Assembly (NCBI GenBank): GCA_030248065.1
Contig: JASAMV010001555.1
Coordinates: 1-64,000 of the forward strand
Reading direction: 5' to 3'
DNA from: Rhynchonema sp. JSB1_4
Taxonomy: Eukaryota; Nematoda; Chromadorea; Monhysterida; Xyalidae
DNA: 64,000 nt
This document shows positions 1-64,000 of this stretch, piece after piece. Positions within the stretch are counted from its first letter, which is position 1; the number at the start of each line of letters is the position of its first letter. The translations under genes and the position numbers were made by a program. Under the pieces are notes generated by a model. That model did not search any database. It was not told where the DNA came from and saw only the letters and a list, made by a program, of their open reading frames with translations.

Positions 1-366
1 GGGGGGTCCCCCCCTAACGTACACTAACCGCCGCGACCAAGGTACACTAGTACACTAACCGCCGCGCCAGGTACACTAACCGCCTCAATTTTTGCCTAAA
101 ATAGGTAATTTTAGGCCTAAAATGGGTATTTTTAGGCCTAAAACGGGTGATTTTTAGGTCAATGTTGTCAAAAGTCGCCAAAATACCCTTTTTATGGAGA
201 TTTTTTTCCAAAAAGGGCAAAAAATCGGTCAAATTTTCTACCTCAAAAAAGTGACTTTTTCCTGAATTTGGGTCTCCCCCCCTTCCCCCCCAGGGAAGTA
301 CACTAACCGCCGCACGGAAAAAAGGGTAGGTACACTAACCGCCGCGCCGGACCAGGAACTACACTG
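1..366. mobile_element. hAT-like MITE, left end cut by window (tag 1)
   Basis: The right terminus reads CCAGGAACTACACTG, the inverted form of the CAGTGTAGTTCCTGG end of the elements at 910 and 21507. Subterminal repeats of GTACACTAACCGCCGC occur at about 21-85 and 297-346, on both sides of an AT-rich core (about 87-275) rich in TTTTAGGCCTAAAA-type palindromes. That core is clearly homologous to the cores at 1000-1195 (opposite orientation) and 21615-21810. No coding capacity was seen. The left terminus is probably outside the window, so no target duplication can be tested. Confidence 0.7.
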
Positions 367-909
367 GGCCGGACCGAGCCGGCCCCCTCCTAAATGGGGT
401 CGGTGAATCACCCCTCCCAAATAAAGCCCCCTAAATGAGGTCGCAATCGGGCCGGCCGGGCCGGGCCGGGCCCCCTCCTAAATTGGGTCGGTGAATCACC
501 CCCCCCCCCCAAATAAAGCCCCCCCCAAAATACAGCCCCCTAAATGAGGGATTTCAGGTGCTGTCAGGTCATCCCGGCCCGGCCCGATCTTCCAGATCTC
601 CGGCCCAGTGTAGTTCCGGGGGAGGGGCCCCCTCGGGTACGCTCGAGCCGAGCCAGGCCGACTCAATTAAAAACCCAAAAAACGAATTCCCCCCCGCTAA
701 ATGGAGTCAGTGAATCACCCCACCCCCAAATAAAGCCCCCCCCAAATACAGCCCGGCCCGGCCCGACCCGGCTCCTAAATGGGGTCAATGAATCACCCCC
801 CCCAATAGAGCCCCCAAAATACAACCCGACCCGGCCGCTCTCACAATATCAAATAATAAACCCAACCAAAACAAAGCAAGCCAACCTCTCCAACCTGTAC
901 TCTTGCATC
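367..909. repeat. GC-rich repeat debris with a CCTAAATGGGGTC unit
   Basis: The unit CCTAAATGGGGTCNGTGAAT, followed by CACCCC and AAATAAAGCCCCC, recurs near 390, 478, 695 and 775, and again near 1465. It is interspersed with GGCCGGGCC runs. A lone CAGTGTAGTTCC end at 606 looks like a truncated hAT-like terminus. No gene was recognised; the open frames here are by-products of base composition. Confidence 0.5.
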
Positions 910-1390
910 CAGTGTAGTTCCTGGTCCGGAGGGGGAGATAGCGGACCCTCCGTTTTTTTTCGGAGGGGGAGATAGTGTACCCCCGAGGGGGGAAGGGGGG
1001 AAGACCCAAATTCGGGAAAAAGTCACCATTTGAGGTAGAAAATTTGACCTATTTTTGCCCCTTTTTGGAAAAAATTCTTCATAAAAAGGGCATTTTGACG
1101 ACTTTTGAGAACATTGACCTAAAAATCACACATTTTTGGTACAAAAATGCCCATTTTAGGCCTAAAAATGCCTATTTTAGGCAAAAATTGGGGGAGATAG
1201 TGTACCCGGAGGGGGAGATAGGGGGATAGTGTACCACCTGAGGGGGAGATAGCGTACCCGCGCGCCAAAATGCCCTTTTTATGAAGAATTTTTTCCAAAA
1301 AGGGGCAAAAATAGGTCAAATTTTCTACCTCAAAAAGTGACTTTTTCCCGAATTTGGGTCTTCCCCCCCTCCCCCCCAGGAACTACACTG
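910..1390. mobile_element. hAT-like MITE with exact 8-bp TSD (tag 2)
   Basis: The termini are CAGTGTAGTTCCTGG (910) and CCAGGAACTACACTG (ending 1390), an inverted repeat. The flanking 8-mer CTTGCATC is identical at 902-909 and 1391-1398. An 8-bp duplication with CAG-type ends is typical of hAT transposons. The subterminal tag is GGAGGGGGAGATAG followed by GTACCC, present at both ends and again between a full core copy (about 1000-1195) and a second partial core in the opposite orientation (about 1266-1350). No transposase is present, so it is non-autonomous. Confidence 0.88.
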
Positions 1391-1398
1391 CTTGCATC

Positions 1399-2771
1399 CA
1401 GAGGTCAAGCCGGGCCGCGATTTTCGGCCTTTGGTTCGAACCGGCAAGGGCCGGGCCACACCCCCTCCTAAATGGGGTCAGTGAATCACCCCCGAATACG
1501 GCCCCCCTAAATGGCGTCCATGCAGAGGTCGCAATCGGAGCGGCCGGGCCGGAGGTTGTGAGGATCGGGCAGGGTCAGGCCGGGCCGGGCCGGGTCGAGT
1601 CGGGTCGGGCCTGGCCGGGTCCGGTCGGGCCTGGCCTGGTCGAGTCGGGCCGGGTCGGAGATTTGGGAGCCGGCTCTGCCAAGCACCGCTTCACCAAAAA
1701 AAGAAAAAGAAAAAAAGTGAAAAAGAAAAGGCGCGAATTTACAACCAATCAGCGCCCACTTGGCGCGCTTAGCGCCACAGCAAGCTGCGCCCACATTCGC
1801 ATGCAAACTTTCAACCTCAATTTCTCGCGATAGAATCAATATTATTTTTTGCGGTTTTTTGCGATCCCTGGCTCTCGACGAGACAAATCGATTGGTACCT
1901 GACTTGACTGGATCGGTTCAGTTTCCTAACTGGCGCATGTACCTGTCGCAAAAAGTGTAGCCGCCGGAAGTCACGATTTTCGGGTGTCTGAAAAACCACT
2001 TTCCCATTGTCCGATCGAGCTCAAATTTTCAGCGTTTTGTTATGGCTTGACTACGACTAGAAAACAATCAAAACATCTTTCAAAACCAATCACACGCGTT
2101 CACACCAGCATCGCCGATATAACACGTGAGGTATAGGGAAAAATCAGTTTTTCGAGCACGCTTATGTTTCACGTGCATGTTTGAAAAAATTTTTGCCAAA
2201 TCATTTCATCACATCAACCTATCTTTCTGATAAGAACATTACCAACGACCAAATCCAGCTTTTTCCTAGTTCGTGGTCTAATCTCAAAGTACTGCGAAAC
2301 GCTAATGCGTTCTCGTAGATACGTTACGCACGCACGGTACAACACGCTATGCCGATAGATGGAATACAAAGTGTACAGGGAAGGGATAAAGAAGAGGGAA
2401 ACAATAGTAGGTAATTACAATAAAAAAACGAAACACATACATATATAAAGCAACAAATAGTTCACAAAAACAAATGCAACTGCTAAATCTCAACCACAGT
2501 TATGTACGAATGAGCAAGTTGGATTTTGAATTTCTCACAGACGATATAAAAGAACTTCGTCAGGTGTGAGAGAAGGTTTGCTTTTGCGGTTATTATTGTT
2601 TGCTACAGAAAGCAGATTGGAGAATAGCGCTAAATGACAACAAGTGAGGCCACTGAAATATTTTTTTGATACAACGATATCTTCAACTTGGCACACACAT
2701 AGGTAGAAAAAGAGCAGTGACTCACACACGGCGCGTCTGCCAGAACGACCAGTCAAACTGATGGCACTGGA
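1399..2771. other. Gene-free stretch: GGGCCGGG array, then unique AT-richer DNA
   Basis: Positions 1400-1670 hold degenerate GGGCCGGGCC-type repeats related to the subterminal repeats at 18.6-19.4 kb. An A-rich tract follows at 1690-1730. From about 1740 to 2771 the sequence looks unique and no exon, RNA gene or repeat was recognised. One loose match to the intronic TGATGTTTCAC motif occurs at 2161-2184. Confidence 0.45.
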
Positions 2772-2773
2772 TA

Positions 2774-3048
2774 TTGGTCGCACAATGACCATATAAGACT
2801 TCATCAAAATCAATCCTGATTTTCACGTTCAGTCACTCTTAACTACTGTGCTATTTGTGATTCTCACAAAACATTTTCAGCTGAAAATAATCTAGCAGAT
2901 CAACCACGTTGCCGCAGGTCTGAAACATTCTCTTTACCACGTGTTTTGTGTGTGATCGCGCAACGCAACGTCATTGCCCCGTCACTAGCCTGCTTTGCGA
3001 TTCAGGAAAAAAATTTGACCAATTCTTATAAAGTCATTGTGCGACCAA
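2774..3048. mobile_element. TA-flanked MITE, copy 1 (275 bp)
   Basis: The terminal inverted repeats start TTGGTCGCACAATGAC and end GTCATTGTGCGACCAA, extended inward by a matching ATATAAG/CTTATAA. Both ends are flanked by TA (2772-2773 and 3049-3050), the target duplication of Tc1/mariner-type elements. A second copy of exactly the same length lies at 48590-48864 and differs at only about half a dozen positions. No coding capacity. Confidence 0.85.
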
Positions 3049-3052
3049 TACA

Positions 3053-3390
3053 CACCAGGTAGACGTCTGCGCCAGTGACGTATCTAGCACAGCACAGTAT
3101 AAGAGACAATTTCATTGAGAGTACCATCCTATAAAGTGGGAACCATAGTTCAACAACCTCGACAACAGGTCAGAATAGGAATCGGATGTTTTATTTCCAA
3201 TAATGACATTACTGGGTATAATTGTGTCTTCCAATTGTTTTCGTTCAACTGGGGTTCCGTGTTTTTATGAGAATGAACACGATCGGGTAACATAACGCAA
3301 TGAAAACGATACTGACGGTTCCGTCCGCGATGTTGGTTCCTCAAAAGATTGAAAATCTAAAAATCTACTAGAATTGACGCCATGGCAAAC
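3053..3390. other. Downstream flank of GPCR-A, duplicated at GPCR-B
   Basis: No gene was recognised. The stretch from about 3200 to 3345 (AATGAACACGATCGGGTAAC and surroundings) has a recognisable counterpart at about 6725-6875 downstream of GPCR-B. The receptor duplication therefore included 3' flanking DNA. Confidence 0.5.
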
Positions 3391-3799
<409 letters not shown>

Positions 3800-3800
3800 G

Positions 3801-5854
3801 TCACTGTCCCGTTGTGGCTGCCATTGTCACTCCATTTGTATTCGTTGAAACTTGGGTGTCGTCTTTTATGCCCGAAATTCGTCGCCCGAATTTCCTCACC
3901 GATGCCGCAAACTCGTCGTTTGTGTTGGCGTAGATGAAAAAGTTGACGGTCGAATTCAGAATTGACATAACGCCTGAAATACGCGTCCATCAGATTTCAG
4001 CTGTGGCAAAATTGAAGGAATTAAGATTAGACCCTGAGAGAATTGACGACGTTGGTGGTAATCGATTTGGAACGGTAATTAGTGTGCTAAATAATCTCGA
4101 AATAACATCTAAATTCAGACGAAGGCCAACCAGCAAATCGCGATCCCAATCTTCCAGCGAATTCCCCGGCTCCAAAGGCGTATATCGTCATTATCATCGC
4201 CATTGGCAGCGCATAAGCCAGCAGACAGATCAAACTGGTCGAAATCACCAAAACGGTCAACTTCCGCTCCCGTTTTCGGTCGTTTTCGCGTTGTTCCTGT
4301 TGTTGTGACGACATGTTGCTGTTGTCGGTGACTCTGGACTTGATGAGTTTTCGATGGGTGAGCCTGAATACGGCGACAATATTATTGTGAAACATCAGTA
4401 ATGAATGCGTTCCTCACTACGAGTGTTGTACTGGGCGTTTTCACAGCGTCAGCGGTAGCTATGGAACCGGAACATATTGGTGCTGGCAAGCTCAGAGCCA
4501 AAAGTTCTTCAAATCATTCTCACCACAGGATAATATTGCAACACGTCATCGTGATAACGACCGCAAGAACGCCGTTCGCATAGAATCGCATGTACAGCAG
4601 GTTGTGTTGCTCGATGATTTCAATCATCGTACAAAGGCTGGTCACGTCGAACCAGTTGTCCAAAGTTGCGTGCGTCCAGGCAACGTCAGGCAAGAAGGAA
4701 CATGCAATCACGGTCAGTGCAAGCGCACAGCGATTTGGATGATTGAAGTTGCCTTTAAATTTCATACACGTACACTTTTTCTGCTTCACTGCTGGTCCAT
4801 GAGGGTGAATAACCACATTTGAGCGTTTTTAAACGCTGAAACGCATCAAAACCGTATTCAACCTGATTTTAAATGCTCATCGGTAATGATCGTCAACCAA
4901 TAATTCGGCTAATTCTATTGTAGTCTCCCTTTTTTCGGGCCAACTCAGCTGGACAACATTGCTCTGTGCCATGCACGTGTGGTTTCCGCATAGCGCGACG
5001 ACGAGCAGCACTAGAGCGTGAAACATATACCTTGCATAGCGCGACGACAGACACTCTACTGCGCAAATGCGTAGACCACATTAGAATCAAACCAATAATT
5101 CAACAGATTCACGTACGATATTGCAGCGGTCGTCGAATAGCGATGAGCCGATCAGTTCCGATCCACAGCAACCATCGCAGACTTGCCGCGATCGACAGCA
5201 CGGCCACCAGTGAAACAGTGTGGCATGTAATGCGATGGATGGGAATGATCTGACATATGTAGATGTGCGGCTGTGCTCATTTTGGAGCACGATGACACCA
5301 CTGCGTGCTCTCCTCATGATTCATGAAAACACTATTGCAAACGCTGTCTTTATCCGCCGCAAGGTTTTTTTTCAAACGAGCGGTTTTTTTCATTCGTGAA
5401 GCGGATGGGTCAGGCAACGTGCTGGAAAGAAATTTCCCAAAACTTGTGACAGACCAAACAGGGGGGACCACTGAGAAGACCGCCTCGTGTAAGTCTTCCC
5501 CATTTCGTCCGCCTGTTTTCACAGACGGGCTGTGCATCAGAACCTCGTCAGTTGTGCACTAGATGGCCACTGGTGGCAAGTCTCCTCAAACACCAAACAA
5601 ACCTCTGCCATCAATCGCGTCGATTGCAACACAATTGCTGCCACACATCGTGAGAGATCAAAACAGGCAAGCACACGCAAATTGATCAGTTCTTTTCGTT
5701 GTTTCAGCACTGTCGAGTTTGAGAAAAGATAAAGAATCAGAAGATTTGTCAAAATGCCTACGGCAGCGATCACCAGACGCACAGCATCAATGGATGCGAG
5801 GATGAATGTTTCAAGCTCTGATAGTTGAGCGATTTCGATGGTTGCGTTGGACAT
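3801..5854 (-). CDS. Rhodopsin-like GPCR, tandem copy A
   Basis: I read five exons, complement(5603-5854, 5117-5249, 4524-4752, 4131-4363, 3801-3973), which join in frame to 339 residues. Exon 1 has TM1-TM2 (starts MSNATIEIAQ; N-A-T is a glycosylation site). Exon 2 has TM3 ending in DRLIAIRRPLQY, a variant of the class A DRY motif. Exon 3 has TM4-TM5, exon 4 the basic third loop and TM6, and exon 5 TM7 with NSTVNFFIY in place of NPxxY. Introns have phases 0, 1, 2, 1, the same as copies B and C. The start is the first in-frame Met before TM1 and aligns with the B and C starts. Ligand unknown. The overall look is that of divergent nematode chemosensory-type receptors, but I cannot assign a named family. 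Confidence 0.85.
4388..4398 (-). other. Core of the intronic motif in GPCR-A intron 3
   Basis: TGAAACATCAG is the reverse complement of the CTGATGTTTCA core found in DMXL introns. It lies about 25 bp upstream of the 3' splice site of the minus-strand intron. GPCR-B keeps it at 7443-7454; GPCR-C has only a degenerate GAAACGTCG near 10820. Confidence 0.45.
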
Positions 5855-6936
5855 TGTGTCCTTTGTTCATAGCATAAACGTTGTGTTATGGTCTCCAACA
5901 GACAAGTTCTGGAAATGTCCATACGACTGCATCGGAGCTCTTCGGCGATTTCCGAAACTGACCGGTTTCGGTAGTTGCATCGTACATTGTGCATGGAATC
6001 ATCCGACGCCCGTCAGCCTACCATGCATGTATGGTACAGATCCCCACGAATTAGGTGACCACTTCTCAACGCTTGCCAGCACGCGCAGCAAGCGTTGCGC
6101 ACATAAGAATGCAGCCCTCAATCAACAACTACATAGCTCCCGGAGCAAGGCAGTTATTGGGGGTCGATCGATAGCGTAAGGGGCTGATTGACGCGATTGG
6201 TGGCATAATTAAAATAATTGTCCAGTACAATGCGCGGTTGGCTGAAATTTGGCCAAAAGGTTCAACCCGGTTGTTCACATGACTTGCCAGTCAGGAGACC
6301 ATAAAGTACGCATGTCCGTGGCCTCAGATTTTAGTACTTTTTCTGAATTTTGAACTTCAAGTCCTTGACAGCATCCTAACATGCGGCGGCGTTGAAAAAC
6401 GGCCACCTAATTCGTCAAGGACTGTATAATGCGTGAAGAACAACATGATGCCATGGCAACACAATACTGTATGAAATGAATGTCGTACGTAAATTGGACT
6501 GAGACAGGTGCTCTTTGATGATGGTCTTCTTCTCGCCGTTGTGGCAAGCTCCACTAACCAGGAACAAACCAATAACATATTGCGAGGCTGACCTTTGTCT
6601 GTTTTTGTATCAATAGTACAAAAGAACCCAGAACAAGAGCACGAAACATTTCGTGGTTGCACATGACACGCAATTCCGCGCAATTGTTTATAATACACGC
6701 CACGCACACACATGTTTTTGTATCATTTCCAACGACATCACTGTGTGTAATGGTATCTTGTCCAATTGTTCGTTAAACAAAGTAGAGTTCTGTGTTTTTA
6801 CAGGAATGAACACGATAGCATAGGGGTACTATACATAACGTAACGAAAACGATGCTAATGGTTCCGAGACCTACATTACGCCATGGGAAACTATGTTCCT
6901 GCGTTTAAAAACAATAACCTATCCGTGATCGCATGG
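5855..6936. other. Intergenic DNA between GPCR-A and GPCR-B
   Basis: It contains the upstream region of GPCR-A and the downstream region of GPCR-B. Apart from the GPCR-A-like 3' flank near 6725-6925, no exon, repeat or RNA gene was recognised. Small frames here resemble no known family. Confidence 0.5.
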
Positions 6937-8830
6937 TCACAGTTCCGTGGTGACTACAACTGACACTCCATTTGTATTCGATGAACCTTGGGTGTCGTCC
7001 TTTTTACCCGAAACTCGTCGACCGAATTTCCTCACCGCTGCCGCAAACTCGTCGTTTGTGTTGGCGTAGATAAAAAAGTTGACTGTCGAATTGAGAATGG
7101 TCATAATAGCTGAAAGATAAAAGAAATAGATAATCCGAAAGCCAAACCACAAATATATCATTTAATTTTAGTCCAAAAAACCACAGTCAACGAACCTGCA
7201 AATCGTTCCCCCATTTTTCTGGCGAATTCCCCCGCCCGAGCAGCGTATATGATCACCATTGTCATCATTGGCAATACATAAGCAAGCAGACAGATCAAAC
7301 TGGTCAAAATTACCAAAACGGTCAACTTCAGCTCTCGTTTTCGCTCGATTTCGCTTTGTTTCTGTTGTTTTCTCGACATTTGTTTAGATTTGGCGATCTT
7401 GGACTTGATCAGCTTTCGATGGGCGATCCTGCAACATTGTTTTGAAACATCATGAAGAAATTATGCGCGCAACAATCATTTTTGAACCTCCATCAAACTT
7501 TTTACTGCTAAAAGTCCAATAATCCTACCAAAGCATCATGTTGCCAATTGTCATCGCAATCACTACAAGCACAACACCCAGTGTGTAGTAGAGCAGGTAG
7601 AGTTGATTCTTCACATTTTCGTTGAATGCACACGAATCGGTCAAAACGAACCAATTCTTGAAAGATCCATATGCCCAGACAAAGTCCGGCACAAAGGAAC
7701 AAAGAACTATGGCGCTTGCAATTATGCAACGCCTGCGGTGGTTGAAATTGCCTTAAAATTGGTGTTTTTATTATGATATCTTATAGAACGGATGCGGTCC
7801 ATTGCGGGACTGGGCTCACATTCATATGGTTAACGCACGTCAACGGAGCCCAATGAGTCTGCTACACATACACCACGATCACTTAGGGCTGTTTTGGTCC
7901 AGCTGATTGAAGACCAGTGTTGAAGACCAATACAACCAGCCCACTTATGAAAGTGAAATCGACGTACGATATTGGAGGGGTCGTCGCACAGCGCACAGCC
8001 GATCGATGCCAATCCACAACAACCAACGGAGAGTCGCCACGATCGACAACGTGGCCACTATTGATACTGTGTAGCACACGACACGGTACACGGCAATTAT
8101 CTGGAACGATGTGTTTGCCGTCCCAATTGTATCCATCATGCGGTTCCTGACAGGTGCCTCGTTTCTGAGTCGTTGCTTGCTTTGTTTTCATAGTTCAGAA
8201 ACACTGGGTATTGCTGTGGCTGCACTTTGTGTCACTGGAAACCAAACGAGCGCATGACTCAGGCAGGCAGACGTCGGTCAAAAACCAGGTGGTGAATACG
8301 GGAAAATTGCAACCGTTCAGGGAGCACTACAATTATTTTCCAGCTTGACAGATGATCTTGTCCTTAACCAGTCTGCCTGTCCTTAATAGCTATATTGAAC
8401 GTCTACGACCGCGGGAACTTTGCAGTCCAACTGAAAATGATGTGACACAAGCCGAGTTTCACTGTAGCAACCGCAGGCTCACAGAAGATCGTCAAGGCGA
8501 ATATGCGGTATGTATTCGTACTCTGGGGTTTTTTGCTACCTTAGCTGACGATAAACTGCTGGTTTAAACAAAACGAACCTTGGCTGCCGCTATCGTCAAG
8601 CGTGTCGCAACGGCTAGCAAACATCGCACAAGATCAAAAACGGCGAGCACTCGCAGATTGATCAACTCTTTTCGATATTTCAACGCTTTGGATTTTGAGA
8701 AGAGATAAAGGATCAGAAAATTTGCCAGAATACCAACTGAAGCCAACGAAACGCGCGCAACATCGGCCAATACAAGAACTGATGTTTCAAATGCTGTTAG
8801 TTGTGTTTTTTGAAACGTTACGTTGTCCAT
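6937..8830 (-). CDS. Rhodopsin-like GPCR, tandem copy B
   Basis: The exons are complement(8579-8830, 7968-8100, 7529-7751, 7196-7428, 6937-7109), giving 337 residues, with the same intron positions and phases as copy A. TM3 ends IDRLCAVRRPLQY. The third loop reads HRKLIKSKIAKSKQ, followed by a Lys/Arg/Glu-rich stretch and TM6. TM7 carries NSTVNFFIYANTNDEF and the tail ends VVVTTEL. Exon 3 is six bases shorter than in A. The exon 1 start (MDNVTFQKTQ) is nearly identical to that of C, so B and C are the closer pair. Donor sites include GTTCGT and GTACGT. It is probably a seven-helix receptor of the plasma membrane; signalling partner and ligand cannot be read. Confidence 0.86.
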
Positions 8831-8924
8831 ATTCAGGTTTGGTGTGGGTTTGTTTGTTGACAATGACAATGTTGTTCCCTTCATTCCTCATTTTCATAAG
8901 TTTTGGATTGCCCTTTTCCACAGG

Positions 8925-9310
8925 TTTTCGGGCACTTCGTCGCAACTTGTGGACGCCTTTGGTCATTACAGTACGAAGTCCAGCATGTGCAGTTGACTCT
9001 TTGTCCTGGCCCAGCAGTCAATAACGACTTTGTGTTGTGCGTCTTCTCTGACCTAATGTACATGTAGGCTGTGGAGGCTTCGCAATAACCAATGAATGGG
9101 TAATGGATGCCTTAGGATATGGTCAGAAAAGTACATTACTTGCCAGCGTCGTGCATGTTAAGACTAACTAGAGACGCCAAAACGAGCACTTGGATTGCTC
9201 AGTGTGATCGTTAACCTTTCGCGGAGTCGCATGGGCCGCCGCACGCTTTTGGTCGCAAGCGGACCATTCGAACCACGGTGACACTTTACAGTTGCTTCGA
9301 CGGAGCAAGT
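8925..9310 (-). pseudogene. Degenerate tail of a TSP1/ShKT gene
   Basis: This is a partial copy of the 3' end of the papilin-like gene at 14046-17585. On the minus strand, about 9300-9231 matches the start of the TSP1 exon (NCKVSPWFEWSACDQK), then jumps by deletion to the end of the following ShKT exon. The last ShKT exon is recognisable at about 9010-8925 (CNDQRRPQVATKCPKTCG). One base is missing relative to the parent near the exon start, which breaks the frame, and the final cysteine is lost. It lies just upstream of GPCR-B, as the intact gene lies upstream of GPCR-C, so receptor and papilin tail were duplicated together. Confidence 0.75.
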
Positions 9311-9812
9311 GTTATTACTTGAGGGGATGATTGCCAGTTTATATTTAAGGGTGCCTGTTTCACAGGGAAAGGTAGATTGTCAAAGATCGTTAATCTTGAG
9401 AGCATTACATTGCATTGACGAACGTTAACAAGTGAGTTCCCGTCGTGACATGAGATTTCGGCCTTAACGAGCATCAAGAATCTACACAGGGACCTGGTTC
9501 TTGACTGCATCACCGCGTCCTATCAGTTCTTGCATTCTTGAGGATTTTTGTCTGTTGTTTCGCTTTTTCACACATCTCTGTGCTCATAAAAACCAATGGT
9601 AACACACACGTGTCTTCTGGAAGATTTTTTACACAGCTGTACAGTGTCAGGCTGTGCTTGATTTTTGATTGCTGCGCGGCGCTGACCTCCACAAGATAAC
9701 GAGCAGAGCGCATCTATACACCTTTTATCTACACAGCGTTTTAATCATGTGCAAGCCGGAGCCGCGAGTGGCACCGTTCAATATTGACTGACGTGGAGAA
9801 TATGGAGTGGTA
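9311..9812. other. Gene-free interval upstream of the papilin-like remnant
   Basis: Positions 9311-9345 still resemble the DNA flanking the intact TSP1 exon (compare 14726-14760). Beyond that I see no recognisable exon or repeat. Confidence 0.4.
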
Positions 9813-10228
9813 CCGGAGTTTTCCACTTAAAGCCCCGGGGGCTCTATGCGGAAATTGGTGGGAAATGGGCCCTCCGACCAAAAAGAAAAAATCCAATTAG
9901 AGCCCTCGGGGCTTTAAGCGGAAAACTGGGTGTTTTCACCATTGTTTAGGCCCGCATTTTGACATTTTGATACCATATTTCAACCTGATTGTGAGGATCT
10001 TTATCTAAACGTGGCAAAACGATGGTAAAACAACAGAAAAGTGCGATATTTTGGTCATTCTTACACTAATTTGAACTATTTTGGCAAGTTTACTGTTCGA
10101 TGAAAAAGCAATGGTCCGTTAAAAAAATAAATCCAATTAGAGCCCCCGAGGGCTAGTGGAAAATTTTTCACTTAGAGCCCCCGAGGGCTCTATTCGGGGG
10201 GGGGGGGGCTTAAAGTGGAAAACTCCGG
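9813..10228. mobile_element. TA-flanked MITE with TTAGAGCCC subterminal repeats
   Basis: The inverted termini are CCGGAGTTTTCCACTTAAAG and CTTTAAGTGGAAAACTCCGG-type, flanked by TA on each side. Inside each end are repeats of AGAGCCCCCGAGGGCT, itself an inverted repeat. A lone terminus of the same family (GAAAACTCCGGTA) is present at about 18380. Non-coding. Confidence 0.78.
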
Positions 10229-10347
10229 TATATAAATAATGGATATAATTTGTTCAATGATCTAAACCATGGGAAAACTGTTTCTGGGACAAAGCAAAAA
10301 TTTTTGTACGCATGTGGTTACAGTCCTGTGGTGACTGCAGATTATAC

Positions 10348-12999
10348 TCAATTTCCATTTGTATTCGATGAAACGTGCGTGTTGTCTTCTCTGCCAGAAA
10401 TTCGTCGACCGAATTTCCTCACCGATGCCGCAAACTCGTCGTTTGTGTTGGCGTAGATGAAGAAATTGACGGTCGAATTGAGAATAGTCATGAAGCCTGA
10501 AAAATAGGCTTTTGGATTATATCTAAAAGCTAAAAGAAAAATTCCCAAATCGTAAAAACGCAGCTGACGAACCAGCAAATCGTTCTCCCATTTTTCTGGC
10601 GAATTCCCCCGCCCGAGCAGCGTATATGATCACCATTGTCATCATCGGCAATGCATAAGCAAGCAGACAGATCAAACTGGTCAAAATCACCAAAACGGTC
10701 AACTTCAGCTCTCGTTTTCGCTCGATTTCGCTTTGTTTCTGTTGTTTTGTCGACACTTGATTTGAATTGGTAATTTTGGATTTGATCAGCTTTCGATGCG
10801 CGAACCTGAATCATTGTTGCGAAACGTCGGAGAGAATTTGTGTGCACCAATCATCTTTCAATAATTACCCATCAACTTTAACTATTACATGAAATCAAAT
10901 AGGTAATATTTGCATACAATGATGCTCTTGTGGACGAGGTTTCTGGTCATTCATTATTTTGAATTGAATCTTTTTCGACCGCTTTACCACACAAACGGTT
11001 TTGCAGGTTTCCCTTGAAAATGTGTCCTCAGTCGGTCACGAAACGTTGGGGGCAATAAAAACAATTGTGTGGTAAAGCGGTCGAAAAAGATTCAATTCAA
11101 AATAATGAAATCAAATGTCTAATAATTACCAAAGCATCATGTTGCCAATTGTCATCGCAATCACCACAAGCACAATCCCCAGCGTGAAATACAACAAGTA
11201 GAGTTGGTTCTTCACGTTTTCGTTGAACGCACACGAATCAGTCAAAACGAACCAATTCTTGAAAGTTCCATATGCCCAGAGAACATCCGGTACAAAGGAA
11301 CATAGAATTATAACGCTTGCAACCATGCAACGATTGCGGTGGTTGAAATTGCCTGAACATTTTTTTTTGACTTTGGTTATGAATGACTTTTTATGTAATT
11401 GATTAAGCATATAATGTGTGCTGCTTATTCAAATGTAGTCTATGCATGTGGGCGGATTTCGTGATGACGCCGCAGAGTGTCTGTCGCCGTCAACGCATTC
11501 GTCGTGCTATAAAAGTGTGTTTTTCTAATCACTGTATGGGTAGAACTCTTTACGCCCGGGGCTGCTTGTCGTCGCGGCATGATCTGCACGCAAAATAACC
11601 AGCATTGTATAGTCCGTCCACCAGCTCATGTCACTTTGTGCTGCTGCTGGCTGGTTTGTTCCCTTCCTCCACGTTCTAGTGAAAGAGAAACTGAGTGTGA
11701 CCGATTTTGCAAAAAAAAACTTAAAAAATGGTAAAATGTGTCGAAAAAGATTGAATACGATCACATTTGAAATTATATTAAATTGAAATGAAAAAACACG
11801 TCGATTTTATAAAAATCAGAACTTAGGAGCAAAACCAATTTTTTTCGGAAACTCAATTTCTCTGTCATTAGAACGTGGAGGAAGGGAACAAGTCGGCCAG
11901 TAGCATCCCAAAGTGACATGAGCTCATGGACGGACTATACTACCTATTGCACACTGTTGCGCCTAGCTGCGTTAAACAAAATATGTGCAGATGCGCATAC
12001 AACAGTGGAACCAGCAAAGTATGCGCCACTGATGAAAGTCAAATCAACATACGATATTGGAGCGGTCGTCGTACAGCGCACAGCCGATCGATGCCAATCC
12101 ACAACAACCAACGAAGGCTCGCTGAGCCTGACCACGGGGCCAGCACTGACACTGTGTAGCACATGACACGGTACAAGCGAATCACCTGCAAGGAGTGCGT
12201 TCGCACCTACTACCCGATAGGTGCCAGGTGGTTGAGCCGTGCTTTTACATGGTTCCCATATAATATAATTAATTTGTGCAGCAGCAGCACCAACCACAGA
12301 GGCTTGGCAGGACCACACATTCATAATATCTTGACAAAGCTTTCGGTATTGAAAGTCTGCTATCAAGAAACACTGATGATGTACTGATTACTAGTCAGCT
12401 GATGATGATGTAAAGGCCTAACTATACTTCGTTCTCTCAGAGAACAAAGAACAAATTCTCGCGCGCTGATTGGCTGTTGAACATACGTGGACCAATCAGC
12501 GCGCGAGCATTTGTTCTTTGTTCTCTGAGAGAACGAAGTATAGTTAGGCCTTAACACAAGTGATTTCTGCCCGCCTCGTCCTGTTTTCACAAGCAGCGCC
12601 AGGTTTCACAGGACATCGTCGGGCGAATGGATCTGATACTATGATCAGGAGGTGGTCTCACGCGACACCTCCAGAAGCTAGCGCTGGCTAGATTTTCTTG
12701 TGGAGCTCTCTGCTACAGCTCGTGTCATAAACTGCGAACCAACCAACCTTGCTGACCACGATTGTCAAACGTGTGGCAACGGCTAGCAAACATCGTACGA
12801 GGTCAAAAACGGCGAGCACTCGCAGATTGATCAACTCTTTTCGATATTTCAACGCTTTGGATTTTGAGAAGAGATGAAGGATCAGAATGTTTGCCAGAAT
12901 ACCAACTGAAGCCAACGAAACGCGCGCAACATCGGCCAATGCAAGAACTGATGTTTCAAGGGCTGATAGCTGTGCTTTTTGAAACGTTACGTTATCCAT
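10348..12999 (-). CDS. Rhodopsin-like GPCR, tandem copy C
   Basis: The exons are complement(12748-12999, 12053-12185, 11130-11352, 10573-10805, 10348-10496), giving 329 residues, with intron phases 0, 1, 2, 1 as in A and B. It starts MDNVTFQKAQ. TM3 ends IDRLCAVRRPLQY and TM7 carries NSTVNFFIYANTNDEF. The cytoplasmic tail is eight residues shorter than in A and B (ends VSSNTNGN). Introns are longer because foldback elements have inserted (10951-11108 in intron 3, 11608-11939 in intron 2, 12413-12552 in intron 1). All splice junctions remain in frame, so the gene appears functional. Confidence 0.85.
10951..11108. mobile_element. Foldback element in GPCR-C intron 3
   Basis: Inverted arms of about 40 bp begin TCATTATTTTGAATTGAATC and end with the reverse complement at 11108, around a short loop. 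There is no coding capacity. GPCR-A and GPCR-B lack it at the same intron, so it inserted after the duplication. Confidence 0.8.
11608..11939. mobile_element. Foldback element with arms of about 85 bp in GPCR-C intron 2
   Basis: The left arm starts TATAGTCCGTCCACCAGCTC and the right arm ends GAGCTCATGGACGGACTATA. The arms continue inward through TGTCACTTTG and CACGTTCTA. Short frames on both strands are shadows of the inverted repeat. Confidence 0.8.
12413..12552. mobile_element. 140-bp palindromic MITE, copy 1
   Basis: A near-perfect inverted repeat over its whole length: it starts AAGGCCTAACTATACTTCGT and ends with the complement. A copy of the same length is at 26994-27133 in a DMXL intron, with only a few differences. 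Flanks show TAA on the left and TTA on the right. It lies in GPCR-C intron 1. Confidence 0.85.
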
Positions 13000-13164
13000 G
13001 TTCAGGCTTGGTGCGGGTTTGTTTGTTGACAATGACAATAATTTTTCCTGCAGGTTGATGTTACCAAAATAAACATCTGACATAACAAATTTATGAAAGC
13101 TGACATGCCATTGCGTGATCATAATTATTATGACAAAGAAATTGCGTTTCACGCTATTCTCATC

Positions 13165-13557
13165 TACGGTATTTTGTCGTTAACGTGGCACTTGAATCGA
13201 TTTTGAATGGATTCAATCGCACGTGCTCAACATGCAAGTATTATTTTATGATTATTTTACGATGAAGCCGTTTAAAGAACTTCTGGTACTTAGGAATGGG
13301 TTCCCGATTGCCTATTTTCAGATTAGTTTAATCTGGAACTGTTTAAATTAGTATGAACAATCGAAGTCAGCATAAAATTAATCTGAATATACGCACCCGG
13401 GAACCAATTCCTAAGTACCAGAAGCTCTTGAAACGGCTTTCATAGCAAAATAATAAAAAAATTAAGCTAGAAAGTCGTAAGTTGACCGCGCTTGATTAAA
13501 GGCCGCTGAATCCATTCAAAATCGATTCAAGTGCCACGTTAACGAAAAAATACTGTA
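13165..13557. mobile_element. Foldback element with a second foldback nested inside
   Basis: The outer arms are about 45 bp, starting TACGGTATTTTGTCGTTAAC and mirrored at 13513-13557. The inner pair of arms lies at about 13268-13315 and 13400-13440 (key segment CTTCTGGTACTTAGGAAT and its complement). It lies just upstream of GPCR-C and could affect its promoter. Confidence 0.78.
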
Positions 13558-13611
13558 TTATCAACAAATCCGAAAGAAAACTGTAAAAAACACGCAACAT
13601 GTCATGTTATT

Positions 13612-13800
13612 ACCTGCAGCCCACATCATCGTAATCCGGAGAAAAACGATTGCTTTTAGAGTTCCAAACGCAAGGGTGAAGTATAGAATCCAAAACAGAT
13701 TTGCAATGACAGTGAATGGAAATGGAAAGTAGTCCAGCCAATTGCTCAGAACAACTTTTTTTAAGTTCGCTGGCGCCGATTTTTTGTGCCTCCGCAGAAT
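13612..13800 (-). pseudogene. Orphan GPCR exon fragment (TM5-like)
   Basis: The minus-strand frame includes FWILYFTLAFGTLKAIVFL and ends ITMMWAAG before a GTAATA donor. It aligns by eye with the TM5 half of exon 3 of copies A-C (LLYFTLGIVLVVIAM then MMLW). No matching TM1-3, TM6 or TM7 exons were found around it, so it is probably a relic of a fourth receptor copy lying between GPCR-C and the papilin-like gene. Confidence 0.5.
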
Positions 13801-14045
13801 TCCCAGAGAAAAAAGACGCGTGCAACACCAGTTTCGAAATGTCTCGAAAATAAAGAAAGAAAATAGGTGTGTGTTTTGCACGTGGTTTTCACCCGTAAGG
13901 TGAAAGCGTGTGTCGTGAGGAGGAGCAGGAAACCGGAAAATCGGAGCTATGCAACTTCAAAAAAGCGTCTCATAAGCAATTGGATGGACTATAACAAAGC
14001 TGTTCATTTCATTGATCATCTTCATAAACTTTTGGATTGCCGTTT

Positions 14046-17000
14046 TCAGCAGGATCCACAGCTTTTCGGACATATCGTGGCAACTTGTGGACGCCTTTGG
14101 TCATTACAGTACGAAGTCCAGCGCGCGCAGTTGACGTCTTTGTCCTGGCACACTGCAGTCAATAATGACTTTGTCTTCCTTGACCTAGGCTGTGGAGGCT
14201 TCGCAATAGCCAATGTTATGGATGCCTTAGGATATGGTAAGATAAGGTAAAAGTTGATTACTTACCAACACCTGCAGAGACTACAATTGGAGATGTCGAA
14301 ACAAAGACCAGAATCGCTAACCTTTCGCGGAGGAACACGTGGCACAACAGTACTTTGCCAACAACTCGTGCAATGAACAATGGTGCCTCCATCGGGGACA
14401 TATTGGCCAAGCGTCAGTGCACGCTGCTGCAAGAGGTCGCCGAGTTGCAAATAATTTACAATTATTTATGTTGCTAAATTCGCACCTATACATACTGTAT
14501 GTATGCACACCTGTAGCCACACGTTAAAAAAAATCCATACCTGAACATGGTTGTTCGTTACAGCGTTGTGTCTGATTCAAGGCATCGCACGATTGTCCGC
14601 CGTAGGCCGCATCAGTCAATATCGATCGTTCGCGGTGCTGATTGCCACCGCCGCACTTTTGGTCGCACGCGGACCAATCGGACCACGGTGTCAGTTTGCA
14701 GTTGACTTGATCGGGCAGATTATCACCTGATGGAGTCGGTGATTGCCGGTTTATGCTGGGCTACATGCTTGTGGTTCTGCTTGTACCGTTTAAGATTTTT
14801 ATTGTTTTTATTTGCTGGTTTTTTGGCGTTGTTGTAAGCCAGCGCCAAGGATGGCAAGACGGTTGCAATTGCAACCACAGTACATAGTACCTTTCACGAA
14901 ATAAAATGGAGCATGGCGCAAAATTTGTATAGTTATCTCGCTGAAACAAGATCTTGCGAGAAAACAAGATCTGACCTGGGTGCTGACTGCAAGATGCACA
15001 GCAGCTGTCCTTCAAGATTTCCACTGTCGAACAATATTGCCTGAATTCAGTACAACTCCTGTAACGATCTCTGCAGGCTGCGATTGGTGAACGATCAGTT
15101 GTTGGCGTCCGAATTCCGGTGGTGTTTGCTTAAAGTTGATTTTCTGATACGAAATGGGCAGAAAGTTGCTCCCGGTAGTTTAAGTATGCAAGATTATGTT
15201 GAAATGTGCCTCACCAGCTGCATCTGCTTCGCCACCAGCACACACTTGTTCGCATTCTTTGGCCGACAAAAATCTGTTTGCGTTGCCGCCACAGCCGCCG
15301 AATACGAAAAGTTCGCATTTGTTTTTGACGACGTTGAAGTAGTACATTGACATTCGAGACTTGCAACGACCGTACTCTGGCGGCCATCTGCATCTTGGCG
15401 GTATTGATGAGCCGGACTTGAAGTTACCTGCTGAATTCAGCGCAAACTTGAAAGTCCAAAAATTTAAAAAAGCGAGCAATCAAACCAACGCTCTCCGTTA
15501 CAGGCGCATTTCTTGAAAGGCTTGCCGTTATTGGGTCCAGTCGACCAGATCACCCCCGTATCGAAGCAGCCGACATCTGGGCCCTTTCCGCAAACACTCA
15601 CACCCTGCGAGGTGCAATCTCTGCCCTCAGTACATTCACCTGAGGAGGGTAAAATTAAATATCTCTTTTCATTTATTGCGGTGTGAATGTGTTTGTTTTC
15701 CCTCCCGGACCTTGCGGAGTGCTGCACGTTGCACAACAGATCTCCGTGTTGTTTGCAAGTGAACAATACGGCTTGATCAGATCACACCCATCCCAGCGGT
15801 CGATGCAAGCTGCAAAGCAGAAGTGAAACATCAGCTACACATGTAGCTAGTGATCATCAGTCTTGGAGGTTGGAAAGGCTTGTTTTCAGCAAAATATGAA
15901 AAAAACGAAGAAGTTCAGGCATACACGACACACAATTGAACTAACGCTTCCCGTTGCATCCACATTTTTTGACAGCTTTGCCCTTATTGGGTCCGCTCGA
16001 CCAAGTCGCCGCCGTGTCGAAGCATCCAACGTCGGGACCCTCCCCGCAAACACTCACACCCTTCGAAGTGCAATCTCTGCCTTCGATACATTCGCCTGAG
16101 AAATATCGTTGTCAAAATCGGAAATGTACTTACGTATACTCTGACAATTCGTTTTTGAGAAACTTTTCAAACGCGTGGCCTAATCCGTAAATCGCATGGT
16201 GTGTGCACTGGCTATATCGGTCACGTGACTTCTGTAGCCAGTGCACGCATAATGCGCTTTACGGATCAAGCAACGTGGTTGAAAAGTTTCTCCCAAAAGA
16301 ATTGCCAAAGTGTACACAATAAATTGTTGTTTAGTGTGGACAAAAATTAAAATGGCTGTTACCTTTAATGGCATTGTCCCCAGTGCAAACTTCTTCACAT
16401 TCTTTGGCCGTCCAAAATTTGTTCTTGTTTCCCGCACAACCGCCATACACGAAACGCTCGCATTTGTTCGTGTGCACGTTAAAATAGTATCTCGAAAGCT
16501 TTGCTTTGCACAGACCTCTGCTTTTCGGCAGCTTACATCTTGCCGGTATTGGCATGGTCGAGGTGGCAGCTGAAAATGAATTGTCGCAAATAACAGTGAA
16601 TATAGAAAGCTAAAAATAGCGAAATTTCTAAAATACAAATATTTGGCGGAGTCACTGGTCAGCGATCAAGCTAACGTTTCCCATTACAACTGCATTGTCT
16701 GACTGGGTCGCCTGATAGTGGTGCATATGACCACGTGGTCCCCGTATCGAAGCACCCAACATCGGGACCCTTGCCGCACGCACTCACACCCATTGAGGAG
16801 CAATCTTTGCCTTCGGTGCATTGATCTGACAAAGGCGGTGGAGCTTATAGGGTGAGCGAAGAACTGTTAAGCGCGTTCGGTCAATTGAAGGGTATGATAC
16901 AAGGTTATCCGAAAGTGTCTCCCTTCGCTGAAGTGAAATGAGCTTCAACGTGTAGTATACCTGCCTTGCTACCGGCACACACTTGTTTGCATTCTTTGTG

Positions 17001-17585
17001 TGACGCAAATCTGTTCTCGTTGCCGCCACAACCGCCGTACACAAACCGTTCACATTTGTGCGTGTGCACGTCCCAGTAGTAGCGCTCCATCGCCGCTATG
17101 CACGGACCGCTGTCTTTCGGATGAAGACAGTTTGGCGGCGCAACTGGAAACTTTTGAAAACCGGACTTCATTGTGTGCATGTATGTAGGTTCTTGACGTT
17201 GAAACGATATAGAGATTAAAGTCTAATCGTCGTGCCGAATCATCAAACTTGGTGATCGGTTCGGGAGCTGCAGCTTGGTCTGGTCCCATGACCTCTTTGT
17301 AACATTTCGAACTTTCATGCCGATTTCTACCGCGCAGTGTTAAAGTTTTTCGACGCAAAGAACCTAAAGGCACGTTGGTCGAATTTGTTGTGGCAGCAGT
17401 AGATGTTCGGATACTTTTAGTTTCAAGTAGGTTAGGTCACGTGACCAAGGCAGTTCAGATCCCGATCACCTTGTTGTTGGTTTGGTGTACTTACGCCAGG
17501 AATCGTCTAACTCTTCTTGTTGGCACGGGGGGATACCGAACACCAGTAACGTAGACAGCAGGGCAGCAATGCGATGACGGTACAT
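14046..17585 (-). CDS. Secreted papilin-like Kunitz/Fn1-like/ShKT/TSP1 protein
   Basis: Twelve exons, complement(17495-17585, 16961-17143, 16676-16825, 16363-16569, 15946-16095, 15711-15809, 15490-15639, 15215-15430, 14976-15128, 14541-14726, 14322-14426, 14046-14152), join to 598 residues. The order is signal peptide (MYRHRIAALL..., cleavage near residue 23); Kunitz-1 (36-86); cysteine-rich module a (92-141); Kunitz-2 (about 149-200); module b (211-260); ShKT-1 (261-293); module c (294-343); Kunitz-3 (about 355-405); ShKT-2 (about 435-466); TSP1 (467-528, LTPWSDWSACDQKCGGG); ShKT-3 (529-563); ShKT-4 (564-598, ending CPKSCGSC then stop). Kunitz-2 and -3 have Lys at P1 (trypsin-type); Kunitz-1 has Ile. 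The modules a-c (GKGPDVGCFDTG ... CxCNG) look like MIG-18-type Fn1 domains. Every intron is phase 1. The likely role is in extracellular matrix or protease inhibition, resembling papilin/MIG-6 but shorter. The Kunitz, TSP1 and ShKT calls are firm; the Fn1 name is tentative. Confidence 0.9.
15824..15835 (-). other. Intronic TGATGTTTCA core in papilin-like intron 5
   Basis: TGAAACATCAGC, on the minus strand GCTGATGTTTCA, sits about 15 bp upstream of the 3' splice site of the intron before ShKT-1. It matches the left half of the DMXL intronic motif but lacks the GAATGACC half. Confidence 0.4.
16145..16304. mobile_element. Foldback element in papilin-like intron 4
   Basis: Imperfect inverted arms start CAATTCGTTTTTGAGAAACT and are mirrored at the right end (AGTTTCTCCCAAAAGAATTG-type). 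A second internal stem is GTGCACTGGCT/AGCCAGTGCAC. Non-coding and wholly within the intron 16096-16362. Confidence 0.7.
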
Positions 17586-18643
17586 GATCGGAAGCTAATT
17601 GCGATATCGAACCACCAGCCCTCTCAGTAGGATTTAACGAAAACTGATTTTGCTCCGGCGATTTTGTGAGCAAATGAAAACGAACGGTCAGTGCTTATGT
17701 ATACGAGGTGAGGGTATTTATTTTTGTGCGCATTTGGTAGCTATAAAATGTTCAAAATTTTAGCAGCAATCGATACACAACGGCGTAAGAATTCCTCAAA
17801 AAACACGAGCACATTGATTTCAAGCCGATCTGACGCTGGGGTCTACGTGCAAGATAATAGCCAAGGTTACGATCCTGTTTGAGTCGAGTCAGGTTTGGCA
17901 AATCTATTCTGTACAAGCAGTCAGCTGGTGAAATAACGTCTTGGTCTTGTAGTTGAACACATGAACTTTAGTATGGGCAGGTACAAAGCTGTATAATGCG
18001 TGCATACAATAGTTGAATAAGCCATTCAAACTCAATATAAAGCAGCTCTTCCGCATTGTTACTGTCTCTTAACTTTGATGTAGAAGTTGAACAATATTAA
18101 ATCTACAGTATGTGATTTTGGTGGGTGACTGGCCAACATGCCAGTAGAAATAAACAACAAACTTTTAGTACAAGGCATCCAAACATATGCGGCTGTTGTG
18201 GCTCGTTCCAATGGGAACTGAAGCATGGATTAACGAAACAAACTGTCATGACATAGAGAAAGACGAAGTAGGTACCCATATATCTTAATATATTTGAATT
18301 ATTTTCCAACGTGCAACTTAAATCCATCATCTTTGCTGCTTAAAAGCCGTGGAGACGACAGGATTGCTTCTTCGAAGCTGAAAACTCCGGTATTTGGTAT
18401 TTCTGTGGATGAAAATGTTGACGGCGGAAGGAAGGATTCACTTATATAAGATTAGGCAGGATTATATAATCCTTCCTTATAATTAGGCATAATATTATAA
18501 TTATTATATCTTTATTCCCGTTCCTCCAGATTTAATTTTCTTTTCCATTGATTTAGCGGACGGCTTTCCGTTTCCACCCACGCGGAGATAGAATTCACTC
18601 ACACACACAAACGGAATCCAACTGACGCGAAAGGCGAAACTGC
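17586..18643. other. Gene-free region upstream of the papilin-like gene
   Basis: This is the presumed promoter region of the minus-strand gene, then unique DNA. The only recognisable item is the isolated terminus GAAAACTCCGGTA at about 18380, belonging to the 9813-10228 family. No exon or RNA gene was recognised. Confidence 0.5.
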
Positions 18644-19019
18644 CAGAGGTCGCAATCGGGCCGGGCCGGGCCACGATTTTGGGCTTTTGGCTCGGGCCAG
18701 GCCAGGCCGGGCCGGGCCGGAGATTTGGAGGGTCGGGCCGGGCCGGGCCGGGCACCAGGGTAGTACCGTATCAGAGATCGGAAACGGGCCGGGTAAAGTC
18801 GGCCCGGCCCGGCCCGGTCGGCGAAAAGTCCGGCCCGGCCCGGCCCGGCCCGGTGGAGGGCTGCAGGTCGGCCCGGCCCGGCCCGGCCCGGTCAGCCAAT
18901 TTTCAAGGGCTGAAAACTAAAAAAGTCCAAAAAGCTGAAAAAAATTCGAAAATTTTCTGCAGAATACTTGTTTTCACTGGTTGGTACAGCTGGGGCTGGG
19001 GGGAAGGGTAGGTAGGTAG

Positions 19020-19404
19020 CAGAGGTGGGAATCGGGCCGGGCCGGGCCGACTTTTCGGAATGTCGGGCCGGGCCGGGGTGGCCGGCCCGAAAAGGCCCGA
19101 CATCATCGAATTTCAATAAAAAATCGTGATTTTTTAGGCTAAATTTGCCAAAATTTCTCGCGATTCTGCAAATTAGTACCGACTTCCATGATTATCAGGT
19201 ATTTCTAAACCAAAAAACAGTAATTTTTGCACCAAAAAATTGCTTCAAAATATCATCAGAAAAAGTCGGGCCGAAAAAATCTGGCCGGGCCGGGCCGGGC
19301 CGGACTTCCCGGCCCGAACTGTCGGGCCGGGCCGGGCCGGGCCGACCCCCGGACCTCGTCGGGTCGGGCCGGGCCGAGGTAACCCGGCCCGATTCCCACC
19401 TCTG
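19020..19404. mobile_element. hAT-like MITE with GGGCCGG subterminal tag
   Basis: The termini are CAGAGGTGGGAATCGGGCC and the complement ending CCCACCTCTG. GGGCCGG arrays lie at both ends of an AT-rich centre. The flanks are GTAGGTAG and GAGGTAGA: AGGTAG is shared but offset by one base, so the target duplication is imperfect. Confidence 0.8.
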
Positions 19405-19432
19405 GAGGTAGATTGACGCGCCATCCTGATGC

Positions 19433-19901
19433 CAGGGTAGTACTTGGGGGGGGGGTCCCCCCCAAATTCATCTATCTATCGTCAACACTTTTTGATTTCA
19501 TCTATCTATCGTCAACACTTATGGGCAAATCTATCTATCGTCAACAAATTCTGGGAACAATCTATCTATCGTCAACACATTTCGACCCCAAAATGGGTAT
19601 TTTTGCCTCAAAATGGCTCAAAATCGGTATTTTTTGTCCCAAATAGGCAAAAAATCGCGCGCTACGCGCGGATTTAGTACATCTAAGTACATTTTCATTA
19701 ATATTTACACATTATTACCTACTTAGTACACTATACTATACCTTAATTTTTGGCGACCCCCCCCCCCCCCACCATCTATCTATCGTCAACAAGTTTGGGT
19801 CGACCCCCCCCCAGATTTCGGACTTGGGTCATCTATCTATCGTCAACACATTTCGGGTCCCAATCTATCTATCGTCAACACCCTGACCAAGTACTACACT
19901 G
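19433..19901. mobile_element. hAT-like MITE with ATCTATCTATCGTCAACA tag
   Basis: The termini are CAGGGTAGTACTTGG and CCAAGTACTACACTG (ending 19901). The 8-bp duplication CCTGATGC is exact at 19425-19432 and 19902-19909. The 18-bp tag ATCTATCTATCGTCAACA occurs four times on the left and three times on the right of a core. That core includes the hairpin GCGCGCTACGCGCG (19655-19669) in an AT-rich context. A related degenerate piece lies at 27317-27520. Confidence 0.9.
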
Positions 19902-19909
19902 CCTGATGC

Positions 19910-20175
19910 AGTACGTAAGTCGCCGCCCCGGTTGGTACTGTAGTAGGTATGGTATAATTTTTGCTCAAAATGGTTTAAAATCGGTATTTTTCACTCCATA
20001 TAGGCGAAAAATCGCGCGTGATGCGCGAAATTAGCGCTTAAGAGTATATTCTCATCAATATGTAGACATAAATTCCCGGACGACTCCCCCCAGCTCGGCC
20101 GGTCGGTACTACAGTAGGTAGGTTGATTGCAGGCAGGCTTTTTTGGTGGTACAGTAGGTTGATTGCTGCAAAGCA
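19910..20175. repeat. Fragment of a GGTACAGTAGGT-tagged element
   Basis: It contains GGTACTGTAGTAGG and GGTACAGTAGGTTGATTGC-type repeats around a core with TCGCGCGTGATGCGCGA (about 20009-20025). This matches the element at 41182-41526 in both tag and core. Clean termini were not found, so it may be truncated. Confidence 0.55.
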
Positions 20176-20836
20176 AAGGCATGGGTATGGGTAGCTACTG
20201 CTTCTTTCTTCAAAACGATGACTGAAAAGATCAAGAACTAAGAAATGTTATTGCGCGAAGCGCAAAAATTTTGGTTTGAAAATTTTGGTTCAAAAAATGG
20301 TAATTTCGTTCAAATTTAGGCATACCGGGCCGGACTGCGGCCCGGCCCGGCCCGGCCCGGTCGACCAACTCCAAAATCGCGGCCCGGCCCGGCCCGTTTC
20401 CGATCTCTGTACCGTATTGTCGGAAATAGAACCCGGGGGGTCTATTTTTTCACTGGGGTCATTTTGGGGGGGGTTCAATTTATGGGGGGAGGTCAATTAT
20501 TGGGGGGGGGTTATATTTTTCATTTGGCCCCCGACGAAAAAAATCATTGTTAATAATGCCCATAAAAATGGCTTGTTTTCGGTATTTTCTACCTTTAACA
20601 GCGTCGATTATGCTTAAAAAGCTGTATTCTGTTGTGTACGCAAGCTTAAACAACGTTTGACACAACAACACAGCCCTACCATACCACTAATCTGTGGTAC
20701 GGTGAAAGTTGGGGGTGGGGTTCTTCGTTCTATTAATGGGGGGGGGTCAATTAATGGGGGGTTCTATTTTTAATTTCGAGCCATTTAGGGGGGGTTCAAT
20801 TAATGGGGGGGGTTCTATTTCCGACAAGTAGTTCCT

Positions 20837-20985
20837 GGGGGGGGGGGGGGGGCCCCCCCGGCTCCTCCCGGTTCCCCCCCCCCCCCCCCCCCCCCTCTCT
20901 CCCCCTTTTTTCTTCGCCCAACGCACCCCCAACCCACCTCCCCCCCCCCCTCCCCCCCCCCCCCCCCCCCCCCCCCCCCCAGGTA
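20837..20985. repeat. Poly-G/poly-C low-complexity block
   Basis: A G run is followed by long C tracts with occasional T and CTCTCTC. Long frames here encode only poly-Pro or poly-Gly and are not genes. Tract lengths may be unreliable in assembly. Confidence 0.9.
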
Positions 20986-21018
20986 CTGTTTCCGCATACG
21001 GGGGGGGAGTGGGGGGGG

Positions 21019-21345
21019 GTCCATTGAGTATTGGGTTGGTATTGGTACTGGGTATTGGGTATTGGTCTTAGTATTGGTTTGGCATTGGGTTTTTGGTCTG
21101 GTATTGGGTTGGTATTGGGTTTGGTATTGGTTTGGTATTGGGTTTTTTGAGTCAGGTATTGGGTTTGGTATTGGTTTGGTATTGGGTTTTTCTGGATTAG
21201 TATTGGGTATTGGTTTTGACCCAATACCAGGCTAGCTTCATTACCAATACCCAATGCCAGAATTATACCCAATACCAATACCAAACACAGGTATTGGTAT
21301 TGGTATTGGGTGGTATTGGGTATTGTGCCCACCCATAACTGTACC
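21019..21345. repeat. GGTATTGGGT/ACCCAATACC array
   Basis: A degenerate tandem array of GGTATTGGGT- and GGTATTGGTTT-type units fills 21027-21220. It switches to the complementary CCAATACC orientation and back at about 21220-21330. It has the same layout as the subterminal tags of the neighbouring elements, so it may be another tag type. Confidence 0.75.
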
Positions 21346-21506
21346 TGAGGGGGGACCCCCCACCCCCACCCACACCATTGAAAACAATTTATTTTCAACC
21401 AAAAAAATAGATTCAAAAATCGCAAAAATTATGACAAAAATTGGGTTAAAGTCTGAGCCAAAAAATCGGGCCGGGCCGGGCCGGAGATTTGGAGGTTCGG
21501 GTCGGG

Positions 21507-21901
21507 CAGTGTAGTTCCTGGGGGGGAGGAGGCCCCCCTCCGGTACGTCTGTTCCCCCTCCATGGTACGCCTGCTCCACTGTTCTCCCTCCGGCCTCCGG
21601 GTACGTCTGCTCCCCCAATTTTTGCCTAAAATAGACAAATTTTGGCCTAAAATAGGCATTTTTAGGCATAAAATGAGTGATTTTTAGGTCAATGTCGTCA
21701 AAAATCGCCAAAATACCCTTTTTATTGAGATTTTTTTCCAAAAAGGGGCAAAAAATGAGCCAAATTTTCGACCTCAAAAAGTGACTTTTCTCCAAATTTG
21801 GGTCCTCCCCCTTCCCCCCAGGTGGGTACGTGGTACGTCTGTTCCCCCTCCGAAAAAAGGGGTGTACCGCCTGTTCCCCCTCCGGACCAGGAACTACACT
21901 G
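21507..21901. mobile_element. hAT-like MITE (tag 3)
   Basis: The termini CAGTGTAGTTCCTGG and CCAGGAACTACACTG are the same as those at 910-1390. The core at about 21615-21810 is homologous to the cores at 87-275 and, inverted, 1000-1195. The subterminal tag is different: GTACGTCTGTTCCCCCTCC, found on both sides of the core. No exact 8-bp duplication was found (GAGGTTCG lies a few bases outside the left end; GAGGTTAA adjoins the right end). Confidence 0.8.
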
Positions 21902-22648
21902 GAGGTTAACAAGCTATTTTGAGCATTTTGGAGGTGCAAATAGATTTTTACGGTTTCGGAAAAATTTTAAACCCGGATTCCTCGTGACAAAAAGACAGGA
22001 TAGCAAGGATAGCAAGGGTTTTGACTTGGGGGGCCTGTGCTGTGGCTACTTTGGCGATGCGGCTAGGGTACATAGGTGGAAAAATCCGGGGCGGATAGGT
22101 GGGTAGTGTACCTGGAATTTTGGGGGGAATCCGGTTTGGGAGGGGCGAGATTTTTCGGGGCGGGTAGGGTACAATACAAGTTTTTTGGGTGCCTATTTTT
22201 ATGTGCTATAAAGTGCATATATAGCGCGTAGCGCGCGATTTTTTGCACTTTTAAGGGTTTTCGGTCAAAATTTGACGAAAACTCCTGCAGATTTCAACAT
22301 AAAGTTGAAAGATTTCAGACGCACTTGGCAACCACAAACTACTGTTGCGTGAAAATCAACTTCGGGCGATTTGAAACAAAACTCACTCGCACGATGCTGT
22401 GTAACTCGGAACATTAAGCTAACGTACTCAAGTTTCTAAAAAGAATGTTCCCTCCAAATAAAGCCAGCAAAAATATGCAATCAACGCAAGGCAGTTCGAT
22501 TCGGTTTCGATTGTCATTCGTCATGGTCATTTGTCAAATTGATAACAATAACCGTTATTGCTGCTGATCAGAGCGAGAACAATACATATTACAATTAGTC
22601 CCAATTTAAAAATAAAGAAATCATTCCGTTACTGTTCGAATTCGTACA
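21902..22648. other. Repeat remnant, then presumed DMXL promoter region
   Basis: Positions about 22030-22260 contain GGGTAGGGTAC-type repeats and the hairpin GCGCGTAGCGCGCGA (22224-22240), shared with the elements at 19433 and 41182. From 22262 to 22648 the sequence is unique and directly precedes the DMXL start codon. No TATA box or other promoter signal was identified with confidence. Confidence 0.5.
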
Positions 22649-25600
22649 ATGAGCGTGCATCAAGTTGTCACTGGGGCGTTGAACAAAGGCGAAAGCGTGT
22701 TTGCGGTCGGAAATGTTGAAGGAATCAATTTCACTGTGAGTTCTTTTTTTGGAATTTATTCCTGATTTTATTTTGTCACCATGGGAGCGGGCGATAGATC
22801 AGCCGAGAATACTCATGTCGTTGTGTGTGGCAATTGATGATGATTTGGCCTTCCGATGTTTTGGTTGCGTTTTCGATCCCGGTGTGAATTTTACAGTACC
22901 TCAGGAATCCCGAAAGTTCTTGTTCAACAGCAAGCTGTTATAAGACTGGCCCTTCTTGATCGTTCCACTGTTTTATTTTATGTATTTCCAAGTGTTTTTT
23001 TTCGTGTTGACGTGCACCATTCTCAATTTCATCACCGGTTGCACCAAAGAACAGTGCCGTGTTTCCTACTTTGCCACTTGACAGAACAAACGTTCAACAA
23101 CATAAAACGACTATTTTTCCACTCCGGCGTTCCAGTGTGTTTTGTCCCAGGGCCATTGAAAAGCAAAGCTTTATGTATGCGTGCTCTTTTGACGCGGAAC
23201 GGCACGGCTGGACATTTAGATTACATGCTGCGTTTGACTGTCTCTCTCTCTCTCTCTCTTACTGTCTCGAGCTTTTTTGAGCACAGAGACCTCAATAATT
23301 CGTAATTCTTATTCTTGCGAAATGAAACACGATTATTTTCTCTCGCCTGGTGAGCTTCTCAAAACCTCGATGTGATCACAACTGAGTGTGACAACTGACA
23401 AGTCACACACGCATGATCTTATCGAACCATTCATGCTGGTTTGCTGTTTTTTTCTTGGTCCTTGTCCTGCTGAATTCAGGGGTCTCGCAGTGCACGAAAG
23501 TGTGTGGATTGAAATGAACCCAATATTTGTCCGTGACGGCAATTTTATGCAAACTGTCTTCTGCGTATGTACACAGACACGGACAGAAAAAGAGCATGAC
23601 CAGGGTTCAAATGCGTGCATGCGTCAGCTAAGTCAGTCAAATATAAGTACATGCAAGCAAACGTTTGTGCACTGCTGCATGCACCGGCCTGGGTTGATGC
23701 CTGGTTATATTGTACTGCTGGGCACATATTGCGTTGGTTCTCGCAGACTTGCTTGCTTTTCGGAGTTTTGAGGCTCCGATGTTCTAGTAAGTTCGTTGGG
23801 TACCAGCCTCGTGTTGCACAAGAATCCCTGATGTTTCATTTTTAGGAAAATGTCTAGTTTCTGCGTATTGCTTGGATTGGTATACATTTTGTCACCCAGC
23901 AACTTTCACTTGTGCATGTGCATCGTGCACGCAGCCAGAGCCAGCAGCTGTCTGTATTTGTTGTGTGTGCTGTGCGCCTTGGTTCCCTTTTTGCACCAAC
24001 ACTACTATGGCTTGAAGGTTCGCGGCTGGCTTTGGCATGTGTACAAGCAACCCTCCCGCCATGGTTGAGCTTGGGCTGGGCCTCTTGCGTGATGCGTGTG
24101 AACCAGATAGACGCACTTTATTGTCCGGACCCGTGATGAGTTACACATATTTATACGAGTGTTGTGTGTGTGAGAGAGCGATGGCATTTTGAGCGTGGCT
24201 TGAGGGCGCTTGCCCATTCAGTTCTCTTCTGTCCCCAACCTTAGAAGGTATTACGCACGCTCGGGAGTTGGGGTGGGCTTTCTGGAGAGGGTTTTCGTCA
24301 AGGAATAATTTTAGGCGTGTGTTTATCATTGTTTAGGGCTGCGTGTTTTATTTTCAAATGGAAAACTTATTATTTTGATGATAACGCTCTCAGATGTTGA
24401 GCGGAATTGGCATGAACTTCGAGTCATGAGGCCCAATTAGATGGGCAACCAAAAGAAACTTGCATTTGAATGTGTGAGAGTCTGGCGTACGCGGCAGTCT
24501 CTGCCTTGCCTTGGTTGAAAATGCGTTCGTTTTTGGATGAAAAATATATTTGGTTTGGGACCGTCATATGGAAACAAATGGTTGCGGTTTTGATTGAAAG
24601 ACGAAATACAACCGCTGATCATGGTAAATGCATGGGAAGAGACGAAAAAGAGACAAAGAGATGCCACATGCGGCAAAATGTCACAAGGACGTAAAACATG
24701 AGAATATCTGTGCGGCCGCAGATATATGGAATGATCTAAACATTGCAAAGTTAAACAGCACAAAAACATTTTGTCAACCTTTTGCTCAAATTTCCACAGG
24801 CTTGCGCGGTCGGATGCGACGTTGTGATTTTGTCGTCGGACTTCGAGCGCGTGCAGGTGATTCCCGGCTCGAGCGCACATCCGGTGCAGGTGTCGTGTGT
24901 CGATAGTTGCACGGATTCGGGAAAGGTGGCCATTTTGTCATCTTTGAATTTTTTTTTGATTTTATACGAACAAAAAAAACGGCGATGGGAGCACTGGGTA
25001 GTTTTTTTCATACTTTTGTATTTATTTACTAAAACATTTGTTGTTCAGATTGCGGCCGCGTATGGCAACACCGTCCGTATCTACGAACCGACGGCGCTGG
25101 CGCATCACAAAAGCAAGCATGTTGGTGGTATTTGACTTTTTCATGATCTATTATTAGAACAGTTATTGGAATTTAAAAATGTGCTCAAAAATCATTTAAT
25201 TTCGATAGAAACTCGACTACCGCTGGTTTGAAACGGACCGAATCGAGCTGTCGTCGGCCGTCACACATTTGTCCTGGAACATCGAGGGCCTACGATTGCT
25301 CATATCGGCTGGTGAGAAGTGCCTTGACTTAAAATCGTGCTGCTACATCAATCTATCTTTCATTAAATTATCCAGGTTGCTCCCTGTCGCTCTACCAACA
25401 TCGTCTGCTGACGGCGTTCTACAGCGGTCAGCTGCATGACGATCGAAGTCGACAGTCGGATGAGGAGGGATCGAAGTTGACGTTCGGTCTGGGACCGGAA
25501 GACGACGACGACCACGAACCGACGCAGGCCAGGACCCGGTCGAGACAGGAAGTGCACGTCGCGAATAACTATGTGATGGTTTGGAGCACCAGGTTGGAAT

Positions 25601-28093
25601 GGGCATGGGGGAATGCGTTATGATGTTAATTGGTTAGTTGATTATTTGAGGACGTCAGTATGAAAGGCAAACATCATCCGTGACTGAGATAACTACGTAG
25701 TTTATGCGAGCTTTGAAACATTTTTAATGCTGATTATTTTTGGGTCGTTTTTTATATTTCGTTCGCGAACCATGCGTCGCCGACGTGAAAAGGTTTGTAA
25801 ACGTTGATTAGAAAAACGTGTCTCCCCGCTTGTCTGTGAACCTAAATGGCTTGAAATCATAAAGATATTTTCATTCATTCTCAGATTATCGGCCGAGTTG
25901 CGTCACATCAAGTTCTCGCCAGACGGTATGCTGTTCGCCACTGCTGGCTACAACGACCGATTGGTACGCGTCTGGTACCAGGACCTGCCAGGTTGGAATC
26001 AAGAGAAAATATTCAAATGTAACGGAAGAGAAAAATGCATCTCTGGAATAAGCTTTAACAGGTTTTCTGCGAATTTTAGATGGTGAATGCGCGGAGAATA
26101 TCACGTTCAGCTACGGGTACCTGTACCATCCGCGTGCGGTGCAGGGGTTTGAGTGGAGGAAAACTGGACGATACATGCCAAGGTTGATTCGGGGCTTTGA
26201 ATTCCTTGGTTTATATATCTATACTACTAAAACAGGAAGACGTATGTATGTGTGTATTATGTAGCCCCCTCGGAAGGGCGGACGGGTCAATTTTCACGGG
26301 TAGCTTTGGGTATGCTAACGGGTCTTCGGGGGGGGGGGGGGGTGGGCACGGCACGGGCGCGGCGCTGTAGCCGGGCCGCAGGCACGGGTCCCGTCTAGTA
26401 TATTCAATCGTCGAAAGCTTGTCCGTTTTTTTTCAGACACTGTCTTCCAAACGTGCTCATGACGTGGTGCGCGGACAATATCAGCAGGATATGGTGTGAA
26501 ACTTTGTCGGTAAATTGAGTGGGAATTCCAAACTCATGCAGACAGTTTTTGCTTTTGTGGCAAATAATATTTAAATACCGATGATGACTGTCAGGTTGCC
26601 GAAATTTCGGACGTGTCCGGTGACGCGGGCGACACGCAATTGAAAGTGGACAGCACACGTAGACGACTGCATCACAGACATTACAGACTGAGACATGTCA
26701 GGCACAAAATCACGAACAGGCTCAGGCATTTGACGTTGGTTTTGCGGTGGCCGCTTCAAGCATTGAAATTTGTTTGTTGTTTTGTGAAGGTTTAGTTTTT
26801 ATTTTTTTGTGATGAAATCTGTTTTTCAACAGTTTGGCTCTATTTTCTGTAACCAAACATGGGAAAGTGAGGGAAACGGTCAGGATACGAGAGCATGACA
26901 GAATTTCGAAAAGCCTCGAATTTTGCCCGACTTCTGTTGTTTTCTGGAGGGAGACGCAACGGAAAGCAAGACAAATTATCATCAATTATCGTAAAGGCCT
27001 AACTATACTTCGTTCTCTCAGAGAACAAAGAACAAATTCTCGCGCGCTGATTGGCTGTTGAACATACGTGGACCAATCAGCGCCCCAGAATTTGTTCTTT
27101 CTTCTCTGAGAGAACGAAGTATAGTTAGGCCTTAACACGCAACCAAATGTTTCAGTCACATAACGCAACGCCATCGCGACAACAGCATCCACCACCCCAA
27201 AGATGCTGGCAATTTGCCAACACCGGGCAGTATCGACTCACGATTGGACGAACAGGACGGCAGTAATGCACCCCCGAGTGAAGACGCGGTGGACGAGGGA
27301 CATCAGGCTAGTGCAGCTTTTTGGCCAGGGTGTTGACGATAGATGGATGATCTCGGTCAAAAGCATGGGGTCGACAAAAGTTGATGTCCTGATTCATGAA
27401 AATATGCAGTTTTTAGCGGTTTTGGGGGTAAAAAGACATTCTGTGACGATAGATATATGAACTTGGGGAGGCCAATTTTTTTCCCATGTGTTGACGGCAG
27501 ATAGGGCCCCCAGTATTACCCTGCATCGGGTTGGATTGGGCTGCCGGCTGTGTTTGATTTTATATATGAATGTTGGATAAGAATTGACCGGTCGTGTTTC
27601 ATTGCGTAGTCACTTCATTTCAAGGTCGTCGGTGAGATAATGCGCCCACATTGTCGGCTCTGACAACAATAATAATCGAGCAAAATGAATTGAAAACAAC
27701 TTTTGTTTCTTATGAAAATGTGCGCCTGTGCATGTGTTTTCTTTTTTCAGGTTCCTCAAAGCCATCACACTACACTCCGATTTCATTTGGCCGTAACGAT
27801 CAACGCTGAGACAGGTCCATGATTTTAATCTAAAGAAATCCTGTTTCATTTTAATTTTTGTGTACTGGAAGCTGTCCAATTTTCATCATCGTCGCATCTT
27901 TTTCTTTTATGTGCTTGCAATATTGTTTTATGATTTTTAATTTCAGACTGCTTTCTGGTGCCATCCCTGGAGACCACAAATGTGCAAGCCGCATTCGCAG
28001 TGCATTGGCTGAACAACAAAGAATTGGTGTACAGCTTTGGCGCGGAGAAACTGCTCGCTGAAGCGCTCGTTGAACAAAGGCGACATTCTGGAG
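22649..28093 (+). CDS. DMXL2: DMXL exons 1-12: N-terminal WD40 region
   Basis: Exons are 22649-22735, 24800-24925, 25049-25120, 25209-25311, 25376-25592, 25885-25991, 26080-26182, 26437-26509, 26595-26734, 27152-about 27310, 27751-27814 and 27947-28093. Key peptides are GCDVVILSSDFERVQVIPG, IAAAYGNTVRIYEP, LRHIKFSPDGMLFATAG, YHPRAVQGFEWRKTGRYMPR and FAVHWLNNKELVYSFGAEKL. All have close counterparts in the same order in vertebrate DMXL2. Exon 3's end (GTTGGT donor) and exon 10's end are uncertain: no phase-compatible GT donor was found at the end of exon 10, where an ATCTATCTATCGTCAACA-type repeat abuts the coding sequence. Intron 1 (2.06 kb) contains a short (CT)n tract at about 23240-23262 and nothing else recognised. 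Confidence 0.9.
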
Positions 28094-31000
28094 GTTTGGC
28101 ACGCCATTTTAGCTTTTGTTTCGAGCTATTCTTCGTTGTGAGTATCTGTAATTGCAACAATAGCTGACTGCCGACGCGAGCTGCGCATATACTGCATGTG
28201 GTGCAAACGGTCAACATCAGTTATCTGATGTTTCACACGCTAATGACCAGGCAACCGTAATCCAGCTGTTTAATGTCGTTTCATAAATGAGCGGACCAAG
28301 TATTTTGAAAGAAAATTAAATATCCCAAAGCACTTCTCAAAATTCAAAATGACTCCAATTTCCAGATAATCCCAGCCCGGATGGCGACGGGTTTATGCCA
28401 CATGGTGATATGGTCGATGGATCTGACGACAATCTTGACAATAACCTTATGCCCACGTCCATGTCACAGCACACGGTCGATTCGGGTGCCACGGGGGGCC
28501 CTGAGCGCCCATCCGCAGCCACTATGGAATTGACCAGTCCGTCTGCGTCCCTCGTCACTGGAATGGTGTCGGTGAGTGTAGAAATTCGCTTTCATATTTT
28601 TGAGGATTCTGTTTTAGGATTCCGCTGCCGATCAAAGAATCGATCTAGAGTTGTTCAAGTCATTCTAACGTGAAACATCAATATTCTTGGGAGTGATAAA
28701 TTCTTTTTGAATTGAGCGGTCACAAAACGATGTCGCTTGGTAAATGAATTGAGGGACTTTATTATGTTTGTCGCAGAACTTTCCAGACGATCTTACTTGT
28801 TGCTGTATCTTCTTTGAACACTTTCTGTTTTTAGCCACAAGACGCCAACAACAACAAGGACTTGCTGGATTTCAAACTAGAAGCCCTTCTCAGACAGTGG
28901 CATCACAGTGCTGATATTCTCTTCACAATACATCCCATTGACGGCAGTCTGCTGGTCTGGTTAGTGACGGGGCCCTTTGAAGTGTTTTTCTTGGATGTGA
29001 CAAGCTTATCGTAGTATATCGATTTCCGTGAGAGTCTCTCGCCCAAATGCTAAGCAGTTCTCGTTCCATGTCGAATTGCAATTTGAGGTGGCAGCAGAGA
29101 ATGTTTTCAAAGTTCGCTATACATGTAAATGGAAGCGGTGGTGAATGTTCGTTGCCCGTGGACGTCATAATCCGACAAACAATAAAAATCCTTCCTCATT
29201 GCACATTTATGCGTGCAAAATCATTTGATATTCACTTCAATTCAGCCGCTGTAAGCGTGAAAAAAACAGAAAAGTGTGAAAAACTACAAATGCCTGATTT
29301 TCAAGGACACTCGACGGTCTGGACGAGACGTTCAAACAGGCGACGCTGTCGTTCTCATTCCGATTTCCGTCGGCATTCCCGATGACGGACGCGGTGTCGT
29401 TGTGTCACAATTTGGCCATGTTCAATCCACATCATCCCGTTTTTGTCGATCTGTTGCAGAGACATAATGGTTCGGCGAAATTGTTCTTTTGATATTTTGT
29501 TTCATTTTTTTTGTCCTGCGTGCAATTAAGGTGGTTTCTTTCGTTTTCTTTTCTCGTGGGCTCGATTAGAGTTGAGATGAAATCAGTATGATTCGAGAAC
29601 GGTACAATGTGCTCGCTTGGGCCAGGTTCTGCGTATTCATATTTCTGATTGGCTCAGCTTCTAATCAGCAAATTGCGTGCAACCAGCAGAAAATGTCGCC
29701 ACACTTCGTAGCACGATAGGTAACGTGTGTGGCAGAATCCAGTAGAACAACGTAGAGCAAGCAACGTTGCTCCTTGTTGATTGTTGACAAGGACCAATAA
29801 ATGGGCTCAAAATTAATTAACTTAAAAACAACAATTTGTTTGTCTGTTGATGTGGCCTGACGAAAACATAAGAAAAGAACAAAACAACCGTTTTCAGCAT
29901 CAGTCGCAGTGCTCAAACCGCCACCAACCAACATAATCTTCTTGCTAACCAATCACGAAAATGGCACCCTGAATTTGTGGCAATTGTCGGTGGACGAAAA
30001 GTCGAATTACACAAACATTCTCAACATTGCGCACAAATCGCGCATGTGTGGACACAGGTGGGCTGTTTTCTCTTTGTTTTAATTTGAAAAAAAGCAAGAG
30101 AAAATTCCACTGTCAGATTTCGAATCGATCGGGTTGTGTGCCACCCGGTTCTGCCATTGTTGCTCACGACAAGCCATCATAACTTGAGACAACCGTACGT
30201 TTGTTTGGCTTTTTTAAAAATTTTTTAAAGGGGGTTTGTGTGTAGTAAAAGGCAAACTACGCCAACACGAGCCCGATTTCGGAGCTGGTAGATCAGTGAA
30301 ACATTCACACGTGGCTGCTGATTTGGGAAACGTTACACGTTGTGGAGTACAACGTGGTGCATGAGGATTTCTCTTTCTTTGCGTTTTGCTAGTGCACCAA
30401 CTCCGAAATCGGGCTCGTGTTGGCGTAGTTTGTTTATACCATATCAAATTAATTCGCGGAAAACATGTCTCTTATCGATAGTGAGAAACATTTTGAGGGG
30501 AGTTTATGTTTTTACATGAAAAATAATTGCGAAAACCACAAACCACCTGTATCCGAACAGCAACTATTCGTCCGTTTGCAGCGGTCAACAGCCGGCAAAT
30601 GTGTGCTCTCTATCGCCGGACTTCAGTGAAAGTGAAATGATCATGTGGACAGTGAATCCAGTTGGACCGTTGTGTCATTCGGGCGGTGTGAGGGAGTTGG
30701 CCAGGATAAATAGTGCCGAAACGAGCGCCTTTGTCGATCTCGCTTGGGTACATTGCTTTGCTTGTTTTCGTCGTTATTGTTATTGTTGTGGGCTAGTTTT
30801 TGTTCCGACGACGGGCGCACAGGCAGCGATGTACGGTTGTGACGGTTTATAATGTCCTCGAGATTACACATTTTTCCCCCACACCTTACAATAACAGTAA
30901 ATAAACGCTCACGGAATCATATCAGTCAGATGCTCGCTCATGAGATGGGCATGAAAATGGTAACAGGACATGTGGGGGAATGGACAACACTCCGTTTACC

Positions 31001-34000
31001 CAGACTTTCATTCGGATGTGTTATCATCTGTCAGTCCGTAAGACCATTAAAATATATTGATTTTTTTCAAACATCGCGTCACAAAACTGAACTCCAAGCC
31101 TGCTTCCACGTTCCAGGTGCCGGCGATCCTCCCGAGTTCCACGCTCGGTTCGGTGTGTCATTCGCCGAGTTCGTGTTTCGTCGCCAGCGACGGAATGGCG
31201 TTGCGATTGTACCAGTCGGTGATCGATGCACGCGCGTTGTTGGCTGAAATGAACAGTGTCAAGATGAAACGGGTCGGTGTGGGGGTTGTGAGGGTGTCTT
31301 GTGTGCCTCATGTTTCCAACCAATTTTGGTGTAATTGATGTAAAATTAAAATTGAAGTGAATAGTGTGGATCATGGAACAGAGTTTGTTTGAACAGAGAA
31401 ACCCGCGACCGATCTATTTCATCCCAGCCGACAGGCACAGATTTAGAATTCTGCGTTTTTTTTAGCTATATGTAACACAGTTTCTGTGAGGTAAAATATA
31501 ATAGTTGAAGTGCGCAAGTTGTCTTGTTTTTGATCAAACTTGGAGCCAATAATGTTTCTCACACGTCATATACTTGGGGCGCACGTTCAAACTGAGCGAT
31601 AGTGGAGATGGTGGATCAATCCGAACAAAATCATGCCAAAACAAATAATAATCACTCAATCACGCACCATCGTGCAGGTGTCGTCGCGTCTATCCGGTTC
31701 GCACAGCAGCGCCGGCGTCGGCCACGACGATCGCGTGAACCACGTTCGGTCGTTGTTGATCGATTCGTTCAATGTGATCAGTTCACAATCGACTGCCCGA
31801 CCCGGCTGTATTCTTCAATTGGATTCGCTCGCTGATGCCACGCAGGTTTGGCCGGCGGCGGGAATTTGGTTGTCTAAGATCTTAGGAGTAATTCTGTTTG
31901 GTTTTTTGCTCCTTTTCCGAACAAATGTACTTGCACTGAAAGGGATGTTTCCGTTAGAATCCACCCCAGAAGTCAGATCACTCTGTAGAAATTGAAAATG
32001 CAAGTTGGATTAATCAACCATTAGGTTGATGCTTCATACGAGCATGACTACACAGATCTCAATACCTGCATTGCTGTACCCAGGATCTCCGAAACAGTGC
32101 TAACGATTTTTAAATTCATTTAAATTCTTACATTTCCATTTGTCAGGACTGGGGCAACATTGCATTCCTGCACGTGTTCCACGAACAAACGCTGTTGGGC
32201 AACCAGCAGCCACACACATCGCCAGCCAAACGATCCCGGTCACCGGAACCGGAACGACTAGACTCCGTTGTTGATCACTCGAAATCGACGACTTTCCATG
32301 AGGTGCGTGTTTGGTTTTTGTTATTTTTTCTGTTCTGGCGTGTGAAAATACAAGATTGTGTGATTGTGATGACTGCAGATATTCTATGTTGTGGTGCTCG
32401 AGAAACGACCGGACAGCGACGCCTTGCTGCACATGTGGAAACTTGTTATCGCCAGTCAACCGCCGTCGAGTTTGAATCCGAATGGTATTTTTGTCAGTTT
32501 CTCTTTTTTCCTTTTCATTGCGTGAGGGAGAAAATTATTATTGTTTATTTGCAGAGGATGCGCGAGCTTCTAGTCCCGAACTGAACGAGCTTGGATTCTA
32601 TCCATCGGCAACCAACCAACCGGCCACGGCAGCCAGATTATATGTGCAATCCGTGAAGGTGAAATTGGGATATGGCTAGAAATGTTTTGATAGTTTTATA
32701 TTGGCTTAGCTTATTGAGTAACAGTTGATATTGTGGCGCAATTAAACGCCGAGAAAATGACGTTTTCATTTATTGCAAAATTACAAATGACAGTTGATTT
32801 GCGGTGACCATATTACGTTGGTGCGTCAGTTTTTGACCTTCGCTCGAGATTTCGTTATTGTTTGCGACATTTGAGATCATGGTCAAATGTGCGCTCAAGG
32901 TTTTTCTGCTGAGTCGTGAAATGTTTCTGGCTGTGTGTTTAGCTGGTGGACAGTTGGCGTTGATCAAGCGTTAACTGACATCAATCCTTCAAAAACGGTT
33001 AAAATTTCGAATAAAAATGCAAGAATTCTAGTAAAAGTCAGCAAAAAACAACGTCTTTCGTTTAGTGATATTGAGCGAACATCCATAACAACGTACTGTC
33101 TCTCACTCTCAAAAATACCATCCAAATAAGTACATCAAACGAAAATAGCAATCTTTTATTCATTGTTGCAGGTGTACAGCAAAGCACTGACCCTGCCAAA
33201 TGGTGTGATGGTGCAAACCGCTGCGGCGTCTGCTGGTCATCTACCGTCATCGAGTTTGTATCCGGCGTGCAGTGCACCGTATGTTATGGTGACTGGATGC
33301 AGTGACGACACTGTCAGGTGACTGGGTTATTATTTGACATCTACTGTGTCCAAGCTTGGAATCTGTATGTTTGGATTTGTTAGAAAATTTAAGAAATGAA
33401 CATGATTTTGCCTTCATGAAGAATGGGAACGATTGTAAGATTCCTGATTGATAATGTTTCACTGTCTCTGTAAACATTCGGCGGATAATCTGCCAAGCAG
33501 TCGATGTAGGACATTTTGTTCGTTTTTTACGAAAACTAAACTACCAAACAGATGAGTCACCACCACCGGAATCATTTGCATCATGAACCAAATTGTCGTC
33601 GCTGAATCGCGCAAACTGTCCATTCCAAATTTTCATGTGACAGATTCTGGCGCTGTCGTCACACGGGTGTTGGTGCATATGAATGGTCGGAATGGAGAAT
33701 GATTAGTGAATCGATACCGAGTGGCGTTGAGATGGAAGGTGGGGGGATTGATCGGTTTGATTCATTTATTGTCCACAATCGGTGGTTGTGAACAATTTTT
33801 TTGGAAAATATTGTGCCAGTCGCCCTTAGTTGAAATGGACTGTTGGCCTGACGCTCGGTCACTGTTGAAATTGTCTTAAATTATCTGTACGAATCGCAAA
33901 TGTTTGTGCTGCAACTGGTCGTAAGTAGCAACGGATTATTGTTTTTGAACTATTAACAAACGTGAGAACGATGTGTGTAAAACAATCGAAGCACAAACGT

Positions 34001-37000
34001 TGATCGATAATTTCATTGATTCCATTGCAGGCAGCATCTTCGCAGTGAGCAGTGCGTGTACGACCAGGTGGGCGTGCGCCTATAAGCCAATGTCACAAAG
34101 TGGGCACGCATTTGGACAGGCAAGATTGGCGAATCAGAAATTGGCGCTACAGGTCTGTTTTTTTGCCTTTCGTATTTTTGAATTTATCTTCAATTATTAG
34201 TTTGCAGTGGAATATAGTGCATTCGAGTGGATGTCTTTTGACGATGGAAGTGTTTTTTTTGTTCTTTGGGTAATAAATAGTGTTGGTTGACGCTTGGCAA
34301 GATAGCTTTTGATTGCAGTTTCCAGCAGGAAGCTCTTCGAACACTGGGATCATATAATTTTTTCTAATAGTGTGACATACTGCAAAATATTCAGTCGATT
34401 CCGAGCGTAGATGCGGACTCGGTGAATTTTCTACTCCGGGTAAGAATTTCGGCGACGAAATTTCTTCAAAATATTTTTTATGCTCGATGTTTTATGATTT
34501 CCCTGGTGCGGTGTCGCTTCAAAATAATCAACCAATTTTCTTCCCAACTAACCAAAAAAGGTCTTTATTTTCCGCCTACTTTTGTGCTATTTTATGAAGT
34601 CATTTTTTGATAAAATTATCGTTTTTCTTGTTTGCCCCATTTCAATCAGATTTTCATGCCATATCTTTGTGTATCGCTTGTGTATTGGCGGTATCGCGGT
34701 TTATCATGCTGCTGGTTATGTTTCAGCAAATGTGCAGTTATTTGTTTCGCAATCCTCAAGATCTCTCGACATTCACTGTTCGAAAAATTTAAAAAAAATA
34801 CCGAATTAAAGTCAAGTGAAAATTGCAGGTTTGCGTCTATGAGTGCGAATCGACCGGCGGTATTGAGTGGACTATGGAAGATACGTTGGACGTACATCAG
34901 CCTGTCGCTCAGGTAAGCACTGTGCTCCAAAAATTTCAGGATAAAATATGCGAAATTCGTTGTTGATTTTTTTCGCCTTGTTTTGATTTTAATTAATAAA
35001 GTTCAAATGCTGCAGGAAAGTATCGACGAGACCGCAATGATTCAGGAGTTCGATTTCCACGATACGCACTCGCCTGTCAACGATATGCTCTTGAACATGC
35101 AGGTTACCGAGATCGATTGGGGTTTTTGCGCTTTGGCTGTTTTTTTCACAAACGTATGCAGAACGGAATCATCCAGATGGCCGGCTGGGTTATGTTTCAC
35201 GCGCAGATGACCTTTGTTGTTGACAATTCCGTTTTTTGATAAACTCATTCACCCCTCCACGAGAAAACCATATCAACCCCAATATTATTGTTGCAGCAAG
35301 TGCCAAAATACAACCGACATCTCGGGGCCGGTCGTGTGTTGCTGGACAGGATCGCGTCGATTCCCCGCCTCGGCACGCAGAATATGCGCAGAGTGGTGGG
35401 TTGGATGTTTTGATCTAAAGCTAATGAACCACAGTTTGTTTGTCTCTCGTTCGTGCATGAGTGAGACAAAATGTTTTGAACACTGATTATCAGTCAGATG
35501 AAAGGTGTATTGTGTGATGCGATGGGTTTCGACCGACAGCTACGTTGAGAAAAGCAGGCTCAAATATAAGCTCATATATGTTGCGCAAATATAAGCGAGC
35601 GGTTAAAAATGTGCCCGACAGTTCCGTTCTTTTGTGCAGTGTATCGGATCACATTGGACAAATACTGGAAGGTGACGCAAAAACAAGCGAGCGCGTTTTT
35701 TATTCAATCCAATCAACAATTATTATTTACAGGTGAGCGACCACGCATTGCGTCAACAAGCGTTCACACACACAAGCATGGTGGTGCATTTGGATTGGAT
35801 ATCGACCGAAGATGGCAGTCACGTGTTGACGGTATGTTGGGTTGAGAAAGTGGGGTTGATCGATGGATTGGATTGGATCAGGAACCTCGCACTGAGTCGT
35901 TTGCAAAAGAAGCGGAACTGTGAATTTAAATGGATCACGAGCATCGTGGACAATGTTTCGGTGATGTTTCAAGCGCGAATAACCTTGGAACGAAAACGCT
36001 CAGCAGAAATGCGCGAGCACTCCTGATAAAATGCACAACAAATCACAATAGGAAGTGTCAAATTATGCGTTATGCAACAATTTCTTTCAATGGAGTTCGG
36101 CTGTTTGCATGTCGGACTGACTTTCATATTTCGTTTTCCTGGCCAACAGTCAGTTCAGTTGTGGCATTTCATGGTTTCACTGTAGACGACCTAAGCAAGC
36201 AAACAATCAGCAGTTGTATCCGTGATCCTTCTCTCACCTTGGCGCTTTTTGTAGCTTTTATTTGCTGTGGTTTTGCTATACCCAGTGTTGTAACTATTTC
36301 TATCGCCGTAATTTTCGCACCTGGTCTTGTAACTGTGCTTCTATCACTAACTTTCTGCATGGTTTTATGCGTCATTGAGAGCAACAAAACAAACAAAACA
36401 AAGCAGTTGTATTCAGTTCAAACGGATTTTTGTGAAAACAATGGAAATTAGGCGTGCAAAGGTTAATGCGGCATTCTTGCAACCTACTAGATGCATGTGT
36501 CGCGTTATATTTCATATTTTTGCTCATTTACCATTTGGACCAATTCGTCGGCCCGAGTTCACAGGTGATGTTTCACGCGAGAATGACCTGGTTCCAGTCT
36601 AGTTCATATTCGTTTCCATACCACTCACTTTGAGCTAATAACTCAGCACAATGGTATCGTATTATATTTGTTTAGATAACTGTTCCACATCCACAGGTCG
36701 GTGTCGGCGCGCACATCTACCTGTACACACAAGTTTGCCAGGACGTGGCCCAGCAGAACGTGACAATTATGAAAGAGGCTGAAACCGGACCATCGCAAGT
36801 ATCAACCAAATCAAAACGACCCTTGAAACGTCAGGCAAGCAGCATGGCACCCGCGCAGGTCAAACCAACCAAATGGGTCTGTGTCAGATGCATTGAACTC
36901 AAATCGGTGCGTTCGTGTTTTTGATAGTTTTTTTAAAATTGATAGATTTGTAATAATAATTTAAATCACGTTGTTTGGGTTTTTGTCGTTTTTCTCCTAA

Positions 37001-40000
37001 TTTATGTATTTTGTCTTGAAGAGCATGCCACGGTTAATCATACCGGGCGCGCAAGAAGAAGACGAAGTAAGTATCTGCCATTCTTTTGTGATGCAGTGCT
37101 GTTTTTATGTTTGCTGTTGTGGTGACTGTTTTCCATAGTTGCACTTTTGCGATTTTTATTCTTCACGTGTGTAAGACCCAAGTGGTCAGGATTTGGTTTT
37201 CGTATCAATATGAAAATGAGCAAGACCTTCGTATCAATATGAAAACTGAGCAAGACCCCAGGCCCTGACTCACGCCACGCACATTTATATTGTGTTCAAA
37301 CTTATTGCAAACACTTAACCATCAGAGGCGCACGCATTTGAGTTGGAAGCGGAGAGTGTTTCTGGTATGACTCACTTCTCTTTGTCATGGTACAATTATT
37401 TGAATGTTTGGTGATTGGGGACGCACTCGGCATGGTCTAACCCAGCATGTTTTACTTCTCCGTTCTGTAGAATAGGGTTAGAAGCAGTGGTGTCGTTGGG
37501 GGGGGGAGCGGGTTACCCCCCTGGTATGGGGTATGGGAAATCGGCCGGGGGTATGGGGTATGGGAAATTTTTCACTTTTGGAACAAGCACCCCTAAGAAA
37601 TGACTTTTTGACCCCGAGAAGTACCAAAATTGACCATTTTTCGTCCAAAAATGTCAAAAATCGCTTACTACCGCAAGAAAACTCTGTTTTAAGCACTTTT
37701 TAGACCAATTTTGGCACTGTTAGAAGATTTTTGGGGTCATTTTTTTCAAAACCCCCACCCTCGGGTATGGGAAATTTTTGAGTTTTTGGAAAACCCCCCC
37801 CCCTGGTATGGGAAATTTTTGATTTTTGGGGGTATGTATGGGAAATTTCCCGAAAATTGGGCTGGGTATGGGAAAATTTCGATTTCTCAACGACACCACT
37901 GGTTAGAAGTCGGGGGGGGGGTACCCGACAGCCGAGACACCCGACATCTAGTTTTTGAAAAAAAACCCGACACCAGTTTTGGACCAAAAACAGGCAAATT
38001 TTTGCTCATTCGCGTCATTAGTGCTTTTTTGGCTCAAGTTACTGAATTCAAGTCTTTTCACACGAAATAAACACCAAAATAATACATTCTGCGTCTTCTG
38101 AAACATTTGGTTCGAAGAAAATTTTCTCTCAGAATTTTCTCTCTCAGCAAAACATGTTTTGAACCGTAAGTGTCGGGGGTCGGCTGTCGGGTACCAAAAA
38201 ACTCGACACCCTCCATCTGGAGGCACCCTACACCTGACACCTACACTTTTTTGGCACCCGACACCCCACATCTCTCTAATTATAAAAATGGAAAGCCTAC
38301 TGTGGAACATCAGCAGTTGGTTGTGTGCGTACGCAGCAGTACGCAACCTGTATGTAGCCGGCTATTAGTTTGGGTATTCAAAAAAAAACTGTCGATTCTG
38401 CTCAGCCGAACCAAACCGGACAGGACCGATCACAAAGCTGTATTTTGAGCGTTTACTTTGCAGCACTCTCTTGTCCCTGCTCACTTTGCAAATCTTTCTG
38501 TGGCACACGTGAAATATATTTTGGCCACTGGACACAACAGTGTGGTGCTATATTTTGATGATTTTCATCGTATAAATTTCATAACTCGCGCGGTCCCTGC
38601 TTCTGGCATTCGGGCGGCGTTGTTTGCAATGTTTTACATAATTACTGTTTCTATGTAGCACAGATGAAACATCGCAATAATCACATAACAATCAAATATT
38701 GCAGGCCGACGGTCTACCGCCAAAACCGATCATGTTATCGTGGGTGCGTGACGGAGTGCTGGTGATTGGCATGGAATCCGAGATGAGGGTGTACAATCAG
38801 TGGAATATTGGTGTGTTTCGGGGCTTGATTTGTCCCACGCATTTTGCAATGTGGCCTGGTGTAACACTTGTCTCTTTTTTCTTCGGTATCGTGTAAAACT
38901 GTTGTTAAAATTTGATAACAGGGATTCTGAGTTCTGCATTCTGCACGATTACAAATAATGATCTACATTGTGTATGTTTTGTTTTGTGGAAATTTCACCA
39001 AGCTCCCACTGTCAGTCAACAACAAATCCGTCCACAGTTTTGTGCTGATGTTTCAAGGTAGAATAACCATAGGGGGTTGAAAGTCCTAGTTAATATTCTA
39101 CTGACATATCAAAAAAATTCACAAGCAAAATTCCCCAAAAACATGATTATTTGTCCGCTACCAGGCATGCCAGCAGCCACGCACACGGTGCACCCGATTT
39201 CTTCGGCTGCTGGTCGTCTGACGAATTCGCCTGCTGCTACTGCACTCAAGGCGCCACCCAATGCGGCTCACAGAACACCGACGGGACTGACTGCGCCACA
39301 TACGGTTAGTTGGTTGGGGGTAGGAGGTGGAAAGATTTGTTGGATGAGGGGATGAGGTATGAGACGTTTTGTTATGTCTGTGCTTGTAAAGTTGAGATGC
39401 AACATCACTTTTTGAGCATAGACTTTCTCTGATAGTGTGGATATGTCGTTGAAATGCGTTTTAGTGCACTGATGAAGGTGTTCCTCCAATGCACATAACA
39501 CTCCATGAACGTTTTTCCCAGCTTGCGTTTTCTAGCAGAATAAAGACACGTTTGATGAACAACGTTGTAGTGCTGTGCAGTAAATTTCGAGCATTGTGTA
39601 GTTCACTGAAGATCAGTGGTGTCGTTGGGAAATCAAAAAGTCAGGATACCGGATACCCAAAATCCAAAATTTTCGGATACCGGATACCCAAAATGAAAAA
39701 TCTCGGATACCAGGGGGGCTGCTCCCTAAAATAAAAAATCTCGGATACCCAGGGGGTTGTTCAAAAAAGGTCAATTTTTATAGAGGAAAATCGAGCAAAA
39801 TCGGCGTTGAAACCGTAAAAAATGGTCATTTCTGGGGTTATGCTTGCGCGAGCAACCGATTTTGAGCATTTTGGAGGTAAAAATGGGCGATTTTAACGGT
39901 TTCCGGAAGAATTTTAGGGTAGGATACCCCTGGACAAAAAGTCAGGATACCGGATCGGATACCCCTGGGTGAAAAAATCAAGATACCGGATACCGGATAC

Positions 40001-43000
40001 TAGGGGGGGGGTAACCCCCTCCCCCCAACGACACCACTGGTGAAGATCTTTCACTAGGTTAATAGTGGTTGGTGACCAATTAGCATCGTGTGTGGATGAA
40101 CTTCTGTGTCACCCTATCCATCCACCAACCCTCGTTCTAGTTGTCACTGCACGTCAGTCCGTCAATGTCAATGCTGGACAGTGCGACGAGCAAACGAGGT
40201 GCCCGGCCAAGCAGTCAGGCCGGATATCAACAATCGGATAATCAATCGATGTCCACAAATGCACAAGCCAATAAATCAACAGGCAGCCAGATGGCGCAAC
40301 AGGCGATCAAGGAGGGCGAGACGGTCGTCGATATTATTAGTGACGAGGGATTGTTTGAGGTTCGTTTGTATGGACCAAATTGCGTTTTGTGCTGGTGATG
40401 TTGGCTGGTTTTGGTCACTGTGTGGTGCAGATGCACTGATGATCCTCTGACGCACATGCTCGTGTTTGAATTCCAGTCGTTTCCACATCGGTCCTGATGT
40501 TCAAGTGCCGTTTGTAGTTTTCTTTGTGTTCTTGCAATTTTGTTTGGTAGAATTTCAATCATAATTGTGATATTGAACCCGCAGCAAGTAGGCGGCACGG
40601 TGAGTGTTTTCTATTTTTTTGTGTCACTATGCCTGTCGGGACGGATCTCCGGAACGTTCATGAAAAGCATCACAAAGCTAGTGGACGGGTGACATAGGTT
40701 TTTGGTGGAACTTTCCGTAAATCCGGCCTTCTGTGTATATTTATAACCAAGGGAACCGTGTTCGTGGGGAAGTTATGGTGGGGAACGCGGGATCGTGTTG
40801 TTATTGGCCCATAATTTCCAGTTCAAAATGGTAATAATTATTTATCAGTTTCTGTGACATGCAAACATTTGATTCTGTTTTAATTGTGGGTCCGCAAAAT
40901 GGCGCAAATATCGGTTTTAGAAACGGTTTGTCAAAATGTGTCATTTCTATGTCCGAAATCGGTCAAAAGTTCCAAGTATTACTCATGCTTATTGACTTTT
41001 CAGGCCGCACGCTGGGCCAATCCAATGTTACCACAGTACCATCCCAAACAATTGATGGAGCTGATGAATGCTGGCAAGGCCCGCCGTGTCAAGGCAATAT
41101 TGTTGCATGTGTTGCACTGTCTCAAGTCACACAATGTGGTCGCTGGTACGTCTTTTGTTGGATTTTTTATATGGCTGCCGTCAGTGGTGTAGCTACCCAG
41201 GCGGGGTGGCAACCTACTGTACCACCAAAAATGTGGGGCGGCAACTTACCTACTGTACCGGCCGAGCTAGCGGGGGGGGGAAGAAAATTTTTTAGGTCGA
41301 AATTTTGATGAAAATGAACTCTAAAACGCTAATTTCGCGCGTAGCGCGCGATTTTTCGCCTAGTTGGAGTGAAAAATACCGATTTTATACCATTTTGAGC
41401 CAAAAATAGCAACTTACTGTACCAGCCGCCGGGCGGCGACCTACCTACTGTACCAGGATAGAGCGTCAACCTACCTACCTACTGTACCTTAGGGGGGACC
41501 CCCCACTCCTCCCTGCTACACCAATGCCTGCCGTGAAACATCGGATGAAATCGTATGTGAAACATTGTCCTCAACAGGTGCGACCCTGAATCGTCAAGAC
41601 ACGCTGAGACGTGCGCCGGGTTCGGACAATGAAGACAATGTTGGGGACGGAGCAATCAAAGAACGGTGGGTGCTGATTTAGTGATGTTTCAACTCGTGCG
41701 GGTAGCATCAATCGCTGAATAGCCGGTCTGTGCTGATGTAACAGACGTACTATAAATGTGATGTCGTTGTTTTGGCGGCGATTAGCAGATATATGTACAG
41801 GTACCAGAACAACCAAACAGTTCACAAACGAACGCCAACGTTGCAGACGCAAGTCCATTGTTGGCACGGCCTTGCTGACGGACGAGGTTCAGTTGGACTA
41901 CGAACAGATCGAGTCGATCCCGCCACTGCCGTTGTACGCGCTGTTGGCTGCGGACGATGACAATGTGAACAGTGAACCCGACAGTGGAGTGGCGGGACTG
42001 GGCGATAAGGTTGGACTTTATTTGGATACTGAGGGAAGACGGGCGTTGCTGTGATCTGGAAGAATTGATGGCAGCGGTCGGCGGTGTTTTTGGCGTTTTT
42101 TCACATTTAGTTGACTAACTGTAACTAATGGTGGTTGGTGGGTGTGTGGGATTAACAGATTCTTGGTTTTATTTTTCAATATGTTAACTCAACCTTTAGT
42201 TTTCTGTAAATTTGCGGTGTTTTTTATTCATTCACAAATTTTGTTCTGACTAATCTCATTTTCCTTTCAATTCTAACAGAAATCGAGTCGAAAGCAGAAG
42301 ACGGTGGGTGAGATTATAGCCCGATGTGGCAAAGTGTACAGCTTGCACAGCGTAGCACGCGCACCGCACACGCACAATAGCAGCAGTAGTGCTCTGTGTC
42401 CTGTTTATATGTACCTGGAGTTTCACTTTAGTTTATCCTCTAAATAATGCTCATTCTCAGTTCTCTGTCTTGTTGTTATTGTCCACTGTCCAGCGCAGGC
42501 AGAATCAATGTTTTCAGTTTCGATGTTGATAGGTGGTTTTGTGATTATAGTGCTCGAAATCAGGACCCTTGCATCGAATTTGTGAAACGTTTCGTGATTG
42601 AGCTGCCAGAGTCAAGCTGAGTTTCATGAGCGGAAATGTTTCACGCATTCCGTATAACACTTGGTAATTCGTACGTAGGATTTGACCTTGATTCTGAGCT
42701 GGAAAATTGAAAAAAAGCCACTAATGCTTTGCAAGTTCAAAAAAGCAACCAGTCCTAATCATGCAAATGTTGCACAGGCTCAATACGACGAGCTATTCAA
42801 CGGTCCAGTTGGTGCACACGAGGATCTGGATGATATGTTGGACGATGATGATGAAAGTGAGGAAAATCTGGATGCAGACAAGACCACAATGAGGTGAGTT
42901 TTGGGCAAAATTTGGTGCTGATTTGGTATATCAATCTTGGCGATCGATGTCGATATCAATCGATAGCCTGGTAGAATCAATCGCCAGTCAGGTTCGATGT

Positions 43001-46000
43001 CGTCGTCAGTGGATGTTTTGAAAATATCTGCATTGAGCATCAGCAGTCCAAACTGAGATTTGTGGTAACGAACACGCTTGAAGGATGGGGATTTGTTATT
43101 GGTCTGCATTCCGTTGCGCAAAGATTCGATTCAGATCATGGTGGTGTATGACCAGAGGTTGATGTTTCATCCGAGAACCAGCCTGTGAAGTTGCTGAAGT
43201 GAATCGATCTCCATCGATGGCACAAAACAAAACACAAAACCAATTATCCAAACTTCATGTTGTGTTCAAATGTTCAAACGAAATAATAATTCATCAAAAA
43301 TGTTGTGGCCGAATGAGTTCCAGATCACGAACGTCGTCGCGCAGCAGCTCGGTTGGTGGCGTTCGACCGAATACAATGTTTCTGGCCAAACACACACGAC
43401 AATTGACGCAGTATTTGACACATTTACAATTGCCCGGTGGGTGTTTGTTGAATTGGTGTTTTCCTTTATTGCTGCGGCCGCAAAGCACATGAAATCAAGC
43501 TGAATGACCGCGGCTCTTGTTTTGTCACACGAGTGGAACATTTCCACTCATGGTAGCAAGTGTTTTTCTTCTTCAGGCATGTCCAGCGTCGATCAAATGC
43601 ACCTGTTGGCACTGGCTGACACACTTAGTCACTTTTCGTCGGACGCGATGGACAAACTGGCTCAGGCGAATGCTGGTAAATTTTTAGTGTCAACTTTTTT
43701 GAGAATATTGCACGCGAGGTTGTTGTCATTGCTGAGTGTAACTGGCCCAGGTGTCTCAAAACACCGATGAAGCCTAAAATGGAGGACTTGCCGATGTTCA
43801 AGTTCCAAAACTTTCTAGCTCGAGACAAACGCTTCCAAATTGCCACCATAGTCCTTTCCACTCGCCCAACACAGGTCTGCGTCAGAAAGCCTCCGATCAC
43901 GTGATCACGTCGCAAACGGGCAGCGGTTACGCAACGAGCGGGACGGGCATTGAGTCGGTGGACGATTGTGGACTGCGATTCTTGATGGCCATGAAACAGC
44001 ACGAGTATTTGTTGCGATGTCTGCCGATTGCGCAGCGAAAGGCTGTGGCTAAGGTTGGATCTGTGGGGCCTTGGGGGCAATGAAGAATTTCTGTACTTTT
44101 GTACGCACATGTACTACATGCCCAACCTTATTATTCGGTCTAATTAATTATATTGAATGGTGTTGTTCGAAACTCACTTTACGTGATTAAAATTTTTCGT
44201 TAAATTTGAATAAATTTAGTTCGGTCGGGCTGAACGTTTTGCGCAGTTCATCAATTATTTTTAAGGTTTTCATCTGATGCTTCCGACCAAAACAGATTCG
44301 TGCTCAATTGCAAATTTACCTGACAAAACCAAAACATTTCCAAATCCCAATATTTTCCACTTGCAGGAGGGCCTGTCTACATCACACATTATCTGGGCAT
44401 TCCATTCTGAGACCGAAGCTGAGCTATTCAACTGCATACCATCAGTACAAAAGGGCACACCCAATTGGGCTGATCTCAGATCGCTCGGTGTCGCTTGGTA
44501 GGTAAACTTTTTTGGATTTGATATTTCTTGTTGTTTGTTGCATATTTAGATGCGTGTGCGTGGTGCATATCGAAAAGCGCGACGTTAAGGAACTTCCTAT
44601 TTTCTGTCATGCACACCGAAATGCGACACGCTGAATAGATGAAAGTTTATTCATGATTCGAAAAAGAAAAGTCTGCCATCTAGTGCCGTGAACAGAGAAA
44701 GAATGTTTTGCTCAATTCTGATATATTCGTTTCCTGCTCTGGCACGTCGGTTCTGTCTGTACACCGTAATCGAAAACCGAAAAAATTCGTGGTAGATACT
44801 CAACAGTGTCTTACTTATCAGATAATCCCTGATGTCTACCTCCTGTCCGTGTCTCCACTGTTGCCGTTCCAAATTCCTTATGCGTCACTTCAGGTGGGTC
44901 AACAATCAATCAACGTTGCGTATTTGCATCGAGAAGATCGCCAAGTCCGCCTTCCAAACGCGCAACGATCCGATGGACGCCGCTATATTCTATCTGGCGA
45001 TGCGCAAGAAGAACGTGCTCACACATTTGTTCAAGTTGGTTAGCTTTTTGTGTGTTTTTCGTGTGTATTATTTTAGTTATGTCGATAAATGGTTTGGTTG
45101 AATCATGGGTCGTCTTGTGCAACCATGTTTATGTTGATGTTTCGGCCGACATATAAGTGTTAATGGGCATTGGGCGCTGTAGTTAGAGATTATTTTCAGG
45201 ACGTGTGTGAAACTGAAATTTTGAAATTTACGTGGTGAGAAAATAGATTTCAGTGAGGAAATGCGCGGCGCGAATTCATTCGACAAATACAAATTGCTGT
45301 GCTGGGTGATTCATTTTTATTTCATTTTACACATTCTCGTGGAAACAGTATTGGTCGTTGTTGATTGATTGGCATGGTGTTCACGATGTTAAAGGGCTCG
45401 GGACATAACCGAAGGAAGGATAGCAGGAAAATTTTTCCCCCCCGGGAAACCTTCCCACCCCCCCCACAAAATTTACCCCCTTCTCTCTCTCTCTTCTTTT
45501 CAAAAAAACTATTAAAAACCCAAAACCCAAAAAAAACAAAAAAAAAAAAAAACAAACCCCCCCAAACCATTTAGGGTGCGAAACGTTCCAAAAATCGGCC
45601 TTATTTTTCGATAACACAAGTTTGTCCCTAAATTTTGAGGTCACGCTTAGTGCTACGGAAATAAGAGCGCAATGGGGAAATAGAGCATCGTCGAAAATAC
45701 CAGAAAATAAGGTTTTTAAATTTTTTAACTCATGTCTAGCTCCGTGACAGGCCTAAAAATCCATTAAATTGCCGCTAAATTAGGTGGTTATATTCATCGC
45801 CAGAATTGTGACAGATAAAGGCCACAGATTGCATCGGATTCGAAACAAAAAATTGAGAGAAACGTCTGGTTTAACAACCTATTAAGGTCCGAAGACCCTA
45901 AGGTCTACAGATCTCTCTGGGTAGCCCTACTTATCTGAATATGACGTTCAGCTATAAATGCTTATTGTTAACAGCTATTGTAAATGTGACAGCACCAAAC

Positions 46001-49000
46001 AATGTATCTCGGGATTAGCTTTCGAACGATATATAACAAGCCCCAATAAGTTATTACGCTTGAGGGCAGAGGCTAAAAAATTGCTTTTTTGACGATTCTG
46101 GAATGAACCGTCACGTCACCATGTGCGATTTCGGAATTTTGACCGTTTCTTGCCCACAGTAAGAGATAGTATGGGCATGTTATATATCGTTCGATAGCTA
46201 CGTTGAAGCTACATCGTTTGAAGCTATTAAATGTGCAATAATCTTTAACAGTAACGACTTACAGCCAAATATCTTATTCAGGCTGGCATGGCTGCAGCAG
46301 CCGGACCATGGAGTTTGAAGTTTTGAAACTTGTCTAGATTGTTGGACTGTGCGCTTATCTGACTTTCTCGTTTCCAATGCAATGCAATGCGTGGCTTATT
46401 TACATCACATTTCCATCAATGAATGCAACTACGTAGTTTAGGGGCAATTTTTAGGTCTTTTTTGGCCCGTCACGCCCCTATCAAAGTGTTTCCACGTTTA
46501 AAAACCTTATTTTCTGGTACTTTCGACAATGCTCTGTTTTTCTGTTGTATTTTCATTTCTGCAACGCAAAGCACGGCCTCAAAATTTAGGGATAAACTTG
46601 TGTCCTCGAAAAATATGGCCGATTTTTGGAATGTTTCGCACCCTCACCGAGGGAAACAATGGTTTGAGCGACTGAAGTTGTCATGATAAATTATCCAGTA
46701 GTTGTTGTAATCCCATCCACGTGTTACTCGACCTTCAACTCATTTGGGGTTTCTGCACCGGTCGTTTCAAGTTGTGAGAAAATTCACTTTTCTCTGGAAC
46801 GAAAAGTCCCTCTACCAAGAGATAGCGAATCTCTAAGGAGCTGAACATTTGTGCGTGATATGTGCTGTCACAGTGCTTTCCAGCGATGTATAACACTGTG
46901 CTCTGCTGCCCTTCCTTCGGTTGTGTCCCGAGCCCTTTAATATCGTTGAGATATGCTTTAATTTCCGCATATGGTATGATCCGAAACAAGCACAATTTGG
47001 CATATCCATATGTTCTGTTGTAAGCGTGCATGCACTATTGCAGATCGATTCAAAACTCGAAAATGGCCGAGTTCTTTGCCGAGAACTTCGCGGAAGAGAA
47101 ATGGCGCAAAGCTGCTCTTAAGAATGCGTTTGTGCTGATGAGCAAGCAGCGATTCGAACATGCCGCCGCGTTCTTTCTGTTGGGCGGGTCGTTGAAAGAT
47201 GCTATTCAGGTTTGTGGCGTATTTGGTTCTGTTTTTACCTGAAGATTACCCGAATCCATCACTCGGTGGGCAAAATTGAGGGTAGTCATGGTTGCGTGAA
47301 ACATAAGCTGAAATATCGGCATTGTTGGTGCACTGGTTTCTTTACAGAAATATCTGCAGTGCAGAGCAAATGCATATCTCGTTGAAAGTATTTTCTGGGC
47401 AATGAAACTGATGGAAATTATCCATGAATTGCGAATGACTGATTTATATAATCCTCGCAAAGGTGTTTTTGCACGAATCCAGCAATAAACTAGGCACGTA
47501 TTGTCGTTTCTGTCCGTCCAAAATGCTTGACGTGTTTTGCCATTTGCAGACCTGCATCACCAATCTGAACGACTTGCAACTGGCGATCGTGATTGTTCGC
47601 CTGTACGAAACGGACAGCGAGCAGCAGAGCCTGATTCTCAAGGAACTGCTGTGTCGTCACGTGCTGAGCATCGAGCCCGACCGATTGAACGAGCCGGATC
47701 TGACCGATTTGACCGACGATTTGCCGCCGAATGCGTGTCGCGACCCGTTCATTAGGAGCATGACATATTGGCTGTTGAAGGACTATGCCCGTGCGGCTGC
47801 CACCTTGTTGGATCAGGTTGGGAATCTGTGGATTGGACGGTTGTTTTTTGATTGGACGGGTTTTTTTATTTTGGAGATTCTGGCCTCCTGGACCGTCGAT
47901 GATCGGGGTGAGGTCAGTGATTTGATCAGTACACTGACGGTGATACTGTTAGAGCGCGCCGGACATGGAATTGTTGCGGCATGGCGAATAATGTTTTCAA
48001 AATCTTGGCAGCCTTGCTTCATGTTTCACTTTAGATAGACTACCCAACTAACCTATGATGTTGTAATCCATGTTGTGCTTACGTGATACTGAAACGTGAA
48101 ATGCTCAATAAGTTCAACAAAAGCCATCATCAAAATGGCATTCTGACAGTCACTTCAATAATGCAGGTGCACGTGGGCACGCATCCATCGGACGCAAGTG
48201 AGCACGTGCCCCTCTCACATGTGTTCTACTTCTATTCGTACCTGCGTTCGCACCCCCTGGTCGTTCGCCAGCGTCTGTCGGCCGAAGGTATTCAAATTGG
48301 CGCCACTGAGAAATTCTTGCAAGTCGCCAAACTAATGGAACGACGCGTCACGCCCGCCGAGAGACGGCTGTATTTCATGGCTGCGTCGGCGCATATTAAG
48401 GTTGATTGGCACACGTTTGGCAATCAGTTTTGGCGTCGTTTTTTTGGAAAAAATTTGTTCTTTTGCAATAAATTTCAGGGACATTTTTGATGTTTTTACT
48501 TGCCGTTCGCAATTTTGTTTACTACGTGTAATTAATTAGAAGTTGTTATTGCACCAGTACTTTGCGCATCGAATCTCATCGAATATATATTGGTCGCACA
48601 ATGACCATATAAGAATTCATCAAAATCAATCCTGATTTTCACGTTCAATCACTCTTAACTACTGTGCTATTTGTGATTCTCACAAAACATTTTCAGCTGA
48701 AAATAATCTAGCAGATCAACCACGTTGCCGTAGGACTGAAACATTCTCTTTACTACGTGTTTTGTGTGTGATCGCGCAACGCAACGTCATTGCCCCGTCA
48801 CTAGCCTGCTTTGCGATTCAGGAAAAAAATTTGACCAATTCTTATAAAGTCATTGTGCGACCAATACAAGGGCATTTCAGATTAAGGCCATTCCCGTGTC
48901 AAACATCAGCTGTTGTCTGACTGTTTTTCGAGTGTCCTACACACCAATGTATCCGAGATGGGACGTTTATTCGCCTTTGATGATTATTCGCGTTTCTTCG

Positions 49001-52000
49001 TTCTCTGGGTGGCTTTGGCTTAGAATTTCTTTCAGGCTCAGGGTTAGGCTCAGGATCCAGCCTGATAGACCTGTCCAACCCATGACAATAAAATCATCGG
49101 AAAATGTCTGCATGACCAAAGAGAAAACGCGAGTAAAAGACCAGGCGAATAAACGTCCGCGATTCAATGTATCCACCGCAATTTGTTTATTGATAATTAT
49201 TTCCATTTATAATCAATACCACAGCAATTTATATGTTGATAATGTTTCCGATTTCCCGCCTAGAACTTTATGAAAATCGGTTCAAATCTACGTTCAATCA
49301 TCACGTTCAGGCCGGTTGTGCAATGCTCGGTCTGGATGTGCTGTCACGTCTGCCCAAGTCGCTTTGTCTCACGCTACCCAAATCCGCGGCGCTGCGCTCG
49401 AACGCACCATCTGATGCGCCAACACCATCGCACAAACCATCAATCCAGGTGAGGTGTTCGTGGGGGCTAATAGTTTAGTCATCAACGTAAGTCGCCGACG
49501 GTGGTCGTCAACGCGACCAGGACGAACTAGCCCTAAATAAGCGCAAGGAAGGACTGCGTTGGCCAAATAAATATGAGCCGTGTTGGCGTGGCTTTATTAA
49601 TTTTATCATAATATGCATCAGTTTGTAGTACATATACATATTTGTTGTGTTGTGCATAAAAACCATGATTGAGTTCATGATCGTCAAGAAGACGCATGAT
49701 CAATGTTATGGTAAATTATACTTTTGAATTACGATTATTCGCTACCAATCAATCAAGCAATGGATAATCACAGATCACGACCCCGGTGGAGCTGGAGACG
49801 ATCGTTAGTACCGGCGAAATGGACTGGTCAGCACCGATCACGAACGGAGAAGTGAAACCACGTTAGTTGCCATCTTGCTCAGCTCTCAGCTGTCGAGAAA
49901 TTTGGCCTGAAATTTCAATTTTTATATTTTTGTCGTTAGGAAGACCGACTGAAAACTGTTTGACACATTTGAAACTCACACCTGACATTTCCACAGGGCG
50001 ACCCCAGTTCGACGAACCGCTGGAATTGAAATGGTCGGATGGTGAGGATACGGCGAGTAGTGGTGATGAGGGTGGACTTGTCATCGGGGGACTGAAATCC
50101 AAGGACGAACCCATCACTAATGGTTGGCACGGGGTGGGGGTGTGTTTTGGCGCGAACTTTGCTTTTTTACCACGTGACTTTTAATTGAGAATGTAAAGAA
50201 GTTTGCGCTCAGTTGTGATTTCCAACCGGCTGTACAACGTGCATACTGGGCGGAATCGTACGTATTGAATCATAGAAAAATGTCAAGCAGTCATATCTGA
50301 CCGAGGCAGATAAATTGATGATTATGTTGTCGTGGCTCACCAGAGCTTCCATGTCCACGACAAACATCCACAATCAAAGATTCTTATCAGGTCACGTGCA
50401 ACCATCGCCAGTGACGAGCGATACAGGAGCGCGACGGGGCTCGCTTCTCGATGATCTAGCCGCCGCCGATGTCAATCTGCCCACTGATGTGTTGGCGCAA
50501 CAGATGAAATTCGTGTGCTGCTTGAAAATGTTCCTCGAAGTTGGTGGTTTTTTTGGCACTGTTTCGTTGTTGTGGGTGTTTTATGAATTGTTTTGGTGTT
50601 TTCATCATCCGCTAATTCAAGCAACGACTGCCCATTATGAATCTCTAGCGTAGTCATTCTCGCGTGAAACACTCAGTTAAATATAACTGGAAGTGGACAG
50701 CTGTTCTGCCTGTCGTTCTCATTGTCATGAACAAAAAGTGGTATGTAGTCTGTCTATTATCCTGTGTTATTGTTGTTGCAAAAGTACCTTGATTTGTTTC
50801 ACGGGAGACTTTTGTTTTCGGGGGGAATTCAAAAGTACCTTGCATTTCCGTTATCGAAGCAGGCACAAGCCCACACACTTTTAACCCCGCAGCCTGTTGT
50901 TTGATGTTTCGTCCTAGCTGTGTGTGTGTCAGCTTTGTAGCCACGTTATGGATGAGCACAAGAGTATGAGGAAGAAGTTATTAGCGCGTGAGCCCATTTG
51001 GGCCTAGTCATTCTCGCGTGAAACATCAATCTTGCGTTTCGCAGAAATGCAGCACGCAATGACCCACATGTGTGTCTTACGCCCAGATCTGTGATGTTAT
51101 TTATTACATCAAATCTAAACATAATTCCATCATCCATCGATAGGAACTAGCTACATTGGCGAGTGGCGCTGAAGTGGAGTCGGGCCGATTGCGCAGCCAG
51201 TTGTATGTTTGGCTCGAGCACGAAGTCGGTGTGTTGCGCAGGGTTTGTGACTACAATTCGGCGATGGGACACGGCGACGAGGTGGATAGTGATGATATGG
51301 ATGGTCGGTTGGATGGCTGGGAACGGTTGAGCAATGTTGTTTTTAATTTTCTTTGCTTCATGTTGAAACGGGCCTATATTCGATGACTTTGTCGTGTTTC
51401 GCACACTCGAAATAAAAAGAGGGGAAGAAGATGTGAATGCCAGTCGTTCTACGGATATGAATGGTCTGTGACACTGAACTAACGGGAATTTTGACATCTG
51501 TATCATAACACTTTTCTAATCTTGTTCGTTAATTAACGTTAATAAACGGAAGATTTTTCAGCCGGCCAACTGATCGATCCATCTACAGTTGATTCTGACC
51601 ACGTGGCCACGCGCAGACCGACATTGCACGAAGCTATACAGAGTGACCGAGATGATTTGCACGCCAGGTAGAGTTGCGCGTTTGTTATCATTTTCCATCT
51701 GCGTACCACTTTGTATCGAAAACTGACAATTTCGGTCGTAGTGAGGATGAGGAACACTAATCACATTCACATCTCGGTATTGATCGGCTATCGAGCGCAG
51801 AGCAGAGGATTACAGCGGTCACCACAGCTAAACCGCTAAATTGAAACTAATTCTGACACGACAATCATTATACAGACTTGAATCAGCGGAACGTCGTCGT
51901 CGCTGGCTGTGGCGCAATCAACAGTTGTTGCGTACACTGGCAGCGTACTGTGGATTGCACGGCTCGCAGTCGGTCGGATTGGCCAGTGCTCGCATGGAGG

Positions 52001-55000
52001 TGTTGTTGTTGCTGTTGGAGTTGCAGCAGGACAGCGCCGTGCAGAACTGCAGACTGAATGGTGCGTGGCTTGGATGGGTTGGGGTTGTGCTGGCTGCTGG
52101 TGGGGGACGAACTTGGTGCCTAGTGATTGACAGCAACTTGGCGCAGTTAGCGCATGCTTGTATGGCCAAAGAAGCAAGGAAAGTTATTCGTGATATGCAA
52201 TTCTTGCGTGTGAACCCAATGTCAAATGACAACTGCTGCAACACGATTTGATCACAACACGCTGTTTTTGCACACATCAGATTGGTGATGTTTCACACAC
52301 GAATGACCACCCTCCTTCCGAATACTGCGCTGTTACGTGTTGATATCCCATTTCTGAACAAACACGCATAACAAAAACAAATCAGATGCGACCAAACATG
52401 TCCTCTTTATCATACAAATCACCGAAATGATGTCCATTCACAGCCCCGTTGCCCGTTCAATCGAGTTTCCCCCTGCTGTCGGCATCAGTGGCCTCGTTTC
52501 GCACGTCGATTAGTGACCCGATTCGATATCTACAAAGTCAGGCATACGACCTGCTCACATCTATCGCCAACATGAACAACGTGCCAACAATGCAGGGATC
52601 GTTGGCTCAGGTGCGTAAAGATTGGATATGGGATTTTGGATCAGAATGGAAATGGATTTTTGGAGATTCGCCTTTGCGTTGATTTCGCGTGGAATCCGAC
52701 CGATTGGGCTGATGTTTCACGCTAGAGTGACTTCCTTTTTTTTTGCGTTCCCACATTTTGATGTAATACTTGTTATCGTCTTAAGCTCGAAATAGCTCGA
52801 AATATAGTAAAGCAATGAACAGTTCTTCAATTCGTTTTCAGGATTACTACCTTTGTTTAGGTTTTCCTATTCTACCAACTGAGTCAGTGTCTGTCGGCGT
52901 GTGTCTACGAATCACTCGCAGAATTGAATGATGCGGAGAAACTGAGGTGAGATCCCCCAATCTTTTTTCTTTTTTTGAACTTCGGTTAGAATTTCGATGC
53001 GAATTTTTATGAGCGATAGGTTCAGGCATTACATTTTTCTAAAGCGGTATGTTGCTCTGCAGTTATGGATCTCTGAAAATGTTTCGACTGTTTTTATTGC
53101 TGATGTTTCACGCTAGAATGACCAAGGCTCGACTTTAATTTCATTCAATTGATGATTCATTGCTAAACGAAAGCAACACAAACTATGCTAATGTAATAAC
53201 CAGTGGTTTTTTAAGACAGTTTGCCAGAGAAAATCGACCACCTGACACACGAGTTTGAGGCAAAATAAGCGATTTTGAGTTTTAGGCGTGAAATTATGGC
53301 ACTTGGTGAGTTACTTACGCTCACCAATTTTTTCGATCCAGTTCGGCTCATTTCCGCACTTATGGGCATTTTTGTGATTTTCACCTTCGCACTCATTTAC
53401 ACTCTGACCACAAAAATTGAAATCGCCATAACTTGAGCTAGCGTGAACCGTTTTACAAACTTTAAACAGTGTTGTAATTCTGTGGCCAGTGGAAAGCTCT
53501 TGGCGCCGCATGACCTTAATTGCAACACAGTGTGGCCCAAAAAGTAAGTTTCAAAAAAACAATTTTTTTCACTGCATGCATAAACTTGCGCGAAAAAAAG
53601 TCCCCGTCAGAATAGTGGTGGCAAGAAATTTGGACACAACCATCTTGTTCATAAGGCATTTCTCTACAACTTTCAAAAAGGTACTTGGGTGCTCAAATGA
53701 ATCGCTAAAAAGATACAGGCAAATGAAGTCACACACCCAGCAGCATGCAGAGCTGGTCACACGGAGACAGGGAAACAGGCTGAAAGTGATGCACTGTTGT
53801 ACGTGTGCCGTGTGTGTGCAGCATAAGTATGTTGGGGTCATTTACGTACATTTTAAAGTGTTTTACCATGTGGCACAACTGCATTGCTCATAGCGTGGCT
53901 GAAAAGTTCCTGCCCTTCGCTAAAGACCCAGCTTTCTTCCCTTTGTGATAAATGGCGGTCGGGTCCGTTCGAATCATTGTCATTGATACAGTAGCAGTGG
54001 TATTAATGCGTGTGCAGCATAGCGTGTGCTCATTATATAGTGTGGCCAAAAGAAAATTCCCGATGTTAAAGCTTGTTACGTTTTAAGTTTGTTAATGTTG
54101 CAAAAAGATCTTTCTTGTATGTAATTTAGCGAGTTTGGGCTCTGCGGCGGCAGCGGGAACTTATAACGCGCTCTGTTTGGAGACCAACAGTTACGCAAAC
54201 GGACTAGCTTGCATAATATAAAGAACATAGAGCATCACAGTGTGTCTAAAAAGAAAATTGTAATTGTCTGAGATGGTGGGAGCGATATATGTATGCGACA
54301 CGATTAACAAATTTGCATAATAATTGTTGATTTAGCTTTCCTCTGCGTGTCTCTTACCCAACTATAAAACGCTCGCTGCCATATGATACCTTGCTGCTAA
54401 ATAACATATTTTCAATTTCGTGCTTGTATGATTTGGCTATGCACATGCAGTTGTTCGTTTTTCGTATTATTTGGACACGGTATTAAAGTACTGGGGCTGT
54501 TTATTTTGCACGTGCTCTGTTCAACGAGGCAATTGATTGAAGATATTTCATATTTTTTCTGTAGCTAACCACATTTTAGATTTGTTCATTTTATTCACTT
54601 CAATTGCACAAAACCGGAAACTGGCGCATAAGAATGTCATATAGTAAAAAGTTTGCCGATTGTCTTAACATTGCACTGCGAACAGAGTGAAATGAAACAC
54701 ACATGCCACTCTTTTTTATGAATGAGTATAATGTCAAGAATCGATATGTTGTGCCATAAAAGGTTCAAAATGTGGGTAAATCATGGTTATAAGTAGAATC
54801 ACACAGGCATTAGTGCAGGCAGGACAACTACGGCAAATTTCTGATCGTTGGAATGGATGTCTACGCTGTAGCCGATCTCGATGGTCACGATGGGAGGTAC
54901 GAGCTGCTAATGCACACGCCGGTGACTGGACTGAAGAAGACTGGAAACAGATTTGGTGGCACCGGCGCAATGTACAAGTACGTTGTGACTAATTTCAATG

Positions 55001-58000
55001 TTCATACATGATAAGGTTTTGCCCACGGACCTGAAAACAAAGAGTTCATCTGGTCCTTCACATAAATTTACAACTCGAGCCCCAGCCCCCTAGAGGTACC
55101 TACAACAGTGAAGAAATTTCCGTGACTGAAGCTAATTCGAGTAAACAAGACACCGTTGTTTTTTTGTTTCAGCGTGAAGTGCGTAGTGCAGCACACAACA
55201 GTTGGCCTGGAGAAGCCACGCAACCTGGAGAAGAAGATCAAGATTGTGAAAGATAAAGACGGCAAAGACAAGACGATCGAATATTGGGACATGAAAAACC
55301 CAGGTGGACATTGCGTACGTCGCCTGCGAGAATGGCTGGGTGCTACTGGACGACTTCCAGTTGCCAATAAAAATGACGGACGATGAGGCTGATGCACAGT
55401 TCATGACCCACCTTTTGGACGTTGGGTGGAATTTTCGAAACGGTGTAAAGGTCAGTTGGGCGTAAAGATCGGCATAAAGTTCGGTCGAAAGCTCGGTCGG
55501 TGTAGCTCGGTGTAAACGTGAAACATTGCCTGTTATTAACGTGGAATGTTTCAAGTTTAAACAAACTGACCTTTACACCGTTCTAAAATATCACCCGTTG
55601 TGCTGATCTTTTTTTAGAAGTGTTGACTTTTTGCGCATGACATAAATTGTATGTGTGTAATTTTACTCGTCACACCGTATACCAGTTATTATGTTCATCG
55701 CTTGCAACTGACGCAATACAGCTTGTTTATTTTGTCACTCATGTGCATTAGATAAAGATAATCGTCCTTATTTAGCAGTCGGACAGCACTTAGCAGTCGG
55801 ACAGCACCGTAACACATCGGCATACATCGGTATAATTTTGCCTCGTTGTTTCGCATCCTACCAGGCGTGTTTGCAATCAACTGCGACGCTTAATTTCAGA
55901 AGAACATTTAGCATCACAAAAGCAAACCGAACGAAAGGCTTACCGCAGTTGCACAGCTGTCAGTTCTCGCTAGACACACATTGATTAATTTTGTTACAAG
56001 ATATCGAAAGACGAGCTTGCGCGCACAGGCACAGTACATGTACGCACGACATTCAACAAGCATTAAAATCAGGAATTTTCTTTTGGCCACACTATATAAT
56101 GAGCACACGCTATGCTGCACACGCATTAATACCGCTGCATATCAATGACAATGATTCGAACGGACCCGACCGCCATTTATCACAAAGGGAAGAAAGCGAG
56201 GTCTTTAGCGAAGGTGAAGGAACTTTTCAGCCACGCCATGAGCAATGCAGTTGTGCCACATGGTAAAACACTTTAAAATGTACGTAAATGACCCCAACAT
56301 GCTTATGGTGCACACACACAGCACATGGCCGGCACACGTACAACAGTGCATCACTTTCAGCCTGTTCCCTGTCTCCGTGTGACCGGCTCTGTATGCTTGT
56401 GGGTGGGTGACTTCATTTGCCTGTATCTTTCTAGCGATTTATTTGAGCACCCAAGTACCTTTTTGAAAGTTGTAGAGAAATGCCTTGTGAACAAGATGCT
56501 GGTGTCCAAATTTCTTGCCACCACTATTCTGACGGGGACTTTTTTCGCGCAAGTTTATGCATGCAGTGAAAAAAATTTGTTTTTTTGAAACTTACTTTTT
56601 GGGCCACACTGTCTTGCAATTAAGGTCATACGGTGCCAAGAGCTTCCCACTGGCCACAGAACTGCAACACTTTTTAAATTTTGCAAAATGGTTCACGCTA
56701 GCTCAAGTTATGGCGATTTCAATTTTTGTGGTCAGAGTGTAAATGATTGCGAGGTGAAAATCACAAAATTGCCCATAAGTGCGGAAATGAGCCGAACTGG
56801 ACCGAAAAAATTGGTGAGCGTTACTAACCTGCCTAGTGGGTCAATTTGGCACACAAATCTCAAAAATTTTATTTTGCCTCAAAAATGGTCGATTTTCTCT
56901 GGCAAACTGTCTTAAAAAAAATTCGTTCCAAAAGTTAAAAAAAAATTTTTTTATTATTTCAAAATTCGAAAATTTCTCGATTTTTTTGCTCTAAAAGTGC
57001 TATTTTTTGCATAAAAATTGCTACTGTTGACATCACCTAACCCTACCATGGGTGTATTGGGTGCCATAATCGTTGTTTTGTGGCATCTAGACATAGTGCA
57101 CACACTCACATGGCCTCTCATATGATTACACATGTACATGTGACTGGGTGGGCATGCATTTATCCATGCAACAGACCCGAAAGCAGTGATTCGGTGTGAT
57201 ATTCACTCTATATTTACACTGTTTGTCACATATTTGCATTGGTCGTGTAACAAGAGGCAATAGTTTCACCCAAATTTACCGTTTGGAGTGTCACAAAGCC
57301 ACACCAAGTCACCCACACCACGTGGGGGAAGTGTACGGGTGTGTACCTGACTACTGTTGGTACTCATTGACCATTGTTTAGTATTGTTTTCGTGTCGTGA
57401 GTGCTTTATATGCACTTACCACACGTTATGGAAGAAAAATTCCACTATTTTTTGCTTTAGCGCTCATTTTTTTTCGTTTCTGGCAGTTTTTGGCTGGAAT
57501 AAAAAAATTTTTTTTAAATTAAAAAAAAAATTTTTTTTTTAAAAAATGGGGTTCGAATAAAAATTTTTTTTTATTAACCACTGGTAATAACCAAATAAAA
57601 AACAGAACAAAATTTCAATTCTAATGATTCAGCCATCTCGGTCGCACAATGTCAGTTTCAAATCGCCACAGCGACAGTCACGTCGATGTGACCACATTGC
57701 CTAGCAAATGGCCGGGTTTGTAAATTTTTTTTGGTTCCAGACCTTTTATCGATATTCGAACTCTTAAATATGACCCATCTGCTTGCTGATCCAGGCGTTG
57801 AAACATTGGTAGCGGTGATGACACGCGACCGAGACGACGACTGTCCGGACCTGTTGATTCTGTTGGCCGAATGCTTCGTCGCCATCTACGTGTCGCTGTT
57901 CGCGTACGCGTTCACGGCGTACGACTCGAGATGGTTGTTCCGGTGCGTGTTTCTGGCATTTTTTTCCAAATTTCTTTTCCAAAAGGCAATGTCAAGCCAT

Positions 58001-61000
58001 ATCAAATTTGTTAAAATGCACTTTTTTCTCGCAGGCTGGCCGCGCATCAGATCGACTCGCGAATGTTCGCGGTGATTTTTGGCGGTGGGGGACAGGTACA
58101 GCTCGCGACAACGACGACCGCTGGCGGGCCGATACCGCCGCCGAGTGAGTTTGTGCGAATTACTGTTGTTGTTGGTGATTGAACGGCTAAAAACACCATG
58201 TGCTTGTGCGGTCTGCTTGCCGGGGAACTTGCGTTTGGACAAATAAGCGACCACAAGGGAACTTTTGGCGATGATGCTTCACTCGTGAATAACCTTTGTG
58301 TAGATTGCGCGTTTCAGTAATCCTGACGACGAAGACTTTATTTGTGCAAAATTCACATAATGAAAAAAGATCAGTTTTACGTGGTTGGAATTTCGCAGGA
58401 CCACCCCCACCACCGTCCCGTACCAATTCCACAGCACCACAAAATGTTTCACGCGATTCGAGTCCGTTCTCCGCCGATCGACTCGCGGCCGCTGTTGATC
58501 CCGCGTCCCTAAGGGCGAAATTCCACGCCAAACTGTTTGCGCCGAGCGGGGGAGGTTGGTGGGGTTGGCATTGGCAATGGTGTTTATTTTCTCTTTTTCG
58601 TTGTGTATTATGCTGGGGTTGTAGAAGCTGTACTCCCTGCCCATGCAAAAAGTCAGTCCAAATCCCTCAATCTTGTAATCGCACAGGTTCTGTTAGTTAG
58701 ACACCAAGTATGTATTCTAAGCCAACAGTTCCAGCCGGCATATTGTTGGCAAATTGGACGCGGTATCCAATGAACGGATTGGGCTCAAACTTGCTAAATG
58801 AATGTTTATCTTCGATAATATCTTCCTTGCATTGCAGGTGCACCCACGTCCGGTGTTGCGGGCGCGACTCAGCCCACCGGCCGGTCACGTGCGTCATCGC
58901 AGTATAACGACCAATCAGCGTCGAGCTCCGCCCAATCGATAATGAAATGGGTGCCGCCGAAACGCAGTGCTGTCGCGTATTTGACGGCCAAGGTTGGCAA
59001 ATCAGAGATTGGGTCATTGATTCACTGAATTTTGCGGTGTTGCGTTGCCATTGTGTTTGGTGATGTTTCACGTGTGAATGGCTTGATGTGAGAGGACTCT
59101 TGCATTGGTTCTGCTTCTCATTTCTCTTTTTCGAAACGCAAGAAAATAATAATGTTTTCCAGAAAATTGTTCTGAGCGAACGATTTCCAAAGAATCAGTG
59201 ATCGTACTTTTTAAGAAAGCCAGCGCAATACGCTTTACACTGCTACTGCTCGAACAGGCGGCGCAAATTCTGCTTCTTTTTCACGTCTGAAAATCTGACT
59301 CCATTGAAAATTTGGTTATTCCATTGGAACTAAAACTATGCAGATCATGTCGGAGTGACATGTTTTCGAGTCCGCAAAGGGCCCCCGTTAAGTCAGAAAG
59401 TAACGTTCGATGGCGAGATCAATGTTCAGCTGATGTTTCACGCCCGCATGACTTGCATTGTTGTTGTCAGGCGACTGCTAACAAGCTTGCATAGGTCTTT
59501 CGTGAAATGAATAATAAGATGTTCAAACTTAATCTATAATGAACAAATAAAAATCAATGATGGAAATATTACTAAATCATACAATTCGACAAACGCACGT
59601 TCATATCTTCAGCCATCGATCGACTGCGGTGCACAGTTGGGCATCGAATACGACAGCGACGAAGCGTTCAGTGAAGAGTCGGAGGGAGAGGAGGAGGAGT
59701 TCGATGATCCATTGGCCAATAATGATGCGTTGCGGAGGAAGGAGGAGGCAGTGGTCAAGGTTGGCTGATTGATTCTTGTGTTGTGCTATATTGGTCTGGT
59801 GATGATGACCGGAACTGTGGATGGATGGAGTGTAAATTAACGAATTTCCCGTTTTGTGCATTTCGTGTATTGTTGTACCCACCTGGGTTTCAGGTTCCGG
59901 CGAACCTTACTCTTTGATTATTACAGTTTTTGTGAGCTGATGGGTGAATTTGGCCTGTATTTTTGCTTAACCCATGAGGCCTCGTTGCTAATAACGCGGA
60001 AGTGATATTTCTGGCGAAGGTCATATGGCGCTGAAACATCAGTCTTCCGCTGTCCCGCAGGCCGCTGACTCTGTCAAACCGCTGTTGTTGTTGTCAGATA
60101 CGTTTCTTCTTGAAATTCGCGCTTTTTCATCTCATTTATGCCGTGATAAACTAAAACCATCAATTCAAAAGTCGATAATTATGTCACACGCAACTGATTC
60201 TGAACGTTTTCTCTTTGCACGTGTTAGTGTTCCCGGTGTCATCCAGGCTTGTGCCGTATGATGTTTCACGCGCACATGACCTTCTGTAAGAACTGCCATG
60301 TCCCCCAATATCACTTCTCGAGAAGCAGAAATTTTACAAAAAAGACAGCTGATTGGCCTTACCGAACAATTTCTTGATAGGAACATCTCGATCCCGAATC
60401 GTACGCGTGGAAGATTCTCCGTCTGGTGCTCGTTCGTCAGGTGCTGCACAAAATGCATCAATTCCTCAATTTGTGTGGACTGCAGGACAACGGTCGGGTG
60501 ACGAAAGATTCTCTCTTGTTTTTTTGTAGATTCATTGGTCGTTGTTTCGTTGGTTGGCATTTTTTTCGTTTTTCGAAATTTACAAAACTCCATCGATTTC
60601 AGAATTGGCACAGCGTTCGCCACTGCTGCATTCGATATTGAGCACGCTTGACAATTGGCAGAGAACGTTGGAACTGGATCTGGAGCGGCATGAGGATGGA
60701 TGTCCGGTAGGTTGTGGACTAATTTGTGCTGTTTTTTGTTTCCGATGAAGGGGAGGGGAAGGACTGCTGTAGCACAATAAAGTGATGGTAGTTCCATTTT
60801 ACTGTGAGAGCAGCTGGTCACCACATACATAACTTACATAATATCGTGGAAACTCCTTTTAGCGTTTTCCATCCGGGATTGGCGTCAAACCCTGTGTTTC
60901 CCCGACCACCACTAATCTTTCGGTCGTTGTCGTTTTCCAGGTTGGCTTCCTGCCGCACACACACGTCGACACGACCACCGGTCCGTCGCTGCACAAATAC

Positions 61001-64000
61001 CGCACCATCCTTGAGCCGAACAACACGCCGTTCGACACATCCGACAACACTTCCCTGCCGGTCCGACGGTTGTGGGCGTATTTGGTCAGGCAGGAGCATC
61101 TGATGGACTCGTTCATACGCTATATATTCCGCAAGAATGTCTCGATCGCGCCCGCGCAGAGCATGGTTGGTCGCCGACAATCGTTGTTGACTTTCGAACC
61201 AGTGGTGTAGCTGGGACGGGAGTCACACCCGGTATGGGGTGGTATGGGGAGGACGTTGGGGGTCCCCCCGGGGAGAAACCCCCGGGGGGAAATTTTTCAC
61301 TTGGAACAGCACCCCAAAAACACCCCAGAAACCCAAAATTGACCATTTTTCATCCAAAAATGTCAAAAATCGCTTGCTCCCGCAAGAAAACTCTGTTTTA
61401 AGCACTTTTTGGACCAATTTTTGGCACTTTTAGAAGATTTTTGGGGTCATTTTGTTCAAAAACCCCACCCTCGGGTATGGGAAATTTTTGAGTTTTTGGA
61501 GAAACCCCCCTGCCCTGGTATGGGAAATTTTTGGGGGTATGTATGGGAAATTTCCTATTTCCGATTTCTCAACGACACCACAGGTATGGGAAATCGGCCG
61601 GCAGGGTTTTTTGCCTTTTTACTTTTACCGGTCATTGAGCTAGCAAGAATTTGAAATGAACCAGTAGATTTTGTCAAATGAGCCAGTAATGATGATGATT
61701 CGTGGGCAGAAGCCGCACCAGTGTGGAACCCCATGGTACGGATTTTTACACAGACCCAGCAACTTGGAGACGATTATTCTGTGTAGAACAGATCTCCGTT
61801 TATTGTGTGATGTGTGTTGACTGTGATAGGACTGTTCCTATTTCTATGCCACACTATCCCGAAATTCTAATCAAAACGAGCCAGTAATGAGCCAGTCCCA
61901 GGGATCACTTCCTGACGGTAACAAACAGCTCAAGATCGAAACTTTTTTGTACTTCGCGCGCTTCTTGCCACTTATCATCGGTTGTGTGAACAAGGCAACG
62001 TGCAGTCTTGTTATGCTAACAAAACAGGTACAAAGCGGTATGTTGGTTGTCCTGTAATGACAATCCAAACTTCAGTTTGTCAAAAATGGGCCGGTAGCTA
62101 GCTTCCACTGGCCAGCGAATTCGACGTCCAGGTTGTCTTGTGGATCAAGTTTGAGAAACAAACCGTGAGATAGATATGAAATACGTTCTCTGTTAGTAAA
62201 CAAAGTGTGATACAATATGTAGCGCACATAACACAGGCAAAAAATAGCATATAATTCTTCAAAAGTGACGTTTTCTTAACGATCCGCCGTGTAAAATGTC
62301 AAAATTTTCGCGCTACGCGAATACTGTCAAGTTTTAGGCAAAAACACCTTGTTTAGCACCAGAACGCGCCAAAAACACATTAAAACAGTTGTAAAACAAC
62401 GCATTTTCCCCATTTTAAAATGAGCCAGTAGATTTTGCCAAATGAGCCAGTAATCAGCCAGTGGCTCATTTTGAAAAAACACCCTGGATCGGGAGGAGAA
62501 ATTTTGTACTTTTGGAACAAGCACCCCCAAAGAAATAACTTTTTGACCCCGAGAAGTACCAAGATTGACCATTTTTCGCCTTAAAATGTCAAAAACTGCT
62601 GTCGCAAGAAACCCGTGTTTTGAGCACTTTTAGAAGAATTTGGGCACTTTTATAGAAGATTTGTGGGGTCAAATTTTTGAATTTTTGGAGAAACCTCCCT
62701 GGTATGGGAAATTTTTCATTTTTAGGGGTATGTTTGGGAAATTTGGGCTGGGTATAGGAAAACTTCGATTTCTCAACGACACCACTGTTTGGAACGCTAT
62801 TTTGTTGTGGTTGATATCATTTTGGCATTTTAAACCGGTCAGAGAATGTTGAACGCATTATTTTCACGAATATATTTACAGATCCTTCATGTTGTCACGA
62901 AAACATTTTTGAGTTTAAAAAATCTGCAAAATGATGCGAGCCATCATGCATGACACATTGGGTGATATTTTCGAAACGATGTAAAGGTCAGTTGGGTGTA
63001 AAGGTCGGTGGAAAGCGGCCCGCTGGAGCCGGAATAAATTCCCAAAAAAGATTCCTTCCCCCACGCCCCCCCCCCTTCCCCCCACCCCCCCCCCCCCCCC
63101 CCCCTTCCACCCATTAAAGCGCAAACAGTTGTTGCTTCTCTTACGAATGACCTTCGAGTGCTGTTGAAAGGGAAATAATGCTTCTAATGGACATGTGTAT
63201 AACACAAAGATTTGACAAACGATAATTATTGAAAAGTCAATGTATGAAGCGAAATGGCATTATTTTTCAGTCGGACGCGATGACAGACATGGTTGCCGGC
63301 ACACTGGGTGCGTTGCCTGAACCATTCAAAATCACGCACAGAGAGCAGGATCCGATCACCGCGTTCGCTGTGTCTTACGTTAGTTTGTTGGCACATTTGT
63401 TGTAGTGTTTGGTTTTGTTTTGCGTGAATGGCAGAAAAATGTTGCCGTCCACGTAGGGTGTAGTATTTTATTGGCGTTTTTGTCAGTTGTGAAGTTTTTT
63501 CGCGGAAAAAAATGCGCAAAGATTGTGTGTTTGTCTCGGAGTCGCTGTTTTATAAAGCCATGGTGTAACATCAGTTGACAGGAGATCTGTGGGCATTGAT
63601 GACAAGACAGACAATCAAGCAAACTAGTGGACGAACAACGACAACAGCCACCACTAATTCTCGAAAATGCACAAAATCTCAACACATTTCAGTCCAAATC
63701 CGGGTGGCTGGTTGTCTCCACCGGTCGTGAACTGCAGGAAATGGACGTGTCTAGCATTCTGGCCCCTCGTGTCAGCTGGATGCACGATGCGGCTGAATTG
63801 GATATTGAGCTCGCCAGACAGCAGCGGTATTTGGGCGATTTCGAATGTCTTTGTTGATTTTAGAACGGGTTTTGTTGCATTTTGGTCACTTTTGTGACCT
63901 GGAGCTGCATGGCAACAAGCAAGCAAGGTTCCCTTCGCTGGCCAGTAATCATCGATCTAACTCATTTTCATTCGTCATTGCGTTGGTGCGAATAAAATTG
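22649..64000 (+). CDS. DMXL2: DmX/Rabconnectin-3 alpha (DMXL1/2, Rav1) homologue, 3' end outside window
   Basis: A very large WD40-repeat scaffold. In animals, Rabconnectin-3 alpha and beta promote V-ATPase V1-V0 assembly on vesicles and endosomes (Rav1/RAVE in yeast) and affect Notch and synaptic trafficking. The start MSVHQVVTGALNKGE matches the conserved N-terminus of DMXL proteins, with TGAVN-type residues. About 68 exons were recognised by conserved peptides in the human DMXL2 order, from the first WD40 block to DVSSILAPRVSW near human residue 2800 of about 3,036, so the last WD40 repeats lie past 64000. Exon groups are given in separate entries. Introns range from about 50 bp to 4.8 kb and hold most of the mobile elements of the window. 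The C. elegans orthologue is named rbc-1. Symbol by family homology, not proven orthology. Individual exon ends are by eye and a few are uncertain. Confidence 0.93.
26218..26398. mobile_element. Helitron-like non-autonomous element in DMXL intron 7
   Basis: The left end reads TCTATACTACTAAAACAG, a typical Helitron 5' start. The right end has a GC hairpin (ACGGGTCCCGT) directly followed by CTAG, with host T next. It is inserted between A (26217) and T (26399) without target duplication, as Helitrons do. It also contains a G run (26329-26342). No RepHel frame. Confidence 0.7.
26994..27133. mobile_element. 140-bp palindromic MITE, copy 2, in a DMXL intron
   Basis: Same length and nearly the same sequence as 12413-12552, with differences near the palindrome centre (GCGCCCCAG for GCGCGCGAG) and one in the right arm. 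It ends about 18 bp before the acceptor of exon 10. Confidence 0.85.
27317..27520. repeat. Degenerate piece of the ATCTATCTATCGTCAACA-tagged family
   Basis: GTGTTGACGATAGATGG (27317), GTGACGATAGATATATG (about 27440) and TGTTGACGGCAGATAG (about 27488) are the reverse complement of the tag at 19433-19901. It abuts the end of DMXL exon 10 and may supply or obscure the donor site. Confidence 0.6.
28225..28248 (+). promoter_or_regulatory. Intronic TGATGTTTCAC motif
   Basis: CTGATGTTTCACACG then CTAATGACC, in DMXL intron 28094-28365. Function unknown; possible small-RNA promoter motif (see findings). Confidence 0.55.
28366..33738 (+). CDS. DMXL2: DMXL exons 13-25: linker and continuing WD40 region
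   Basis: Exons are 28366-28571, 28835-28959, 29306-29469, 29898-30057, 30117-30194, 30592-30747, 31117-31272, 31678-31845, 32157-32302, 32379-32484, 32555-32658, 33172-33317 and 33644-33738. Conserved peptides include LFTIHPIDGSLLVW, FRFPSAFPMTDAVSL, VNPVGPLCHSGGVRELARIN, SSCFVASDGMALRLYQSVID, ISSQSTARPGCILQLDS, SAGHLPSSSLYPACSAPYVM and WRCRHTGVGAYEWSEW. Exon 13 opens with an acidic, serine-rich linker that is not conserved. Confidence 0.88.
28657..28680 (-). promoter_or_regulatory. Intronic TGATGTTTCAC motif, reverse orientation
   Basis: The reverse complement reads TGATGTTTCACGTT then AGAATGACTT. In DMXL intron 28572-28834. Confidence 0.55.
30254..30431. mobile_element. Foldback element in DMXL intron 17
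   Basis: Inverted arms of about 40 bp: AAACTACGCCAACACGAGCC then CGATTTCGGAG, mirrored at 30392-30431. Non-coding. Confidence 0.8.
34031..40359 (+). CDS. DMXL2: DMXL exons 26-36: middle region
   Basis: Exons are 34031-34152, 34395-34439 (weak), 34829-34912, 35016-35102, 35297-about 35394, 35733-35831, 36697-36906, 37022-37066, 38705-38820, 39165-39304 and 40141-40359. Diagnostic peptides are VCVYECESTGGIEW, VVHLDWISTEDGSHVLTV, WVCVRCIELKS and ADGLPPKPIMLSWVRDGVLV, each matching the vertebrate protein in order. Exons 35 and 36 are Ala/Ser/Thr-rich and poorly conserved. The intron 37067-38704 holds the MITE 37485-37901 and a second repeat; the intron 39305-40140 holds the MITE 39614-40039. Confidence 0.85.
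35189..35212 (+). promoter_or_regulatory. Intronic TGATGTTTCAC motif
   Basis: GTTATGTTTCACGCG then CAGATGACC, in DMXL intron 35103-35296. Confidence 0.55.
35960..35984 (+). promoter_or_regulatory. Intronic TGATGTTTCAC motif
   Basis: GGTGATGTTTCAAGCG then CGAATAACC, in DMXL intron 35832-36696. Confidence 0.5.
36564..36588 (+). promoter_or_regulatory. Intronic TGATGTTTCAC motif, best match to consensus
   Basis: GGTGATGTTTCACGCG then AGAATGACC. Second copy in the same intron (35832-36696). Confidence 0.6.
37485..37901. mobile_element. hAT-like MITE with GTATGGGAAATTTT tag
   Basis: The termini are CAGTGGTGTCGTTGGGG and CAACGACACCACTG. The 8-bp duplication GTTAGAAG is exact (37477-37484 and 37902-37909). 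The tag GTATGGGAAATTTT is repeated at both ends. The central core has CCATTTTTCGTCCAAAAATG and AAGAAAACTCTGTTTTAAGC, shared with 61200-62787. Located in a DMXL intron. Confidence 0.92.
37910..38275. repeat. ACCCGACACC-tagged repeat next to the MITE
   Basis: CCCGACA-type repeats cluster at both ends (37922-37972 and 38168-38266) around an AT-rich centre. This is the same layout as the tagged hAT-like elements. No clean inverted termini or target duplication could be fixed. Confidence 0.5.
39044..39068 (+). promoter_or_regulatory. Intronic TGATGTTTCAC motif
   Basis: GCTGATGTTTCAAGG then TAGAATAACC, in DMXL intron 38821-39164. Confidence 0.5.
39614..40039. mobile_element. hAT-like MITE with GGATACCGGATACCC tag
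   Basis: The termini are CAGTGGTGTCGTTGGG and CCCAACGACACCACTG. The flanks CTGAAGAT and GTGAAGAT match at 7 of 8 bases. The tag GGATACCGGATACCC is present at both ends in direct orientation, with a central core different from that of 37485-37901 although the termini are the same. In a DMXL intron. Confidence 0.9.
41004..48400 (+). CDS. DMXL2: DMXL exons 37-49: Rav1p_C-type core
   Basis: Exons are 41004-41145, 41578-41665, 41801-42009, 42280-42303, 42778-42893, about 43318-43436, 43577-43675, 43875-44053, 44367-44497, 44894-45038, 47044-47209, 47550-47816 and 48167-48400. This is the best conserved block: LPQYHPKQLMELMNAGKARR, YEQIESIPPLPLYALLAADD, SHIIWAFHSETEAELFN, DAAIFYLAMRKKNVL, WRKAALKNAFVLMSKQRFEH, AAFFLLGGSLKDAI and QLAIVIVRLYETD. 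It corresponds to the Rav1p C-terminal domain family. An acidic insert (DDMLDDDDESEENLDAD) lies in the 42778 exon. Confidence 0.9.
41182..41526. mobile_element. hAT-like MITE with CAACCTACTGTACC tag
   Basis: The termini are CAGTGGTGTAGCTACCCAGG and GCTACACCAATG. The flanks GCTGCCGT and CCTGCCGT match at 7 of 8. CTACTGTACC repeats lie at both ends of a core with TTTCGCGCGTAGCGCGCGA (41332-41350). It ends about 50 bp before the DMXL exon at 41578. Confidence 0.85.
43158..43180 (+). promoter_or_regulatory. Intronic TGATGTTTCAC motif, diverged right half
   Basis: GTTGATGTTTCATCCG then AGAACCA, in DMXL intron 42894-43317. Confidence 0.45.
45393..46936. mobile_element. TTAA-flanked (piggyBac-like) non-autonomous element
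   Basis: The termini AGGGCTCGGGACATAACCGA and the near-complement ending GTGTCCCGAGCCCT are flanked by TTAA on both sides (45389-45392 and 46937-46940). A second, inner inverted repeat of about 170 bp lies at 45572-45740 and 46480-46650 (GGTGCGAAACGTTCCAAAAA), suggesting a nested element. No transposase frame. Located in the DMXL intron 45039-47043. Confidence 0.75.
47285..47308 (-). promoter_or_regulatory. Intronic TGATGTTTCAC motif, reverse orientation
   Basis: The reverse complement reads GCTTATGTTTCACGC then AACCATGAC. In DMXL intron 47210-47549. Confidence 0.5.
48590..48864. mobile_element. TA-flanked MITE, copy 2 (275 bp)
   Basis: Same length and termini as the copy at 2774-3048, flanked by TA (48588-48589 and 48865-48866). 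Differences are few (for example GAATTCATC for GACTTCATC), about 98% identity by eye. Located in the DMXL intron 48401-49310. Confidence 0.87.
49311..58992 (+). CDS. DMXL2: DMXL exons 50-62
   Basis: Exons are 49311-49448, 49774-49861, 49997-50122, 50391-50539, 51144-about 51303, 51562-51667, 51876-52060, 52444-52610, 52861-52946, 57741-57942, 58035-58144, 58399-58554 and 58838-58992. Conserved peptides are AGCAMLGLDVLSRLPK, LRSQLYVWLEHEVGVLRRVC, LRTLAAYCGLHG, RMEVLLLLLELQQ, LPLLSASVASFRTSIS variants, LLILLAECFVAIYVSL and SRMFAVIFGGGGQVQ. The intron 52947-57740 is expanded to 4.8 kb by the hAT-like element at 53201-57583. Exon ends at about 51303 and 58144 are tentative. Confidence 0.85.
50652..50676 (-). 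promoter_or_regulatory. Intronic TGATGTTTCAC motif, reverse orientation
   Basis: The reverse complement reads CTGAGTGTTTCACGCG then AGAATGACT. In DMXL intron 50540-51143. Confidence 0.55.
51006..51029 (-). promoter_or_regulatory. Intronic TGATGTTTCAC motif, reverse orientation
   Basis: The reverse complement reads TTGATGTTTCACGCG then AGAATGACT. Second reverse copy in the same intron, 330 bp from the first. Confidence 0.6.
52284..52308 (+). promoter_or_regulatory. Intronic TGATGTTTCAC motif
   Basis: GGTGATGTTTCACACA then CGAATGACC, in DMXL intron 52061-52443. Confidence 0.6.
52708..52732 (+). promoter_or_regulatory. Intronic TGATGTTTCAC motif
   Basis: GCTGATGTTTCACGC then TAGAGTGACT, in DMXL intron 52611-52860. 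Confidence 0.6.
53099..53123 (+). promoter_or_regulatory. Intronic TGATGTTTCAC motif
   Basis: GCTGATGTTTCACGC then TAGAATGACC, in DMXL intron 52947-57740 just outside the hAT-like element. Confidence 0.6.
53201..57583. mobile_element. 4.4-kb hAT-like element with 0.85-kb inverted arms
   Basis: The ends are CAGTGGTT and AACCACTG. The 8-bp duplication GTAATAAC is exact (53193-53200 and 57584-57591). Long arms at about 53212-54062 and 56079-56910 are inverted repeats of each other with high identity (start AAGACAGTTTGCCAGAGAAA). The 2-kb centre has no transposase but does have exon-like coding pieces (54832-55450) and a small foldback (about 55424-55602). It sits in a DMXL intron, between exon motifs on either side that remain in frame. 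Confidence 0.9.
54832..55450 (+). pseudogene. Unrecognised captured gene fragment inside the hAT-like element
   Basis: An open segment at 54832-54976 (FLIVGMDVYAVADLDGHDGR ...) ends at a GTACGT donor. It joins in frame, via a TTTCAG acceptor at about 55172, to VKCVVQHTTVGLEKPRNL and a Lys/Asp-rich stretch. After NPGG the frame shifts: the plausible continuation (YVACENGWVLLDDFQL, ending near 55460) is in another frame. I recognise no family. It is not part of DMXL. It looks like a host gene fragment carried by the element, now broken. Confidence 0.45.
58271..58294 (+). promoter_or_regulatory. Intronic TGATGTTTCAC motif
   Basis: ATGATGCTTCACTCG then TGAATAACC, in DMXL intron 58145-58398. Confidence 0.5.
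59059..59083 (+). promoter_or_regulatory. Intronic TGATGTTTCAC motif
   Basis: GGTGATGTTTCACGTG then TGAATGGCT, in DMXL intron 58993-59612. Confidence 0.55.
59429..59453 (+). promoter_or_regulatory. Intronic TGATGTTTCAC motif
   Basis: GCTGATGTTTCACGC then CCGCATGACT. Second copy in intron 58993-59612. Confidence 0.55.
59613..63826 (+). CDS. DMXL2: DMXL exons 63-68, last exons in the window
   Basis: Exons are 59613-59760 (acidic, IEYDSDEAFSEESEGEEEEF), 60381-60492 (LVRQVLHKMHQFLNLCG), 60603-60706, 60941-61165 (LEPNNTPFDTSDN, VRRLWAYLVRQEHLMDSFIR), 63271-63378 (REQDPITAFAVSY) and 63693-63826 (RELQEMDVSSILAPRVSW). The following human segment is the C-terminal WD40 block, so roughly 200-250 codons should lie beyond 64000. 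The intron 61166-63270 holds the composite element 61200-62787. Confidence 0.87.
60019..60043 (-). promoter_or_regulatory. Intronic TGATGTTTCAC motif, reverse orientation
   Basis: The reverse complement reads ACTGATGTTTCAGCG then CCATATGACC. In DMXL intron 59761-60380. Confidence 0.5.
60258..60282 (+). promoter_or_regulatory. Intronic TGATGTTTCAC motif
   Basis: ATGATGTTTCACGCG then CACATGACC. Second copy in intron 59761-60380, opposite orientation to the first. Confidence 0.55.
61200..62787. mobile_element. hAT-like element (GTATGGGAAATTTT tag) with nested insertion
   Basis: The ends are CAGTGGTGTAGCTGGG and CAACGACACCACTG. The flanks TTTCGAAC (61192-61199) and TTTGGAAC (62788-62795) match at 7 of 8. 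Core and tag match those of 37485-37901. The middle (about 61590-62480) contains repeats of ATGAGCCAGTA in a separate block, probably another element that landed inside. In a DMXL intron. Confidence 0.75.
62950..63120. repeat. Fragment of a GTGTAAAGGTCGG repeat plus C-rich run
   Basis: TTTTCGAAACGATGTAAAGG and GTGTAAAGGTCGGTGGAAAG match the small foldback inside the hAT-like element (about 55436-55500). A C-rich low-complexity tract follows at 63059-63110. Confidence 0.55.

Follow-up and report, generated by a model that had tools for sequence, protein, structure and literature searches.

A recurrent intronic motif in a nematode DMXL gene is the snRNA proximal sequence element and very probably a promoter of piRNA precursors

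Why should a short DNA motif recur, in both orientations, throughout the introns of a single nematode gene? The gene lies in the window, the 64-kb stretch of DNA analysed here, where tblastn with 14 DMXL proteins placed its homologous exon blocks:

24788..63833, forward strand, DMXL (rabconnectin-3 alpha / RAVE protein 1) host gene, extent of the exon blocks with homology

A further DMXL block was found outside this main span, at 22649-22744, and Pfam Rav1p_C and WD40 stayed below cut-offs when single DMXL exons were searched. With a motif matrix trained on 92 sites, all outside the window, we found 22 window sites of at least 8 bits (16 forward, 6 reverse) against 0.06 expected per 64 kb, so that the recurrence described in the original prediction is real and its count (13 forward, 5 reverse) was of the right size. 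At a threshold of 6 bits there were 23 sites (17 forward, 6 reverse), none of them in positions 1-25,000; of ten weaker copies proposed earlier, the one near 48017 reached at least 6 bits and the other nine fell below. The 8-bit sites span 28.2-63.2 kb of the window, and all 22 lie inside the DMXL span, the one host gene covered. They are listed here with their matrix bits, the offset of the Y of YRNT from the motif start, and the A fraction (A) at +70..+98; PSE stands for proximal sequence element.

28226..28248, forward, PSE-like putative piRNA promoter motif, predicted TSS 28272, 30.3 bits, YRNT +45, A 0.50
28658..28680, reverse, PSE-like putative piRNA promoter motif, predicted TSS 28633, 29.1 bits, YRNT +46, A 0.50
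32027..32049, forward, PSE-like putative piRNA promoter motif, predicted TSS 32073, 22.5 bits, YRNT +45, A 0.36
35190..35212, forward, PSE-like putative piRNA promoter motif, predicted TSS 35238, 26.1 bits, YRNT +47, A 0.46
35962..35984, forward, PSE-like motif without YRNT at +44..+47, 29.9 bits, A 0.43
36566..36588, forward, PSE-like putative piRNA promoter motif, exact consensus (0 mismatches), predicted TSS 36612, 43.7 bits, A 0.36
39046..39068, forward, PSE-like putative piRNA promoter motif, predicted TSS 39092, 19.7 bits, YRNT +45, A 0.54
43160..43182, forward, PSE-like putative piRNA promoter motif, predicted TSS 43206, 14.2 bits, YRNT +45, A 0.54
47284..47306, reverse, PSE-like putative piRNA promoter motif, predicted TSS 47260, 29.3 bits, YRNT +45, A 0.57, adjoining exon ends at ~47212
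48019..48041, forward, weak PSE-like motif, predicted TSS 48065, 10.3 bits, YRNT +45, A 0.39
48886..48908, reverse, PSE-like putative piRNA promoter motif, predicted TSS 48862, 21.5 bits, YRNT +45, A only 0.25
50652..50674, reverse, PSE-like putative piRNA promoter motif, predicted TSS 50629, 21.2 bits, YRNT +44, A 0.61
51006..51028, reverse, PSE-like putative piRNA promoter motif, exact consensus (0 mismatches), predicted TSS 50982, 43.6 bits, YRNT +45, A only 0.29
52286..52308, forward, PSE-like putative piRNA promoter motif, predicted TSS 52332, 33.5 bits, YRNT +45, A 0.61
52710..52732, forward, PSE-like putative piRNA promoter motif, predicted TSS 52755, 30.0 bits, YRNT +44, A 0.39
53101..53123, forward, PSE-like putative piRNA promoter motif, predicted TSS 53147, 38.9 bits, YRNT +45, A 0.50
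58272..58294, forward, PSE-like putative piRNA promoter motif, predicted TSS 58319, 23.1 bits, YRNT +46, A 0.50
59061..59083, forward, PSE-like putative piRNA promoter motif, predicted TSS 59107, 30.9 bits, YRNT +45, A 0.46
59431..59453, forward, PSE-like putative piRNA promoter motif, predicted TSS 59477, 35.0 bits, YRNT +45, A 0.46
60019..60041, reverse, weak PSE-like motif inside an open frame without homolog support, predicted TSS 59995, 9.7 bits, YRNT +45, A 0.46
60259..60281, forward, PSE-like putative piRNA promoter motif, predicted TSS 60307, 23.3 bits, YRNT +47, A 0.46
63130..63152, forward, weak PSE-like motif, predicted TSS 63177, 11.1 bits, YRNT +46, A 0.50

No motif core among these 22 sites overlaps a DMXL exon block supported by homology, as the original prediction had claimed. 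The apparent overlap at 47284-47306 consists of two alignments of one protein that continue past a stop, and the other 12 of the 14 DMXL alignments nearby end by 47215. A role as a splicing signal is ruled out by the presence of copies on both strands.

Across the whole genome, TKATGTTTCACGCGNGAATGACY with up to 3 mismatches gave 770 matches, compared with 5 for a reversed control. The motif includes an extra half, GAATGACC, which sits 3' of the GTTTC part. The 14-mer TGATGTTTCACGCG is itself enriched: with up to 3 mismatches allowed, the window holds 35 matches and shuffled sequences 7.97 +/- 2.93 (equalled by 0 of 100 shuffles), and with up to 2 allowed, the genome holds 17,755 matches, compared with 1,681 for controls. 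As a proxy for the motif it was nonetheless rejected as poor: of the 88 exact copies read, 63 have at least 5 mismatches to GAATGACC plus spacer, and in the 56 non-redundant sites with the 14-mer only, the A-rich tract is absent and YRNT forms no clear peak.

The 142 non-snRNA matches represent 129 distinct sequences, of which 123 remain after a 60% identity filter; the flanks of the motif sites thus do not align, as was noticed at the outset, and for this reason a single transposon family is excluded. That the sites are remains of a transposon or dispersed snRNA pseudogenes is extremely unlikely and already largely contradicted: a few loci are indeed recent copies, some inverted in one contig, but the flanks of 123 of the 129 distinct sites do not align, no snRNA body follows the sites, and their spacing to YRNT is kept.

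The same element is found upstream of U1, U5 and U2 genes, and the 23-bp motif is therefore this genome's snRNA proximal sequence element, the presumed SNAPc site. It lies at a fixed distance, 44-48 bp upstream of most U1 genes, of U5 genes and, in a weaker form, of U2 genes (U1 -44/-45, U5 -45/-46, U2 -47/-48), so the comparison with the species' own snRNA element, suggested at the outset, yielded a match. Among ten Rfam matches to U1, five carry the motif at -44/-45 with 2-3 mismatches, one more has it with 5 and one with 7, two have a different upstream sequence and one has the first half only. All 8 U5 matches carry it at -45/-46 with 3-6 mismatches, and the 8 U2 matches above cut-off comprise one with 4 mismatches, two with 7 (-47) and five with 7-8 (-48). 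The best fits in U6 flanks had 10-12 mismatches to the motif, which is chance level.

Because the motif is an snRNA promoter element, any small Pol II RNA could come after it, and the sites might be true SNAPc promoters for other short or longer non-coding RNAs (snRNA-like, sbRNA-like or enhancer-type). We consider this unlikely, given that the sites share no common downstream RNA (of 129 distinct sites, 123 show no relation to one another), that no Rfam family reaches its cut-off within the window, and that the motif is followed by a YRNT initiator and then, ~24 nt past the start, by an A-rich tract.

Neither of these downstream signals was used for choosing motif sites. Among 123 non-redundant sites gathered with no manual choice, 98 have YRNT with its Y at +44..+47 from the motif start, compared with 15-51 of 123 for 17 other 4-nt intervals, and 25 lack it at the expected place; of the 16 such sites inside the window, 15 have it. 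The out-of-window sites are a non-random subset of the 770 matches, being the first listed places, mostly with 0-1 mismatch. One set of 121 sites was hand-picked (3-mismatch sites L003, L072, L076, L099 and L120 removed, five 4-mismatch sites added, and 7 of 60 newly read sites removed as copies), and the YRNT and A-tract analyses on it use 120 of the 121. It gave YRNT in 98 of 120 sites, where the unselected recount gave 98 of 123, against 21 of 56 first-half-only sites (Fisher p = 1.2e-8). YRNT most often starts 45-46 nt from the motif start, which fits the expectation of a fixed downstream start, originally put at 35-45 nt. GTTTC begins at +4, and the commonest position of the T in YRNT is +48/+49, 44-45 nt further on; in motif-dependent piRNA loci GTTTC lies ~42 nt upstream of the 21U, the reference base being unspecified in PMC6436959.

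The strand-specific A-rich tract begins ~24 nt past the predicted TSS and is ~30 nt long on the non-template strand. At +70..+98 the A fraction was 0.46 for window sites, 0.48 for other sites and 0.27 for first-half-only controls, and the T fraction was 0.23, 0.19 and 0.27, respectively; the enrichment concerns A and does not extend to T. Two strong window sites, those at 48908 (0.25) and 51028 (0.29), are not A-rich, and no sharp 3' box or word was found within the tract. Its position, where a ~28-nt precursor would end, suggests a pausing-like signal; for Pristionchus pacificus P-type loci, PMC6436959 describes strong pausing signals where precursors have their 3' ends. In eight copy pairs picked by eye, substitutions numbered 2/200 in the motif, 16/203 in the predicted precursor and 20/735 upstream. 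A few motif loci arose by recent duplication, some copies being inverted within one contig.

The orientation bias among the 22 window sites (16 forward, 6 reverse) is not significant (p = 0.052). Such use of both orientations would fit an element that acts at the DNA level and is not itself a source of transcripts, such as a replication, insulator or transcription-factor site, but this is very unlikely: the motif is identical with the U1 promoter element and is followed by directional signals, both of which point to a transcription start.

Our combined findings suggest that each copy is very probably a stand-alone RNA polymerase II promoter of one short capped RNA, most likely a 21U-type piRNA precursor. 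SNAPc would bind the PSE-like element, and Pol II would start at the R of YRNT and pause or end inside the A-rich tract; the precursor would then shed two 5' bases to expose a 5' U, and the trimmed RNA would be loaded on a PIWI protein. DMXL, as host gene, may provide open, transcribed chromatin; in the P-type (active-genic) organisation, host genes are germline-active and marked by H3K36me3.

A PRG-1/Piwi gene, proposed as something to search for, is represented by PIWI-clade exons, read on contigs C1663 and C4595; candidate matches on C3368 have the same layout. Assignment to the PIWI clade comes from a score of 106 bits with Siwi versus 50 at best with eukaryotic argonautes, and the reverse control gave 259 versus 114. 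A tree built from the short PIWI fragment puts it on a long branch whose placement is not firm, with mites as its closest neighbours by path length. The WAGO-like fragment search returned 82 candidates, of which none passed.

The source nematode branches outside clades III-V: in the DMXL tree its sequence groups with nematodes (support 100/100), and clades III-V are united without it (99/97). Plectids have a 22-nt SL1 leader; unlike them, this genome has no copy of it at up to 2 mismatches. We lean slightly towards the view that an early-branching, non-Plectus nematode has retained PIWI and uses many hundreds of near-complete U1-element copies, many of them intronic, to make piRNAs, in a part of the tree with reported piRNA loss. 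Should the species prove not to belong to Plectus, this would change where motif-dependent piRNAs are thought to survive in the nematode tree. Because the U1-type element, YRNT and the A-rich tract are so tightly linked, a single small-RNA library would be enough to test the model.

How do these loci compare with known systems? They share with motif-dependent piRNA genes the GTTTC distance, the fixed YRNT initiator and an encoded PIWI protein, and with P-type loci an intronic location, here in DMXL, the sole gene covered. On the sequence evidence, the best reading is that the window loci are P-type motif-dependent piRNA promoters using a nearly complete U1-type element, which supports the earlier proposal of such promoters with a longer, CG-containing motif that would give rise to piRNAs. 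Like C. elegans Ruby-motif loci, they have GTTTC ~42 nt upstream of the 21U (here a predicted one), a YRNT initiator and, by prediction, a short capped precursor; C. elegans loci, in contrast, form clusters on chromosome IV within H3K27me3 chromatin and have a half element, whereas the element here is near-whole. The sequence and distance are those of the nematode snRNA PSE bound by SNAPc, as at U1, U2 and U5 here, but the intronic loci have no snRNA downstream; SNAPc would presumably bind here too. PMC6436959 describes P. pacificus P-type loci that are likewise dispersed, on both strands and in introns of genes, and clade V loci most of which retain no more of the SNAPc motif than its GTTTC half, in contrast to the nearly whole snRNA element found here. 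For Plectus sambesii and P. murrayi, the same source (Beltran et al. 2019, PMC6436959) reports almost identical piRNA and snRNA promoter motifs. Common to these species and our genome are the near-identical motifs with a GTTTC core, Pol II loci without a TATA box, a non-clustered arrangement, the presence of Piwi and a position outside clades III-V. The Plectus motif, as described there, has its extra half 5' of GTTTC, whereas here GAATGACC sits 3'; in 121 sites no position from -70 to -3 exceeded 0.19 bits, a measure that a 5' half of variable spacing would escape. For a nematode outside clades III-V, our analysis provides sequence evidence for the reuse of snRNA promoters as piRNA promoters, and an extra half on the downstream side in a non-Plectus nematode would, if true, mean that co-option of snRNA promoters for piRNAs is more widespread and more varied than is known.

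The motif that the original prediction had described as recurring in the DMXL introns is repeated in the window far above chance. Its 14-nt first half, TGATGTTTCACGCG, was found 35 times at ≤3 mismatches versus 7.97 in shuffles, and a matrix built only from 92 sites outside the window detected 22 sites of at least 8 bits versus 0.06 per 64 kb expected under an order-2 Markov model, none of them within bases 1-25,000. Across the genome (204 Mb, 5747 contigs), TKATGTTTCACGCGNGAATGACY had 770 matches at ≤3 mismatches versus 5 for the pattern read backward. If evenly spread, these would amount to ~0.24 sites per window; 16 non-redundant sites are present at this threshold, and thus the DMXL gene is dense in copies of the element. 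The first half alone is ~tenfold over-represented in the genome (17,755 matches versus 1,681 for controls, ≤2 mismatches). Among loci with exact TGATGTTTCACGCG copies (L001-L008 and L045-L124), 63 of 88 are without the extra 3' half, GAATGACC, and a repeat-like context is common to several.

Alignment of 14 DMXL proteins (tblastn) placed exon blocks at 24788-63833 and another at 22649 and, as originally described, no motif core falls inside any homology-supported DMXL exon of the window. The site at 47284-47306 is touched only by two alignments of one protein, both continuing past a stop, and near it the other 12 of the 14 DMXL alignments stop by 47215. A weak site at 60019-60041 lies inside an open frame for which homolog support is absent. 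Outside DMXL, the facing pair CGATGTTGCGCGCG / TGATGTTTCA occurs in two copies ~4.2 kb apart (8752-8793 and 12921-12962); the window also carries a GT/CA microsatellite of ~400 bp (3361-3933).

Proximal sequence elements of snRNA genes are bound by SNAPc. We identified U1, U2, U5 and U6 genes via Rfam and compared up to 90 upstream bases of each with TGATGTTTCACGCGNGAATGACC. The comparison with the species' own snRNA element, suggested in the original prediction, yielded a match. Upstream of the 10 U1 matches, the element was present with 2-3 mismatches in five, 5 in one and 7 in one, always at -44/-45; two others had a different upstream sequence and one the first half only. All eight U5 genes carried it (3-6 mismatches, -45/-46). 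For the eight of nine U2 matches above the Rfam cut-off, one had 4 mismatches, two had 7 (-47) and five had 7-8 (-48). The U2 genes fall into two upstream-sequence classes (L009-L013 and L014-L016), and five copies share 90 bp of conserved flanking sequence in which the element is weaker. At U6 (nine matches, five above cut-off, upstream sequence missing for one of the nine), the best matches had 10-12 mismatches, which is chance level; in the four genes L018-L021 its place is taken by a stretch of TGATGCTACAGG together with a TATA-like box. Because it is present upstream of U1, U5 and U2 and at chance level at U6, the element is the Pol II snRNA proximal sequence element and the presumed SNAPc site.

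We then examined the surroundings of 142 non-snRNA matches from the window and fetched loci (129 distinct, 123 unrelated), selected without use of either downstream signal described here. At 98 of the 123 unrelated sites a YRNT begins between +44 and +47, counted from the first motif base; 17 further 4-nt windows, tested alike, gave 15-51. It peaked at +45 and +46 (33 sites each), which predicts a start at +46/+47 and a T at +48/+49, a sequence signal for the fixed downstream start envisaged earlier. Of the window sites, 15 of the 16 with ≤3 mismatches have the YRNT, as do 21 of the 22 found by the matrix; at first-half-only sites it was present in 21 of 56. The non-template strand becomes rich in A from ~+70 (A 0.48-0.52 between +70 and +84, T low), fading to near background by ~+115; control sites with the first half only had A at 0.25-0.29 across this range. 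By mismatch class (0, 1, 2, 3), A at +70 to +98 was 0.53, 0.46, 0.49 and 0.41, and a word search found no sharp word accounting for the tract. Upstream information (121 sites) was limited to -2 (G, 0.73 bits) and -1 (C, 0.62 bits), with no position from -70 to -3 above 0.19 bits.

A search for a PRG-1/Piwi gene, also proposed earlier, revealed PIWI-type exons. Pfam Piwi (PF02171) had 54 exon matches in the genome, with the same layout on three contigs, two of which (C1663 and C4595) had their exons read. Three joined C1663 exons scored 106 bits with Siwi versus 50 at best with eukaryotic argonautes; as a control, joined exons of a gene on contig C4344 scored 259 bits with AGO2 versus 114 with PIWI. 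The PIWI-fragment tree gave a long branch and no firm placement. Some other Piwi-domain loci presumably resemble nematode WAGOs; with one such locus as database query, no match was accepted. Taken together, the snRNA-type element, YRNT spacing, A-rich tract and PIWI exons mean that the predicted role of the intronic copies as motif-dependent piRNA promoters is well supported by anatomy, as read from sequence.

In eight copied-locus pairs, picked after the data were seen and compared with gap columns excluded, substitutions numbered 2/200 in the motif plus the two bases before it (one pair, read ungapped, had 2 motif differences), 20/735 further upstream, 10/175 at +23 to +44, 16/203 in the predicted precursor (+45 to +70), 13/220 at +71 to +98 and 16/394 beyond. 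Two duplicated segments gave 3-kb baseline divergences of 3.1 and 4.1%. Fisher tests gave p = 0.0016 for predicted precursor versus upstream and p = 0.02 for motif versus rest, with three pairs supplying most of the signal and the pairs partly dependent (one locus is in two pairs and one duplicated segment supplies two). A conserved motif with a faster-changing putative precursor is a lead only. Contigs C339, C540, C4523, C506 and C1115 each hold near-identical inverted locus copies 2-12 kb apart, with a divergence over 3 kb of 3.1 and 4.1% in two cases; this suggests palindromes or misjoined alleles.

For DMXL pieces picked by eye, the best 10 named proteins were all nematode, with two unnamed ones among them, ahead of the first insect. 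In a DMXL tree drawn without members of clades I and II or Plectus, the window sequence grouped with nematodes (support 100/100). Its neighbor there was one unnamed protein (93/87), and it fell outside a group of clades III, IV and V (99/97). The SL1 leader was absent at ≤2 mismatches.

Sarkies et al. 2015 (PMC4323106) report PIWI to be absent from clades I-IV among the species they sampled. On piRNA promoters of early-branching nematodes, the only paper found among the matches listed was Beltran et al. 2019 (PMC6436959), with subscription papers mostly outside the search. According to that paper, piRNA motifs derive from the SNAPc site, Plectus has nearly the same motif at its piRNA loci as at its snRNA genes, the motif peaks 42 nt from the 21U, transcription begins 2 nt before the mature piRNA, and P-type loci, located within active-gene introns, have a pausing signal of low melting temperature where the precursor ends. 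Our loci differ from the Plectus description in one tested point: here the extra half, GAATGACC, lies 3' of GTTTC (~-31 to -24) and, unlike in Plectus, the 5' side holds nothing informative. By sequence, the window loci otherwise fit the SNAPc-derived, P-type picture drawn there.
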